Positions 1 through 64,000 of a stretch of 64,000 bases of DNA are shown here, one piece after another. The stretch comes from Lophium mytilinum (Eukaryota > Ascomycota > Dothideomycetes > Mytilinidiales > Mytilinidiaceae). Both the position numbers and the translations under genes were made by a program. The stretch is from contig MU004192.1 in the NCBI GenBank assembly GCA_010093605.1, forward strand, positions 199,774-263,773, read 5' to 3'. Numbering within the stretch: position 1 is the stretch's first letter; each line of letters begins with the position of its first letter. Under the pieces are notes generated by a model that saw only the letters and a list, made by a program, of their open reading frames with translations, did not search any database and had not been told where the DNA came from.

Positions 1-2948
1 TAAGTAGTATCTATAAATTTATTAGTTACTCTAGTATTACTATAAAGGTATTCTTTAATTATATCTAGTAGTTATTCTTTATAGAAACGCTAGACTTTAG
101 CTAGAACTAGAAAGCTATAGAGGGTCTTTTTATTAGTTTAACCTACTTAAATATTATTACTAAGAGAGGCAGCTAAAATAACTAACCTTCTTAACTATAA
201 CTATATAGATTCTTTATTTTTATAGTATTAGACTACTTAAGTAATAATACACCCTAGATCGCGACTATAATCTAGAACTAAGTATTTTCTAAATAGAAAT
301 AGCTCTAGTTTTAGGGTTAGCTATAGCCTATAAATAGTCCTCCTGCGCCTCTAAATAAGATAGAAGTATTAATACCTACTTTAGTAGAAGCTAGAGTAAA
401 TATAGTAGGCGTATAGTTAGATAAAGTATATATAGATAGAGGCGTGTATATAAATAGAGTATATATAGATAGAGCTAGAGTTATAATATTATTAGAATAT
501 ATACTAATACTATATAGGGCGAGTATAGAGCGCTCTATAGAATACTACTAGTTAGTAGAAGTATAGCCTATAAGTTAGTAGTAGAAGTAATAGTTCTTAC
601 TTATAAGCTAATACTTTTAATTATCTATAAGGCGGCCTAGGGCAGGGCGCTACTAATTAGTAGAGATATTAATAGAAAAGTTTATAGCTTTATATATCTA
701 TAGCATAGATATCTAGTAATTCTAGCTAGGTATATTTATTATATTCTAGCCTTATTTTTAGCTCTAGTTATTCTAGTAGCCTTAATTTTAAGAGACCTAA
801 TTCTAAGTAGCTTAGAATTAACCTATTAGAGTCTAATTAGTAGGGTTCTAATTAGAAGGGTTCTATAGGCGGTTACTATAGTAGCTACTATAGTAGCTAT
901 TATTAGTCTAGAAGTTATTAGGCTATTAGCTATACTATTTAGGCTAGTTATATAGTTAGTATAGCTAGATATAGTTAACTATAGCTTAGTCTAGAAGCTA
1001 GTTATAGTAAGTATTAATAACTTTATATTCTTTCTTATAATATTTCCCTAGAATACCTATAGGCTTAGTAATACTAGGGCGGATTTTTACCTTAAGCGCG
1101 GTAATATTCTAATAGTATTCTTAGTTTAGTAGTTATACTATAAGCGCTTAGTATTTTATATAGAATATATTAAGGTTATTATTACTCTAAATTAGTTAGT
1201 TAAGTTACTAGAAAGTAATAGCTTTAGAGTTATATAGTAGGTTCTTAATATTAAGGCGCTTAATAGCTTTATTAAGAGTATAAAAGGGCTAATAGCCTAT
1301 TATCTATACTATATAGTTGCTAAGAGGTATACTAGTAAAGTATATACTAAGAAAGTAGAGGCGGAAGCCTTTATTATATTAGTAGAGGTAGCTACTATAA
1401 GTAAACTTACTAAGAATCTAGTAACGCTAGGTAATATATTTAGCTTTATTACTATTATACTTAGGGGGGTATAGTATAGTCTTATCTTTATTTTAATTAG
1501 CGCAGGTTCTATAGTTAATATTATATAGAGGTAGTAGAGCGCTATCTAGTTTTATATAAGGTAGCGTATATAGTTAAAAGGCGTAAATTAGATTATAGTT
1601 ATAGGAGTCCTTATTATTATTACTATTACTAGAATTAAAGGGGGGTCTATTACCGCCCCTAGTAGAGTATAGATAGTTCTATTAACTATAGGGGGGCTTA
1701 TTAGGGCGGCGGAGTAGTAAGAGTTCTAGTTAGTAGTAGTTATAGCCGCGTAAATAATTATAGCTAGCTAGTAGAATAAAAGGGCGCTATATAGACTTAG
1801 TACCTTTTTTAGCTATAATATAGGCTATAAGCTTATATTAATAGCTTATAGTAGCGGCAAGCTATATAGTAATCTTAGAGGAAGGGCTATTAGCGCGGGC
1901 TATAGAGCTATAAATAGTAGTATTCTAGAGACTATTAATATAGACTTTAGTAGTAGTAAGAGCTTTCTTAATATTCTTAATATAGGCTTTAAGCTTAGTA
2001 ATATACTTAGCTAAAGCTTTACTATAGGCCTTAAGCTTAGTAATATACTTTACTACTATTATATTAATAGTATCTATTTAGGTAGTAAATACTACTATAT
2101 TAGTAATATATTTATATATAATTTTATCTTTAGCGTTCCTAGTATAGATAGTATTATCTTTATCTTAGATAGTATTATCGCGGTTATTATAGAGGTTAGA
2201 AAGGTTAGACTAGTATTTAAATTTTATATTAGTAATAGTCTTTTCTAGCTACTTAATATTATCTTTTATAGCCTAGAGGTAGTTATCTTATTACTTAATT
2301 ATATTATAAGCTTACTTATTAAGCTTAGCCTAAGCCTCTATAGAGGCCTTATTACACTTAAGATAGTTATATAGTTAATAGATCTTAGCTTTATATAAAT
2401 AGGTTAATTTAAAGGCTATTACCTTATTTTTAGTAATAAAGTCTATAAAGGCTTTAGTATCTAGAACTTTATATATAATAGAAGCTTTATTAGTATCTTA
2501 CTTATTAATAGTAGAATAATTAATAAGCTTATTTACTTTAAGAATAGAAGTCTTAAAGGCGCTAGGTATCTTAAAGTAGTAGATATAGCTACTAGAGTTA
2601 GGTTAATTAGGGTATTTCTAAAGCTTATTATCTTTAAAAATAGTATCGCCTTTAGTAAGGCCTTTAGTAAGATTATCTTAGGTATTATTATTATAGCTGC
2701 GCGCGCGCTGTAAGTTTCTAGTAATTATCTAGAATTCCTTAGTAGTATTAGTATTCTAGAAGTTCTAAGTTAAGGCCTAGAAGTCTAAGGGTATAAGAAT
2801 AGTATACTATAAGAGAAGATTATATAGCTTTTATATACTAGTTATACTAAGGGGATTAGAGTTATTAGCTAAGCGTACTCTATTTTTAGCTAGATTCTTA
2901 AGAGATTCTTAGTTATAAAGAGAAGATATAAACTTAGTAATATTATAG
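1..2948. repeat. RIP-degraded repeat, left of the gypsy insertion
   Basis: This stretch is AT-rich, has very few CA or TG dinucleotides and is closed by TAG/TAA stops in all frames, so it looks like old repeat DNA altered by RIP. On the minus strand around 1,900-2,500 one frame gives a lysine-rich, coiled-coil-like reading with an internally repeated unit (the word taagcttagtaatatact recurs near 1,990 and 2,030). That would fit a gag-like N-terminus, but I cannot name the element. It joins in principle to 38,203-39,970, because the gypsy element between them duplicated 5 bp of this target. No intact gene is visible. Confidence 0.6.
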
Positions 2949-2953
2949 TAACC
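2949..2953. repeat. Target site duplication, left copy (TAACC)
   Basis: The five bases TAACC directly precede the left LTR. The same five bases directly follow the right LTR at 38,198-38,202. Ty3/gypsy integrases usually make 5-bp duplications, so this pair marks both outer edges of one insertion. Confidence 0.75.
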
Positions 2954-3153
2954 TATTAGGGCTTAAGGTTAGAATATTAGAATTATTAAATTAAATAGTA
3001 TTAATATTAACAAAAGATAAATATAAGAGAGAAAGAGGTTCCTAGAATAGACGTTATAATAACCTAAAGGGCGGAGCAACGTTTACCTGTTCTATAGAGC
3101 CTCTATTATATAACCTCTAGTTATATATTATACGTAATTATATAGCTATAATA
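2954..3153 (-). repeat. 3' LTR of Ty3/gypsy element (200 bp)
   Basis: The 200-bp sequence begins tattagggcttaagg and ends gctataata. It aligns without gaps to 37,998-38,197; I see fewer than 20 differences and all are C/T or G/A transitions, as RIP would produce. The ends read TA...TA, expected from TG...CA after RIP. A purine tract on the minus strand directly abuts it on the internal side, which makes it the 3' LTR of a minus-strand element. Confidence 0.85.
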
Positions 3154-3155
3154 TA

Positions 3156-3167
3156 TCTCCCCCCTCT
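3156..3167 (-). other. Polypurine tract of the gypsy element
   Basis: On the minus strand this reads agaggggggaga, ending two bases before the 3' LTR. A polypurine tract primes plus-strand DNA synthesis in LTR retrotransposons and must lie immediately upstream of the 3' LTR, so it also fixes the element's orientation. Confidence 0.75.
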
Positions 3168-3559
3168 AAAAAAGCCCTCTAATTAAAGCCTTCTTTTTAT
3201 AAGAGAGTTCTTTCTATACTAGAGTATCTATAATTACTTAAATATCTATTAAATAAAGTGCTAGGTTATGCTATAGTTATAATTTAAATAAAGGAAATAA
3301 ATTAATTTATAGAGAATTACTTATCCTTTCTATTTTTATATAGCCTTCTATAGCCTTACTATTTAGTATAGTATTATATAGCTACTTTATTAGTCTATTA
3401 GTATTACTATATATAGTATTACTATGCGCAGTATTACTATACGCAGTATTACTATTTTATTATTTATCTAGACTAGGGCCGGCTATAATAGAGCTATAAG
3501 GAGCTATATAGCTTTTATAGCTACTAGCCTACTACTAGGTACTTATAATAATCTACGCT

Positions 3560-6500
3560 ATTATATTACATTTAATTATTATATACATCTATAGTTAGGC
3601 CTTCTTAATAAATTAATTTAACCGCTAGTCTAGTAATTAAATTATATAGCTTCCGTAGTATTAGTTATATAGAGGTCTATTATAGTAAGAATAGTAGCTA
3701 AGGTTAGTTTCTAGTCTAATAGTAATTAGAATAATAAGTAAGGGCCTAGTTTCTTAGAGTATTAGTAGTAGAAATCTATAATAAGGTGCGGGCAACTATT
3801 AGCGTAGTTATAGTTATTCTATTAGGGCTTATTATTCTATCTAATAAACTTAATCTTATATTATAGTATGCCCCTTTTTCTAGTAGTAGAATTAAGATAT
3901 CTTCTATCTAGATAGCTATCTATAACCTTTTTAGCATTACCTTTCTAATATATAGGTGTTATTTAAATAGGGGGAGGCTTAGAATTATATTATCCTTTTA
4001 TAGAAATAGTGTTAGCTAGATAGAGAAGCTATAGGTAAAATATTAGATAGATATTCTCTATACCTTTTAGTAGGTTAAGCTTGTACGCGTTTCTATTTTT
4101 ATAGCTCTCTAGGATCTTAAAGAGGCCTAGCTTCTTAAAGTTAAGCTTCTTATTTAGTTATATTATTTTAATAAAGCGTCTATCTAGCATAACTTAATTA
4201 CCTAGATAATACATCTAAGCTAGTTATTATCTAGTGTTAGCGTATTTCTTTTACTTAGCCTAGGCCTATTTAATTTCCGTGCGGAGGAACGCGCGTAACC
4301 TATCTAGCTTATTAATAAGTTTATCCGCTAGCTTAGTAAGTTAAACTATTAGTATAGTTGTATCCTATAGTAAATATACAGCTAGTGCGGTGCCTGCGCT
4401 AGGAATATAGCCTTTAGTAGCTATAAAGGGGGCTACTCTAGTAGAGGCATTTCTTAATAAGTTAGCTTTAAATTTAGCTATAGTAAGAAAGTTATACTAG
4501 TTATCTTACTAGTAGTTAATATATACTCTAAGGTACTATTTTAAGCCTATATTAGTAATCTCTATCTATCTATCTATTTTAGGGTAAAAGGTAGTAGAGA
4601 GCTTTAGCTTTATACTAATATACTTATATAGGCGAGACTAGAAGATTAAGATAAATTATATTCCTCTATTAGAAATAATAGACTATAGGTACTCTTTAGT
4701 ATACTATACCTATTTAAGAAAGGCTTATACTACTTTCTTAGTATCTATTATAACTATTAGAATAAACTTGCATATTTTAGAGAGTCTATTAATAATAACT
4801 ATAATATATTAGTAATCTTATCTAAATTATAAGTATATTAGTAGGGGGCCAATAAAATTAACTATAAGATTAGTCTAGTATTACTTAGAAATAGAAAGTA
4901 GTTTAAGAAAGCCTTACTTTATATTGCGTGCATGCTTAATATAATTATATAGCTAGCAGGCCTTAATATAATAGTTAATATTATTAGTTATTTATAGCTA
5001 GAAGTAATATATTAAAACCCGGTTATATATAGACGTAGTTCTACTATAGCTAACTAGGGGAGGTTTATATAGACTTTTAATAATAGCTAATTATAGTTCC
5101 TCTTTAGTAGAAATATATAGGTAGTCCTTCTAAATAAAAATAAGGCTATTATAAATTATATAGTTGTAAAGCTTAAGCTTAACACTATAATTTTTAACTA
5201 TATTAGTAGGTAGGCGGCGTAGCTTAGCTCTAATAGCGTCTTTAATAGCGTTGCTAATAGTATTATTAATAAGGGCTTCTCTTATATAATCTACTATATC
5301 TTACTCTATAGCACTATTAGTAGGGTTACTCTATAACTCCCCCTACCTTAGTAACTTCTATAGTTCTTTATTAAGGTTACTCTAAGACTCCCCCTAATTA
5401 AGTTCTACTTTACTAAAGTTATATAATATTACTAAGAGGGAAACTATATTATAGGTAACACTATTAGTTATAATATAAGCTAGTTTAATAGCGTAATATA
5501 TTTCTAGTTCTAGGTTATAGTCCTTTAAGATTATTTATTATTAGATTTTATAGCGTTTATTATCTTAATCTAGTATATTACCTAGGCGTCTAGTTAGTAG
5601 ATTAGCCTTACTATTATCCTTGCCTGGTTAGTAAGTAATCCGGAAGTTAAACTTAGAGAGAAATTTAGCCTATCTAGCCTATTATTAGTTAAGCTGTTTA
5701 GTCTCTATAAAGTATTATAAGGTGCAGTAATTAGAAAGAACCTTAATTAGATTACTATAACTATAGCTAGTAAGCTTAGTGCACTATTCTTTAAAGGCGT
5801 AAATAATAGCGAGAAGTTCCTTATTATAGATTTAATAGTTAAGCTAGGCGGCGCTTATCTAATAGGATATAAACGCGATAGGGCGGAGAACGCCGTCTTA
5901 TATTTAGAATAGTATAGTAGCTGTAATAGTATTAGATATATTATATTCTACCTATATCTCTAGGTCTAGATTAAAGTGCGCTATCTAAGAAGCGTTAATA
6001 AACGCTTATTTTATTTATTTAAAGAAGAAGTCTTCTAAGCTATCTTTCTACTATAGAAAGGTAAACTACTTATAGACCTCTACTCTAGTAAGTCTTATAA
6101 GTGGCCCTATAATATTAGAATAGGTAATAATAAATTGCTAGTAGAAGTTATAGAAACCTAGAAAGGCTTATATATTATAGAGGTTCTATAGCTATAGCTA
6201 GTTAATAACTATATTAACTTTAGCTAGATCTATCTTAAGGCCGTTAACGCTAATAATAACGCTTAGGTACTTAACTTCCTATTTATAGAACTTACATTTT
6301 ATAATATTAAGGAATAGGCCAGCTTTATAAAGTTATTAGAGGACCTTCTTAACGTGCCTAATATATTCTTTAAGTATTTTACTAAAGATAAGGATATTAT
6401 TAAGGTAGGCTATATAGAAGTTATCTAAATATTCTAAAAGAATATTATTAATAAAGGCTTAGAATGTTGCTAGGGCATTATATAAGCTAAATAGTAGAAT

Positions 6501-7950
6501 AGTAAATTTAAATAGTCTATATCTAGTAAGAAACGCTATATACTTTTTATTGCCTTCCCGCATCTAAATAGTATTAAAGGCGGTAATAATATTAAACTTT
6601 ATATAATATTAGACGTATTTTAATAAGGCTAGAGTATTCTTTATAGCTAGAGGGATATTCCGGGCCTTAATTATAATAGCGTTAAGGCCTTAATAGTTAA
6701 TATAGATGTATAGACCTCTACCTAGTTTATAGATAATAATAACTAGAGCTATATATTAACTATTACTTTTCTAAATATAGCCCTTACTATATATCTTATT
6801 AATAAACGTTTTAATAACTAGTGTCTTGTCTCTTAAGAGCCTGTAGATCTTGCGCGCCGGTACTTTAAATTCTAGCTTAATATTAATATAGTAGTTAATA
6901 TTAGTACCGTCTTTTACTTTATAATAGAGTAGAAGTTTATTTACTTTCTTTAAATTCTATATATTAAGAAAGCTATAGTATTCTATAGGTACTAATACTT
7001 TAAGTTTATTGCGGGTTATTAGCGTACGTTCCATCTTCTTAAAGAATTTCCGTTAGTTATCCTTTAATATTGCGTATAGGCTAATAGCCGCTAGGTTATT
7101 AGTAAAATTAGCTAGACCTAGAATAATATTGCCTAGTTTATACGGGCGTCTATTAGCGCGCGCTTAGGCTTCTATTTTCTTATCTATAAGCGCTAGCTTA
7201 AAATATTTAGGCTATATATAGATAGTATTCTCTTCTAGTAATTACTAGAAGTTATATAAATACTTATTACTAGATATAGTATTAATATTAAGTACTTTAA
7301 AAGTAGTAAGCTAAGCGTTTAGCTTCTACTAGAATAGGCGCTTACTAGTGCAAGTAATAGGGTCTTTAGACTAGATATAAACTAGTTTATAATTAACTAG
7401 ATATTAAGAATAGTAGTAGTCTAAATCTAGCTATATTATTTAGGTACTAAATTTTATATAAGCATTATGTATTACTAGCTAGCCTATACTAAAAATAATA
7501 TTATAGCTCTTTAGGTTATAGATTAGAGCCTAGAACTTATTATAGTGGCCTTTAATCTATATAGTAACTTTAGCTGCCCTATTAATAACTAACGTAGAAC
7601 TATTTAGTAGTTTAATATTACGCGGGGTAGCCTTATAGATATTAAGCTTATAATATTTTATAAAGCTTATAGAAATAAATATAAAACTACTATATCTAGA
7701 GTCTATAAGAATAGTTAATTTAACTATTCTAGTTAAAGTAATAATCTTATAGTTAAAGTCTATTTATTTACTAGAGAGAGGGGTAAGTCTAACGGCGCAT
7801 GCGGAAAGCTTAATAATATTAGGTAGTTTAGAAAGAGGTAGCTTAAGCTCTTAAATACGTGCGAGAACTTAAGCTAGCGTGTCTTCTAACTATCTCTAAT
7901 AATAACTTTTATTAGAGATTAAGTATTTTCTAAGCCGTCTAATTAAATTA
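3560..7950 (-). pseudogene. Gypsy pol remnant: protease, RT, RNase H, integrase
   Basis: Read on the minus strand with stops ignored, the family blocks follow in order. The protease active-site block DSRYSS lies near 7,700. RT has an RALNA-type block near 6,700 and AYLNNILIFSK near 6,390-6,410, where active enzymes have YLDD. RNase H has LNYQIYNKELLAIIYAF-like and ITYQPGKDNSKA-like text at about 5,590-5,890. Integrase runs about 4,350-4,970, with IIDRLSKI and SNRG where SDRG is usual. Stops are nearly all TAG/TAA at former Gln or Trp codons. The frame edges are approximate. Domain order (integrase after RNase H) identifies Ty3/gypsy rather than Ty1/copia. Confidence 0.85.
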
Positions 7951-7959
7951 CCTTATTAT

Positions 7960-10135
7960 TATTATTATCTTAGCCTTAGTTATCCTTATATTTATACTTA
8001 TATTAATACTTCTAATTACTACTATAGTTAAAGGCGTTAAGTTTTATACTATTAATGCTAGCAGTAGTAAGGCGCTTATTACGCTAAGCCTTTAATATAG
8101 TCTTTCTAGCTATAGTGCATTTAGAATTACTAGTATAGTAGTTCTTCTTAAAGTAGCTAAAGTATTATTCTTCTTTACTTAGGCGTAAGCAAATATAAGG
8201 TAGAACGCTTAGTAATAGAATAGTAATAGTTTTCTTAACTATAATATAGTTATTAGTCTTAGTTATAGGTACTTTATATTGGGCGCAGTCTTTACGCCGG
8301 GCGCAGTTAGAATTATAATAGCTATCTTGCGTGTATGCGTTATTTAAGTAGCGTGCTAAGATTTATATAGTAAGAAGCTCTTTATTAGCTTATTTTTTAT
8401 ATTAAATATAATAACAGTTCTTATATAGGATATTATCTTTAACCTAGTACTAGATTAATAAACTAAAGTTAATATATTCCGTAAGATCTATATATAGTGT
8501 TTTCTTAAGGTAATAGTATTAAGTTGTAAGGCTATTATTAATTTTACTATACTTAAGCCTGTTAAGAACAACATTAAGGCGTTATAGAAAGTTAGCTGTC
8601 TTTTTATTATATTACTATTTTATGCCCTTACTATTAAGCTAGTTAAGAAGGCAGTTATAATAAATAGTGTTACTCTTTTAAAATATAGCATCTAGGTTCT
8701 AGATAAGTTTCTTAAGTAATTAATATAGGTTAGTAGATATAAGAAGACTATAGTCTTCTATAACCTTATATATACGCCCCTTATAGTAGCTAATAGTAAG
8801 CTATATTTAGGTTATAGCTATAGAGTAAGTCTACTAGTCTACTTAGACTAAGTAAATTAGGTAGTTTTTCTAGGCTATATATACTAAAGCTTCTAATTTA
8901 AAGTCCTATAGATATATATATTTAGGGCAAGGGCCTTATTATTTAAATTAAGAATAGACGGGCCTATATACTTATAGCTAGGTAAAGCCTTCTAGTTAGC
9001 TTAAATCTAGGTTACCCCCTTCTCCTCTAGCTATTATAAAGTATTAACCTGGAACGCGGTTATATTAAAAGTTATCTAGGTTAAGGGTATATAGACCTAC
9101 TAGTAGTAGAAAGAAGGTATTATTAGTAGAATTATAATTAGGGTATTTATCTATATATAAATTATTAGGTTATCCTGCTAATACTAATATATTCTATTAG
9201 ACTTAAGCTTTAAAATAGGTAATTCGCGTTAAGGCCTATTAGTATTTAGCTTCTAGGTTATTAAGCTAAAGGGTTTAGGCCTAAAAGTTGGCGTACTTTT
9301 TATTATATAGGCGGCGTACGCAAGCTAACTCTATTTATTTAGACTTAAGTTTATAGTTAAGGGTGCAGACTTAGGTCTAAAGTTTAGTAAGTTTACTATT
9401 AGTAAGTAAATACTTCTTATTTAGCTCTTTAATAGTAGTGTTGGCAGCGTCTTATTCTTATATAGTAATATTTATTTTATACTTATAATTATTACTATCT
9501 TAGTAAGCTATTATAATGCGGTTCTACTACTATTCTAGTATAAGTTAAATGTCTTTAATAAGATTCTATAGAACTTATAGTTTATATTACTAGTAAACGC
9601 CTTCTCTATAGCGCATCTTAAAGATAGAGCTATTTATATACTAGGTAATTATAAGATATAATTATTAATAATCCTCTACGCGTATTATAGTCTAGTGTCT
9701 ATTACTCTATTCTATGCCCGCTACTTACTAGGCTAGGTTAGAAGTATCTAATCTAGTAATAGATTTAACGCGGGTAGATTAGTATTATAATAGAGATATA
9801 TTAGGTAAGGGGATACTATAAATAGATAGTATTCTTAGATACTTAGAGTTACAGGACTAATATACTTTAGAAATAGTATTATAGTACGCTATAGCTTTAG
9901 AAGTATTAATAGTAACACCTTAATATACTATCTTAAGCTTATTTACTTTATTATCTTTATTATTACTAAACTAATATTTCTCCTCTTAATAGTCTTATTT
10001 ATTGGCTAAGTTAAAGTTAGAGGAGAAGCTATTATTATAGGTAGTAGTTATATTATTAAGGCCGGTAGTTATATTATTAAGTCTATTAGATAAATTAAAG
10101 TTGCCTAATATATAGCTACTAACGCGGGAGAGCAT
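7960..10135 (-). pseudogene. Gypsy gag remnant with zinc knuckle
   Basis: An ATG on the minus strand at 10,135 opens a frame beginning MLSRVSSYILGNFNLSNR that continues, with RIP stops, past a coiled-coil-like stretch at about 9,200-9,700. A zinc-knuckle region follows at about 8,105-8,185. There the cysteines of the expected CCHC motif mostly read Tyr (TGC/TGT to TAC/TAT), so nucleic-acid binding would be lost. Gag forms the virus-like particle of the retrotransposon. The start codon abuts, and may overlap, the left edge of the large inserted element. Confidence 0.7.
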
Positions 10136-10194
10136 TAGGAATTTCTAAATTAAGAAACGCGCGGAGAATACTAGTTACTTACGTGACCTTCTAG

Positions 10195-10300
10195 AAGACT
10201 ACGCATTTTGCCGCTCCGCGGGCTTTACGCTACTCTATAAAAGTTTGCCTACTTCTTGCGCAAAATTTGCGCGCAGGCTGCGCAGACAATTTTTAATTAT
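10195..10300. repeat. Left subterminal repeat region of the inserted element
   Basis: Several TGCG/CGCA words cluster here (actacgca, tttacgct, cttgcgcaaaatttgcgc, ggctgcgcagac). The block resembles the reverse complement of the right end near 36,620-36,680, for example gcgcaaa(a)tt followed by ctgcg(c/t)a(g/a)ac. A TATA-like word, tataaaag, sits at 10,236-10,243. Subterminal repeats are transposase-binding sites in CACTA-type transposons. Confidence 0.4.
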
Positions 10301-10849
10301 AGATAATCTAGCATTATGGGCAATTATTACAGTCAATAACTACTTTATAGTCCTTATAAATGTAGCTATCCACCTCCTCTATCTAACCTTCTAAAACTGC
10401 CTAATCCGCCTGGGTTGCAGATAGATAGATAACAACGTAGATGGGGCCTTATACACTAAATACATAATTATCGCGTGCAGTAGAAAATTTAAAGTTGCAC
10501 TAGTATATCTAGTTGTCCCTTCTTACTACCTCCGCTAGGGCTTTATAGTCTACGGCAACTTTGCATGTATTATAGACTTTACGCGTTGCGTAGATAGTAA
10601 TGCCTGTATATATTTCTAAGGATTGCGTAACTATTACTAACCTTAATAATTTTAATATCCTAGTAGACTATTAGAGCTAGCAACGCGTGCGCTAGACGTC
10701 CGGGCTAGGGAATAGCACGCGACATGCATGTTGCGCGTTAGATAGTAGACTATATAGTAATTTAGGACGCATCTAATTACGGTATATATATTGCAAAATA
10801 GAAAGATAACGCTAAGCATAAGATAGAGCCTACTTACACCCTATTTACT

Positions 10850-13060
10850 AATTCCATGCTACTATTCCTTATCCCTAATACTCTTAAGCAACTCAACAAC
10901 TAGCCGCAGGCTTTCTTCTCTAGAATCCTGTGCCTTAACGCAGGCAGCTATAAACTTTTAATATTAGTCCTTATTAGATACAATTATAGTATTATTTTTA
11001 TACCAGCCGCATTTATCTTTCTTTATATAGAACTGCTGCCTAAATTACGCAAATAAGAGATTAAGAGGGCACCGCTTCTAGCAGTCCTTTATTTTAATAC
11101 TCTCCTTGGCCTCCCTATAAATTAGAGCTAAGCGGTATAAGTTATTATCAGTAAGGGGCTCTATATTATTAATCTTGTTATTCTATAGTTAATATAATTA
11201 GTATATTATGCTTTAGCTCTCTACCTTATGCAATTACCTACACTGTCCACAATATCTAATAAAGTGTCCCTAAGGGGGGGGCTAGATAGAATTAAACGCG
11301 GTAAGGACGAGTACCTAGAGTTAAATAGTTGTACTTCACTCTTAATGCGCTTTATTAGCGCACGTGTCTTCTCGCGTCAGTTAATAAGGTTCCGCTGCCG
11401 ATCCCGCTCCTTTGCTTCCATTCTCGCCACCCTCGCGGTAAAGGCCTATTATTGTTCCAGTGTCATATCTTTAGTTAAATTTAATGCGTTGTGGCGGTTA
11501 GAGTCATTATATATATCCTTGTTGTCGTCTTCTTTATAGTTTATATGCCAACCTACCCGTTTTATAATAAATTCTTGCCAGTAGGATAATAGTTAGTGCT
11601 TGCGGCGTAAGCTAAGTGCCCGCCATTAGGCGAGACATTTATTATAATTTACTACCCTAGCTTATAGTTAGCATAGTCTTGTATAAGGGGGGCGGTAGTT
11701 AATACTAGTAGCGGCGACCCCGTAAATTAGGTTTATGCGCTTCTGGCCCGAGGTATATTCGCTAATGGCGTGGTAGAGGCAAGTACACACATATGTAATA
11801 GTATCGCCTAAGAGGGGGTTAAAAAACTCTTTTAAGTATCTTTATATCCCTAAGGCGTTTATAGACCGTCCTGTAAAGAGTAGGTCTGTAACTACTACCT
11901 AGATGGCCTTAGCTATAAAGATTACTGGTGGCCCCTATAATCTATTAGAATGCTGTCTAACGCTAGGTTAGTAACTAACCTTAGCTTAGTCTTTATCTGC
12001 CCTGAAGAGATAGTTCCAATCCTTTATTAGCGTTAACGCGGTGCCGGCAATATCTAGAGTTATAGAACCGAAACTATAGTATTCTCGCACAATATTATAA
12101 GCAACCTTTATTGCAGTATTACAGAAATAACTAAAAGCGTTATAAATCTAGGTTATATATTATAATTAGCCATTATATAAGGTTATAGGAGTGGGGAGAG
12201 AGTAACGCACCTTCCGCGCGCAAAAAGGGTCTAGAGTAGTAGGGACGTTAGCTTAAGCATAGAATAGTTAGTCTTTATAGACGTCTGCCTATATTTATAT
12301 TAGCACTTGCTAAAATATATCTAGCCTAACACTCTTAGTCTAGGCTATAAGGTTGTTGCCGTATTCTCTAATTACGTTGGTGCCTAACACTATGCTTCTA
12401 AGTATCTAGTATCTTATTTATTCTTCTACTGCCGTGTATTTTACCTCTATAGTTAGTGCTTTAGCATGCCTATCTACGCCATCCCATATCTAAATTATTT
12501 TACTGCGTTATTTTATGCTAAGGAAGCTAATGCGGTTATAGACGGGTGTGCCTCTACCCGTGCCTAAGAAGCGGCTAGTAGAAGAGAAGGATGGTAGACC
12601 GCTTAACGCAAAGGTATTAGACCCAGTTATTTAGTTAACGGCCCTGCGGGCTTCTATCCTAGCCGCTATCTTATCTTGGACCACGGCGGCACCCTAATAG
12701 GTATTTATTAGTATACACTGCTTAGTAGAGTGGCCGTAATATATATATAAGCTAATCTTACGCTTAAAGTCTATTTACACGCAGAAGTTAGTATTACTAG
12801 ATTAGGAGATAGGCGCGTGCCTGTCCTCGTCCTCTATACCGCGTTTTCTCTTTCCGGCAAGAGATAAGGTGCGGCTAGACGGCCGAGATAATATGGCATT
12901 ACTATCTTAGAATGTCCTAGTAGTGCATCCTCTTTTACTTATTAAGTTCTATATATTTGTTATTAGTCGGCAGGCGTTAGAGTTAAGGAAGCTAGGCGCG
13001 TTACCGTGTCGATTAGTTTTAAGGCAGCGCGTTTTTACTTCTTCGCCATCTATAGTTATA
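10850..13060 (-). pseudogene. Unknown protein remnant A of the inserted element
   Basis: A long minus-strand reading of about 700 codons is coherent once TAG/TAA stops are ignored. It starts near a Cys-containing segment (RCLKTNRHGNAPSF at about 13,000). It then has a basic stretch (AGKRKRGIEDEDRHAP at about 12,830) and a helical arginine/lysine-rich part (ARMEAKERDRQRN at about 11,410). It ends after a Cys-rich KKDKCGWYKNN segment near 10,990. No original ATG is certain. I do not recognise the family. It lies downstream of remnant B in the same orientation and would belong to the leftward gene set. Confidence 0.45.
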
Positions 13061-13399
13061 CGCGTTAGCTGTATATATATTAACGTATACTATAGATAGG
13101 GTATATAGTATAGCACATTTAAGTTATATAGTAAGTCCCTATTTAGGGCAGAGAGAGATAGTCCTATATTACCTTTTACTATGTTTAAGTAGGTAACATT
13201 AAGCCTTACTAAACAATAGATAGGGGGCGTGTGGTAAAAGAACGTTCTATTTCTTAAGGCAGAGTGCGAGAATAATAACCATAAAGGGAAGTAAAGCAGA
13301 TTATAATTAAGCAGCGTAGAGAGAAGGGAATAAAGGGGGAGCAAGTTGCGCGTTTATTATAACAGGATGTAATAGAGCTAGCCGGATGCGGTCCACATG

Positions 13400-15323
13400 C
13401 GTTAACTCGGCGTCTTTAGCCAGTTATATACCTCTTCTCTATCCCCCCCTTAATAAAGCCCTATTATCCTATATAATTAAACACTTCTATCTACGCAATT
13501 ACCTCTCCTATTATATTGCCTTAGACTAGAGCTTGCACTTGCGCACTTGCGTTGACTTCCACTAATCGCCGCACGCGCGCTGCCACCTCCCGCTATTATT
13601 CCTGGATAGCATCTCCTACGCTGTTAGAATAGTGGTTAGTTAAGAGATTGTGGACTTCGCGTTCTACATTATTAGATAGATGGCTGGCCAAGTTAGAGGC
13701 CCTAATAGAGGTATTAATATTATAACGCGCAGCCGTCCCCTTATCGCTAACTTTATCCCCGGTTAGGCAACCTACTCGGGCGCAAATAACCCGCTAGCTA
13801 TCTCCTCCAGCTATAGTATATGTCCCTCTTCTACATTATTAATAATAAACGCCTCTGCCTTCGCCAACTAAATCGCGCAACCTTAAGCTATTGCATCCTC
13901 CTCTCTCTCGGCCTAAAACACCCTCTTTACTACTATTCGGGCCTTCTTTCTACAATTCCAGCCCTCTATTAGTCGCTACGCTGTAAGCAGTTATACACTA
14001 TATTGCAGGGTACTCCTCTATAGTAAAGAGGTCCCTAGATAGAAGAATAGAAGGGCAGTCTGCTAGCAGCGAATTCCCCCCCCGTGGGATCTATATACCT
14101 GGTTAGGACGTTTAGCCGTATAGCTACACTTCTAGTTCTAATAATAGCTATAGTTTAGACAACTCTATACCGCCTATATATAGGGATATTAAGCTATCTA
14201 TATTCTAGTCTAGTAAGACAGTATAAGGTTATAATAAGGCCCCGCCTCGGGGTAGTATAGTCCTAGTCTAGTTCCCTCGGCAAGGCGGGCTGTAGAATAG
14301 TCTAATCGCAAATTAGGTTGGCTAGGTATATAGACTCTTGCGCTGTCTAAGTTCTCTGCCTTTTATAGTTCCGCACTCTTATCTCTTGTATAACTCTTAT
14401 ATTCTTTTTAACTTTTTCTACAGCTCTAATTTCTTACTTATTTATCTTATTGCGCAGGTGTTTATAACTAGCAGAGGCTAATATAGGTGTAGGTAGAAGG
14501 ATAGCACAGTACTAGCTAGGGTAGATAGGTGCGGGGGTGTCGTCTATCTATATTAGCTATATTAATTAAAATCGTCGCATATATCTAATATACTATTTAG
14601 CTAAGGCTTAATAATTAGAGTAATATAGTCCGGTTCTCTTAATAAACTCTAATGCACTATTACTATATGCCAGTCTACCTTATTCTTAACTAGGAACTTA
14701 AGATTATCTATAATATAGTAATATATAGTTTCGCGTCCTATATTAAGACTAAATATTATATTTAACCTAGTAACAAGCATACTAAATTTAGGGGCCGGCA
14801 TTACTAGCACACTCTTTAGCAGCGTGGGTGGTGCAAGTTTATATACTAGTATAATGCGGGCGGCCTTACTACCTAGCCGCTTTACTAATATTAACTTTAT
14901 TCCTATATGCGCTGAACTGCGGTAGTATTTAGGGTGCGGCGAAGTTCTATTTTATTCGGCAGGCGGAGTGTCCATAGAATCGGAATAACAAGACGCGTTA
15001 ATGTAATCTCGTCTTTTCTTATTATAGTTGCATCGCTGTGCGAGTTTTAACATCCACTTGTATCCTTCTTTAAGTGGAACGCGCAAAAGCATCTTAGGGA
15101 ACTTCTTTATAATATCTATTATTATAGATTATACTATCCCCCTAATTATCTTTAAGTAGAGGAATCCGCCTAGCAGGTCTACTAACTTTATCTTAGTCTC
15201 TATTACGGTATATAGCGTATTATATTCGCGGGCGCTAATATTAAGGCCCTGCATAAGCTTATTCCTAGAGTCCAGCTTAAGGTTATTAGGCATTAGGGAC
15301 TAGCCTTGTTCGTCTAACAACAT
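13400..15323 (-). pseudogene. Unknown protein remnant B of the inserted element
   Basis: A minus-strand ATG at 15,323 opens a reading MLLDEQGQSLMPNNLKLDSR (one RIP stop read as Gln) that continues past LREYNT- and KFPKMLLRVPLKEGYKW-like text. It appears to extend to about 13,400 with a helical segment SNNVEREVHNLLTNHYSN. Interruptions are almost all TAG/TAA. The protein would be about 600 residues. I see no diagnostic catalytic motif and cannot name a family. It sits between remnant A and the SNF2-like gene, all transcribed leftward. Confidence 0.42.
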
Positions 15324-16720
15324 AATAGTTTAACAATTCTCGGGGTGCAGAAGGGGTAGAAAAGGCAAAGTTGGAGTTAGTTTATGTACGTGTTCGGACG
15401 ATAGAGTACCGAGACTAGACTCTTATTGCGTCTGCGTAACCAAATTAGCTACTTTAGCGGTAACTATTTTACAGTAATTAATAGAATACCTATACTGCCT
15501 CTTCTCTTAAGAAGAAACTAAAGCCCCTTCGCATTAACAGCAACCTAGCATTTATTAAGTTGTTGGTGTAAGATCTAGATAGTTTAGTATTGGGCTAAAA
15601 ATTCTATATTTTATGCTGCTGCCTAATATATTTATGCATTTAAGTGTTAGAGATAATTGTAAATAATGCTCTATTATTAACTATTACTATGTAACGGCCC
15701 GGTTTATTTATCTAAATGTATGCTTAGGCGGTGCTCCCTTTTTTATAATTATTAACGTTATTATAGGGCGCCGTTATAATGCTTTAGGGCTTTAGCTAAT
15801 TATATATAGTGTAGGAATACTAATATTATAAGAGTATAGGCCTACACGCCTATTTTAGGATACTCTTATTTAATTTATATAATAGCTAGGACTAGGGATA
15901 TATACTTTCTCTAGCAACTTAGATATATTAAGAAGCGTAATAAATATAATAGTGTTTTAGAGTATTTTCTAAATTAAGTAGAAAGGTTACAAATAGATAG
16001 CGTCTAAATTAGCTATAGAGTGGCATGTGAACGTATTATACTATCTTAAAACTAACCTAACTTGTCTCTACATCTAATTAGCCGTGGTGTTGGTAGTATA
16101 TTAAAATATAGGTAGCTAGAAAGGGCTTAGCATTAGTAAGTGTATACTTTTCTACCTGTTTTCTTTTAGCTAGTATGTATATACGGCACTAAATCGTACT
16201 ACTACAGGCCTATAGTATACTCTAATTTATAGGCTACTCTATTTAAATCTCTTTATTAGGAATATAAGTAAGATTAGACGCATACTAGCTACTAACATCC
16301 TGCGGTCCAGATTAGAAGGGTAGGATAGAGGGTTCTTGCGACCTTTCTATGCCTTATAACGTGCGAGAATATTACTAACAACACATGCGGGCCTACGGAG
16401 CATCAGCGCCGCTATATAGATATTTACCCATATAATGCTATAGTTTATATCGCTAATACTTAGGCCTTAAATTGCATTTAAGGCTCGCACTGCTAATACC
16501 TAAGCCTTGCAGCAAGTATATAGTTAAGTAGATTATATTAATATTAAAAACGGACAGTCTACAGCAGACCTACTATAGATATAGTATACTTATTAACGCG
16601 GCGATTACAGGTGTATTATAGAAGTAGAAGTTAGAATAGTTTATTTTATAATGTCTGCTATAGAACTATGTGCACTATATAATTAGTGCATTTAGCAGTT
16701 ACCTTAGTACTAATAGTTCC
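15324..16720. other. Intergenic part of the inserted element, no gene seen
   Basis: About 1.4 kb between remnant B and the 3' end of the SNF2-like remnant. Both strands are rich in stops and I find no coherent protein text, RNA gene or clear tandem repeat. It could hold the SNF2 3' UTR and the promoter of remnant B. Confidence 0.35.
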
Positions 16721-19700
16721 TTAGTTTTCCTTCTTTTTTAGTACACTTCGCATAACCTTATACGTAAACTTATTATTATTAACCGCACGGGACTAAGCTA
16801 GCGCATCTGCTGGGTTGTTACCCCCTATATAGGCGAGAATAATGCCGCATGTTCCGTTGGACCTCTAGTTCTTCCGCCACACTCTAGATATAATCTATAC
16901 CTTAAGGCTAGATGCAGTCTATGGCTCTATAACTATCACGCACGTGCATTAAAAAGCAAAGTTGGAGCCTTCTACTCCTCTAGTCTTCCGGTTCGCAACT
17001 AGAATATTAACGGCCGCTGGATCATCTTAATTACGCTTAAAGCCGGTATTAAATTGCTCCCGTTACTTAACTATTAGCAATAAATGTAACCATGCGAGCT
17101 TTTTAGTTAGCATAGTCTTTATAATTATCTAGTATTAATTATATTAGTTTATTAGATAATAATCGCCAATTATAGATAGAGATGGGTAGCAACTTATAAT
17201 GCAGATAACTAAATTAACTATAGGCTCCTCGCCGACAATTAGTATCTTCTTCTTCTTAGCTTAAATGTGTCGAACTATGCTCCTAATCTTCTTTAGCTTC
17301 CCCGAATTGGCTAGTAGGTTAGTGTACTGTTTAGTGAGGGTACTCTTAGAGTCTATATAATCTATCTAGCCCGCATTTTTAATGTCTTCTAGAGTAAAGG
17401 TTGGGTTACTTATTAAGCTAAGCTCTTCCTATCGCGTTTTTAACTTAGCCAGCCCAGGAATTAATACAAAAATCCAGGGCAGCCTCCCCTTGCCCGAGCC
17501 CGTTAGGAAGGCGCCCAGGCTAAAGAAAGGCGGCGGCTTATTAATTGCCGCTCTATACCTTAGCTATTCTTTATACTCTTCTTTAAGGTCTATATATCTC
17601 TCTCTAATAACCGTGCAGTACTCCTTAATAAAGGGTTTAAAGTAGTTAGGTGTACTAACTATTACCTGCTATATAATATAGAGCGGCATATCCCCTAAGA
17701 GAAGGCTATCTAGGCTAAGGCTTATTAGCATTCTGCGGATGCTTATAGCTATAATTACATCTAACACTCTCTAGAGACGCCCAGACAATTTAGAATTATT
17801 CTATAGTTACCGCTCTTTCTCTATTTTTAAGGCAAGGTAGTAACCTCTAGCCCCTATAAGGTCTTCTTAATTAACACGCCGGAGGGTAGGGCCTTAATAA
17901 AGAACGTTAAACTTATCCCCTTTATCTATATCCTCTTCCTCTAACTCCTTATCTAGAAGAGTATTATCCGGGTCGTCTTTAACATCGGCGTCTAAGTTAG
18001 TTAGGTCCGCCGTCTAAGTTGGCGTCTATAAACCTCCGTATAGCATAACTATTAGATATAATAGAGTTTTAGGGCCGCGGAGAAAAGGAGTCCCGCTATA
18101 GAATAAGCCTCCGGGGCAACTGTACGGATCAGCAGCCTTATTAAACCCTTCTAAGTTCCAGCCCCAATAAACCCAATTAAGCGCACGGTTAATATTCGCC
18201 CATTTGCGCGTAGTTAGGCGGAATGCATGCCGACACTATATAGACTTAATATAGCTAAAAGCCGTAATATATAGAGACGTATTATTAAATCCTAGGTGGA
18301 ACTTGTTAAAAAAAACGGCCCCACATATATATATAGGGGTTACTTTATCGCCATGCAATAGGTTATAGAATATTATAAAGGTCTCTAGCGAGTTTAAATT
18401 CTTATTATATTTTTTATTAAAGGTCTCCGCGCTTATAATAATAAGATAGGTTTTCGCTCTTAGATTTAGCTTATACCACACCCGACCGTTTATTTCTTAG
18501 TGGATAGGCCTAAGGTTCTTCTAGTCTTTAGAAGTAAGGTTACCCTCCGCAATACTTCTATATACACGCCGGATGTAAAGTCTTTCGCCGGGGACCTTAA
18601 AATCCTTATTCTTGCATTTAACATCCAGCCAGTATTTTGCCTCCTTATAGGTCTAATTTAGCAGACTCTTCTTAGTAAGCTAAATAACGCAGCCTTCAAC
18701 GCTGCTAGAACGCGGAGCATTAGTGCTAGCCTCTCTAGCATAAGTAGCGAATGCTATTAATATTTGCAGAGTTTTTCCTATCCTAGGGGGGTCTATAAGA
18801 ATTAGCCCACGCGCCCTGCCGGCGAGACCTTAGATAATGCTGTATGTCCCGGCTACCTAGTATAGGGCCGCACATATCTTTAGGTTAGTAGTTATTCCTA
18901 GCAGCTTAAAGGTTGCGTTACTAGAAAAATTTCTATATATTAGAGGCAAACTAAAAAACTATAGCACCTTCTTAAACGCTGCCACTAAGATATTCTTTAT
19001 AGAGCTTAATGTCAGGGCTATCGCAGCAGTAATATTAACAGCATCTACCTTCTCCGCGTTAGCCGTAATTATCTTGTTTACGTCTATAGAGGGTCTAGTC
19101 TCGCTAAGACTATATATATTAAATTTAAGCGTGGCCGCGACATTAATGCTGCTAATTGCTATATCCCCCGCGACTTAGGTATTGCTGGGGATAGTCTAGC
19201 CGCTCTCTATAGCGACCGCAAGCGCATAGAGTTGTTTTTAGGCAGTTAGGTACTAAGTAGTCCTAGGCCTAAGCGCCCTAAGCTACTATATAACCTTATT
19301 ATAGACAACACTAGGCTAAATAGGATCGCGCATTAACTTAGCATATAGCTAGATAATGTCGAGCATCTATTAGAGTAGTCGCGCTTTCTTCTCTATTTAT
19401 AGCTTCTGTGCCTTCTTCTCTACTAGTAGTTTCTACTTTCTTTATTCCTCTTGCTCCACCGCCTCTTCTAGCTGTTCCTGCCTCTTTACTTTCTCTTTAG
19501 TCGCGGTCTCGGCCAGCTCTCTCTCCTTCTATTCTGTCTGCTTCTTAGCCTTCTCCACTATCGCTGTATCTACTAGCTCTCTCTCCTTTATCTCTTTCTC
19601 CTTTATTTCTTTCTCCTTCCTTTCTTTCTCTACTTTCGCTGTTTCTGCCAGCGCTTTCTCTGCCAGCGCTTTCTCCGCCAGCTCTTTCTCCACCAACTCT

Positions 19701-21115
19701 TTCTCCTTCTTCTCTTTCTCTTTCTTTTCTCTCTCTGCTTTCGCTGTATCTGCCAGCTATTTCCACTTCTCCCCTTTATCCTGCTCCGCGGTGGAATTAA
19801 CTCTATCTACATCGGCCACATGTACGTATAGACTTATAGTTAAGTTAATAATTATTTTATCTAGAGCGTTGGCGGCGGTGGGTTTAGGTAGACCCTTAGC
19901 CGCGGCAGCCTTAGGCTTACTATAGCGGGGGCGTTTCTTAGCCGGGCGGATACTAGGGGGCGAGGACTTAAGAAAGTGCGGACCTAGCTATGCATTAGTT
20001 AGTGGTAATGTTTAATAATCAACAATAATTAACGTACGTCTAGTCTTAAGTTTAGACATCGCCTCCCTAATATTAAGGCCCTTTACTGTAAAACTAAGCA
20101 CTATCTCTTTAGGTATACTCTTTATTTCCTCTAATAGCGTAGTTAGATGGAAGTTGTTCTCTATTAACTCCCAGGTTCCATTAACTACAACAACGTGCTC
20201 TAGAGGGTTGAAGTCTGCGAAAGTTCCGTTAATGGCTTCTAGAAACTTTGCAAAGCTATAGTCTTCCGGCTCTAGGCCTTTGCCGCTAGACCTTACAAGA
20301 CGGAGAGTAAAAAGGCGTCCAGTGCTTTCCCGCTGCGGCAGCTAGTATATTATAGCGAGGACCGCGTGCAACAGCCGGGGCTTAAATAGGGTATTTTAGG
20401 CAGCGACATCTAGGGATTTTATTAGAGAGCTAAGGCCTGCTAATGCAACCAACTTCGCGGATAAGGCCGACTTAGACCGCTTCCGCTTCTTATTACTTTT
20501 AATAATACTGCCCCGTATCTTATATTTCTTATAGACTTTATACTAGATTAATATCTAATACGCTCGCTTCTACTTAGCTAATATAGAAGACTTCTTAAAT
20601 ATGCAACTCTATATATCTATAAAAAGTGTATATATTTTAGACTAAGCATCTAAGTAGGCGTTATTCTTACTATAGTTATTTTAGCCTAGTTGCAAGAGAC
20701 GTTTTACCTGTAGGTACGCTTCGGAGTTCTCTATTAGCATAAATAAGTTAGCTTCTATCCAGCGCTACACCTTAGAAGCTAGACCCAAGCCGGCCATAAT
20801 ATTTATTTAACTTAAGTAGCCTTTAGGGTTCTTAGTAAAATTAGATGCCGCCTTGCTCTGCATAGTTGTGTTGCGTAGCAGGTCTACTAGGGGTGTTACA
20901 GCCTTCCCCCAAGCAGGTCTAGAGCGTTGGCAGCTGCTGCGGGGAGGCCGGCGGCTGCGGCGGTTATCTAGCTTATCTAGCTCTGAATTGCTATTATAGT
21001 CTACTTAACTAGAGTCTATGCTTAACGACTATTTATCTAGGTTAAACTCCTTGTTATTTTAATCGTCGGGGAGGCGTTGTTGGCGACTAGTGCGTTGACC
21101 CGATCCTTTAGCCAT
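16721..21115 (-). pseudogene. SNF2-like helicase remnant carried by the inserted element
   Basis: From an ATG at 21,115 (MAKGSGQRTSRQQRLPDD) the minus strand reads as one protein of about 1,460 codons to a TAA at 16,721, broken by RIP stops. The N-terminal half has a long Glu/Lys/Ala coiled coil with six-residue repeats of the EKALA type (about 19,540-19,770). The ATPase core follows. Motif I reads DPPRIGKT (about 18,770-18,792), where DPPGIGKT or similar is expected. The C-terminal lobe has KKILIVGEEPIVN near 17,220 and VANRKTRGVEGSNF near 16,970, typical of SNF2 motif V, then a motif VI-like segment. SNF2 enzymes remodel nucleosomes or other DNA-protein complexes using ATP. The Gly-to-Arg changes and stops make it inactive. 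Confidence 0.7.
19540..19770 (-). repeat. Short in-frame repeats coding an E/K/A coiled coil
   Basis: The plus strand repeats ctttctctgccagcg-like units with an 18-bp spacing between 19,640 and 19,710, and looser TTTCTC-rich units either side. On the minus strand they encode six-residue EKALAE/EKELAE-type repeats inside the SNF2-like protein. The strong amphipathic, charged character predicts a long helix. Confidence 0.55.
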
Positions 21116-22640
21116 GTCGGGCGAACGAGATAAGGAGTTAGGGTGTAAGGAAGGCAGATAGGAGGGGGCAGGGTTAGTAGATGGAATGGCGTTGTGCGGC
21201 GATGCGGGCGAGGGCGGGCGGGAGGCTAATAATATTAGATAAACAGCGATAGTAAGTAATAAGTAAGGTAGTTACTTACCTGCAAAGTTATAATAGTAGA
21301 CGCCACTCGCAGTGCAATTAACCTTGGGATCGCGCGCGTTAAAAAATAAGGTAACCGTAGTAGAAGATGTATAAATCCGCGCGCGCTAGTAATAGGAGCA
21401 GCTACTCTTAGTTGTACTTTTAAATAGGTACAACGTCTATTAAAGAAGTACTTATAGAGCGGTACTAGAAATACAGCAAGCGCAGGTAAGCCTAAGGCGT
21501 AGAGAAGAAAGTTAGCGTATAAGGAAGGGAGGAGAAGAAGGAGAGAGAGAGGGAAGAAAGAGATGGAGGAGGAGGAGGATGAGGGAGGGAAGATAGGTAA
21601 GAATAGTAGATAAGAATCAGAATTAAAAGGCCGGACAGAAGGTAAAGTTTAAAGTGGCGCACGATTAAGTGCGTAATTAGTAAACGGGCCGTGTTATAAT
21701 ATAATAGAAGTAAAGAGTTATATAGCTTAAAAAACTCCACCACCCGATAATTAGTAATAATTGGCCTCTACCTTAATATTTATCTACACCTATTAGCTTT
21801 TAGTAACGCTCAACAGATTAGCAATAACTTCTACCTAATATTGCCTTCTACTTGCCCAGGTTGGTTAATATAGGGAGGAAGGCCAATTTCTATATATAGG
21901 TGCCCCCCCCTATTATTTAAGTTGGCGTTGTAAGCTCTACTAGATTAGCGGCTAATAGGTTAAGGTCCTTAGAATAGAAAGAGAAGTTAGCCGCAGCTAC
22001 CTAAGGAGGTACTGTGCTGCTTATTATCGCCCGAGCTGCTGCGCGCCTCTCTACCTCTAATAGCAGCTCATTGTCTACTAAAGTTGCGCCCTATAAGCTA
22101 GCAGGTAGCAGTACTAATTTATACGTCTTCTTACTATCTGCCCTTCTTATAAGTATTGCTAATTTAGCTTATACTACGGGATAGCTTACTTATCTACTCC
22201 CTCCCTTGCTAAACAAGCACCCTCGCCCTTTAGCCCCTCTGCTAGCGCGCACACCGCCTCTATATAGAGAACGCCTACTTTAACCTGCCCGGGAAGACTA
22301 GCGTTACCCACCCACGTATTCACTATACTCCTCATCCGCTCGCTCGCCCCCGCCGGCGCTAGGCTAACCGTAGTCCGCATTTAACTAGCCTGCATATCTC
22401 TCTCTCTTAAGGCCCTCCGCTGCTCCAGGCGGCGCTTCCTAGAGGCTCTACTTAGTAGTTCCCGCTCTCTCTCTATCTCTCGCAGCTCGCGCTCTAACAA
22501 CCAGGTTAGCGCGCTCCTCCTCGCGGATTTAGCCTTCCTAGAAGTAGTAGGATTGCGCAGTTATATCTTATAGGCCACGCCTCTAGAATATATATAGATT
22601 AGCAACGCTTAGGTTTACCTATTGCAGTATGCTATAAGGC
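21116..22640. promoter_or_regulatory. Central divergent intergenic region with an 80-bp purine tract
   Basis: This lies between the start of the leftward SNF2-like gene and the rightward remnant C, so it should contain both promoters. Plus-strand 21,521-21,600 is almost entirely G and A (gggaggagaagaaggagaga and similar). GC content is higher than in the flanks. A minus-strand open frame at 22,186-22,380 is present but I cannot support it as a gene. Confidence 0.4.
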
Positions 22641-22649
22641 TAACCCTTA

Positions 22650-25600
22650 AGTATAGCTTAAAATTAGCAGAGGCAGGTTAGAAGCGGATAAGAAAGATAA
22701 TAGGGCGATACTTAGATATTTAGGGGACCAATTAACTGCTATATAGTACCTGCATCCTACTAGGTAATTTAGCCATTAGATGCGCGTTTAGATAAAAGCC
22801 TCTTAACGTAACTAACATCTTACCAGACGCAATAGTACTTAGTCCTAATCTAATTATTAGCCCGACGTTATACTAGCCTTAACTCTAACCCTCTAGAAGG
22901 CAGCTGCTGCTATAGCAACTTACGCCTTCTATAATAATAGCTAATATACCACCGGCGCATATTAGACTAAAGCCCCAAACTCTTCTAATAACCTACTCGC
23001 TATTAAATTACGGCCTCTCCTCTAACCCTAACTATTTTGTTCGGAATATAAGCGTATCCACCTATACTAACACCAACTAACTATTTAAATATGTTGGGCC
23101 TAACAGCGATATATAGTCTAGAATAGCAAAGGCCAATACACTTTAGATAGAGACCGAGCAGTAAGTCCAGCTTATGCGCGGTAGTACCTAGACTTAATAG
23201 ACTAATCTATATATAGAGAGGTTGCTGCTAAGCCCTTCTTCTAACTCTACTCTAAGGGCGCCGACTAATTCTTTAATCTTCTATATAGTATACGCGAAAT
23301 CTTAGTTATAAGGGATAAATTAAATAAACCACAGGGAGCGGAACTTAAGAAGATACTCGCTACTTAAAAGACTATAATATAGTCTACTAATAGGTCTAAG
23401 TCTATAGTAACCTTTAAAGAGAAATATAGCAACCTCTAAAAGCGCTAGAGACATACTAAATACTAACTTAATTCTATAGCAAATATCCTAATCTTAGAAG
23501 GCTAAATAGGGGCGATAGACGCCCACGCCCTTACTATCGTTCTGACAACTATGCCTAATGCCACCCGTGCGGTAAAGCTTGCTAAGGCGCTATAAGACCG
23601 AGAGCTACTAAAGTAAGTTGCAATTAAGTGCCAATTTAGGATCTCTACTTAGATGCGCCCTGGCCTACCTACTAATATACCGGGTGCATAATAGTGCACT
23701 TGCTCTTATTATTTTAATCTAGACACGCGTAAACTATAAAAGGTGGCCTCTATAAATAAGCCTAAGTACCGCTGCGACCTTACTATTAAGGGCACCCTTA
23801 AGGTCCTTAAAATCCTAGAAGAACACCTACCGCCCTTATTTAGAGGCCAGATAATTAGGTGCAATACTAACGCGACCGCTAGCAAAGAGCTGGCGGAGGT
23901 CCCTATCTTCCTCGCTGTTATTCCAACCCAACCGGCCACCCCCGCTAAGCTAGTAGAACCCCGCAAGAGGTTAATATAGAACGCCGTTTACTATGTAAGG
24001 GTCTAAGACGAGCACAAGTCTTATATTAGTCTGCCTCGGGATCCACGTTCTAAATAGCGTATACCTATTATCTCGCACATAATCTATAGAGGATTAGCTA
24101 ATGGAAGTCCAGCCTTATAAATATAGCTTATATTTATAGTTCTAGTGTTTAGATTACTATATACTAATAAGCTATACTAGATTGCATTCTACAGCCAAGC
24201 GGACTCTCTACTTAACACTATCTGCACCGATAAGAAGTTTAAGGCTATAATAACAGACAGTTTCGCCCGGATGCACCTAGTTATATCTGCGCTAGATACT
24301 CTAGAGAAGTTAGCGTCTACAGAAGTATAAGCCGGAGAATTTTACAGCCTTAAGTAGCCCCTAAACCTACCGTAAACTACACCCCCGCTCCTAGAGTTAT
24401 AGAAGGCTAAACTTCTTACCTAAACTAACCTGCCATTTATTAGAATTGCAGAGCACCTACTAGTGCCCCGGCGTAACTACTATACCTACTCTTCTATTAA
24501 TACTCTAAGCAAGTATATAGACCTAGATTATATTCTCTATTTTAAGATTACCACTCCTAATATAGAGGAGCAAAGTCTAGATAATAAGCGCCGGCATACT
24601 ACTTAGACGGTACATAAAAACATCGCCCGGCGTACTATACTAGTTAACTTATTATAGAAACGGGTTAACGCCTAGACTTATAAGGAGTTTTATAAGGTAT
24701 TATATAATGCAGCTGCTAAAATACTCGCAGTGTTACCTATAACGCTAAATATAGTAAATATAATAAATAATATAGTAGAGGGCTTTATAGACGCAACTAA
24801 GTCCCTTCGCATATATCTAGATTAGCACCGGGTTCTAATAATAGAGGATTATACACCGCTGGAGGAACTATACGCTATTAACATTTCCCACTAAGGCCGC
24901 TCTAACCAGTTCCTATCCCCGTTTAAGTTGGCACGGGTTGCGGTTAAGCGAGTTTACGACTTTAAGATAACTGGCAGACCGGGAGGGCATAGTAAATACA
25001 ACATTAAGAATATTCTTAGGTACTACGCTAAGGTACTAAATGAGTTTAAGGCTGGCCGGGCCAAGGCTAGCAATAGTGCGGAGGGGGATAAATGGGACGC
25101 CGCTAAAGTCTACTATATTAACAGTCTAACCTTCTATATAGACCGCTACACGGCTAGAGGTTTTACTACATTTATCTAAGAACTAATTGCTAACAGCACT
25201 ATTAACTATTGCAAAGTAAGCAGCTATCTAGTGGTTAGCTATTACTACTCCGCCTTTAGCTATAATGGAAGCAATAACTTCTACTCCAAGTGCAATACTA
25301 GCAAAGATAATAACACTAACCGAGACGGTACCTATACGCTACACTCGGGCGACGATAAATTAATACGCCGGTGGCCAACTATCTTAGATTGCATCCACGA
25401 GGCTATTCTAGACCTTAAGGACTGCGCTGGGCTCCTTAACAGAGATAGCAATAGTGGCAACAACTTAAACGCGCAAGATAATTGCGGACTATAGAATCCG
25501 CGCAAAGATAAGCTTAGCTAGAGAATGCAGGACTATATAGCTAAAGCGTCGGCTAAAATATAGTAAGTAGTAGAGGGCTACTACAATTAGGAATAATCGA

Positions 25601-25900
25601 CGATAATTAAAAACAATTAGACATCCTGCGGGCGGCCCGGGTAGACTGTAGTATAAGAGTTGCTGCTAGCACTAGTTATAGGCGCCGGCGACTCGGACGG
25701 GAGGCAGCATCCCCGCCACTAATTTAGAGGTATTAGTAATCTAGAAGTCTTCTATATCTATATACTTAATTTAAAACACTAAGTTATTATTATATTTACT
25801 ATAGGTTGTACACGTAAATACTAGATAGTAATATGTATAGCCTATAAGCTAACATCTTTCTAGGGCTAAATATCTACTAGCCTAATTTCCAGCACCATTA
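22650..25900 (+). pseudogene. Unknown protein remnant C of the inserted element
   Basis: One plus-strand frame stays coherent for about 3 kb, with open stretches at 23,743-23,979, 24,928-25,179 and 25,231-25,494 all in phase and separated only by RIP-type stops. Readable text includes YRCDLTIKGTLKVLKILEEH, then KITGRPGGHSKYNIKN, then WPTILDCIHEAILDLKDC. The native protein would be 900-1,000 residues. I recognise no family. It is the first gene of the rightward set, upstream of the transposase in the same orientation. The in-phase survival of three long open stretches argues that it was a real gene. Confidence 0.5.
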
Positions 25901-26849
25901 ACAAGGGCTTAACAATTCTTTAGCTTCCCTGTTGACCCGGTATAGAATAGGGCCTAGAGTTTCGCCGGGGTGTTATTGTAAAAGTAGCTAAAGGACTTAA
26001 CCTACTCCTAACGGCGCGGTATAGACTATTAAAGGAAGGCTTAAGCACTCTTATAATCCGCAAGAAGATAGTCCTCCGCCCTTGCCACTTGCTAGTCCTT
26101 GTAAGTCGTCTACTCTCCATCCACCTTATCCTTATTAAGCGCAGTCGTCGCTAACGTGCATGCCGCTAATTCTGCCGCGTGCAAGAGGCTTAAGCGGCCA
26201 AATTAGTAATGTTGTAAAACTCCCTGCCTAACCAGCGCCTCCCAGCTATTATCTAATTTTGCGCCGGCCGAGAGAGACGCGGAGTTTAACCTGGGCTGCT
26301 TAATGCGCATCTAATATTACTATCTCGCAGCCGTTCTATAACTAGCACTTACCCCAGCGGCCGTCTTCTTAATAACGCCGGCACCCTTAGCGGATACCCG
26401 TTAACTCTGTTCTACTGGACTAGTAATGCATCGCCGCCCAGCGCTCGCCTTGCGGAAGGGAGTAACGCGCTTAGACTTAGTATCTTCTTCTGTGTTGCCT
26501 GGATAGCACTCGCCTAGAGTTAAGAGTTCTTTACTGTGGCCGGTAACTGCGGCAGGAAGTTAGATACTAGAAATTAGTAAGAGGTAATACTTACTTTTAA
26601 TACACGCCGTGCTATTAGGACTAGGGAAACTAGATATAACTGCCGGTACGCGCTTAAAACTATATCTACTATAAAGGTTTATGCTAGCTATAAAGGATAT
26701 AGAAATAATAGAAATAATTGCGTACGGGCTTTAGAGTTACGGTTTAAGGGAGTAAGCCGTAGTCTTTAACGCGTAGATGCGTTAAGGTTCCGGGCTAATA
26801 GAATAGCCCGCCCCCTATTAGAACGCGTCGCGTGCTATTAAAGAACGAT

Positions 26850-29800
26850 AAGTGCTGCATACTAGCCCATAATCTAATATAATCTGCAATAATCGCTCGC
26901 AATCTATAAGTTTCTACGTGGGGCCAACTAAATTTAACTAGAAATAGGGTATATACCTTCTACTAAATATAGACACTGCTATAAGTTGTTCTAAATACTT
27001 AGCGCCCTAAATAAATATATACCGTGCTGCAAAAAGCTCCTTAAGATGCTGCAGCGGGTCCCGCTCGCTAATACTAGGACTACTAGATCCGTAATCTAGT
27101 CTTGCATGCTCCGCGTTATTTAGATAATAGACGGGATATTATTTAGAACGCCTAGATTGCCACTAGTAAGTCTACCCCTACCAGCCAACCCCTATAATAA
27201 GATAGAGTACAAGATAAATAGAATAGAGCTATATATCTCCAGTAAACTAGAAGAGTACTAGAGTCCGCCTTCTATAAATAGAGGCCCTATAAGCTTAATA
27301 TACAATAACCCGCCGGAGGCTGCTAAATTCTGCGTTCCGCACTAATAAGGCCGACTAATAATATCGTCCACATTATTGCTATAAGAGGAAGTATATCCCT
27401 CTACTAAATTAGGCATGCCCGCAGGGGCGTCTATTAGACAGGCCGATGCTAGATAGTAGACGTAAGTATTATTAGGGACCGCTATCCCCCCCGCCCGTAA
27501 AGGCGGCATTAGAGCTTACTAACCGGTTGCTCTATTATAGGGACTAATCCCCCTTCTATCTATTCTAATCGGCGTTTAACCATGCTTTTATATTATAGCT
27601 TTAGTAGATTGGCTGCACTAAGAATAATATTAACCTGCTGTTTAATAACATCCACCTTAAGAGCACGTTTTCTAACTCCCTTATGTTTACATCGGGCGAT
27701 TTATAGAACAGTAAACTAGAGGAAATTAGATACGGCGTTAGCAATACTAACTATATAGTGGAGATGCTGCATTTCCCAAGTAAAAAATAAAGCTTAAGCG
27801 GAGAGTAGCATCCGGTGTACTACTTTAATATAATAGTAGCTATATTATTCCTAATTAGATACCGCCCTTTCTATAATTACCTTATATTTATACTAGTTTA
27901 AGTCTATAATATAGAAGGCCGGCAGGTATATACTAAGTTGCATACATTAGACTAGTAGTAGTAGACTTAGTTAAAGCTCCCAGCGGGGGCCACGGTAATA
28001 CCTATCTTGCTCTCCGCGGACGAGATATAGCTTACCTAATATCGCGGCGACAAGAGCGCATAGCCAGTCTATCTAACTATTAGCAACCTAGATAGGACCA
28101 CGCGGCGCTTAAACACGTTGCCTGGCACCCTACTACTAGGCTTTATACTAAGCACGGCGGATAAAGGAGACTACCTAAAGCATTAGCTGTACTATAGCTC
28201 TTTAGGCTACATTCTTAGGCATTAGTAAAATTCTTGCCAATACTAAGCGGTTTTCTAATATAAAATAAGCTATTATAGAACATACTACTAATAGAATTAT
28301 ACTAGAATGCAGGGATAGTAAGAATTAAAGGTGCTATCCAGTATTATGCGGAATTATAGCTAATTATAAAGAATAGAGCCTACTTATAGGTATTAAATTT
28401 AGAAAACACTGCACTATATACTAGGTACCATCACATTAACGCGAAGACCTAGAGACTAAACACGCCGTAAGGTCTTACCGCTTAACTATTATTTAGATTA
28501 AATAGCAACGCAACAACGAAGAGCGTTTAAAACTTCTGCTAAATAAAGCGCTGCGCAACGTAGAGGCTATAGAGCTTAATATAGAGTTATACGTACATTC
28601 TATAAATAACTTTACCTAGAAATACCCCTATACCAACATCCACTAAATAATAATAATAGATATCCTATACTAACTATTTACGGGCGTCGTTCACGACCTT
28701 ATTAAATGGGTCTAGCTACTAGTGGCGGAGGTCTGCACCCCAGCAATTAGAAGAAAAGATGCCCGTGTCCTAATAGAAAACGAGAGCGGCTTAACCTAGC
28801 TAGACGAGCGATTTAAGGACGTGCCGCCTTTCCCGGGTCTATCTACATTTAATAAGAAGAATTTTAGCAAACTCTTGTAGTATACTAGCTCTAAATAAAA
28901 GTCTATAGCCCGCCAGCTTATAGTAGTAGTAGCACCGCTGCTAGAAGTAAAGGCACTAAACGCGCTCCGGTTTGTCCGTGCAATACTTAATTTTACTATT
29001 CTAGCGCAGTACAAGATATATAACGAGGCCACGCTAGAGTATATAGAGCTGGCGATAGCTTAAATTAATATATATAAGTTAGAATTTAGGACATTTAGAC
29101 CTAGGGATAAGGATAGAAACTACGCCTTCTACTACCCGAAATTCTACATTATGCAGCACTACGTTGATTTTATACAGAAATTCGGCGCCATTAATAGCTA
29201 TAACACCGGCTTAAATAGCAAAGCAAAACACCAACACCTAGTTAAATCACAGTATTAGTTAATAAACTATAAGAACTTTCTACCCTAGATCTGCCAATTA
29301 AACTAGAGACTTATAAACGACCAGGCCATAAACAATATACTAAACTACCAACATTACTATCCTTAACTAGTAGCGATAAGAGACATGCTAATGCGATAGA
29401 TAACAGTATTAGAAAGTATTAATATCTTAAACTTTAAATGGCCTGGATACAATAATTTCTATAAAGGCCGAATAGTGCACCATCTAAAAGTAAGCGTTAA
29501 GTACATAGCTAATATAAGCCGGGAGCCAGACTTTATAGCCGCCGCCGCCGTGTTTATTTAAGAAGAGAGGCGCAAAATCCAAGGCTAATATACTAAGCCT
29601 AGCAGCCTAGATATATTAGACCCTAATCTATTCTAGGTTAGCCACCTCTAGCTTAAGTTCCACGCTAGTATTTCGTGTTGGAAGCGATTAGGTGCTAGCG
29701 AGGACCTAGAAAGCCTTATAAAAGAAAATCTATAGTGCAACCCTAAGTAGTAGAACTAAGAATAGTAACGCAACTATCTATAGGTGCAAGAGTATAGCTT

Positions 29801-30347
29801 AGACTATACTAAAAACGGGAAGACGCGCGTTAGTATTGCTAACAGGAGGTTAGTAGGGTAGCTACAATTTATAGTAACTATTATAGACCCTATTCTAAAG
29901 GGTAAAGATACTCTATAGGCGGCACACTCTAGAGTTTTTATTCGCCTTCTAGCGCCAATTAATAATGGGAAGCTACATTACGTCCATGGCCTGGTGGAGG
30001 TAGCTTCTTAGGCTTCTAACAACAGCCGCCGCTAATAAAAGCTAGGAGCATATTAATTCTATCTACTGCCATAAGTCCTCTAAAGTGCACACGTTATACC
30101 AGCTACCTCTAGCCTAGACCCCACCCGTTTTTTTATTAATAACTATATTAACTGGGATTAATATAATACACTCTATACAGAAGACTGGAAGATAGAGGCG
30201 CAAGAGGCAATGAGGTAGTACCGGCTTAGCGGTCGCGCTAAAGAGATTAAAGCTGCCCTAAGAGTTAAAGACGCAGCGGAGATTTTAGTAAAGCGCGTAA
30301 GGGCAAGAGCACTTACTAACGCCTCTCTCCCGCAACTAAGCCGGTAA
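26850..30347 (+). pseudogene. Plavaka/CMC-like (CACTA-type) transposase remnant
   Basis: Read with stops ignored, plus-strand 27,600-30,347 matches the layout of large fungal Plavaka-type transposases as I know them. The block LLSADETQLTQYRGDKSAxP followed by VYLTISNLDRTTRR (about 27,995-28,120) is the hallmark region with acidic residues. The C-terminal region (about 28,890-29,330) has VRAILNFTILAQY, then PKFYIMQHYVDFIQKFGAI, matching the segment before a conserved His/Asn-rich block. The protein ends LTNASLPQLSR with TAA at 30,345-30,347. The start is not determined. Such enzymes cut at terminal inverted repeats and move DNA by cut-and-paste. At least a dozen RIP stops inactivate this copy. 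Confidence 0.72.
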
Positions 30348-30459
30348 ACACCAAGAAGCAGCACAGTAAAGAGGGGCCATGGCACCGGCAAGTAACAGCG
30401 TAGGTAGGAATAAGGCCGCAAGGAAAGACGTCCTTAATTTTTCCCCACTATTAAGAGAT

Positions 30460-31858
30460 AATTAAGCATTATTTAGCTTTATTAACCTCCAAGGCCAATT
30501 AACGCAAGATAATAACCGCGTACTTTCCTGTATAATTTCTATAAAACTAGGTAACGCTAGTATACCCTACTAGCGCTGCCTTACTTTACTTTTTAAAATC
30601 GCACGTTGCCACCTTTACCTATTTCCCTTTACTAATGACGGCCGCCTAATTAAATTTACCGGCTACTTAAACTCACCACCCCCTAATTACTTTCTTTCCT
30701 TAATACTTTGCAGCAATTAACCCTAAATAGCGCCTATAGTAAGCATATTATCTATGCTAGAGGTTCTAGGCTGCGGTTAAGTTATAAACCGCTTCCTAGT
30801 GGGTTAACACCGCGAGACAGAGGTGTAAGGTGTAGACCTTAATACACTTAAACTATACTTACCTATTCTAGTCTAGTTGGACGCGGACAAACCTCTCTCT
30901 AAACCGGGTCGGGACTATAAGATACCCTCCGCCTTCGCTAGAGCGTACACGTCCGAAGAGGGGGATATCTTCTACCTCCGTAACTTTAAGCATGTTAGTA
31001 ACAACACTCCGCATTTTAGCCCTATTAAACTAACACCCGCAAGCTATATAACGTCCTGGCCGACAATACTAAGCTAATAGAATAAGCGTTTTATTAATTA
31101 AAGCTGCACCCATCTATACGCGGTTGGAACGCAATCCTCTTATAGCCCTACGCTATAAAATATAATACTAAGATAAATCGTCTAGAAGAGTCGGCGAGCA
31201 TTAGCCTACTTAAAGAGGTAAGTAAGCACCCCCTCTCCTACAGATACCTGCTAATATAATATCCCTTTTCTAGCTGTTTAGGTAATGCTGTTAAGACTCT
31301 ATTGTCTATAATGCTTACACATACGCGTTACTAGGTAAGATGCTAACCTTTGCCCTCCTAAAATTCTTCTATATATACGGTCGCGTCTACTATATAGACC
31401 TAAACACTAATAAATACTTTAGCCTATAACTATTATCTCCTGCTATAATATGCATAGATTGCGGATCTGCTGGCCTTGCAGACAAGTGCACCGGTCCAGA
31501 CCCGCTCTAACTAAACGCAGCTAACTAGTTAATAATACTTTAAAACCTCTTAAGCAACATCTACATGCAATATGTTATTAACCATAAATAATAGTTAGAC
31601 CGTAACCTACTAAAGCCTTTTAATCTAGAGGACTTTTAGCACTTAGTTAATCTATATATAACGGAACTTACTAACTACGGAACTAATTTAGAGATAAGCG
31701 AAGCATTTAAGTTGGAATTTAAGCCTAATGCGGATGACACGGAGAAGAAGGATACAGAGACGGAGGCAGGCGAGGTAGGTAATACTAAAGCGGAGACGGA
31801 GGCAGACAATACAGAGACAGAGGACAGCGGGCAGAAGGCTCCTCTTAAGCGTGCTTAA
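30460..31858 (+). pseudogene. Unknown protein remnant D with acidic C-terminus
   Basis: Plus-strand readings are coherent in pieces. MDADKPLSKPGRDYKIPSAF at 30,877 begins a 66-codon open stretch. A second frame runs from about 31,300 to a TAA at 31,856-31,858, ending in a Glu/Asp/Thr-rich tail (KNxDTETEAGEV-like) and APLKRA. The frame change near 31,300 may be an intron (a GTAAG follows 31,335) or an indel. I do not recognise the family. It directly follows the transposase remnant. Confidence 0.42.
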
Positions 31859-32049
31859 GTTACATAGTAGGCGGTATATATAGTTAGTCTAGACCCCTAA
31901 ATATAGTAGTTTATCCTATAATAGCGTCTATATTTAAGTATAAGGCATAATAGGGTTTTAAAAATATTAATACATGAGTTAATTACTGGCAATTTAATTT
32001 TTCTTGCTACCCGTGCGCTTAACCCTTCTCTTTCGTAGATTATTAATTA

Positions 32050-34245
32050 TAATTAGAGATTATGTATATCTCCCTTTTATAATTAGAGTTAGCCCGCTAC
32101 TTATATTATCTTACCCGTCTTAATTCTATTACACCCCTCCTTATTAAGCAGGGCTACTGCTCGTTTAAACACCGCGCAGGTATATATAAGTCGGTTGCAC
32201 TAGTTAAGATTTACGCCCTATAAACTATTTAAAGTAATACCTAGGGTAGCTAATATTAGGGGCTGCATCCCTAATAATATTAAGAGGCATCCTGTTAGTA
32301 GACCTACTACCCTATCTAACGGACCTAAATCCTTCCTCTAATTCTAAAGTAGCATATATTATTCTTTACCTTTAGGCCCCAACGCTAAAAGACCGCCCTT
32401 TGCAGAGCCTAGTGTCGCCCGCGGCTTCTACTCCATCGCCTCTAACGCTTAATACAATTAATTATAATTAGAGATTATCGCCCTCTTACAACAGCATAAA
32501 GTCTACTTTAACTATCTAACTTCTTAGGCCACGCAGCGTTATCTATTACCTAAGCCGAGGCTATAAACCCGCTTTACCTAATAGGCGCGCGTTATATTAC
32601 AGCTAGCGAAGACCTTTACCTCCTCCGCTAATAACTAAGCAGGCCGGTAAGTAAAACCTAACTCTAACCTTACTCTCGCGCATAAGCCTCGCTATACTCT
32701 TCCTTACTATATTACTAACAGCTTAACAGCCTAAGTTGCTGCAACCCCGCCACTATAATAGAGTAGACAGCAGTCCACTAGAATAGACCGGCGGACCTTA
32801 CTATCGCCGTCTATATTAATAGCTATATAGACTACTTTAAAGCGCTATATACTATATATAGTAGAGACGACCTAGAGGAAGCTACTATATTCCCCTAGCG
32901 CCCTTAGAAAGATATTACTAACTTTAAGGTTAAATACAACGCACTTATCTAGTCTATATATAAGTATTTACTATACCTAGTTCTAAGTTAAGAATTAGGT
33001 AATATATAGGGCGGCCAGTCTAATAAGCTAGAGATAAAGACTATGCTAGAGGCAGTAAAGAAGGCCTACAGGGAGGGCTCTAAGAGCTTCTTTATTAAGA
33101 ATTAGGCCCACGTAAGTCTATCTACTACTTCTCTACCCGCGTCTACTAACTGTTCGCCAGTACAAGGAGCTTATAGTACCCGCGGTCCTGGATAAGAGCG
33201 GCTTTAAATACTCCGGAGGTAAAGAAGGCATAGTAGTGCGGCTGCGCAAGGGCTATAGACTCTAAGTTAATATATCTATAAATACGCTTAACGTTGCTAG
33301 CAGCGCAGCACTAATTGCACATATAAGCTGCACTTTAATACCTACCCTACTAAGTATATCCTAATCTATACTTATTAATATAGATGTTAGAAAGACCTTC
33401 TACTACTACTAAGACCCAAAATATACGCCGCTGCTACACGCGAGAAGATCGCATATTTACTAACCCGCATTTAGTCCTCTTACTAATGCGTGCCTACTTT
33501 ATTGACCCTAAAGATAGTTCCACGTTTAAAGTTAGCCTTATAAACCCAATATTATTCTACTTAAATTACGCCGCCTTAGGCGAGGCTATTAGCTGCTATG
33601 CAGCTACATCTAGGGAGAAAGGGGAGAAAGATAACTGCAACCTCTAACTAGAAGTCTAAATTTATACTAAGCACATCCTTGTAGTTAAGCCGTAGATCTT
33701 AATATTCTAGAAGACCGGAAGCGTGCAAGCGGCGCTATTATTGCTGGAGACCTATATCTTTACAGACAAGCCGCAGACCTTAATGCGCTGGAAGACCGGA
33801 AGTGTATAAGAGGCGCTATTATTGCCGGAGACCTTAGCAACAGCTAAGGCTGAAGAGAAGAACTCGGGAACAGCAGTATTAGGATAAGAGACTTAAGATG
33901 CGACCTTAAAGAATAAATGTAAAGCGCCACCTAATAAACTAGAGCCTATAGACCTTGCAGGAGATAAAGATAAATTAGATATATACTACTTTAATAACGG
34001 AAAGAACTAGGTAGAGAAAGTTAACTAGAATAAAGAAAATGCCACGGAGGAGGTATCGTCCGTGGGAGACCTAGATAGCTTAGAGGCGGCGGAGGCGGCC
34101 TTGCGTAAGGCTAAAATAGGCCTAATTATAGCTTAGACCAGCATTAAGAAGGCCTTAGAAATTATGCGTACTCGCATAGCGAGGGATAAAGAGAAGAATG
34201 CTAACCCTACTATCTTCTACTCCCCCGATATTATCTAAGAGACGC
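32050..34245 (+). pseudogene. Unknown protein remnant E with an 81-bp tandem duplication
   Basis: Plus-strand coding text with RIP stops includes NKLEIKTMLEAVKKAYREGS (about 33,030-33,090). An open stretch at 33,384-33,647 begins MLERPSTTTKTQNIRRCYTR. Downstream is a charged region with an in-frame 81-bp repeat (33,687-33,767 and 33,768-33,830), then a helical segment KKALEIMRTRIARDKEKN near 34,150. No known motif is visible. It is the fourth rightward gene of the inserted element. Confidence 0.4.
33687..33835 (+). repeat. 81-bp in-frame tandem duplication
   Basis: Copies start at 33,687 and 33,768 with aagccg(t/c)agatctta / aagccgcagacctta and share gaagaccggaag and cgctattattg. The period is 81 bp, or 27 codons, so it keeps frame in remnant E. 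The copies differ mainly by transitions. Confidence 0.65.
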
Positions 34246-34851
34246 CCGAAAGTGGATGTAGAAGGCGTGTGCGCTTAGTATAGTAAGTACCTCCTTAAGG
34301 AATCACTAATTTTCTAGCGCACGCATAGATAGAAAGCGGCCTTAAATAGAACTATGCAAGTCTACCTATATATACTCCCTATATGCCTTCTATACCCTCG
34401 CGCTACTACTAAGTTAACTTTTAATAGATATGCAGCATGCATATATACCTTATGTCTTAGAGCCTATCCCCGCCCTAAGCTCTAACTTAGAAACTGCTTA
34501 TCTGCCCACTTCTAATATAAACCCCCTAAACTGCACGCGCTTAAAAACACTACTAGTCTTGCGACACCCATTTAGAGATGTTCTATAGTTGCGATATCTA
34601 GCGCGTTAAGCTATAATACAAGGGATTAAACCTAAGGCCAATTAAGAATAACTATTAGTAATAATAGCGCACTACCGTAAAGACGCACTTATATAAGATT
34701 CTAATAGTGCACTTAAGGGAAAAGTATGCAGCAACCGTTGGTTAAAACACGTGCGCCTAAGCCTTAAATTTCTAGCGCCTGCCCGTACACGTAACAGGAC
34801 TGTTCTCCTCTATTCTGCGGGTATAAAAGCCTGCCCCGTATCTCTTTCTCT
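34246..34851. promoter_or_regulatory. Spacer with TATA box before a small gene
   Basis: There is no coherent coding text over about 600 bp. The word gggtataaaagcctg at 34,820-34,834 is a good TATA box, placed about 30 bp before an ATG at 34,852 with a pyrimidine-rich leader (tatctctttctct). Confidence 0.4.
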
Positions 34852-35316
34852 ATGCCACGGAGTAGTAGGAGGTGGCAAGAGTTAAAAAGGTAGAAGAGTT
34901 ATAGTAGAGATTAACTTAAGGCTAACTATTTAGAATATAGCGGGTGTTAAAATCGCGTACACTAATAAATTATAGTAGGGGCTAAAGCTAGCAGAAACTT
35001 GTCTAAGACTCTAGAAAATAGAGAATAAGAGGCAGTGCGCGGGTATAGCTTACTAATAGTGTCTACTATAATAGAAAGCTAATAGCGCACTAATATCTAG
35101 GTTAGTAGTTAGACTAGCACGGTTCTGCAAAGCTATATTAGGCAAAGGTAATATACTCTAGCATCGCCGGCTTATATTACCTACTAAGCTTCTCTATTCC
35201 TTCCGCTCTACTCTATAAGCTTTTTTATCTACTAGGTTTCTCTATCCCTTCCGCTCTACTCTATAGAATTTTTTTTCCACTAAGTTTCTCTATCCCTCCC
35301 GCTCTACTCTATGTAA
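34852..35316 (+). pseudogene. Small protein remnant F with three 16-residue repeats
   Basis: An ATG at 34,852 follows a TATA box by about 30 bp and starts MPRSSRRWQELKR. The frame runs 155 codons to TAA at 35,314-35,316, interrupted only by TAG/TAA of the RIP type. Its last third is three copies of a 48-bp unit, each coding 16 residues around VSLSLPLYSI. The native product would be about 154 residues: a basic N-terminus and a hydrophobic repeated C-terminus. The family is unknown. It is the last gene before the right end of the inserted element. Confidence 0.42.
35181..35313 (+). repeat. 48-bp tandem repeat, three copies
   Basis: Units start at 35,181, 35,229 and 35,277 with ctactaagcttctctat, ctactaggtttctctat and ccactaagtttctctat. 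Each contains ccgctctactctat. The period is exactly 48 bp, so the reading frame is kept. Confidence 0.8.
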
Positions 35317-36536
35317 TAGCGCCTTAGTTCTAGTGCGATCTTTTATATGCACAGCTCTTAATCTTCCTAACTACTGCACGCGACTATATATCTACATTTT
35401 CCACCGGCTTTTAACCCCACCCCAACTACTACTTCTCTAGCCCTACTTTCCTTAGAAAATAAGCGGGCGGATAGAATATATACTCTATCGCCGGCGCCGG
35501 ATACGCTTTAATCTAGTGTTACGGGGATAACCTAGCCCTTATATGCGCTAGTAATAGACGACTATCTACTATATAACAACGCGGTAGAGAGAGGGAAAAT
35601 AAAGCTACTTCTACTCTAATATCTCTAACTCTCCTTATAGCACTGCGTAAGATTATCTAGAATTATATAAGATTATCTATAATTATTATAGCGTGCCCCC
35701 CACATTCTTATATTCTAAAAGAGACTCTAGCCTATTTCTTTAAGTATATTTTAGGTTCCGTAACTGCCCCGCTAGATAGAGAGTATATATTCTTATTGCC
35801 TTCTAGCGCATAAGTATACTATAGGCTGGGTTGCAAAACAACAGTATTCTAACTCTTAAGGTTAGAAGTGTAATGGGAGAGACTATAAACGGAGGAGCGG
35901 CGACCTAAAATATAGGTAGAAGAAGTAAAGCGTACTAATATAGAGGGAAACAAGAGATATAGAAGAAGTAAATAGAAAGAAGGGGCTATAGAGGCGGTAG
36001 CGTTATAGCTATAATGCTAGAGGCTATTCTATAATATAGATATAAGAGACTACTGCTGGAGCTTATATTAGCAGTAGAATAGTTATATACTTTTTATTAT
36101 TTGCGGATAGTTATACACCGCAGCCCAACTCTTAAATAATAGGTCTTAGTAGCGACGTAGTAAGAGTCTACCTAAGAATATATTAAGTATCCTAATCGTA
36201 ATTTGCAAGCCGGACCTAGCGCTAAATTATAGAATAGATAGATTATATCTTTTCCACCTATCCTCTATGCATCCGTTAAATCCACTTTTTAACTGCTACG
36301 GCCCTAACTTTGCCGTACTAACTGTTTATGGGATGAAGATTAGACGTCCTAGCCTAAGTACTTACTATCCCTGCTTACTTCCACCCCCGCCTTGCACTGC
36401 TATAGAGAGGGAAGAGCGGCGAATAGAATTATTTTATAGCAGGACGTGGGCGGCATTATATACGGGGCACGTGTGTATTAGCTCTAGCACCGCTAAGGCT
36501 AATTAGGCAAAAGACACTATGGAACTAAATTATCAA
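35317..36536. other. Right interior of the inserted element, no gene supported
   Basis: About 1.2 kb follows remnant F. There is an open stretch at 36,267-36,506 on the plus strand (79 codons), but it has no neighbours in phase and no motif, so I do not call a gene. Composition stays like the rest of the inserted element. Confidence 0.35.
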
Positions 36537-36574
36537 TAGTTTAAAATAATAGATAATAATTAAGTATTATTAGG

Positions 36575-36665
36575 CTGCGTAGTATATAGGTAAACTACTA
36601 CTAGTCTACGCAGTAATATTACCTGCGCTGGTAGTTTACGCAGACGTTGCGTAATTTGCGCGGTT
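36575..36665. repeat. Right subterminal inverted repeats of the inserted element
   Basis: CTGCGTAG at 36,575-36,582 is matched by CTACGCAG at 36,606-36,613. GTAAACTAC at 36,590-36,598 is matched by gtagtttac at 36,631-36,639. Further TGCG words follow (cctgcgctgg, gacgttgcgtaatttgcgcg). The clustering near the element edge suggests transposase-binding sites. Confidence 0.5.
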
Positions 36666-37406
36666 TGCCGGAAGTTTGCGCCGTTCGCTGCCGAGCACTA
36701 ACAGCCCTAACTTTTGCAGTTTCGGGTTTTCCTAATAAGTAGTAGTATAGTTTCCTCTACCGTAGTTACTACTAGAGAAGCTAAAGTAGCTAGTAGAGGT
36801 TTACCTATAGTTCTAAACTTAGTCTAATAATATTATAGCTTAGCGGGTATAACTAGAGGGACTAGTCTAATAGATAGAGCTAGTTAAGAGGTAGTAGCTA
36901 ATATCTATAACTGGAATTAAGTTGCGCCTTAGAAGGGTAGGTTTATAGCCCTAATAAAATAAGGCTATAGACTATAATTAATCTATATTATATTATTATT
37001 ATTATCTTTTATAAGAAGGTATTATAGGTTTAAGGCACCTTTTTAATATAATATAATACTAATACAGCGGGGGTTAATAGAAATACTATTAGCGTTACTA
37101 AATAGGCGTTTAGGGCATCTACCTAAGATAGAGTTACTAAACTATAGAGCTTTAGCGCGGTTAAAAGTATAGTAGTTAGGGTTAGCTATATAAGAAGATA
37201 GAAAAAGTTAGTATAGAAGAAAGAAAACTTAAAGAGGTAAGGTATTAAATTTATATATAAGGGCCTATTAAATTTAGATTATTTACTATATACGCCGGGT
37301 GCCTAGAAGGTTTAAGAGGGTAGTGCTAGTAGCACTAGTTACGCCTAGTTGCGGGACTACCTAGGGGGTTATAGTAAATAATAAGTTTAGTATTTATAAG
37401 GCGCGG

Positions 37407-37472
37407 GTAGTATATAGAAAATAAGTAGTATATAGAAAATAGGTAGTATATAGAAAATAGATAGTATATAGG
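37407..37472. repeat. 18-bp tandem repeat, 3.6 copies
   Basis: The unit gtagtatatagaaaataa/g repeats at 37,407, 37,425 and 37,443, with a partial copy at 37,461. It lies in the gypsy leader. Confidence 0.8.
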
Positions 37473-37520
37473 TACTTATTCTATAATACTAGATATATAC
37501 TTAGCTTACTATTATTAATA

Positions 37521-37645
37521 CTAAGCTTTCCGGGCGTTAGTCTCTATATAGTAATAGTAATTAATTAGTAATACTAGGCGCGCGCGCACTGTTATCTATA
37601 CTAAGCTTTCCGGGCGTTAGTCTTTATTTAATAATAGTAATAGAT
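37521..37645. repeat. 80-bp spaced direct repeat
   Basis: The word ctaagctttccgggcgttag, followed by tct(c/t)tat, starts at 37,521 and again at 37,601; gtaatagtaa/aataatagtaa follows in both. It lies in the gypsy leader. Confidence 0.7.
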
Positions 37646-37997
37646 AGAAGAAGAAGTTATAGAGCTGTTAAAGTAATTAATAAGAATTAGTAAGGACTTT
37701 CTAGGGTGCTACTACTACCCCTCTATTATAGGGGCTTATTGCGGAGCGTTTACTATAGTTATAAGATCTATTATCTAGCTTTACGCATAATAGCTAAATC
37801 GCTTTATTAGGGGCCTACGGCGCTACTAATAGAATACTATATTAGTATAGTCTTTATTAGGGGTCTATAACTCTACTAATAGTTACTATATAGAAAGGTA
37901 TAGGTATTCTATAGCTTATTATAAGAGCGCACTCTATTATAGAAAATTTCTAGGGGTGCTTCTATTACTTCTAGAAGCTAGAAGGGTATTTATCTTA

Positions 37998-38197
37998 TAT
38001 TAGGGCTTAAGGTTAAAACGTTAGAATTATTAAATTAAATAGTATTAATATTAATAAAAGATAAATATAAGAGAGAAAGAGGTTTCTAGAACGGATATTA
38101 TAATAATCTAAAGGGCGGAGTAATATTTATCTATTCTATAGAGCCTTTATTATATAACCTCTAGTTATATATTATATATAATTATATAGCTATAATA
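37998..38197 (-). repeat. 5' LTR of the gypsy element (200 bp)
   Basis: This is the second 200-bp copy of the LTR at 2,954-3,153, same orientation and length, differing only by transitions. Being upstream of gag in minus-strand orientation it is the 5' LTR. Confidence 0.85.
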
Positions 38198-38202
38198 TAA
38201 CC
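38198..38202. repeat. Target site duplication, right copy (TAACC)
   Basis: TAACC immediately follows the right LTR and matches 2,949-2,953. It shows that the two LTRs belong to a single insertion. Confidence 0.75.
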
Positions 38203-39970
38203 TTATTAAATATAAGCCCTAGTAGTCTTTTAATAAGCTATTAGAGTCTACCCTTCTATAATAGGTATTAGCTAAGTTTTAAAATACTTTAAAAGTAAAG
38301 CTAAACTTACTTTAGAATAAATAAGTCCCCTTACTACTCTACTAATAATATTCTATATAGAATCCTTAGTAGAGAGAAGAACTATCTAGATTATAAGCCT
38401 AAATATATTTACTAAACTAATAGCCTTCTAAGAATATTCTTAAGTAGTAGTTGCAGGCCCTATAGATAGAAGAAGCCCTAGAATTCTTACTATAATCTAC
38501 TCTTAAGCCTAAATACTATTTAAGAAGCCCTATAAAGTATAAAGTATAGCTATAGTTTTTATTTAAAATTAGTTTATTATTTCTAATATTACTAAGAAAC
38601 CCTTAAAGTAGTATATTTCTTTAAGCTTTACTACTACCTTTAAACTTTAGGGGGTATTTAGTATAGTTTAGATAATTAGAAGCTATAGTATAGCGTTAGA
38701 AGGTTTAAGAAAGTAGAATAGAATTATTAAAGGCTATTAGCTATATATAGTATAGATTATAGAACCTCTAGACTATTAAAAGATTAATAATTAATATAAG
38801 TATAATAGTAACTAGATCTTATTAGCTTTATTAAGAGAAAAAGCTAAACTATTATTAGAAACTTACTATAGGCCTATAAGGCTTTATAAGCTAAGATACC
38901 TAAGAATTTATAAGAGCGCAGAACCTTATAACTATAGCTAGAGTCTAAAGAATTATTACCTCTATTTCTACCTCTTTCTAAATAAAGTAAGCTAGAGGCT
39001 ATAGAACCTAGCTAGATATTAAGTAATATTATAATACTAACTTAGAGTAAAAAGAAGTAGCCTAGAAGCTAAAAGAGAGAGAGTTCTAATAAAAGAATTA
39101 ATAAAGAAAGATAATAGTAATAAGAAGAAAAGCTATAAGAGTCTTTAATAAACCTTTAAAGATAAAAGAAGCTTAAACCTTAAAGAAGAAAGTTAAGTAT
39201 AGAAAGAAGAGTATAAGAGTATTAAAAAGGCCTTATATATACTCTAGATTCTTAAATCTATTACTTCTAGATTACTACTTACTACTCTATAATATACTAA
39301 TAGCTTCTTAAATCTATATAATATTATAAGCTTCTTACTAGATTATAAAAGACTTTATAAGATTTCTAATAAGCTATTATTAGCTATTATAGCTCTAATT
39401 ATATATTAAAACCTAATGTGCGCTAGTATACTAATATTTATATTATTTTATAATTCCCTCTATTATAAATACTTTATAATCTCTTCTAATTCTTTCTTAC
39501 TATTAAGCTATTAAATATTCTAATACCTCTATTATTTTCTACTAATATAGTAGTAGACCTCTAAAGAATTTTAAACCCCTCTTAGATAATATTACCTTAA
39601 TATTACTATCTACTAATGCACCTTTTATAGTATTATATACCCCTAGAAGCTTTAAAGCTTCTAAAGAAGCTAATAGCCTAATATACTAATAATATATAGT
39701 ATAAAGTAGTAAGCGTAATATACTATTATAAATATAATTTAATAGTAAATTAGATCTAGAAGAGGAGAATATAGAATTTTTAATATATAGTTAATATTTA
39801 GATATTATATATATAATATATAAATCTACTATAGAAACGCTTTTCTATATAGATTTAGTATAATTAAGGCCTATATAGGCCTCTCTAATATATATATAGC
39901 CTAGCTAGATTCCTATATAGAATTAATATCTATTATCCTCTAAATTCTTACATTACGTAATTAGAAATAT
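38203..39970. repeat. RIP-degraded repeat, right of the gypsy insertion
   Basis: This is the continuation of the pre-insertion locus interrupted at 2,948. One plus-strand frame from about 38,450 to 39,240 reads as coherent lysine/tyrosine-rich text (for example KRSSLEAKREREF near 39,060), suggesting an ancient coding region, but I cannot assign it. CA/TG depletion is extreme. It ends abruptly near 39,970, where normal base composition starts. Confidence 0.5.
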
Positions 39971-39974
39971 TACA

Positions 39975-40690
39975 CCTAAAGACTTTTAATCCGTTCGGTG
40001 CAGTAGACGGAGTTTAAGAGCTTGCTTTTTATTCCAGGAGACAAAGACCCTGTTTAGTTTTCGTATCCTTCACATAAAAGAGTAGCATGAAGAAACGGGT
40101 AGTCGAGGACCTAGACCTGTTGCAGAATTTCCTGTTCTCTCCGGATATCTCTAAGTTCTGGTGGAACTATAGAGAAGATATCTATGTCTTGCACCATACA
40201 GTTGCCCATCTACACCAAAGAATGGAATCCGCTGAATATGTGCACATGTCTTATATCACAACAACGTACCCCGCGAAATCCTTGATCATCCCTTCTTGGA
40301 AGTTCACTTCGCCCTAATTCCAAGGAGAGCGCCCTGGACATTGGTGGGGCTCCCACGAGCTGAAAGGCTGTTCATTGCCTTTGTTAAGACTCATTAATAC
40401 TTAGCGTATCCATGCTGCAGGGGAAACCATGCCATTAGTTGGGCTATCGGGAAATTCTGTCGAGGTGGGATGGTGCGACAAAGGCGTAGAGATACTTGAC
40501 AGAACCCTGTTATCTTTACAAGTTACAACTACGTAGAAATCTGATAGGAAGGATTATGTGAACGAGCTGTCGTGAGATCGTAGACTGGATGTCAAAATCG
40601 CCACGCCGTGGGTGGTGTCAATGTGGTTGAGACTGGACGAAAGCTGTCATTGGTATCCAAAATCTACTCTATTAACAAGACTAACCGCTA
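39975..40690. other. Boundary zone between repeat island and gene-rich DNA
   Basis: Composition becomes normal at about 39,975. The plus strand holds a 76-codon open frame at 40,087-40,317 (starts MKKRVVEDLDLLQNFLF) with a plausible protein-like composition but no recognisable motif or clear exon partner. It could be a gene relic cut by the repeat island, or chance. The rest is probably 3' flank of the helicase gene. Confidence 0.3.
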
Positions 40691-43600
40691 TCAATCGTCA
40701 TCCTCATGCAATATCCTATCAATACCCAATTCACGTTCAATATCGTCATCTCTGTCATCGCCTGCAACCTCACTTTCTTCTCCTCCCCCTTCCTCGTCCT
40801 CTTCGTTCTGTTCATGATCCACGGCATCCCCCGCCATCTCCGCCGCATCGTCATCATACATCTCCTCTCCCTCAGCCCTCGCCCTTGCCCCAAGCACTCT
40901 CCCTCCACCATCTCCACCATCCTCACCGCCCTCTTCTCGTCTCACTAGTTGCTTTTCCAACTCCCCAATCGTCCCCTTGGTCTTCAACTCATCTACCCAC
41001 GACTGCTGCGCTTCTAGCCCACGTATGTCAACCTGATACTGCCACAAACCATTCCTCGCACAGAATGCTAGGAAAGCAGTCCAATTTTCGTCTTCCGCCA
41101 GCACCTCCGGATTACCGATGACGATGAGGCCGTGCTTGGCGCGAGTGAGAGCGACATTCATGCGTTTCGGCATGTTGATGAGGCCGAGAGCGCGAGAGAC
41201 GTCGGAGGGGAGAAAGCGACGGCGGGCGCGGGTTGTACAGAGCTAACGAGCCAGTCAGTGAACGAATTCTGGAAGACGGATAGTGCAAAATGCGTAGACT
41301 CACAATGACAACCCGACTCTCTAGGCCCTGAAAAGCTTCCGCTGGCCCGATGTTAACGTCCCATAGCTGATATGGTGGTTGGCGAATCAAAGCTCGCAAC
41401 CGCCGCACCTGAGCGTTGAAGGGGCTCATGATACAAATGTCCTGCTGCAGCACCATCCCTGTTTTGAGTAATTCTAGCGCGTAGTCGCACGCCATGCGCG
41501 CTTCAAGGGTGTTGTACCATCCGCCACCGTCTTGCTCGACCTCATCGAGACACGAATTGTATGCGAATAGGACAGGCCATTTGCGGCCCCGCCACCCGTT
41601 CCATGAGAGAAGAGAGTCTGTATCTGTGGCTTCGGGGATGAGAGTGTCATGATAGAATAAAGAGCTAGGAGTTGCTAAGATGGAGGGATGGGAACGGTAA
41701 TTGCGGGTAAGATTTGTAAAAGAAGGACGAGCGATGGGGAGCATAGCTTTGGTAAGTACGGGTATTGAAGTACAGGACTTGGTATTGCTGCGAGCGAGGG
41801 GATGTTTAGAAAATACAGGGAGCGTGAAGAGACGTTCGAAGAGAGATGTTTCGATCGCTGCCGACTTAGAGGAGGTGCGAGGCCCCAACTGCTTTTGGTC
41901 ACCGGCCATGACAAATTGGGGGTCGAATGTGAGTTCAGTTGCGGGTGGTGGTGCAATGACAGTAAGAGGAATGAGTGCCTCGGGTTCGATAGCCTGAGCA
42001 GCCTCATCCATGAGTAGAGCACCCCAATGTGGCTCCCAAGCACCCTCAGCGGGACGATCAGGGTGTAGGGCGGAGTGTAAGCCTGTCCCAAGACTGTGGA
42101 GATCGTGATTCGTAACCCTACCAGACACTAGAATCGCAGCATCTCTGCAAGTAGTGACGACGATCTCATATTTTAAAAGGGTCGGCATCGGAGGAATGTA
42201 GAACCTGTCCTCTTCGATGTGGGAGAACGGCATTAATGGCCCAGGAACCTCGGGGAACGACCTTGAAGGCCCATTCAGGCGAAGTAATTCATGCGGCTTG
42301 AGATGCTCACTGAGCCGTAATGCTAGAGTATCTGCTGCTGGATCCGACGGAGCACATACTAGGATATGCTTCACTTTTGTTGTCGTGAGGAGTTGTAGTG
42401 CTGTTTCGACAAGAGTTTTCGTCTTTCCAGTTCCTGGCGGACCAGATATAAGGAATGGGAGCGTGCCATATTCATTTCTGCATACGGAGTCGACGGTCTT
42501 GAGTTGCTCAAAATTGAGCTTTGCATCGAACATCCTCCTGCGGAAAGGTATGCTATGCAGCATTTTCTGCAGCACAGTGTGACTTTCATCCGGAAACAGC
42601 ATCTTTCGTACCCATATGAGGTTTAGATTTGATTGCCGCTCACTTTCTGCTTTCCTCTTCTCTGCTTGACGTGACTCCGATCTATCTGCCGTTACCGTAG
42701 CCAGAGTCAAGTCCCGCGGGACACTAGGGCCGGTGGTCATTCGTGGTGGGAACATATTTGGGGGGAACATATAGGCGTCGGCCATGGCTATCGACGTCCT
42801 CAGCGCTTTGATCCGGTGTGGCTGTACTCGGAATATGACGTTAAATATCATGCTTTCGGGTACGAGCCCTTGGATTTCGAGGAATAACATCTCTTGAGCA
42901 CGGTTTATAGAGACAACCAAAGCGTTGTACTCGTAGCCCGTCCAACCAGGGCAAGGGAGACTTCTACTCGCTCCACCACCCGGAGCCAGCCACAGGCCCA
43001 TCGCGGCTGGGTTGCCAAGGGAGTCAAGACGTAGCTGTCGAAGCTGGATATGGTCGCCCATCTCAATCATGGGGGTATCTTCTCGGAGGCCAGGTACATA
43101 GAGCTGGAATACCCCATGCAAGGCGTCTACTACCGCGATGGGCACCTTGTAGAGAGCATAATTTTCATTTTCTCTTTGTTTAGCTTGAGCTTCTGTGTAG
43201 AGCAAATCTTCGAAACAAGCTTGATAGCTTGTCTTTCGCAATGGAATTGGTGTCTCGCCGGGACGACTTGGGGAAGTTTCATCTAGTCCACGTGGCGGGC
43301 GGGCGGGTAAAAATGCACTCCCTGCAAAGGTTCGGACGTAGGCATGGAAGTCAATTACGCGATTAGACTCCGTCTCGATGACAATGGCAGGCTGATCGTT
43401 GATCACAGTGAGTGTTTGTGGTACGAATGGTTTCGCATAAACATCGAATTCGAAACCGTCTCGTTCCTTCTTGGCGGAACTGATGGCCACGCTTGATATA
43501 GGAGTAGAACTTCCATTTATTGGAAGTGTTTCACTTGCAGTATCATGAGTCCCGCTAATCTTAGGAGCATGGTTCTTCTTCCGTCGTCCAATACCATCGC

Positions 43601-43754
43601 GCGAGGAGGGTGGAGTAGGAAGCAGATCCGCCGCAACGGCTGGTGTCGGAGCAAGCTCTGGCTTTGTAGGGCCGGGAGCTACAATTGGAATGGACTTCGA
43701 GCCTTTGGGTATAACGAACTTGAAGTTGCCGCTGCGAGGAGGCTTGCTCGCCAT
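40691..43754 (-). CDS. UPF1/SDE3 (MOV10)-like superfamily 1 helicase
   Basis: Two exons, 43,754-41,304 and 41,242-40,691, joined across a 61-bp GTGAGT...TTAG intron give 1,000 residues. The join reads ESRVVI then LCTTRARRRF, in frame through motif VI. SF1 motifs are complete: GPPGTGKT (438-445), DEAA (583-586), GDQKQLGP (618-625), NYRSHPSI (about 685), EAFQGLE (806-812) and NVALTRAKHG (845-854). The first 400 residues are a family-specific N-terminus starting MASKPPRSGNFKFVIPKGSK. The last 100 are a very acidic, low-complexity tail. Relatives unwind RNA or RNA-DNA and act in decay or small-RNA silencing (SDE3, MOV10, Neurospora SAD-3); which role applies is not shown. The start is the first ATG of the open frame. 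Confidence 0.88.
41243..41303 (-). other. Intron of the SF1 helicase gene
   Basis: The donor GTGAGT (41,303 downward) and acceptor TTAG (to 41,243) enclose 61 bp with a CTGAC branch-like word. Without removal the frame stops before motif VI; with removal motifs V and VI are contiguous. Confidence 0.85.
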
Positions 43755-44743
43755 CTTGATAGTGCACCGTCTAAGGCGGCCTAATTACACTCTCTGACGC
43801 GATTATTGGATGCCCTCTTTGGAATTTCGAAAGGACGTCAAAGCAGTGAAAGCAAAATTAGACAGCGGTAATTCTAGTTGGTGCCAGGTTTATCAACAAG
43901 GCTGAGATTTTTAAGATTCGCTTGGAAACTTTTAAGTGACTCTCGGCTAGAAGAATATCTGAAGGTATTATAGCGAATGAAAATATAGATCTAGTGAAGT
44001 GCATCAAACGATAATTTGAAGAGGGGAAGGTTCATGCCTGATGACGATGTGTTGTTGATGAATTAGGCGGAAGCAATGCGCGACCTCGCGATACAGGCAA
44101 GCTCGGGCCCACGCTAAGCTCTTTATGTGATCGTGTGCGGACGTGCTAGTTCACTAGAATAGTTTTCATGTGATCTCAGAGTGAAGCTCACCTTACAAAC
44201 GTTCCAAAAGATTCGAGGTTACAGTGGTTTCTACAAAGCGTGCCAGGGCTTGGAAAGCAATAAAGTTATGGTTTTCTAGCGGGTATGTAGCAGGCGGACA
44301 TGCGAGGGAAATACATCAAATGAACCTACTGCCGCTTCTAATTGAACATCATAAAAAGAAGGGAGAAAATGTTGTCACGATTAGCTGCTTCGAACTACTA
44401 CAGATAGTGTGATACGCTCTGAGCGGTACTGGTTACTTTGCCATATGATGGGGCATGTTTACATCACGTGATCTAGTATGATTTCAACGTTCCTCCTTCC
44501 GCTTCTCGAGACTACGATCCATCAGCGACTTGAGAGTCGGAGTATGCCTTCGACAACGCTTAGCAGATTTAGCCTCTTTCCCACGCAGGTGAAATTCGGG
44601 CAACGCTGAAAGAATAGGTAGGCAGTTTAGTTTCTTTGTGTATCGGGCGCGTCGACAGACTGCTCCTTCGGCGCGTATGAAGGTCTTCTTTGAACAGCGT
44701 AGCTAACATGAGTCCTGGGACATAGATCGAATAGCATTACCCA

Positions 44744-45016
44744 TCACAATATCCTGTGCTCAAGCTTGCCTTCAAAATCCAAGTAGCCTCGTACAACATA
44801 GTATGCGTGCCACCAGGATCGCGCGAAGAAGGGGACCTTCGCCAGAGCGTCGGTTCGAATTGCATGTGCAGACAATGCGGATATGAAGAACGTAGAAGTG
44901 AAATAATCTGACTGGATCAATAGGCGTATAGTTAGTGGGTGCTTGACGACGCGACTAGACTGTTCTGGGTACGATATCAGCCTATTTCCATCCCTATCCC
45001 TAATCCGAGGCCTCAT
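44744..45016 (-). CDS. Possible small or partial protein, family unknown
   Basis: A minus-strand frame of 90 residues starts MRPRIRDRDGNRLISYPEQ and ends KLEHRIL. It extends upstream without a stop into a hydrophobic segment (LCGIVLIILEGYIIANM) that would be a membrane helix, until a TAA near 45,070. The middle part is balanced and protein-like. If real, this is probably the last exon of a membrane protein whose earlier exons I could not define. It could equally be a chance frame or a relic. Confidence 0.3.
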   Translation of the reverse strand: MRPRIRDRDGNRLISYPEQSSRVVKHPLTIRLLIQSDYFTSTFFISALSAHAIRTDALAKVPFFARSWWHAYYVVRGYLDFEGKLEHRIL

Positions 45017-45531
45017 GTTCGCTATGATGTAGCCTTCGAGGATGATCAGAACGATACCGCACAGTTATCTTGAAACATACGACTTGCTTGAACTCTTCGC
45101 ATATGACGATGAGATCGACTGTCGTAATGAGATGGGATTATCAAGTATGCTGTGGAAGCGCGCTATCAAATAGTAGTATCTCGGTAAGCTTAAAGATATA
45201 TGGGTACATGGATAAGCGGTGAGTAGAATGTGCTTCATACGCTGAGTGTCTTATTCTTAGTACATCAACTTCTAAGGTAAAGGATATTTTCCGTACTCAC
45301 GGGGGCCCACTTGATGCGCTGCCATCTCAGAAAGAACCCCGATATCCCCGGCAGCTTTCCTACAACAAAGGTCCTTCAGCGCTGTCCCCCTTCTGTTTGC
45401 TCTTCAAGTGAAGGGAGTTGAGGTCCTGCCCGCACGGGCTCCTTCGCAGGACCTCCGAGCGCGGACATCTCTCCAGGGCTCTAATCAGTACCCAAAGATG
45501 CAATGAAGACACATGCTAACGCGAGCCTCTA

Positions 45532-45773
45532 ATGCGAACCTCATCTTCCTTATACCAACGTAGCCCGGCTTACTCACCCGCGCCCCCGATCGCTGTCTCG
45601 TGGCTTGTACCCCCTCCATTCAGCTTCACGACGCCGACGACTCCACCTACACGTCACATCGGCACAGCCACCGGAATACCGCATACCGACTACCTCTTCG
45701 GCGTGGCCTCCCATGCCGACCCGTAGTATTGGGAGGACCCGGGCGAAAGGATACTACCTATTGTCATGGCGTC
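45532..45773 (+). pseudogene. Possible gene relic with an in-frame TAG
   Basis: From ATG 45,532 (MRTSSSLYQRSPAYSP) the frame reads Pro/Thr-rich text to a TAG at 45,724-45,726. It then continues YWEDPGERILPIVMAS up to a consensus GTGAGT donor at 45,774. The donor directly after the post-stop reading hints that the stop lies inside a former exon. No known domain is visible. It may be noise. Confidence 0.25.
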
Positions 45774-46619
45774 GTGAGTCTTGTGACTGTGGGGATTGGC
45801 CGGCCCATGCTCCGAGGACGATGGAACTCTGTAGGGCTGGGATCGTATGCCGTTTTTGCTCCAACCGCGGGAAATTTCCGCTTTTGCGGAAAGCCGCTTG
45901 TGGCCTGTCAGGATCTTTACAGCATCGCAGTCAACCTGCAGAACTATCTAGGAATGATATCGGAATATCGAAACCGCATTGTGAGCTCCGAAGCTGTCGC
46001 CTCTAGATGAGATGGCGACGCTAGCTATCGAACAAGTAAAAGTTCGGCCGAATATTCTTCTATCACAATAGTTTCAGAAGTGAGAAGCCCCTGCTTTGTA
46101 GTAATCAGATCGAACCCCCCTTCATCGAATCACTCCGCCGATGTCGCTTCTACCGATGACTCTTCGTTTCCGGAGCCCTCTTGGTCACTTATTTGCTAGC
46201 TGCGGCACCGAAAACTTGCGAAAGCACATTTTGGAAAGGTTGGAGCGAATACTTGCGACATCGCAGCCTTACCATTGCCGTGATAGGGCATGCCGTGTTT
46301 GGGAGACAAGCCGCAGATGGCAGCATGTGCCATTGCTGTCATGAGTGAGCATAGGCATGAGACCACGTCAAAGCCTCTCCACCGAACACCTCAGCCAGCA
46401 GTACGTATTTGCCCGACCAATTCAACGCCTCGTTTTGCCGACGACAGCTGGACTGTCCCTCGAATGAAGACAGGGGAGAACTTTGGACCCTTCACAGCCC
46501 CCTTCGTGCCTGTGGTAAGCGGCGTCACACTCCAGCTCGGCTTGAGTCACGAAAGCTCGCCAGTTGGCCAGCGGATGCAACCGAGGCGAGTGAATGGGAG
46601 CTGCCAGCAAATCCGTCGT

Positions 46620-46858
46620 CGTTCGGGGCATAAAAGCCTTCCCTCGTTCCTCCAGACCTTCCTCTCGTTCAGCACAACTACACCAACACCGCACCAACTT
46701 TTCGCAGCACCACCACAGCCTACACCAGCAACCGTCTTCACGCAGGCCGTGTCTATTTAGCCACTCCTTCTGCTCACCCTCTTATAACTTTGTTGACCCT
46801 CAACCCGGCCTTGACCTTTGTTTACCACCCTACTACCACTGGACGTCAACAGGCCAAC
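46620..46858 (+). promoter_or_regulatory. C/T-rich promoter and leader of the Cys/His-rich protein gene
   Basis: The 240 bp before the ATG are pyrimidine-rich (ccttcccttcgttcctcc-like runs, then CACCA-rich words). Such tracts are common at transcription starts of well-expressed fungal genes. No clear TATA box is seen. Confidence 0.35.
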
Positions 46859-48047
46859 ATGTCTGGCTTCGTTGCTATCAACGCACCTAGCAACTCCAAC
46901 CCGCCCTCCCCTCGTTCGGAGTCTCCCGGAACCTCTGACAAAGTCATCAAATCTGTGGAGCAGATGCTCCCAGAACGCCCGAGTGGTAAGTGCTACATAC
47001 GCGAGTAGCAAAGTAACGGACACTAAACTATAATAGGAGACCCAAACAACAATGATGACAACAACCATCCACTCTCCCCCCCTCGCGAGGCCTCCCCATC
47101 CAAGCTCACGCCCATCTCGACGACCGCCCCCCTCGCCGAAGGCACTGCTGGGCCCACCCCCGAACCTTCTGAACACGAGGACGCATCTATGGAGGGGAGC
47201 GTAGACGGTGACACTACTATGAACGAATCCATGGGGAATACCACCATCGACACTTCTATGGAGGAGGACTCTCTTGCTATGTCTTCGGAGCATGCCACTC
47301 TAGACGCTACTGGCAAGGAAGAGTCTGTCACCGACGACCAGCCCTCGACCGTGATGACTAAGGAACAAGCCCGTGCTAGTAAGTCACCCCGACATCCCCC
47401 TCAAAATACATTCGCTAACCTTCGCCTTCCCCAAAGACCGCGAGTTTGAGTGCGTCTTCAACCCCAAGGGCCAGTGCAATACCGGCCAGTACACCATGGA
47501 CCTCGCCCGCAAGACCATCTCGCACCACTTCGGCCGCAACAAGGCCTGCACGCGCGCCATCAAGGGCTGGCCCATGTACTGCCGCAAGCACTACCAGCGC
47601 GGCTGCTACGGGAAGCACCAGTGGCAGATGACCAAGATCGACCTGATCAAGCACATGTTCAAGAAGATCGAGAGCCAGTACCCGGGCATCGAATACACCA
47701 TCGCGATGAAGAAGTCTGAGGAGAAGCGCATCAACGAGTATGCGCGCGAGCAGGCTTTCCCGAACGCCAAGGAGTACAAGTGGGCGGACACTCCGTCGTG
47801 CATCCCCACCAAGGGCGAGGCCCAAGAGGCGCCTATGAGCCTGCTAATCAAGCTCCAGGGCCGCATGGGCCCGGATAGGGACATGAAGTTCTGCCGCGAG
47901 ACGGTCAATATCATCAAGAAGGAGATTGAAGCGGATACAACTGACAAGCTGGAGCTCCCGAACATCGAGTTCCTTCCTCAGATCCCGGTCCTTCGTTCGC
48001 CGAAGAGCCGTGTTACCGCCAAGGGTGGCATTCAGAAGCCCCAGTAG
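46859..48047 (+). CDS. Conserved fungal protein with Cys/His-rich domain
   Basis: Three exons, 46,859-46,985, 47,037-47,378 and 47,437-48,047, joined across introns of 51 and 58 bp (both GTAAGT donors) give 359 residues. Residues 1-155 are disordered, Ser/Pro/Glu-rich. Residues 160-215 hold a compact Cys/His set: C162, C170, H186/H187, C194, C205, H208 and C213, in the context GRNKACTR and YCRKHYQRGC, which suggests a zinc-binding fold. Helical text follows (KHMFKKIESQYPG). I believe similar proteins occur across filamentous ascomycetes, sometimes labelled ORP1-like, but no function follows from the sequence. The start has a good context (caacATGtc). The C/T-rich leader upstream fits an expressed gene. 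Confidence 0.8.
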
Positions 48048-49260
48048 GCGCTTCCAGATGCTTCGATTGCAGCTGTTTGTGGGCATTGCGTGGCACGGGT
48101 TCCATTGTGGGGTTTGGCAAAGGTGATGTTGATGCGACTGCTTGTGGGAGTCCTAAGTTGACACCCTTACTTCTGTTCGGCAATACCAGACTCTCCCTTC
48201 CTTGGACGGCATCCTTGGACTATACCCTTCTGGCAGTTGGTTTTCACGGAGATGAATTGGGCGTAGGATACTTGTGATCCTCGGCGGGCGGATGACTTCC
48301 TTCCTTACTTTTCTTCACTTTGTCTTCTTCTACTACTTTTCATAACTGTCAGCTTTCCTTGTGTCTTTATGACGGGTCGCCAGCGTCAAGTATCGTGCGC
48401 ATGTACACAAGCATAGACTACCTTTCGACATTGCGGAGATGCTCTCTGTAAGATAAGGAAGGTCGACGTACACGCGAACGAGGTATTTGGCATGGCATGG
48501 CATTCTCTGGCGTTGGGGTATACCCATGGGTTGGATTATTTCGCGAACTTGGCACGAGTAGGGCGATGGTGTTAGGTATCCGTCGGCGCCTTTGTGGATA
48601 GGTAGCGGATAGTTCATGGACTTGGTGAATCCAATTGGTTTCACCATCTAACTCGTTCCTCATGTCAGAGCAATGCTCTGTCACAACCCTGTGAAATCTA
48701 TAATACTTCGTCCCATCAGTTCCCCACAGTGAGATTACGGAGTCGGCGCCGGCCTCCTGGGCCTGGTGACCCCTGCACCATGCCGATCTCCCGCACTCCC
48801 TGTCAGCCCTACCCCCCACATTTCCTCAACCCCACTGTCCTCTCACCAGATCTTACCAAGTTCATGCCATCCCGAGGCTATCCCTGCGCAATGTTCCATA
48901 CCCAACATGACCTGATCTTCTCTCTTCACTGACCTCACTACTTTCACACTCATATCACGTAACAAACCCAACATCCAGTATCAGATATTATTACAATTGA
49001 ACCGACTTGATGCACCTCTGCAGCAAGCATGCGAGAGCCTCCAAAACCAAGAAGCTTCTCGTCCAGAAAACGCCTCAGCCCGCAAACCCATGCCCGAGCC
49101 TCGCAATAGGCTAAAGCTCAATGCTGCCCTAGAATATCCAGTAGAAGCAACTGTCCAGACCAGTAGCCGAACCCCGAAAGCCTACCAGAAAGTTCCGTGA
49201 AATAGCATAATCGAAGGAAATCACGATCATCAACCATTGACCTTAACCTACGCCGAGGAT
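48048..49260. other. Intergenic interval between convergent genes
   Basis: This should hold the 3' UTRs of the Cys/His-rich protein gene (plus) and the Mit1-like gene (minus). Overlapping minus-strand open frames at 48,333-48,819 lack splice partners and protein-like character. I see no RNA gene. Confidence 0.5.
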
Positions 49261-52200
49261 CTACTTCCCCAAAAACCCCCTCAGCGCACTCTCCACCTTC
49301 CCCTCATCCATCTCATCCGTCTCTTCCACACCCGCGCCCATGCCAGCACTGACAGACTGCACGACCCTCTGCACCAGTGGCGAAGCAGGCGGCGGCACAG
49401 CGCTCGACCGCATGCTCCCCGCCTTCTCCGTGCCATTGTTCTCAGCAGCGCTCCCGTTCCCATTTACGTGCAGCGGCGACGCCGAATGCGTCCCCTGCCC
49501 TTGCCCATACGCGTGTCCATTCGCAGCAGCCACACCCGCGCCTGCATTCCCAGTCCCCACTCCAAGCGCCTTCTCCTGCGCCTTCTCCCTGTCCCGCTTC
49601 TTCTTCTGCACAAGCGTGCCTTTCACGCCCCTGAGGTACTTAGCGGCGTTTTCTACGAGTTCACGGCTCTCCGTACTGTTCTTGAGCGCTTCAAGCATGT
49701 CCCGCACCTGCGTCTCCGAGTGGATGTGCGGACACGTGCGCTGGGTACCGTAGTGCGCCATGCCGCAAAGGCCGCAGTGTTCGACGTCAGCTAGCTTGAG
49801 CGAGCACGCGCCGGGTGGGTGCTGCAGGCGGCATGCTTGGCAAGGCGGGAGAGTCTGCGCCATGTAGGGGTCGAGAGGGGGCGCGATGGGGAGGGCGGAT
49901 CGGACGAAGGGTTTGACTGCAATGTGTTTGTTAATAGGGCGTGTGTTTTCCTCGGTGTCTGAGAGGACGATGGGGGTAGAGGCGGAGTTGTTGATGAGGG
50001 GAGTGGGTTTCTTTTGCTTGTTTTGAAGGGGTTGGGGTATGATGGGGAGAGAAACGCGGCCACGACCGAGTTTGAAGCCGAACGGGTTCTTGACGCCCTT
50101 GAGTCCATTCGGTCTGCTGCCGAGTGGGACAAACACGGGTGTCGGTAGACCGTTCTGCTTCTTGACTGGCGTTCTTGCTGTGGCGACTTTACCGTTGCGT
50201 GGAGAGGGGGCGAGAGTTGAAGAAGAAGAGGTGTGTTTACCAGCTGAGTTGTGCTTGGGGGAATAGTTGGCGCCGGCTATTCCGCCTTGCTTTTTGGTCC
50301 GCTCCATCCCTACCAACTCTTGCATGAGAACAGGCTCATCTTCATCAGGGCTTTCGTCAGCGTCTTCCACGTCCGTGTGTTCTGCCTGGAAGTCGGTGTC
50401 AGAGGACTCATCTAGAGCCTTTTTGCGCCCCTTAGGTTTGGCGGGTGATACGCCATAGCCATCGCCATTAGCATCCTGCTCGTTGACGTTGTAATTGACA
50501 ACTCCCCTCTGAACACGTTTACCCCTACCAAAAGCTTCTGCCCTCGCAAGTGCCTCTGCCGCTCTGGTAGCCTCTCGCTCCTTCAGAATCTTTTCCCATA
50601 CCGACGGATCCGGAGGTGTCTCATCTGGTGCTTCAATGTCCTTAAGTAGCGTACCCTGATCGTTGGCCCATACTCTGGCGAAACTGAATTGCGATTCGGC
50701 GGAGTCGTCTTCGCCCGCCTTGGTGTTCTCGATCTGGCTGCGGTCAAGAAGCTTGTCGATGGACGCGTCGTCGTATCGAATGTCGTGGTCGGTGCCGTCA
50801 TCCTTGAATAGTTCCGCTGCCCCGTGCTTTAGGACAGACTCGACGTCGTGTTCCTCCATATCATCGGCATCTAGCTGTTCTACGACGACATGGTCCAGCG
50901 CCATCTTCTTTCGGCCAATCTGGACTATCTTTTCTTCGGCGCTGGCACGGATCATGAACTGGAAGCAGAGAACCTTCTTCTTCTGTCCGATGCGATGAGC
51001 ACGTGACAAGGCCTGGATATCCTGATGGGGGTTGAAGTCCGGGTCGAGGATGATGACAGTGTCTGCGGTGGCAAGATTGATACCTACTCCGCCAGCCCGT
51101 GTTGACAGCAGGAAGGCGAAGAGCGGCGAATCTGGCGCGTTGAATTTGTCAATACGCTTCTGCTTCTCTAAAGACCCAATACTTCCATCAAGACGTCCGT
51201 ACTGCATCTGAAGGCCGTCGAGGAAGTCTTCCATAATATCAAGCATGTCGAGAAACTGGCTGAATATGAGTACCCTATGCCCTCGTTCCTTCAGCTTGGG
51301 CAGCAATAGATCTAGGAGCTGGAGTTTCGCGGATGCTTCCACCAGGTTGCGGTGAGAGGCGGTAGCGACATCCGTGCGCTCTTCGATGGCACGACTGTAG
51401 ACGAAGGGATGGCACAAGCACTTTCGGAGTTGTATGAGAATATTACTTAAGCTCGCGCGCTCCTTAGGATTAAGCGTGGTGGCTGCTGTTGAAAAGAGGG
51501 CCTTGAGCAAATCCGGGCTCTTCGAGAGGATGGACTTGTAGACCTGCTTTTGGAGCACGCTCATCGATATTGGCACGATGATCTGGCCCATGGGCGGAAG
51601 AAAAGTCAAGACTTGAGCTTTGGTTCGACGTAGAATGTAAGGGCGGATAAGGTCGTGCAAACTCTTGATGTTCTCGTTGGTCATCTCAGCGTACTCTTCT
51701 TCGAGCTCGGCAGCCTTGTTCGTGTCGTCAAGGAACTGTAAGAGGTTGAATAGTTCTCTAGCATTATTTTGAAGGGGAGTTCCTGTCAACAAAACTCTGA
51801 AGGGAGCCCTGACAGCATTCAAGGCAGCGTAAAGTTGCGACTTGTCGTTCTTCAACCGCTGGCCCTCGTCGACAATGAGTCCAGCCCAGGACACACCTCG
51901 AAAGAACTTGCGACAGGAGTCATCAGCTGCAGCATCGTAAGATGTAACAACGACGTGGCAGCGAAGATCTTTTGACTTTTCCGGATACATCTCGTATTGG
52001 TAGGCCATACTTCTTGCTTTGCTTGATCCGAAATACGTGACTACGCGAAGAGCTGGTGCCCACTGTTTGATCTCGCGTCGCCAGTTCGCGCAAGTGGAGT
52101 TCGGAACGACCACCAAGAACGGGAAGCAGTTGTGGTCCTGTACTAGAGTAGCTAGAAAAGCTATCACTTGAATCGTCTTTCCCAGACCCATCTCGTCGGC

Positions 52201-54832
52201 GAGAATTCCGTTCTTGAGGGAATGCCACTGGTAGTAGAGCCAGTTCAAGCCCTCGATTTGGTATTTCATCAACTCGCCGCCAATCAAGTTTTCCGGCTGC
52301 TTTTGTTTTTCGAGTTTTGAAAACGGCACGGCCCTCGCCTTGTCGAGCCTTGCTTTCATGGGTCCTTGCTTCGGGATCTTGACATACCGTCCGGCAACCC
52401 AGTCGTTATACGCCGTGACGAAGTCGATCCAACGGTCCCCGTCCTCGGAAGTTGGTACCTTCTCCCATACTGCATCCTCATAGCCGAGCCCTTTGTACTT
52501 CATGAGAGCTGTGTCAACCTCCTTGATGCGGGCCTTGTCAATGTCTTCCGTACGAACATCAACATAACTGGTAAATTTGACATCCAACACGATATCGATT
52601 CGCAGGAACTCTTCCGGGATCGCATCTTCGGTTCTCATCTTCGCCCCTTGATCCTTGTTGTTAAACGCTTTGCGCATGGCGAAACCCGTCACACCCCAAG
52701 TCCAGGCTCCTGACTGCCACGTTGCTCGGAAGTAGGACTGTTTTTCCCATTTTACGAGGTACTGCTTGTCGTCTTCGTTTACGGTAGCGCATGGGGTGCC
52801 TGGGTAATACTCGTCGACATCAACCGGCCTCCAGGCAATGAGACCTGAAACAGTACGATCCTTATTGTCGTCACAGTCCTTACAACGCCATGTCTTGGAG
52901 TATTCATGGAAGCGCTCTTCTGCTGTTTCCTCCTCGTCACGCGAAATGTCCATGGTGTATGCAGAAAGCGCGGGCAAATGGTGGTAATGGAACGCCCTCC
53001 AGCATCCCATACAGCGAAATAAGACGTTGCTGGCCTGGTTGACTAGTCTAGGGTCCACGTTCGTGATAGGGTCCTCGCCGCCGTTATCGTTTCTCTCCTT
53101 CTGCTCCTGCGCAGTCGTCGTTCTCTCTCGGAAAGGCGAGCATGCAGCTCCGACCTCCTGACACTCTTGGCACAGCGACAAATCGGGTGCTGTTGGGTCC
53201 TTCCTTTGTGGTACATTCACGCAGCGTCTGCATTGCAGGACGAAATCTCCATCGCCGATCTTGGTGACAAGGTGTTCCCTCCCACTGCGATTCCCCAGGC
53301 AGGATTTGTGATATGAGAGGGAGCATCCTTGACAATGTACCAGCGGGCCGTCCTGCGTACCTTTACCGCAAGTCTCACAGCCGTCAACGTGGAGTGTTCG
53401 GAACGGGTTATTGCTCGGGATCGGCTTGAACACCTCTTTCACGCTGACAACCTTGGGCGCGTTTGGCTGGGACCGCTCAGAATCAGAACGGTAGACATCG
53501 TCTAGGCCTGCCTCTTGCATGTTCTTCTGGGCTCGTGTCGATCGGTCGGATTGCCGATAGCCCGTTCGGGGGATTTTCTCGTCTTTTGCAGTAAAAGTCC
53601 GGCCGCGCTTTCGTTTCAAAGAGGTGACATCTGATCTAAGGATGTTCATGCTGTCGGAGCTCTCTTGCAATTCATCCATATCCTCCTCACTAGAACGAGG
53701 TGCATTGCGCTGACGCTCAGAACGACGTGGCTCAACTGAACGGCCGCTTGGAGCTGTGCGGGTGCTTCGCCCGTTCCGGGCAGCCCGCCCACGGGTCGGT
53801 CGTCCGCGAATCGGTCGTGCTTCAGAACTCTCGCTTCCGCCGGAGGAGATGGACTCCACGGTAATTTGGCTTCGTGATCTGGTGCTCGTCTGTCTTCCAC
53901 GGGTGCGCCGCGACGGTCCGGCTTCGGCTATCAGCTCATCTTCGTCGCCAGAGAGATTCATCTTGGATATGTCGAGGTATCCCGGTTGTCGCGCAGACTT
54001 GCGTGCGGGACGCAAATCCATGGCTGGAGCCTCACTTCCAGAACCTGAGGCTTCTTCGGAGCTGACCTTGTTGTTATACTTCTCGAGAGCAATGGGTCCG
54101 TCGTCTGTAGCGATGAGCTGTTCGAACGGCAGCTTAAAAGTTGTCAGTGTACGCAGACGGAGTTGGAGATGGAGTTGTGTGGTGCTTCATGAAAGTGTGA
54201 AAGGTCTAGAGCGAGGTGTAGTTGGATATATATGGCAGTGAGAGGTGGATGGTGGCAGAGACAAGCGGGGTGATGAAACGAAGAAGTAACCGAGACTCTT
54301 GAATGTTAAGGCTCAAGACGGCAGCAACTTGGAGCAGGCGTGGAAGAACAGAGATGGATGAGACATGAAGGTGAGGAGAGGCAAGAATTGTGGAAGTGCC
54401 TGGGTCTAGCTAGAAGCAACGGAGGTTGTATGGAGGAGGTGAGGGCGAGAGGGAAATATTTAAATTTAGCTCGAGACATACCACTACTCTCCGCCCATCC
54501 GTAAATAAGGCGGCGTACATGAGTGTGCCATCGGACTGCTCATAGTCTCGGAGCACGGCCTCCACAACGTCCTCAGGGTCTGAATAGTACTCGAATTCCT
54601 CCGGATTCTTGAGCGGTGTTACTTCGACCGCAATAGCTCTCCGAACAACCTGCGAGCGCGACGAAGATGCGACCACCTCTACTTCGTCACTTTCCGAGGA
54701 ACTGGGGTCCGATATGAACATGCCCGGCGATAATGACGGTCGTTTCGACGACGCGGCGCGCGACGTTGTTTGTGAAGTTCCACTGCGAGCTTTGCGGCCA
54801 AGAAAGCTATTTCCTGCCCGTATGCTCGCCAT
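49261..54832 (-). CDS. Mit1-like CHD/Mi-2 family chromatin remodeling ATPase
   Basis: Two exons, 54,832-54,482 and 54,132-49,261, joined across a 349-bp GTATGT...TAAG intron give 1,740 residues. The join reads DGRRVV then LPFEQLIATDDGPIALEKYN, completing a chromo-like N-terminal module (about 75-140). Then come a PHD-type finger (about 369-421), further Cys pairs (to about 535), chromodomain-like text (about 574-700), the SNF2 ATPase (ADEMGLGKT 762-770; DEGQ 872-875; LTGTPLQNN about 899) and the helicase C lobe (about 1,049-1,184, ending AHRIGQKKKV). A C-terminal Cys-rich segment (CQACRLQH...CGLCGMAHYG) lies near 1,540-1,590. Family members such as S. pombe Mit1 position nucleosomes in silent chromatin with histone deacetylases (SHREC). 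A nuclear role is expected. Confidence 0.88.
54133..54481 (-). other. 349-bp intron near the 5' end of the Mit1-like gene
   Basis: The donor GTATGT and acceptor TTTTAAG flank 349 bp, long for this locus, where other introns are 50-180 bp. Omitting it would leave a protein starting at an internal Met (54,021) without its chromo-like module. Part of the intron is G/A-rich on the plus strand. Confidence 0.75.
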
Positions 54833-55201
54833 TATAACTGCTCTCGCGTGTGATTGTAATTGCCGCTCGAGGGCGTGATTGCGGGATGCGACGCGTAGGG
54901 AGTGTTATCGTAGTGGGGAGTTCATTGAGGTTCCAAAGACTGAAGAGGACAAGTCAATAGCTTTCTTTCACCTAGAGGGTATTCAGGAAGTCTATCTACC
55001 TGCTCTACTGACATGCAAAGTCTCCTCGGGCGTTGGCGGTTGTAAAGACAGGGAGTGCTGGTGGAGGTTTGCGACGAGACGAAGATGGACGCGATGAAGG
55101 ATGTGGTCTGTGCGAGAGTGGCCCAAATTTATTTGCGACTGCGAGCTATATCGTCTACATCACCACCCCCATACCACTTCTCCGCCAACAATGCCACGGT
55201 C
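54833..55201. promoter_or_regulatory. Divergent promoter, Mit1-like gene and mitochondrial methyltransferase
   Basis: 369 bp separate the two start codons. Both genes must take their promoter from here unless leaders overlap. No obvious TATA box was found. Confidence 0.55.
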
Positions 55202-57446
55202 ATGCTAAGATCCTCCTCATCTCTCAGAGCCGAACTCGTACACCATTTGCGAGTCGCCCGCTGTTCAAATGTTCGCCATATAACCACCAATACTGCCATC
55301 GCGAGGGCCCTCTCCAAACCCTCGATCCCCCTTGGGGCCGAGCGCTCCTCAAAGCCCAGATATAGCGTCGGTTCTCCGTCCCGGGCTGTTGAAGGTCGTG
55401 GGAGCAGTAGAGGAGGAAGACGATCGACCAGGAGCACGCCTAGAGACGATCGGTCGCCTCCACGCGACTCTTTTGAATGGACCGGGCGAGCGAGTAATAA
55501 GAAGAGTATATCCCCAATTGCCATCAGCGAAGCGCAAAGGAGATCAAACGTTGCCTCGAAGCGGAAGATTGGCAGAGCTCCGCCAGCACAGAGCGACAGC
55601 GTTCGATACTATGCCAGCAGAGAAAAAGCGCTAGTAGATAGGACGAGTTATAATCCTGACACGAAATTTTTCAGAGGGAGAGATATCCTAGGAGACAGAC
55701 GGAGGGATGCTTTCTCTTCGGAAAGGTTTGACGAGGATAGAGCGCCAGAACAGCCGCGTTCGTTTCCAGAGCCGCGATATGAGGGCAGCTCCAGAAGTAG
55801 CCACCGAGGCGTAAGAGCTGAAAGGGAAACACCATCAAAACGGACTCGTCCGTTTCCGGAAAACCTAGAAATTGTGCACGAGGGACCAACCTCGAGGCTA
55901 TTCGTGCATAAACCTAAATACCGTTCGGAGGATACAGAGGACGGTTATTTTGGACATCTACTTGATGGAGTAAGAGGGAAGAGGGATATACCACAGGCGC
56001 GAAATTATAAAGATGATCGCCAAGAAACACAGAAGCCTCATGAAGCTCGTGCCCTTTTAGGGGAGTGGGACCAAGATAGCTCAGAAATAGTGACCGAAGA
56101 CCGAAATCGTAGGGCCACCTCTCATTCTAGAGAAGAAGACGCTTCATACAGCCTGAAAACGAGGACCTCAGAACCTATTGTGCCTCCAAGAGAGTCGGCC
56201 CGGGCATTTGTTGTTCCTAGGAGCATCCCCTACACCACAGCAGCCTCCGAGTTCTTGTACGGCTATAGTGTTGTCCTTGCTGCTATCAAGGCTCACCGCA
56301 GGAAGCTATATAAAATATATATTCATCCTCGGGCGGAGCGTAACGAAGGCTACGCAGTTTTGGACAGGCTCGCAGGGAAGGCGGGAATTAATATCGAGCA
56401 GGTGGACGATTCCTGGCTCCCTCTCATGGATAAGATGAGTAGCGGGAGACCTCATAATGTAAGAGATGATTCTTCCTTCCTCTTGCTTTCTTATATCCTA
56501 GAAATATCCTTGTTCCCTCGGTTGTTTTCCTAGGTAAAACTACTTGTGAAACCATTCATCCCCAAATTGCACATGTATACCTCATCACCGACCGAATCTC
56601 CCCCAACCTAGCCCTACCACCCACTAACAACTCCAGGGCTGCATCGTTGAAGCTTCCCCCCTCCCCCGTCCGCCCATCGCGAGCCTCGGCGCGGCCTCGA
56701 TGGAATCTAACACCTTCAGAGTAACGCTCTCTCACCAAAGCCGCGAAGACGCCGACATAAACGGCTCGGAAGAGTACTACAGCTACCCGTCCTCCGGCTG
56801 GCGCCACCCGTTCGTCCTCTACGCCGACGGCGTCACCGACGAAGGCAACCTCGGCGGCATCATCCGCGCCGCCTACTTCCTCGGCGTTGACGCCATCGCC
56901 CTCCCCACCCGCACTTCCGCGCCCCTCACCCACGTCGCCCTAAAAGCGTCCGTAGGCGCCGCCGAGGCCATCCCCATCTTCGCCATCGCAGATCCGACGG
57001 GCTTTATGAAAGACTCCAGCGAAGCAGGCTGGCGGATCTACGCCTCTGACGCGCCCACTCCTATCGCTTCAGCGCCCGGGGGCTTTGGCACCCAATTCGA
57101 CCTCACCGCGGCGTCTGTGAGGAAACGCGAGCGAGACCGCGAACTCGCAGAGCAAGCGGGCAGCGGCCTCGTTTCGTTCTCGTTCAAAGGCGGGAAGCCG
57201 TTCCAACACGCCCACCCGCTCGCTCGGCATCCGACCATCCTGATGCTCGGGAGTGAGGGCAGCGGCATCAAGTCGAGTCTGATGGCCAGGGCGCATTTCA
57301 AGGTGGGCATTAGGGGCGCGAGGCTGATCGATGAGGTGGGCGTCGATAGCTTGAATGTTAGTACGGCGGCGGCGGTTTTGTGTGGGGAGTTTATGCGGAG
57401 GCCTCCGGCTCCGGATAAGAGTGGTGAGGAGGGGTTCTTGTTTTGA
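55202..57446 (+). CDS. MRM1: Mitochondrial SpoU-type 23S-like rRNA 2'-O-ribose methyltransferase (Mrm1-like)
   Basis: Exons 55,202-56,458 and 56,637-57,446, joined across a 178-bp GTAAGA...CCAG intron, give 688 residues. The join yields RPHN then GCIVEASPLP, a family signature spanning the exon border. The start at 55,202 gives MLRSSSSLRAELVHHLRVAR, an Arg/Ser-rich presequence without acidic residues at first, typical of mitochondrial import; an in-frame ATG at 55,055 would hide it. The SpoU substrate-binding domain is at about 350-415 (FLYGYSVVLAAIKAHRRKLY). Catalytic motifs follow: DGVTDEGNLGGIIRAA, LMLGSEGSGI and VDSLNVSTAAAVL. Yeast Mrm1 methylates a guanosine in the 21S rRNA peptidyl-transferase loop. 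Residues 50-340 are an unusually long, Arg/Ser/Glu-rich, probably disordered insert; the yeast protein is near 410 residues. Confidence 0.9.
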
Positions 57447-58164
57447 GAGTGAGAAGTTAGATGTATGCATTGGGTGGGTGTTAGGAAAGGTGTAGAATAC
57501 TGTAGTATATTGGGTAGATGGTGTATCATATTGTATCTAAGCGCGTAACTAGATATGCATACTGGTCAATTTGCACCGAAATCGGGTGAGACGCTGCGGC
57601 TACGCATCGCCGCAGCTTTGTAGAGAGAATCCAAATCCACAGATATAGCCGGGTTAAACAGCGTCATTGCGGGCGCATATTTCCACGGCACTGGAGATGC
57701 TTGACGGGTCCGGTGCGGTTCACAGTCTCGTGGAAAAGGGTTGAGCACGTGATGTCTATGTGTCTTGTGACACGTAACCTGAATCTTTATATATAAGCGT
57801 CGTCCTCGCCATTTAGACCAGTTGCACAAGAAGAGGCGGACAGGATCCTGATCAAAAATCCGGCAGTTCCGATTCATAGCATTGGGGCCGGCGGAAGGTT
57901 CAAAACCGGTACCAGAATGGTTTAATGGTTTGGGGAGGAGGGTTGGGGCTTGCAAAATGCCAGTGGAGATACTGCATGGAGTAGGAGGCGTGGTTTGTAG
58001 TCTGTGATGATGATGACGACGAGGATCATTTCCCGTAGGTAGTGAAATTGTATAGGTGGCAGCATTGAGGTGGTGGTTAGCGTTTGTTGCAATGGCGGGG
58101 AGGATGACTATATTTCGCTACTCTCGAGAAGCAAGATATGTTGACGGTGTTCATCATCTGCGGG
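57447..58164. other. Intergenic interval after the methyltransferase
   Basis: About 700 bp of normal composition. A 129-codon minus-strand frame at 57,566-57,955 has no motif or exon partner and I do not call it. A short TGATGATGATGACGACGAGG run lies near 58,003. The tandem array starts at the right edge. Confidence 0.4.
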
Positions 58165-59215
58165 TGGCGTGCAGAGGTGGCTCCTAACACTTTGGCCGCT
58201 TTTGTTGGAAGAACTTACGAATCTACCTGTGTGGAAATTTGGTTTTGCGGACGCGGCGTGTATGTTATATAACCTCAGGGAGCTTGATAGTTGAACGTTT
58301 TCTACAGCGGTAACATCGGGCTATGGCTCAATTATTACGAAGGTATGAATAGGCGTTGCGTGAAGCACCTCTTCGACGCTTTGGCCGACTTTGTCGGAAG
58401 AAGTTACAGATTGAACCGTGTGATCATTAGTTTCGTAGACGCGGCGCGGACGAAATGTAGCTTACGCGTAGTCCCAAATCAATTCTAATAGAATCTCGCG
58501 AATAAGGATAGTATCTTCCATGCGTTAGAAAGTGCTCTGCCTCTGTACTAGAACGTCTCCTCCACGCTTTGATCGCCTTTGTTGGATAAAGTTACAGATC
58601 TAACCGTGTGATAGTTTGGTTTGCGGACTTGGGGTGTATAAAGCTTGCCTCCTCGTGCTTTATATTTTGGCGCCTTCTATAAAGTTGATAATGGAAACCG
58701 ATTTACCTGTTAGCAAGCTTTAATTAAACACTGCGTGATTTTGGACGCTTTGGCCGGCTTTGTTGGAAAGAGTCATAGATCGAACCGTATGATCATCGAT
58801 TTCGTAAACGGGGGGCGGACGAAGTGTAGCCTACACACGGTCGCAAAGTCCTTCGAACGTAAGGTCCTGAAATACGTCCATGGTTTACGGGATTCGAGGG
58901 GACTGCTGAATCACGTTGTGGGGTGATTCTATCACGCTTTGGTGGCTTTAGTGAGAAGATGTTACAGATCGAACCGTGTGATCGTTTATTTTTTGGGCAA
59001 CGGAGCGTAGATGAAATGTGGCCTACGCCGGACTTTAGATCACTTTCGATTCCTAAGCCCTCATATGTGGGCGAGGTACTTCAGCCCGTGGAAGTTAACG
59101 CGAGATATCGTGAAGCACCTCCTACACGATTTGATCGCTTCAGTAGGAAGAAGTTATAGATCTGACCGTACGAACGTTTCATTCGCACACGCAGTGTGGA
59201 GGTAACTTGCACTCA
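58165..59215. repeat. Degenerate tandem array, six copies, period about 188 bp
   Basis: A core reading roughly acgctttggccgctttgttg, then gaagaagttacagatcgaac, then cgtgtgatcgttt and a gcggacgcggcg-like word, recurs six times. The cgcttt word starts at 58,188, 58,377, 58,565, 58,746, 58,935 and 59,127, giving spacings of 189, 188, 181, 189 and 192 bp. Text before the core (gcgtgaagcacctcctacac) and after it (gaaatgtagcctacgc) is also shared between copies. Base composition is normal and RIP-type decay is absent. Two copies (58,291-58,488 and 58,735-58,926) are short open frames sharing DALAxFVGxS and RTKCSL. The array fills the gap between the methyltransferase and amidase 3' ends. Function is unknown. 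Confidence 0.8.
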
Positions 59216-59232
59216 TTTCCGGCTTGTGCCCA

Positions 59233-61552
59233 TCATTCGTGTTTCGTTCTTTTCGAGGTGCCGCTCTTACTTTCTTCGACCGCCTCTGTCGGTCTCTTGT
59301 TCTTCCCATCGTTCTGCGGGTTCGCCTCCACCTCTTCAACCCCATCCCCATACAACGTCCTTCCCACCTCAACCCCCTTCAGAGCCCCCTCCTGCTCCAA
59401 AATTTTCAACAACTCCGTTACCACCCCATCCATTCCCTTCTTCGCTAACACACTCAATGCAACCGGCAATTTCTCCTTCGTTTGACTGATCTTCGAATGA
59501 AAGCCTATCTCGCCAACCGGCACAGTCACATCAACGCAACCAGAGCAATACGAAATCCCATACAAACTAAAACCAGTCCAGAACAACGTATCCGTCCTCG
59601 GATTCACCTGATCACGATATGCCGGCGTGCCCCAAGCCTGCGGAAACACCAAGATGGGGATCGTGTCTGGGTCTTCATCCTCAGAAGGGGCCAGCAGAAA
59701 GTTGTTGACCCAGTCACCGAAGCTTTTGAGAGCTTTCTCCGCGGCCGCGGTTTCAGCGGACGTTACTTTGGCACCGTATTCCAAACGTGCGGCGAGGATG
59801 GGCTCGATAAATGGAGCACGGCCGGAGTTCTTGGCGGCGTAGGCTTCGCGGAGGGGTTGGACGATGTTGGTATGAATGGAGGGGTAGACGATGTGCTGGT
59901 AAATGAGGCCGGTTGCCTCGACTAAGTCGGCGGGAAGGTCGGCTGGGTGGGTGCTGGCCCAGAAAGCGTCTAGGGAGAAAGTTTGTCGGGTGACGGAGAA
60001 GGCGGACTCGAGGGTTGAGATTGTGGATTCGAAGATGGCGTCTGCTTCTGGCTGCTCTGTTACTTGATCAGGGTTCGGGAAGAGGCGGGGTGCGTCTGAT
60101 GGAGAGGCCTTTGAGGAGCGAACAGGATAGAGGAGCTTGATCTTCCACTTATTCAACTGCTTGTGAGATGGAGTGCGCATTAATGGGAACTTTGAGTGGG
60201 CCATAGATTTGGTGACAGCCTGGAGAGCTTGGGCTGTGCGGGCGAAGACGCCAGCCGTGTCCATTAAAGGCGTCACAATGATCCCTGAGCTATCCACAGA
60301 TCCCAGGGAGGGCCTCATTCCGTAAAGGCCATTCACGCCAGCAGGGTGACGGATAGAGCCGCCAGTGTCGGTGCCAATCGTGAAATCTAACCATTCATAG
60401 GCGGCGCAAGCGGCTGCCGAGCCTGAGCTGGAGGAGGAAGGTTTTTGGAATCCATCTCCTCTAGGATTGAAAGGCGTTATCTCTTCGAATCTAAAGAATG
60501 TTAGCATCGCTTTTTATTCATGGTCGATTTCTAATACTCCATCCAAGCGCCTGAAGTGCTGACAAAGGGGTGTATGCAGATTCACAAAAGTCTATCAGGC
60601 ACCACAAGGGCCCTTGACTTTAGAAAGAAGGAGAGGTTTCGGTCACTATACCTCTCTAGCGGATCCTGCCCATCGCCAAACTGAGTGCATCTCATCTTTC
60701 CAACCAGGACAGCCCCATCTGCGATCAGCTGGTTGATGAAAGGGGCAGATGCATGGGCAGGGTCTTGGACGCTGCGGTACGCAAGGCTGCCTCCGCCTGT
60801 CTCAAGACCCTTGACGTCAATGAGGTCTTTGACGGCGAAACGTAAGCCAGCAAGTGGTTTAATGCCACTTCTCTCCTCGGAATATAATCTAGAAGGCACA
60901 GCGATCCGCTTTGACAGAGTAAGCACGTAAATCTGTCCACAAATCGAAGGGAACTTACATCGGTTTGAAGCCATCCGTAAGCCTGATGAGGACGGTCGAC
61001 GTGGAATTTACGACTTAGACTTCCGCCAATGAAGCACTGTTGGCTGTCTTCGAACAACCTCGATACGGCAAAGACGTCCCCTTGGGGATTCGCAACATAG
61101 GGGCCATCGGGAATCTTCTCATGAGTTCTGGGGCCGTGGTCCTTGATACTTGTGTACTCTAGGCGCTGTTCTATCCACGGTGAGGAACTCTTCTTTTGTT
61201 GTCCGGGGTTTGACCTATACCCAATGCTCGAACTGGCTCCTCGGATTATCTCAACTGTAGTTTACATCAGCACTCAATTTATATCGTGACTAGCGATTGT
61301 CGCACTATCTGAAAAACCCTCATTCCAAACATCATCGAACGAAGCAAATTTGGCCTTGATGATATCGCGATAGGTGTTTTCGCGAAGGTCTTTACCAGAG
61401 CTCAAGGGCTTGTCCCAAGAGAAGAGCGTCAAGGGTGTGAAAAGAGGCGCATGGTCCTCTGACGGGTGAATGGAGAACGTAGGCTCCTCATGAACGAGGA
61501 AATCGGACCCTCCAATGGTCAAAGTAGTTCTAGGAGCCATGATGAGGTTCAA
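59233..61552 (-). CDS. Amidase-signature family enzyme with fungal N-terminal extension
   Basis: Four exons, 61,552-61,306, 61,254-60,959, 60,908-60,652 and 60,490-59,233, with introns of 51, 50 and 161 bp, give 685 residues (681 if the second Met at 61,540 is used). Joins are in frame: GFSD-I-EIIRGASS, GWLQTD-RIAVPSRLY, DPLE-R-FEEITPFNPRG. The Ser-cisSer-Lys catalytic set is present: K208 (FAVKDLIDVKG), the PSSSSSGSAAA segment at 284-294 for the cis-Ser, and nucleophile S312 (GTDTGGSIRHPAG). The first 190 residues, starting MNLIMAPRTTLTIGGSD, belong to an extension seen in some fungal amidases. The last 40 residues are charged. Family members hydrolyse amide bonds; substrate is unknown. No signal peptide is obvious, so it is probably cytosolic. 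Confidence 0.86.
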
Positions 61553-62083
61553 GAGCAGCGTGGCACCGTGGGTAATGAGATGAAGTGTATGTAGTCTATA
61601 CGAGGCGCAGCTTTGCTAGTTTGGAAGTGGCCGGGCGGCTAGAATAGTGAGCACCTCATCCGGTCTAGATCTGCAGCATCGACACTTCTCCATCACTGCA
61701 CTCCGCAGGCACTTTGGTATTGCCTTTGAGGGGGCCCATATGTCTCAAGAATTGTTCAGACTCGATGTCATTACCTCCGTTAGACCCGCGTGTGTTTTTA
61801 CCATCTCGGTCGTCTTGACCGGCCGGTGGCGCAGCATACCCTTGACTGCCGGCCTACCGCTACGTAGGCGGTTAGCAGCCGTCCACCGACATCATGAAGA
61901 GCAAGGCTGAAACTTGGGGGCGGAAAGACGAGTTGCGGGAGATAATCCTCGACTCCCCAGATTGTAGCGCCTAGAAGCTATGCTGCTCCGTTTTCCTCGA
62001 GTCTTGCACGCTATCTGCACCTTCTTAAAGATCATCTAATTCTATTTGGACGATATTCTCAGACCCGCATTTCCTTTCTTTTC
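61553..62083. promoter_or_regulatory. Divergent promoter, amidase and CorA-like genes
   Basis: 531 bp lie between the two start codons, with normal composition and C/T-rich stretches (ttcctttcttttc) just before 62,084. No motif is strong enough to name. Confidence 0.45.
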
Positions 62084-63817
62084 ATGTCTACCAGCGTTTC
62101 AAATGTGGCGGGAGATGCAGACGAGACTCCTCGCGTTTTGAACGACCTGCTCTATCGCAAAATCCGCCAAGAAGCTTTCAACGACGTAGATGGCGCGACC
62201 TTTAGTCACTTTTCGTGCGCAGATATCTATGATGCAGATGAGGCTGGGGGGGTGTACCACGCTGGAATGAACGACTTAGCTATAAGAGCGTCTATAGCAG
62301 TGAGTAGCTATCGCCCCGCGTCACGCGTCACCATATTAATGTCCCAAATCAGAAAGATATGGATCGAGAGAAGGGGCATCGTCCACGGCTCAAGATCTTG
62401 TGAGTCTTCCTTTTCTTGAAAGCAGTATTCTCGGCATCTTGCGATGCAATTGGTTTCTGGGAATCAAGCCTTGCATAAGACTCTAATAAATCCAGCTTCC
62501 TTGACGGCGTACCAAAAGATCCAAGCCGCCTCCCAATCACCTCAAGTCTCCTGGGAGAGATTTTCTCAACATACAAAGTCAACTCACGCTTCGCGGATTT
62601 CGTGCACCGCCAGCACATGCCTGGCCAAGCCTCGCAATCAACCACTTCTCTCGACCATGGTAAGTAGCCCTATCGCTCAATTCCCGTTATCCATTCTCTA
62701 AACTGGTCTGTCTTGTGAACAGAATTATGGTTCTCTGCTGTGATACGGTCACACGAGTCCTACCGTGGAAAGCGCACCGACCTATCACGCTCAGTTATCG
62801 ATTGGCAACGCTGCTGCATTTGGGGAGATCACCATGCAACCGGTGACTTCACTTACATGATATGGCGGTGTCCGCTCTATATCAAAGAGATGTTTCGGGA
62901 GACATTCATAGGCCCCGATGGCTCCAACTTACTGTACCATCCTATGCTCGTCCACGCATTCTTGGCAGAAAACATCGTCGTTCACGCATACGACTTTCTG
63001 AAGTACTTCGCGGAGCCATTGTATTCGTGGGAGAACAAGGCCGACGAGTTGCGCACCGCAGAAGACTATACGCAACGCTCAAAAGCATTCCTTGCTCTCT
63101 CCCGCCAGATACATCAGGTGGCTACTGACTATGACATCCTCGAAGCTACCATTGCGCATCTCCGGAAAGAATCGAAATGGTACAAAGAAGCGAAAGTAGC
63201 CGAGTCTTTTGATCCTTCCACCACGCGCAAAATGCACAGCGCGCAACGCATTCTTGACGAGATCTTCGAGAATCTAGCGAGAGAGGTCAAGCTAATTGGC
63301 ACGTACAGTAATCTATACCTTGAGCGGGCCAAGATTGGGGTGGACGAATGTTTTGCAATGATGACACAGCGAGATTCGGAGGTTTGTCTTTTTTCAATTT
63401 GCTCCGTAATTCTATTGTCTTTTCTGATCGTATCCACAGATCAACCTCCGCATGGCCGCTGAGTCCACCAATATGGCGCGTGCCTCCCAAGAAGACAACC
63501 GCTCTCTACGCGTCATTCAAATCATTGGCGCCATTTTCCTTCCTGGCTCTTTCATCGCGTCCATCTTCGGCATGGGCTTCTTTACGACCAACGTAAATGA
63601 CCAAGGCAATGCGGTATTTTCTGCGTCGTCTAGATGGTGGATCTATCTCGCGGTTGCGGTACCAGTGACTATACTCATATTGATACTCATGGGCGCCTAT
63701 CAGATGTGGAGTGATGCTCTGGCTAGGAAGAAGGAAAAATCGGATACGTTGGACGACGTGGAGGATATTATTGAGCAAATGAAGCGGAGTAGGAGTCGGG
63801 GAAGTAAAGCTGGGTGA
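62084..63817 (+). CDS. CorA-like (Mg2+ transporter superfamily) fungal membrane protein
   Basis: Five exons, 62,084-62,299, 62,353-62,399, 62,496-62,659, 62,723-63,381 and 63,440-63,817, with introns of 53, 96, 63 and 58 bp, give 487 residues. Exon 2 is only 47 bp (KDMDREKGHRPRLKI) and bridges frames that otherwise stop. The middle reads FSTYKVNSRFADFVHRQHMP and a long helical region to about 385. The end has two membrane segments, 387-408 (IGAIFLPGSFIASIFGMGFF) and about 428-450 (WWIYLAVAVPVTILILIL). The canonical GMN pore loop reads GMG (406-408), as in many fungal CorA-like proteins, so Mg2+ transport cannot be assumed. The start fits catATGtctac in a C/T-rich context. It is divergent from the amidase gene, with no visible functional link. 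Confidence 0.85.
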
Positions 63818-64000
63818 TTTCAAAGATACGGGGAGTACGCAAGGCGTTTATGAGAGAACGATCATGCAGTTCGATCGATAAAGCCTAAGGACCAAATTAC
63901 GAAAGAGTGCACAGATACTCCGAGATATCAGCAAAAAAGAATCGATTGCAGGCTGTGCACTATGCTTCCGGTTCGACGAGAATTTCCAAAGTGGAGTTGA
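63818..64000. other. 3' flank of the CorA-like gene
   Basis: 183 bp to the window edge, presumably 3' UTR. No further gene is visible. Confidence 0.4.

What the first reader, a model, noticed from the sequence alone, without database searches (positions are those of the whole stretch)
10136..36734. A 26.6-kb multigene DNA transposon of Plavaka/CMC type, previously unnamed as far as I can tell
Seen: a block with its own composition, a Plavaka-type transposase remnant, an SNF2-like helicase remnant, at least four other degraded coding regions, TGCG-containing subterminal repeats and an inverted 8-bp match at its edges. Known: Plavaka/CMC elements carry one large transposase and are usually far shorter. 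Inferred: all these genes travelled together as one giant element, comparable in scale with Starships or Mavericks but with a different transposase.
Basis: partly seen in the sequence, partly recalled or inferred. Interest (0 to 1): 0.9.

Follow-up and report, generated by a model that had tools for sequence, protein, structure and literature searches.

The report
Giant multigene Plavaka transposon, RIP-mutated
A 26.6-kb jumping gene that moves with a rare fungal transposase family and carries several extra genes was copied many times through the genome of a fungus and then mutated to death by the fungus's own repeat defence.

Summary
Window 10133-36737 (26,605 bp) is one unit inserted in an older, RIP-saturated gypsy relic. 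The same genome (Lophium mytilinum, by a 100% identical flanking protein) holds at least 15 other left ends and 14 other right ends of the unit. Four other copies are colinear and, by spacing, uninterrupted (26.5-26.65 kb); one is nested in a further copy. The one read end to end differs from the window by 2,509 transitions, 13 transversions and no indel. Empty sites and 6 of 8 paired flanks give a 2-bp target duplication. The only transposase detected is Plavaka (PF18759); all 12 such matches found in the genome lie in copies of this element and contain stops. The termini are what RIP would make of the published PlavakaB ends. At least four other reading regions travel with it, including a DUF6532 protein and a probable, weakly supported SWI2/SNF2-type helicase. 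No Starship or Polinton hallmark was found. Precedents exist: Plavaka-flanked giant repeats in Amoebidium and 16-20 kb EnSpm in Chondrus. So this is a well-bounded new variant of a known kind, not a new kind.

The parts
10133..36737 (.). whole transposon, 26,605 bp
   Evidence: shared ends and colinear copies
10131..10132 (.). left copy of the 2-bp target duplication (AG)
   Evidence: empty gypsy sites; paired flanks
36738..36739 (.). right copy of the 2-bp target duplication (AG)
10133..10141 (+). left terminal inverted repeat CATTAGGAA (first base T in the 15 other left ends read)
36729..36737 (-). right terminal inverted repeat TTCCTAATA
10133..10432 (.). left subterminal zone, 7 TGCG/CGCA against 2.2 per 300 bp inside (modest)
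36438..36737 (.). right subterminal zone, 7 TGCG/CGCA (modest)
10600..13300 (-). coding region G1; DUF6532 (PF20149) domain at 11734-12153
   Evidence: Pfam E 1.1e-7 and 1.6e-8; frame bias 0 of 300
13900..15600 (.). coding region G2, unidentified; strand not resolved
   Evidence: frame bias 3 of 300; best + and - frames 30 and 31 stops
16600..21000 (-). coding region G3: probable SWI2/SNF2-type helicase at 16801-19000, coiled-coil repeat near 19.5-19.8 kb with a 45-bp in-frame length variant between copies; strand from the family matches, since + and - frames have 65 and 62 stops
   Evidence: PADLOC ZorD E 4e-5, DrmD 0.034, Pfam SNF2 0.056; motif I best of 53,074 positions; frame bias 0 of 300; 45-bp variant
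23300..25500 (+). coding region G5, unidentified
   Evidence: frame bias 0 of 300
27776..30100 (+). Plavaka transposase remnant; PF18759 in two frames at 27776-28294 and 28266-28712, C-terminal part to about 30.1 kb
33462..34262 (+). possible further coding region (weak)
   Evidence: 24 of 300
36738..38199 (.). host gypsy relic, second part, LTR at 37998-38199

Best explanation
One giant cut-and-paste DNA transposon of the Plavaka branch of the CMCT clade (CACTA/EnSpm-Mirage-Chapaev-Transib). Its DDE transposase bound short terminal and subterminal repeats, excised a 26.6-kb unit and joined it at staggered cuts that leave a 2-bp duplication (unit, ends and duplication shown; enzyme chemistry inferred from the family). 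At least four other coding regions, among them a DUF6532 protein and a probable SWI2/SNF2 helicase, are fixed parts of the unit (shown as co-mobilised; roles inferred: the helicase most likely opens chromatin or helps handle long DNA during transposition or against silencing). The element multiplied recently in Lophium mytilinum, and every transposase domain match found there is now broken by repeat-induced point mutation.
For: Besides the window, 14 left ends start at exactly 10134 and one at 10131, among 19 rows; 14 other right ends reach 36737 among 19 rows (query ends there), whose query runs past the end, 6 of 13 rows stop at 36737-36739. All 15 other left and 14 other right termini were read. 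Four other colinear copies, uninterrupted by spacing. One copy read whole: 26,604 aligned positions, 2,509 transitions, 13 transversions, no indel. Empty gypsy copies run across the site. That whole copy sits in yet another copy of the element, and the window shows its empty site with AA duplicated. 2-bp flank match in 6 of 8 paired copies, permutation P 0.0036. Plavaka domain above its cut-off, and 12 of 12 PF18759 rows lie in copies of this element.
Against: 2 of 8 paired copies do not match at 2 bp; one of these matches at 3 bp. The helicase call is weak: all Pfam scores are under the curated cut-off; no helicase by phmmer against solved structures; no protein relative; in my PSSM test motif I ranks first but its score (15.0) is just under the highest of 30 shuffles (15.2), motif III is fifth, and motifs Ia, II, IV and V-VI do not stand out; alignment with a host SNF2 failed. 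G2 and G5 are unidentified. The first transposase part shows no frame bias. No intact copy or outside relative of the whole unit was found, so activity and gene roles are not shown.
Confidence: 0.9

Rival explanations
1. Patchwork of several unrelated transposons that look like one block because they inserted into each other.
For: The neighbourhood is full of nested repeats, and many copies are interrupted.
Against: Same two ends and order in five copies counting the window, and zero indels over 26,604 bp against the one other copy read whole; intermediate CpA/TpG level throughout the block.
Confidence: 0.03
2. A giant element that is non-autonomous: it lost its working transposase to RIP before it multiplied and was moved in trans by a helper.
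For: 219 of 226 in-frame stops of the window in six coding frames are shared with the whole second copy; stop numbers in the first part of the transposase domain run only from 16 to 24 over ten copies of very different RIP level (matched spans differ).
Against: RIP sites are strongly uneven: odds ratios 1.8-10 between copies at visible sites, so shared stops can arise independently in each copy; no other Plavaka was found in the genome.
Confidence: 0.2
3. A Starship or a Polinton/Maverick (virus-like) element.
For: Comparable size and several genes; Pezizomycotina host.
Against: No tyrosine recombinase (DUF3435), polymerase B, integrase or capsid match in six frames at E 0.1 (RIP lowers sensitivity); DUF3435 has no match in the genome, though that search had no positive control; 2-bp duplication and Plavaka transposase instead.
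Confidence: 0.03
4. A segmental duplication of ordinary genomic DNA rather than a transposon.
For: Large size and several genes.
Against: Precise ends, different flanks in nearly all copies read, target duplications, nested self-insertion.
Confidence: 0.01

Closest known systems
PlavakaB families of Agaricomycotina (Kojima 2025, PMC12730594; abstract, sections 3.2 and 3.3, passages and figure legends read)
   Same: Plavaka transposase domain; 2- or 3-bp TSD; published termini CATCA..TGATG would become TATTA..TAATA under RIP at CpA/TpG; TATTA is seen in 15 of 16 left ends (CATTA in the window) and TAATA in 15 of 15 right ends.
   Different: Host is a dothideomycete, not a mushroom; 26.6 kb with several other genes; no TET/JBP dioxygenase detected (PF12851 no match, no positive control); the pre-RIP termini here are inferred, not seen.
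Plavaka giant repeats of Amoebidium (PMC11244446; passages read)
   Same: Multi-gene units of tens of kb linked to a Plavaka transposase.
   Different: Described as tandem clusters of genes up to 50 kb, many encoding tyrosine recombinases, usually flanked by the transposase; here the transposase is internal, and ends and target duplications are fixed.
Enlarged EnSpm/CACTA of Chondrus crispus, 16-20 kb with 4-5 ORFs (as cited in PMC6431247; passage read)
   Same: CMC-type DDE transposon enlarged with extra ORFs.
   Different: Another branch of the clade, a red alga, smaller.
Starships (PMC12134995; passages read)
   Same: Giant gene-carrying elements of Pezizomycotina.
   Different: Moved by a DUF3435 tyrosine recombinase at the 5' end; not found here.

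Membership tests
Plavaka (PF18759, CMCT clade) | Plavaka transposase domain | tested here: met
   E 1e-14 / 8.1e-16 (profile 33-218) and 7.6e-12 / 6.3e-13 (profile 193-325)
Plavaka (PF18759, CMCT clade) | DDE, C(2)C and H(3-4)H motifs in the transposase | tested here: inconclusive
   first D and its block kept; some C and H positions changed as RIP would (C to Y, H to Y); the two candidate acidic positions for the third residue read G and K; which is catalytic is my inference
Plavaka (PF18759, CMCT clade) | 2-bp (PlavakaA) or 2-3-bp (PlavakaB) TSD | tested here: met
   6 of 8 at 2 bp, one more only at 3 bp, one not at all
PlavakaB | termini CATCA..TGATG | tested here: inconclusive
   CATTA or TATTA..TAATA seen; consistent with RIP of the published ends, not proof
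CMCT clade | 5'-CA..TG-3' ends in most cases | tested here: inconclusive
   left CA kept in the window copy only (1 of 16); right end TA in 15 of 15
Starship | DUF3435 captain near the 5' end | tested here: not met
   no six-frame match; none in genome, (no positive control)
Polinton/Maverick | protein-primed PolB, retroviral-type integrase, capsid genes | tested here: not met
   no six-frame Pfam match at E 0.1; RIP lowers sensitivity
SWI2/SNF2 helicase (G3) | helicase motifs I-VI in order | tested here: inconclusive
   motif I top of 53,074 positions (shuffles reach a similar score), motif III fifth, others not; ZorD 4e-5
TET+ transposons | TET/JBP dioxygenase gene | tested here: inconclusive
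   PF12851 no match in genome, no positive control; PE-type may escape Pfam (inference)

The most novel reading that the evidence does not exclude
A class of giant, DDE-transposase-driven, multi-gene elements exists in ascomycete fungi beside the recombinase-driven Starships, with a fixed suite (Plavaka transposase, SNF2-type helicase, DUF6532 protein and others) that works as a transposition and anti-silencing module; RIP normally destroys it beyond recognition, which would explain why it was overlooked.
Probability: 0.4. Interest if true: 0.8.

Novelty: new variant of a known kind. Interest (0 to 1): 0.62.

Why it matters
It gives a Plavaka-type element of 26.6 kb with proven ends, target duplications and self-nesting in a dothideomycete. 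It shows that a unit of this size with several genes has moved with the marks of a DDE transposon in a fungus. It is also a natural record of RIP acting on nearly identical copies: almost only transitions, at very different densities. Automated annotation is likely to miss such elements because their genes are broken.

Tried and rejected
Six-frame Pfam with stops as X found only Plavaka and DUF6532. Solved-structure searches of G3 and G5 found nothing useful. A protein search with G3 found none; with the transposase C-terminal part it found three Plavaka proteins, at 27, 27 and 24% identity. A viral-contig scan with P0001 found no relative. PHROGs gave no informative match.

A RIP-aware pairwise alignment against the host SNF2 scored highest in E/K-rich coil, so I dropped it. 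BLAST and phmmer against the same host SNF2 also failed. Claim considered and rejected: that shared stops prove the element was dead before it multiplied. The right end of a copy on C2 was sought in a fetched piece, but that piece reads N throughout, so the question stays open (the script stopped with an error). Iyer et al. 2014 is not held, so what it says about Plavaka is not used.

Claims about print rest. Those searches listed no paper on a Plavaka element of this size in a fungus, judged from listings and the passages read; the supplementary files of Kojima 2025 were not seen.
Full report
What is there. The window is G000:C12:199774-263773 of a 43.2-Mb genome in 24 contigs. A protein encoded in the flanking, undamaged part is 100% identical over 93% of the query to one of Lophium mytilinum, a dothideomycete. 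Bases 1-10132 and 36738 to about 39,990 are AT-rich with almost no CpA/TpG, the mark of saturating repeat-induced point mutation (RIP); 10133-36737 has an intermediate level.

One unit. The left half, the right half and five smaller pieces were searched against the whole genome. With 33 bases of gypsy flank included in the query, 19 rows were returned. Besides the window, 14 start exactly at 10134 and one at 10131; the other three rows are internal pieces. For the right end, 15 of 19 rows, the window included, reach 36737, where that query ends. With a query running past the end, 6 of 13 rows are right ends stopping at 36737-36739, and three others are gypsy copies that begin at 36737-36744. 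Four copies other than the window give all five smaller pieces in order at the expected spacing: C7:2186486-2213101, C12:1357799-1384402, C13:1214973-1241621 and C11:258834-285321 (26,616, 26,604, 26,649 and 26,488 bp; the last contains a run of N). The 13.6-18.5 and 32.6-35.2 kb stretches were not part of those five pieces. The C12 copy was fetched whole: 26,604 aligned positions, 90.5% identity, 2,509 transitions, 13 transversions, no indel. Most of these transitions are C to T before A or G (1,142 and 1,000). The two copies were therefore nearly identical when they dispersed, and RIP explains almost all differences. Many further copies are interrupted by later insertions.

Ends and target site. 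Copies begin YATTAGRAATTTC and end in TTTTYCTAATA, in 16 left and 15 right ends read, the window included. An empty gypsy copy (L034) runs GGGAGAGTAGAAGTATAG across the site; the window has GGGAGAG, the element, then AGTAGTAGTATAG, so AG is duplicated; seven further gypsy copies also run across, with small differences. The C12 copy lies inside another copy of the same element. The window itself shows that empty site at 26371 (CTTAATAACGCC), and the insertion duplicated AA. Of 8 copies with both flanks read, 6 show identical 2-bp flanks (AG, CT, AA, TA, AA, AA), one matches only at 3 bp and one not at all; re-pairing flanks among copies reaches 6 or more with P 0.0036. Of 24 flanks measured, most are AT-rich and RIP-marked; two (left of the C8 and C13:566031 copies) keep many CpA/TpG.

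Genes. The + strand holds the Plavaka transposase in two frames (PF18759, profile 33-218 and 193-325), with three Plavaka relatives at 24-27% identity. Alignment shows the first catalytic block well kept and some later C and H positions changed as RIP would change them; the candidates for the third acidic residue read G and K. All 12 PF18759 rows found in the genome, at ten places, lie in copies of this element and all contain stops. On the - strand lies a DUF6532 domain. A 4.4-kb region carries a probable SWI2/SNF2 helicase on the - strand: PADLOC ZorD E 4e-5 and DrmD 0.034 with TAG read as Q (ZorD 0.002 and no DrmD with TAG read as W), and Pfam SNF2 0.056 on one piece, under the curated cut-off. 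A RIP-aware motif scan put its motif I first of 53,074 positions (score 15.0; 30 shuffles have maxima of mean 8.0, highest 15.2) and motif III fifth; the other four blocks did not stand out. Solved-structure and protein searches were negative. Stop-codon bias beyond a Markov null is seen in G1, G2, G3, G5 and the second transposase part (0, 3, 0, 0 and 4 of 300), weakly at 33.5-34.3 kb (24 of 300), and not in the six other tested stretches, the first transposase part among them; the stretches were chosen after seeing the stop table. A 45-bp length variant in the coiled-coil repeat of G3, seen in five copies, keeps the frame.

Mechanism. Shown: one unit, precise ends, short terminal inverted repeats, 2-bp duplication, self-nesting, little divergence other than RIP. 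Inferred from family knowledge: DDE cut-and-paste by the Plavaka transposase acting on terminal and subterminal repeats; the latter are only modestly enriched (7 per 300 bp against 2.2), and the copy read whole has 7 and 3 in its terminal 700 bp against 12 and 9 in the window. The helicase and DUF6532 protein are co-mobilised; their roles are guesses.

A claim I tested and dropped. 219 of 226 in-frame stops of the window recur in the C12 copy, which would suggest that the element was dead before it spread. But RIP hits are strongly correlated between copies at sites still visible (odds ratios 1.8-10), so independent mutation remains possible.

Comparison with what is known. PlavakaA has 2-bp TSDs and TGT..ACA ends; PlavakaB has 2-3-bp TSDs and CATCA..TGATG ends (PMC12730594, section 3.2 read). 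RIP at CpA/TpG turns CATCA..TGATG into TATTA..TAATA, which 15 of 16 left and 15 of 15 right ends show, so PlavakaB is the closest fit, by inference. Giant Plavaka-linked repeats up to 50 kb are reported in Amoebidium (PMC11244446, passages) and 16-20-kb EnSpm elements with 4-5 ORFs in Chondrus (PMC6431247, passage). Starship and Polinton hallmarks were not found. In the held library, 11 papers mention Plavaka, 10 of them listed.

Noticed in passing
1-2871: Another repeat runs from the window start to about 2857-2871, found at six other places with nearly the same right boundary, 87-94% identical.
   Followed up: no
38200-39993: AT-rich, RIP-marked stretch ending sharply at undamaged host sequence; 39768-39993 matches sequence beside the element copy at C13:566031.
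   Followed up: no
10133-36737 against L053-L055: Between these two copies RIP-type changes fall before A and before G about equally (1,142 and 1,000), with fewer before C and T; hits are strongly uneven between sites.
   Followed up: partly
L051 and L052: Two loci on C15 and C12 match only the last 405 of the 1,501 bp queried and have the same right flank, so one looks like a duplicate of the other locus.
   Followed up: no
G000 C24, C9 and C7 contig ends: Copies or pieces of the element run to the end of three contigs, so it may sit at chromosome ends or break assemblies.
   Followed up: no
49261-54186 and 41112-43784, - strand: Long open frames of the host next to the repeats: an SNF2 remodeller with closest solved relative CHD4 and a protein with MOV10-like relatives.
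   Followed up: partly
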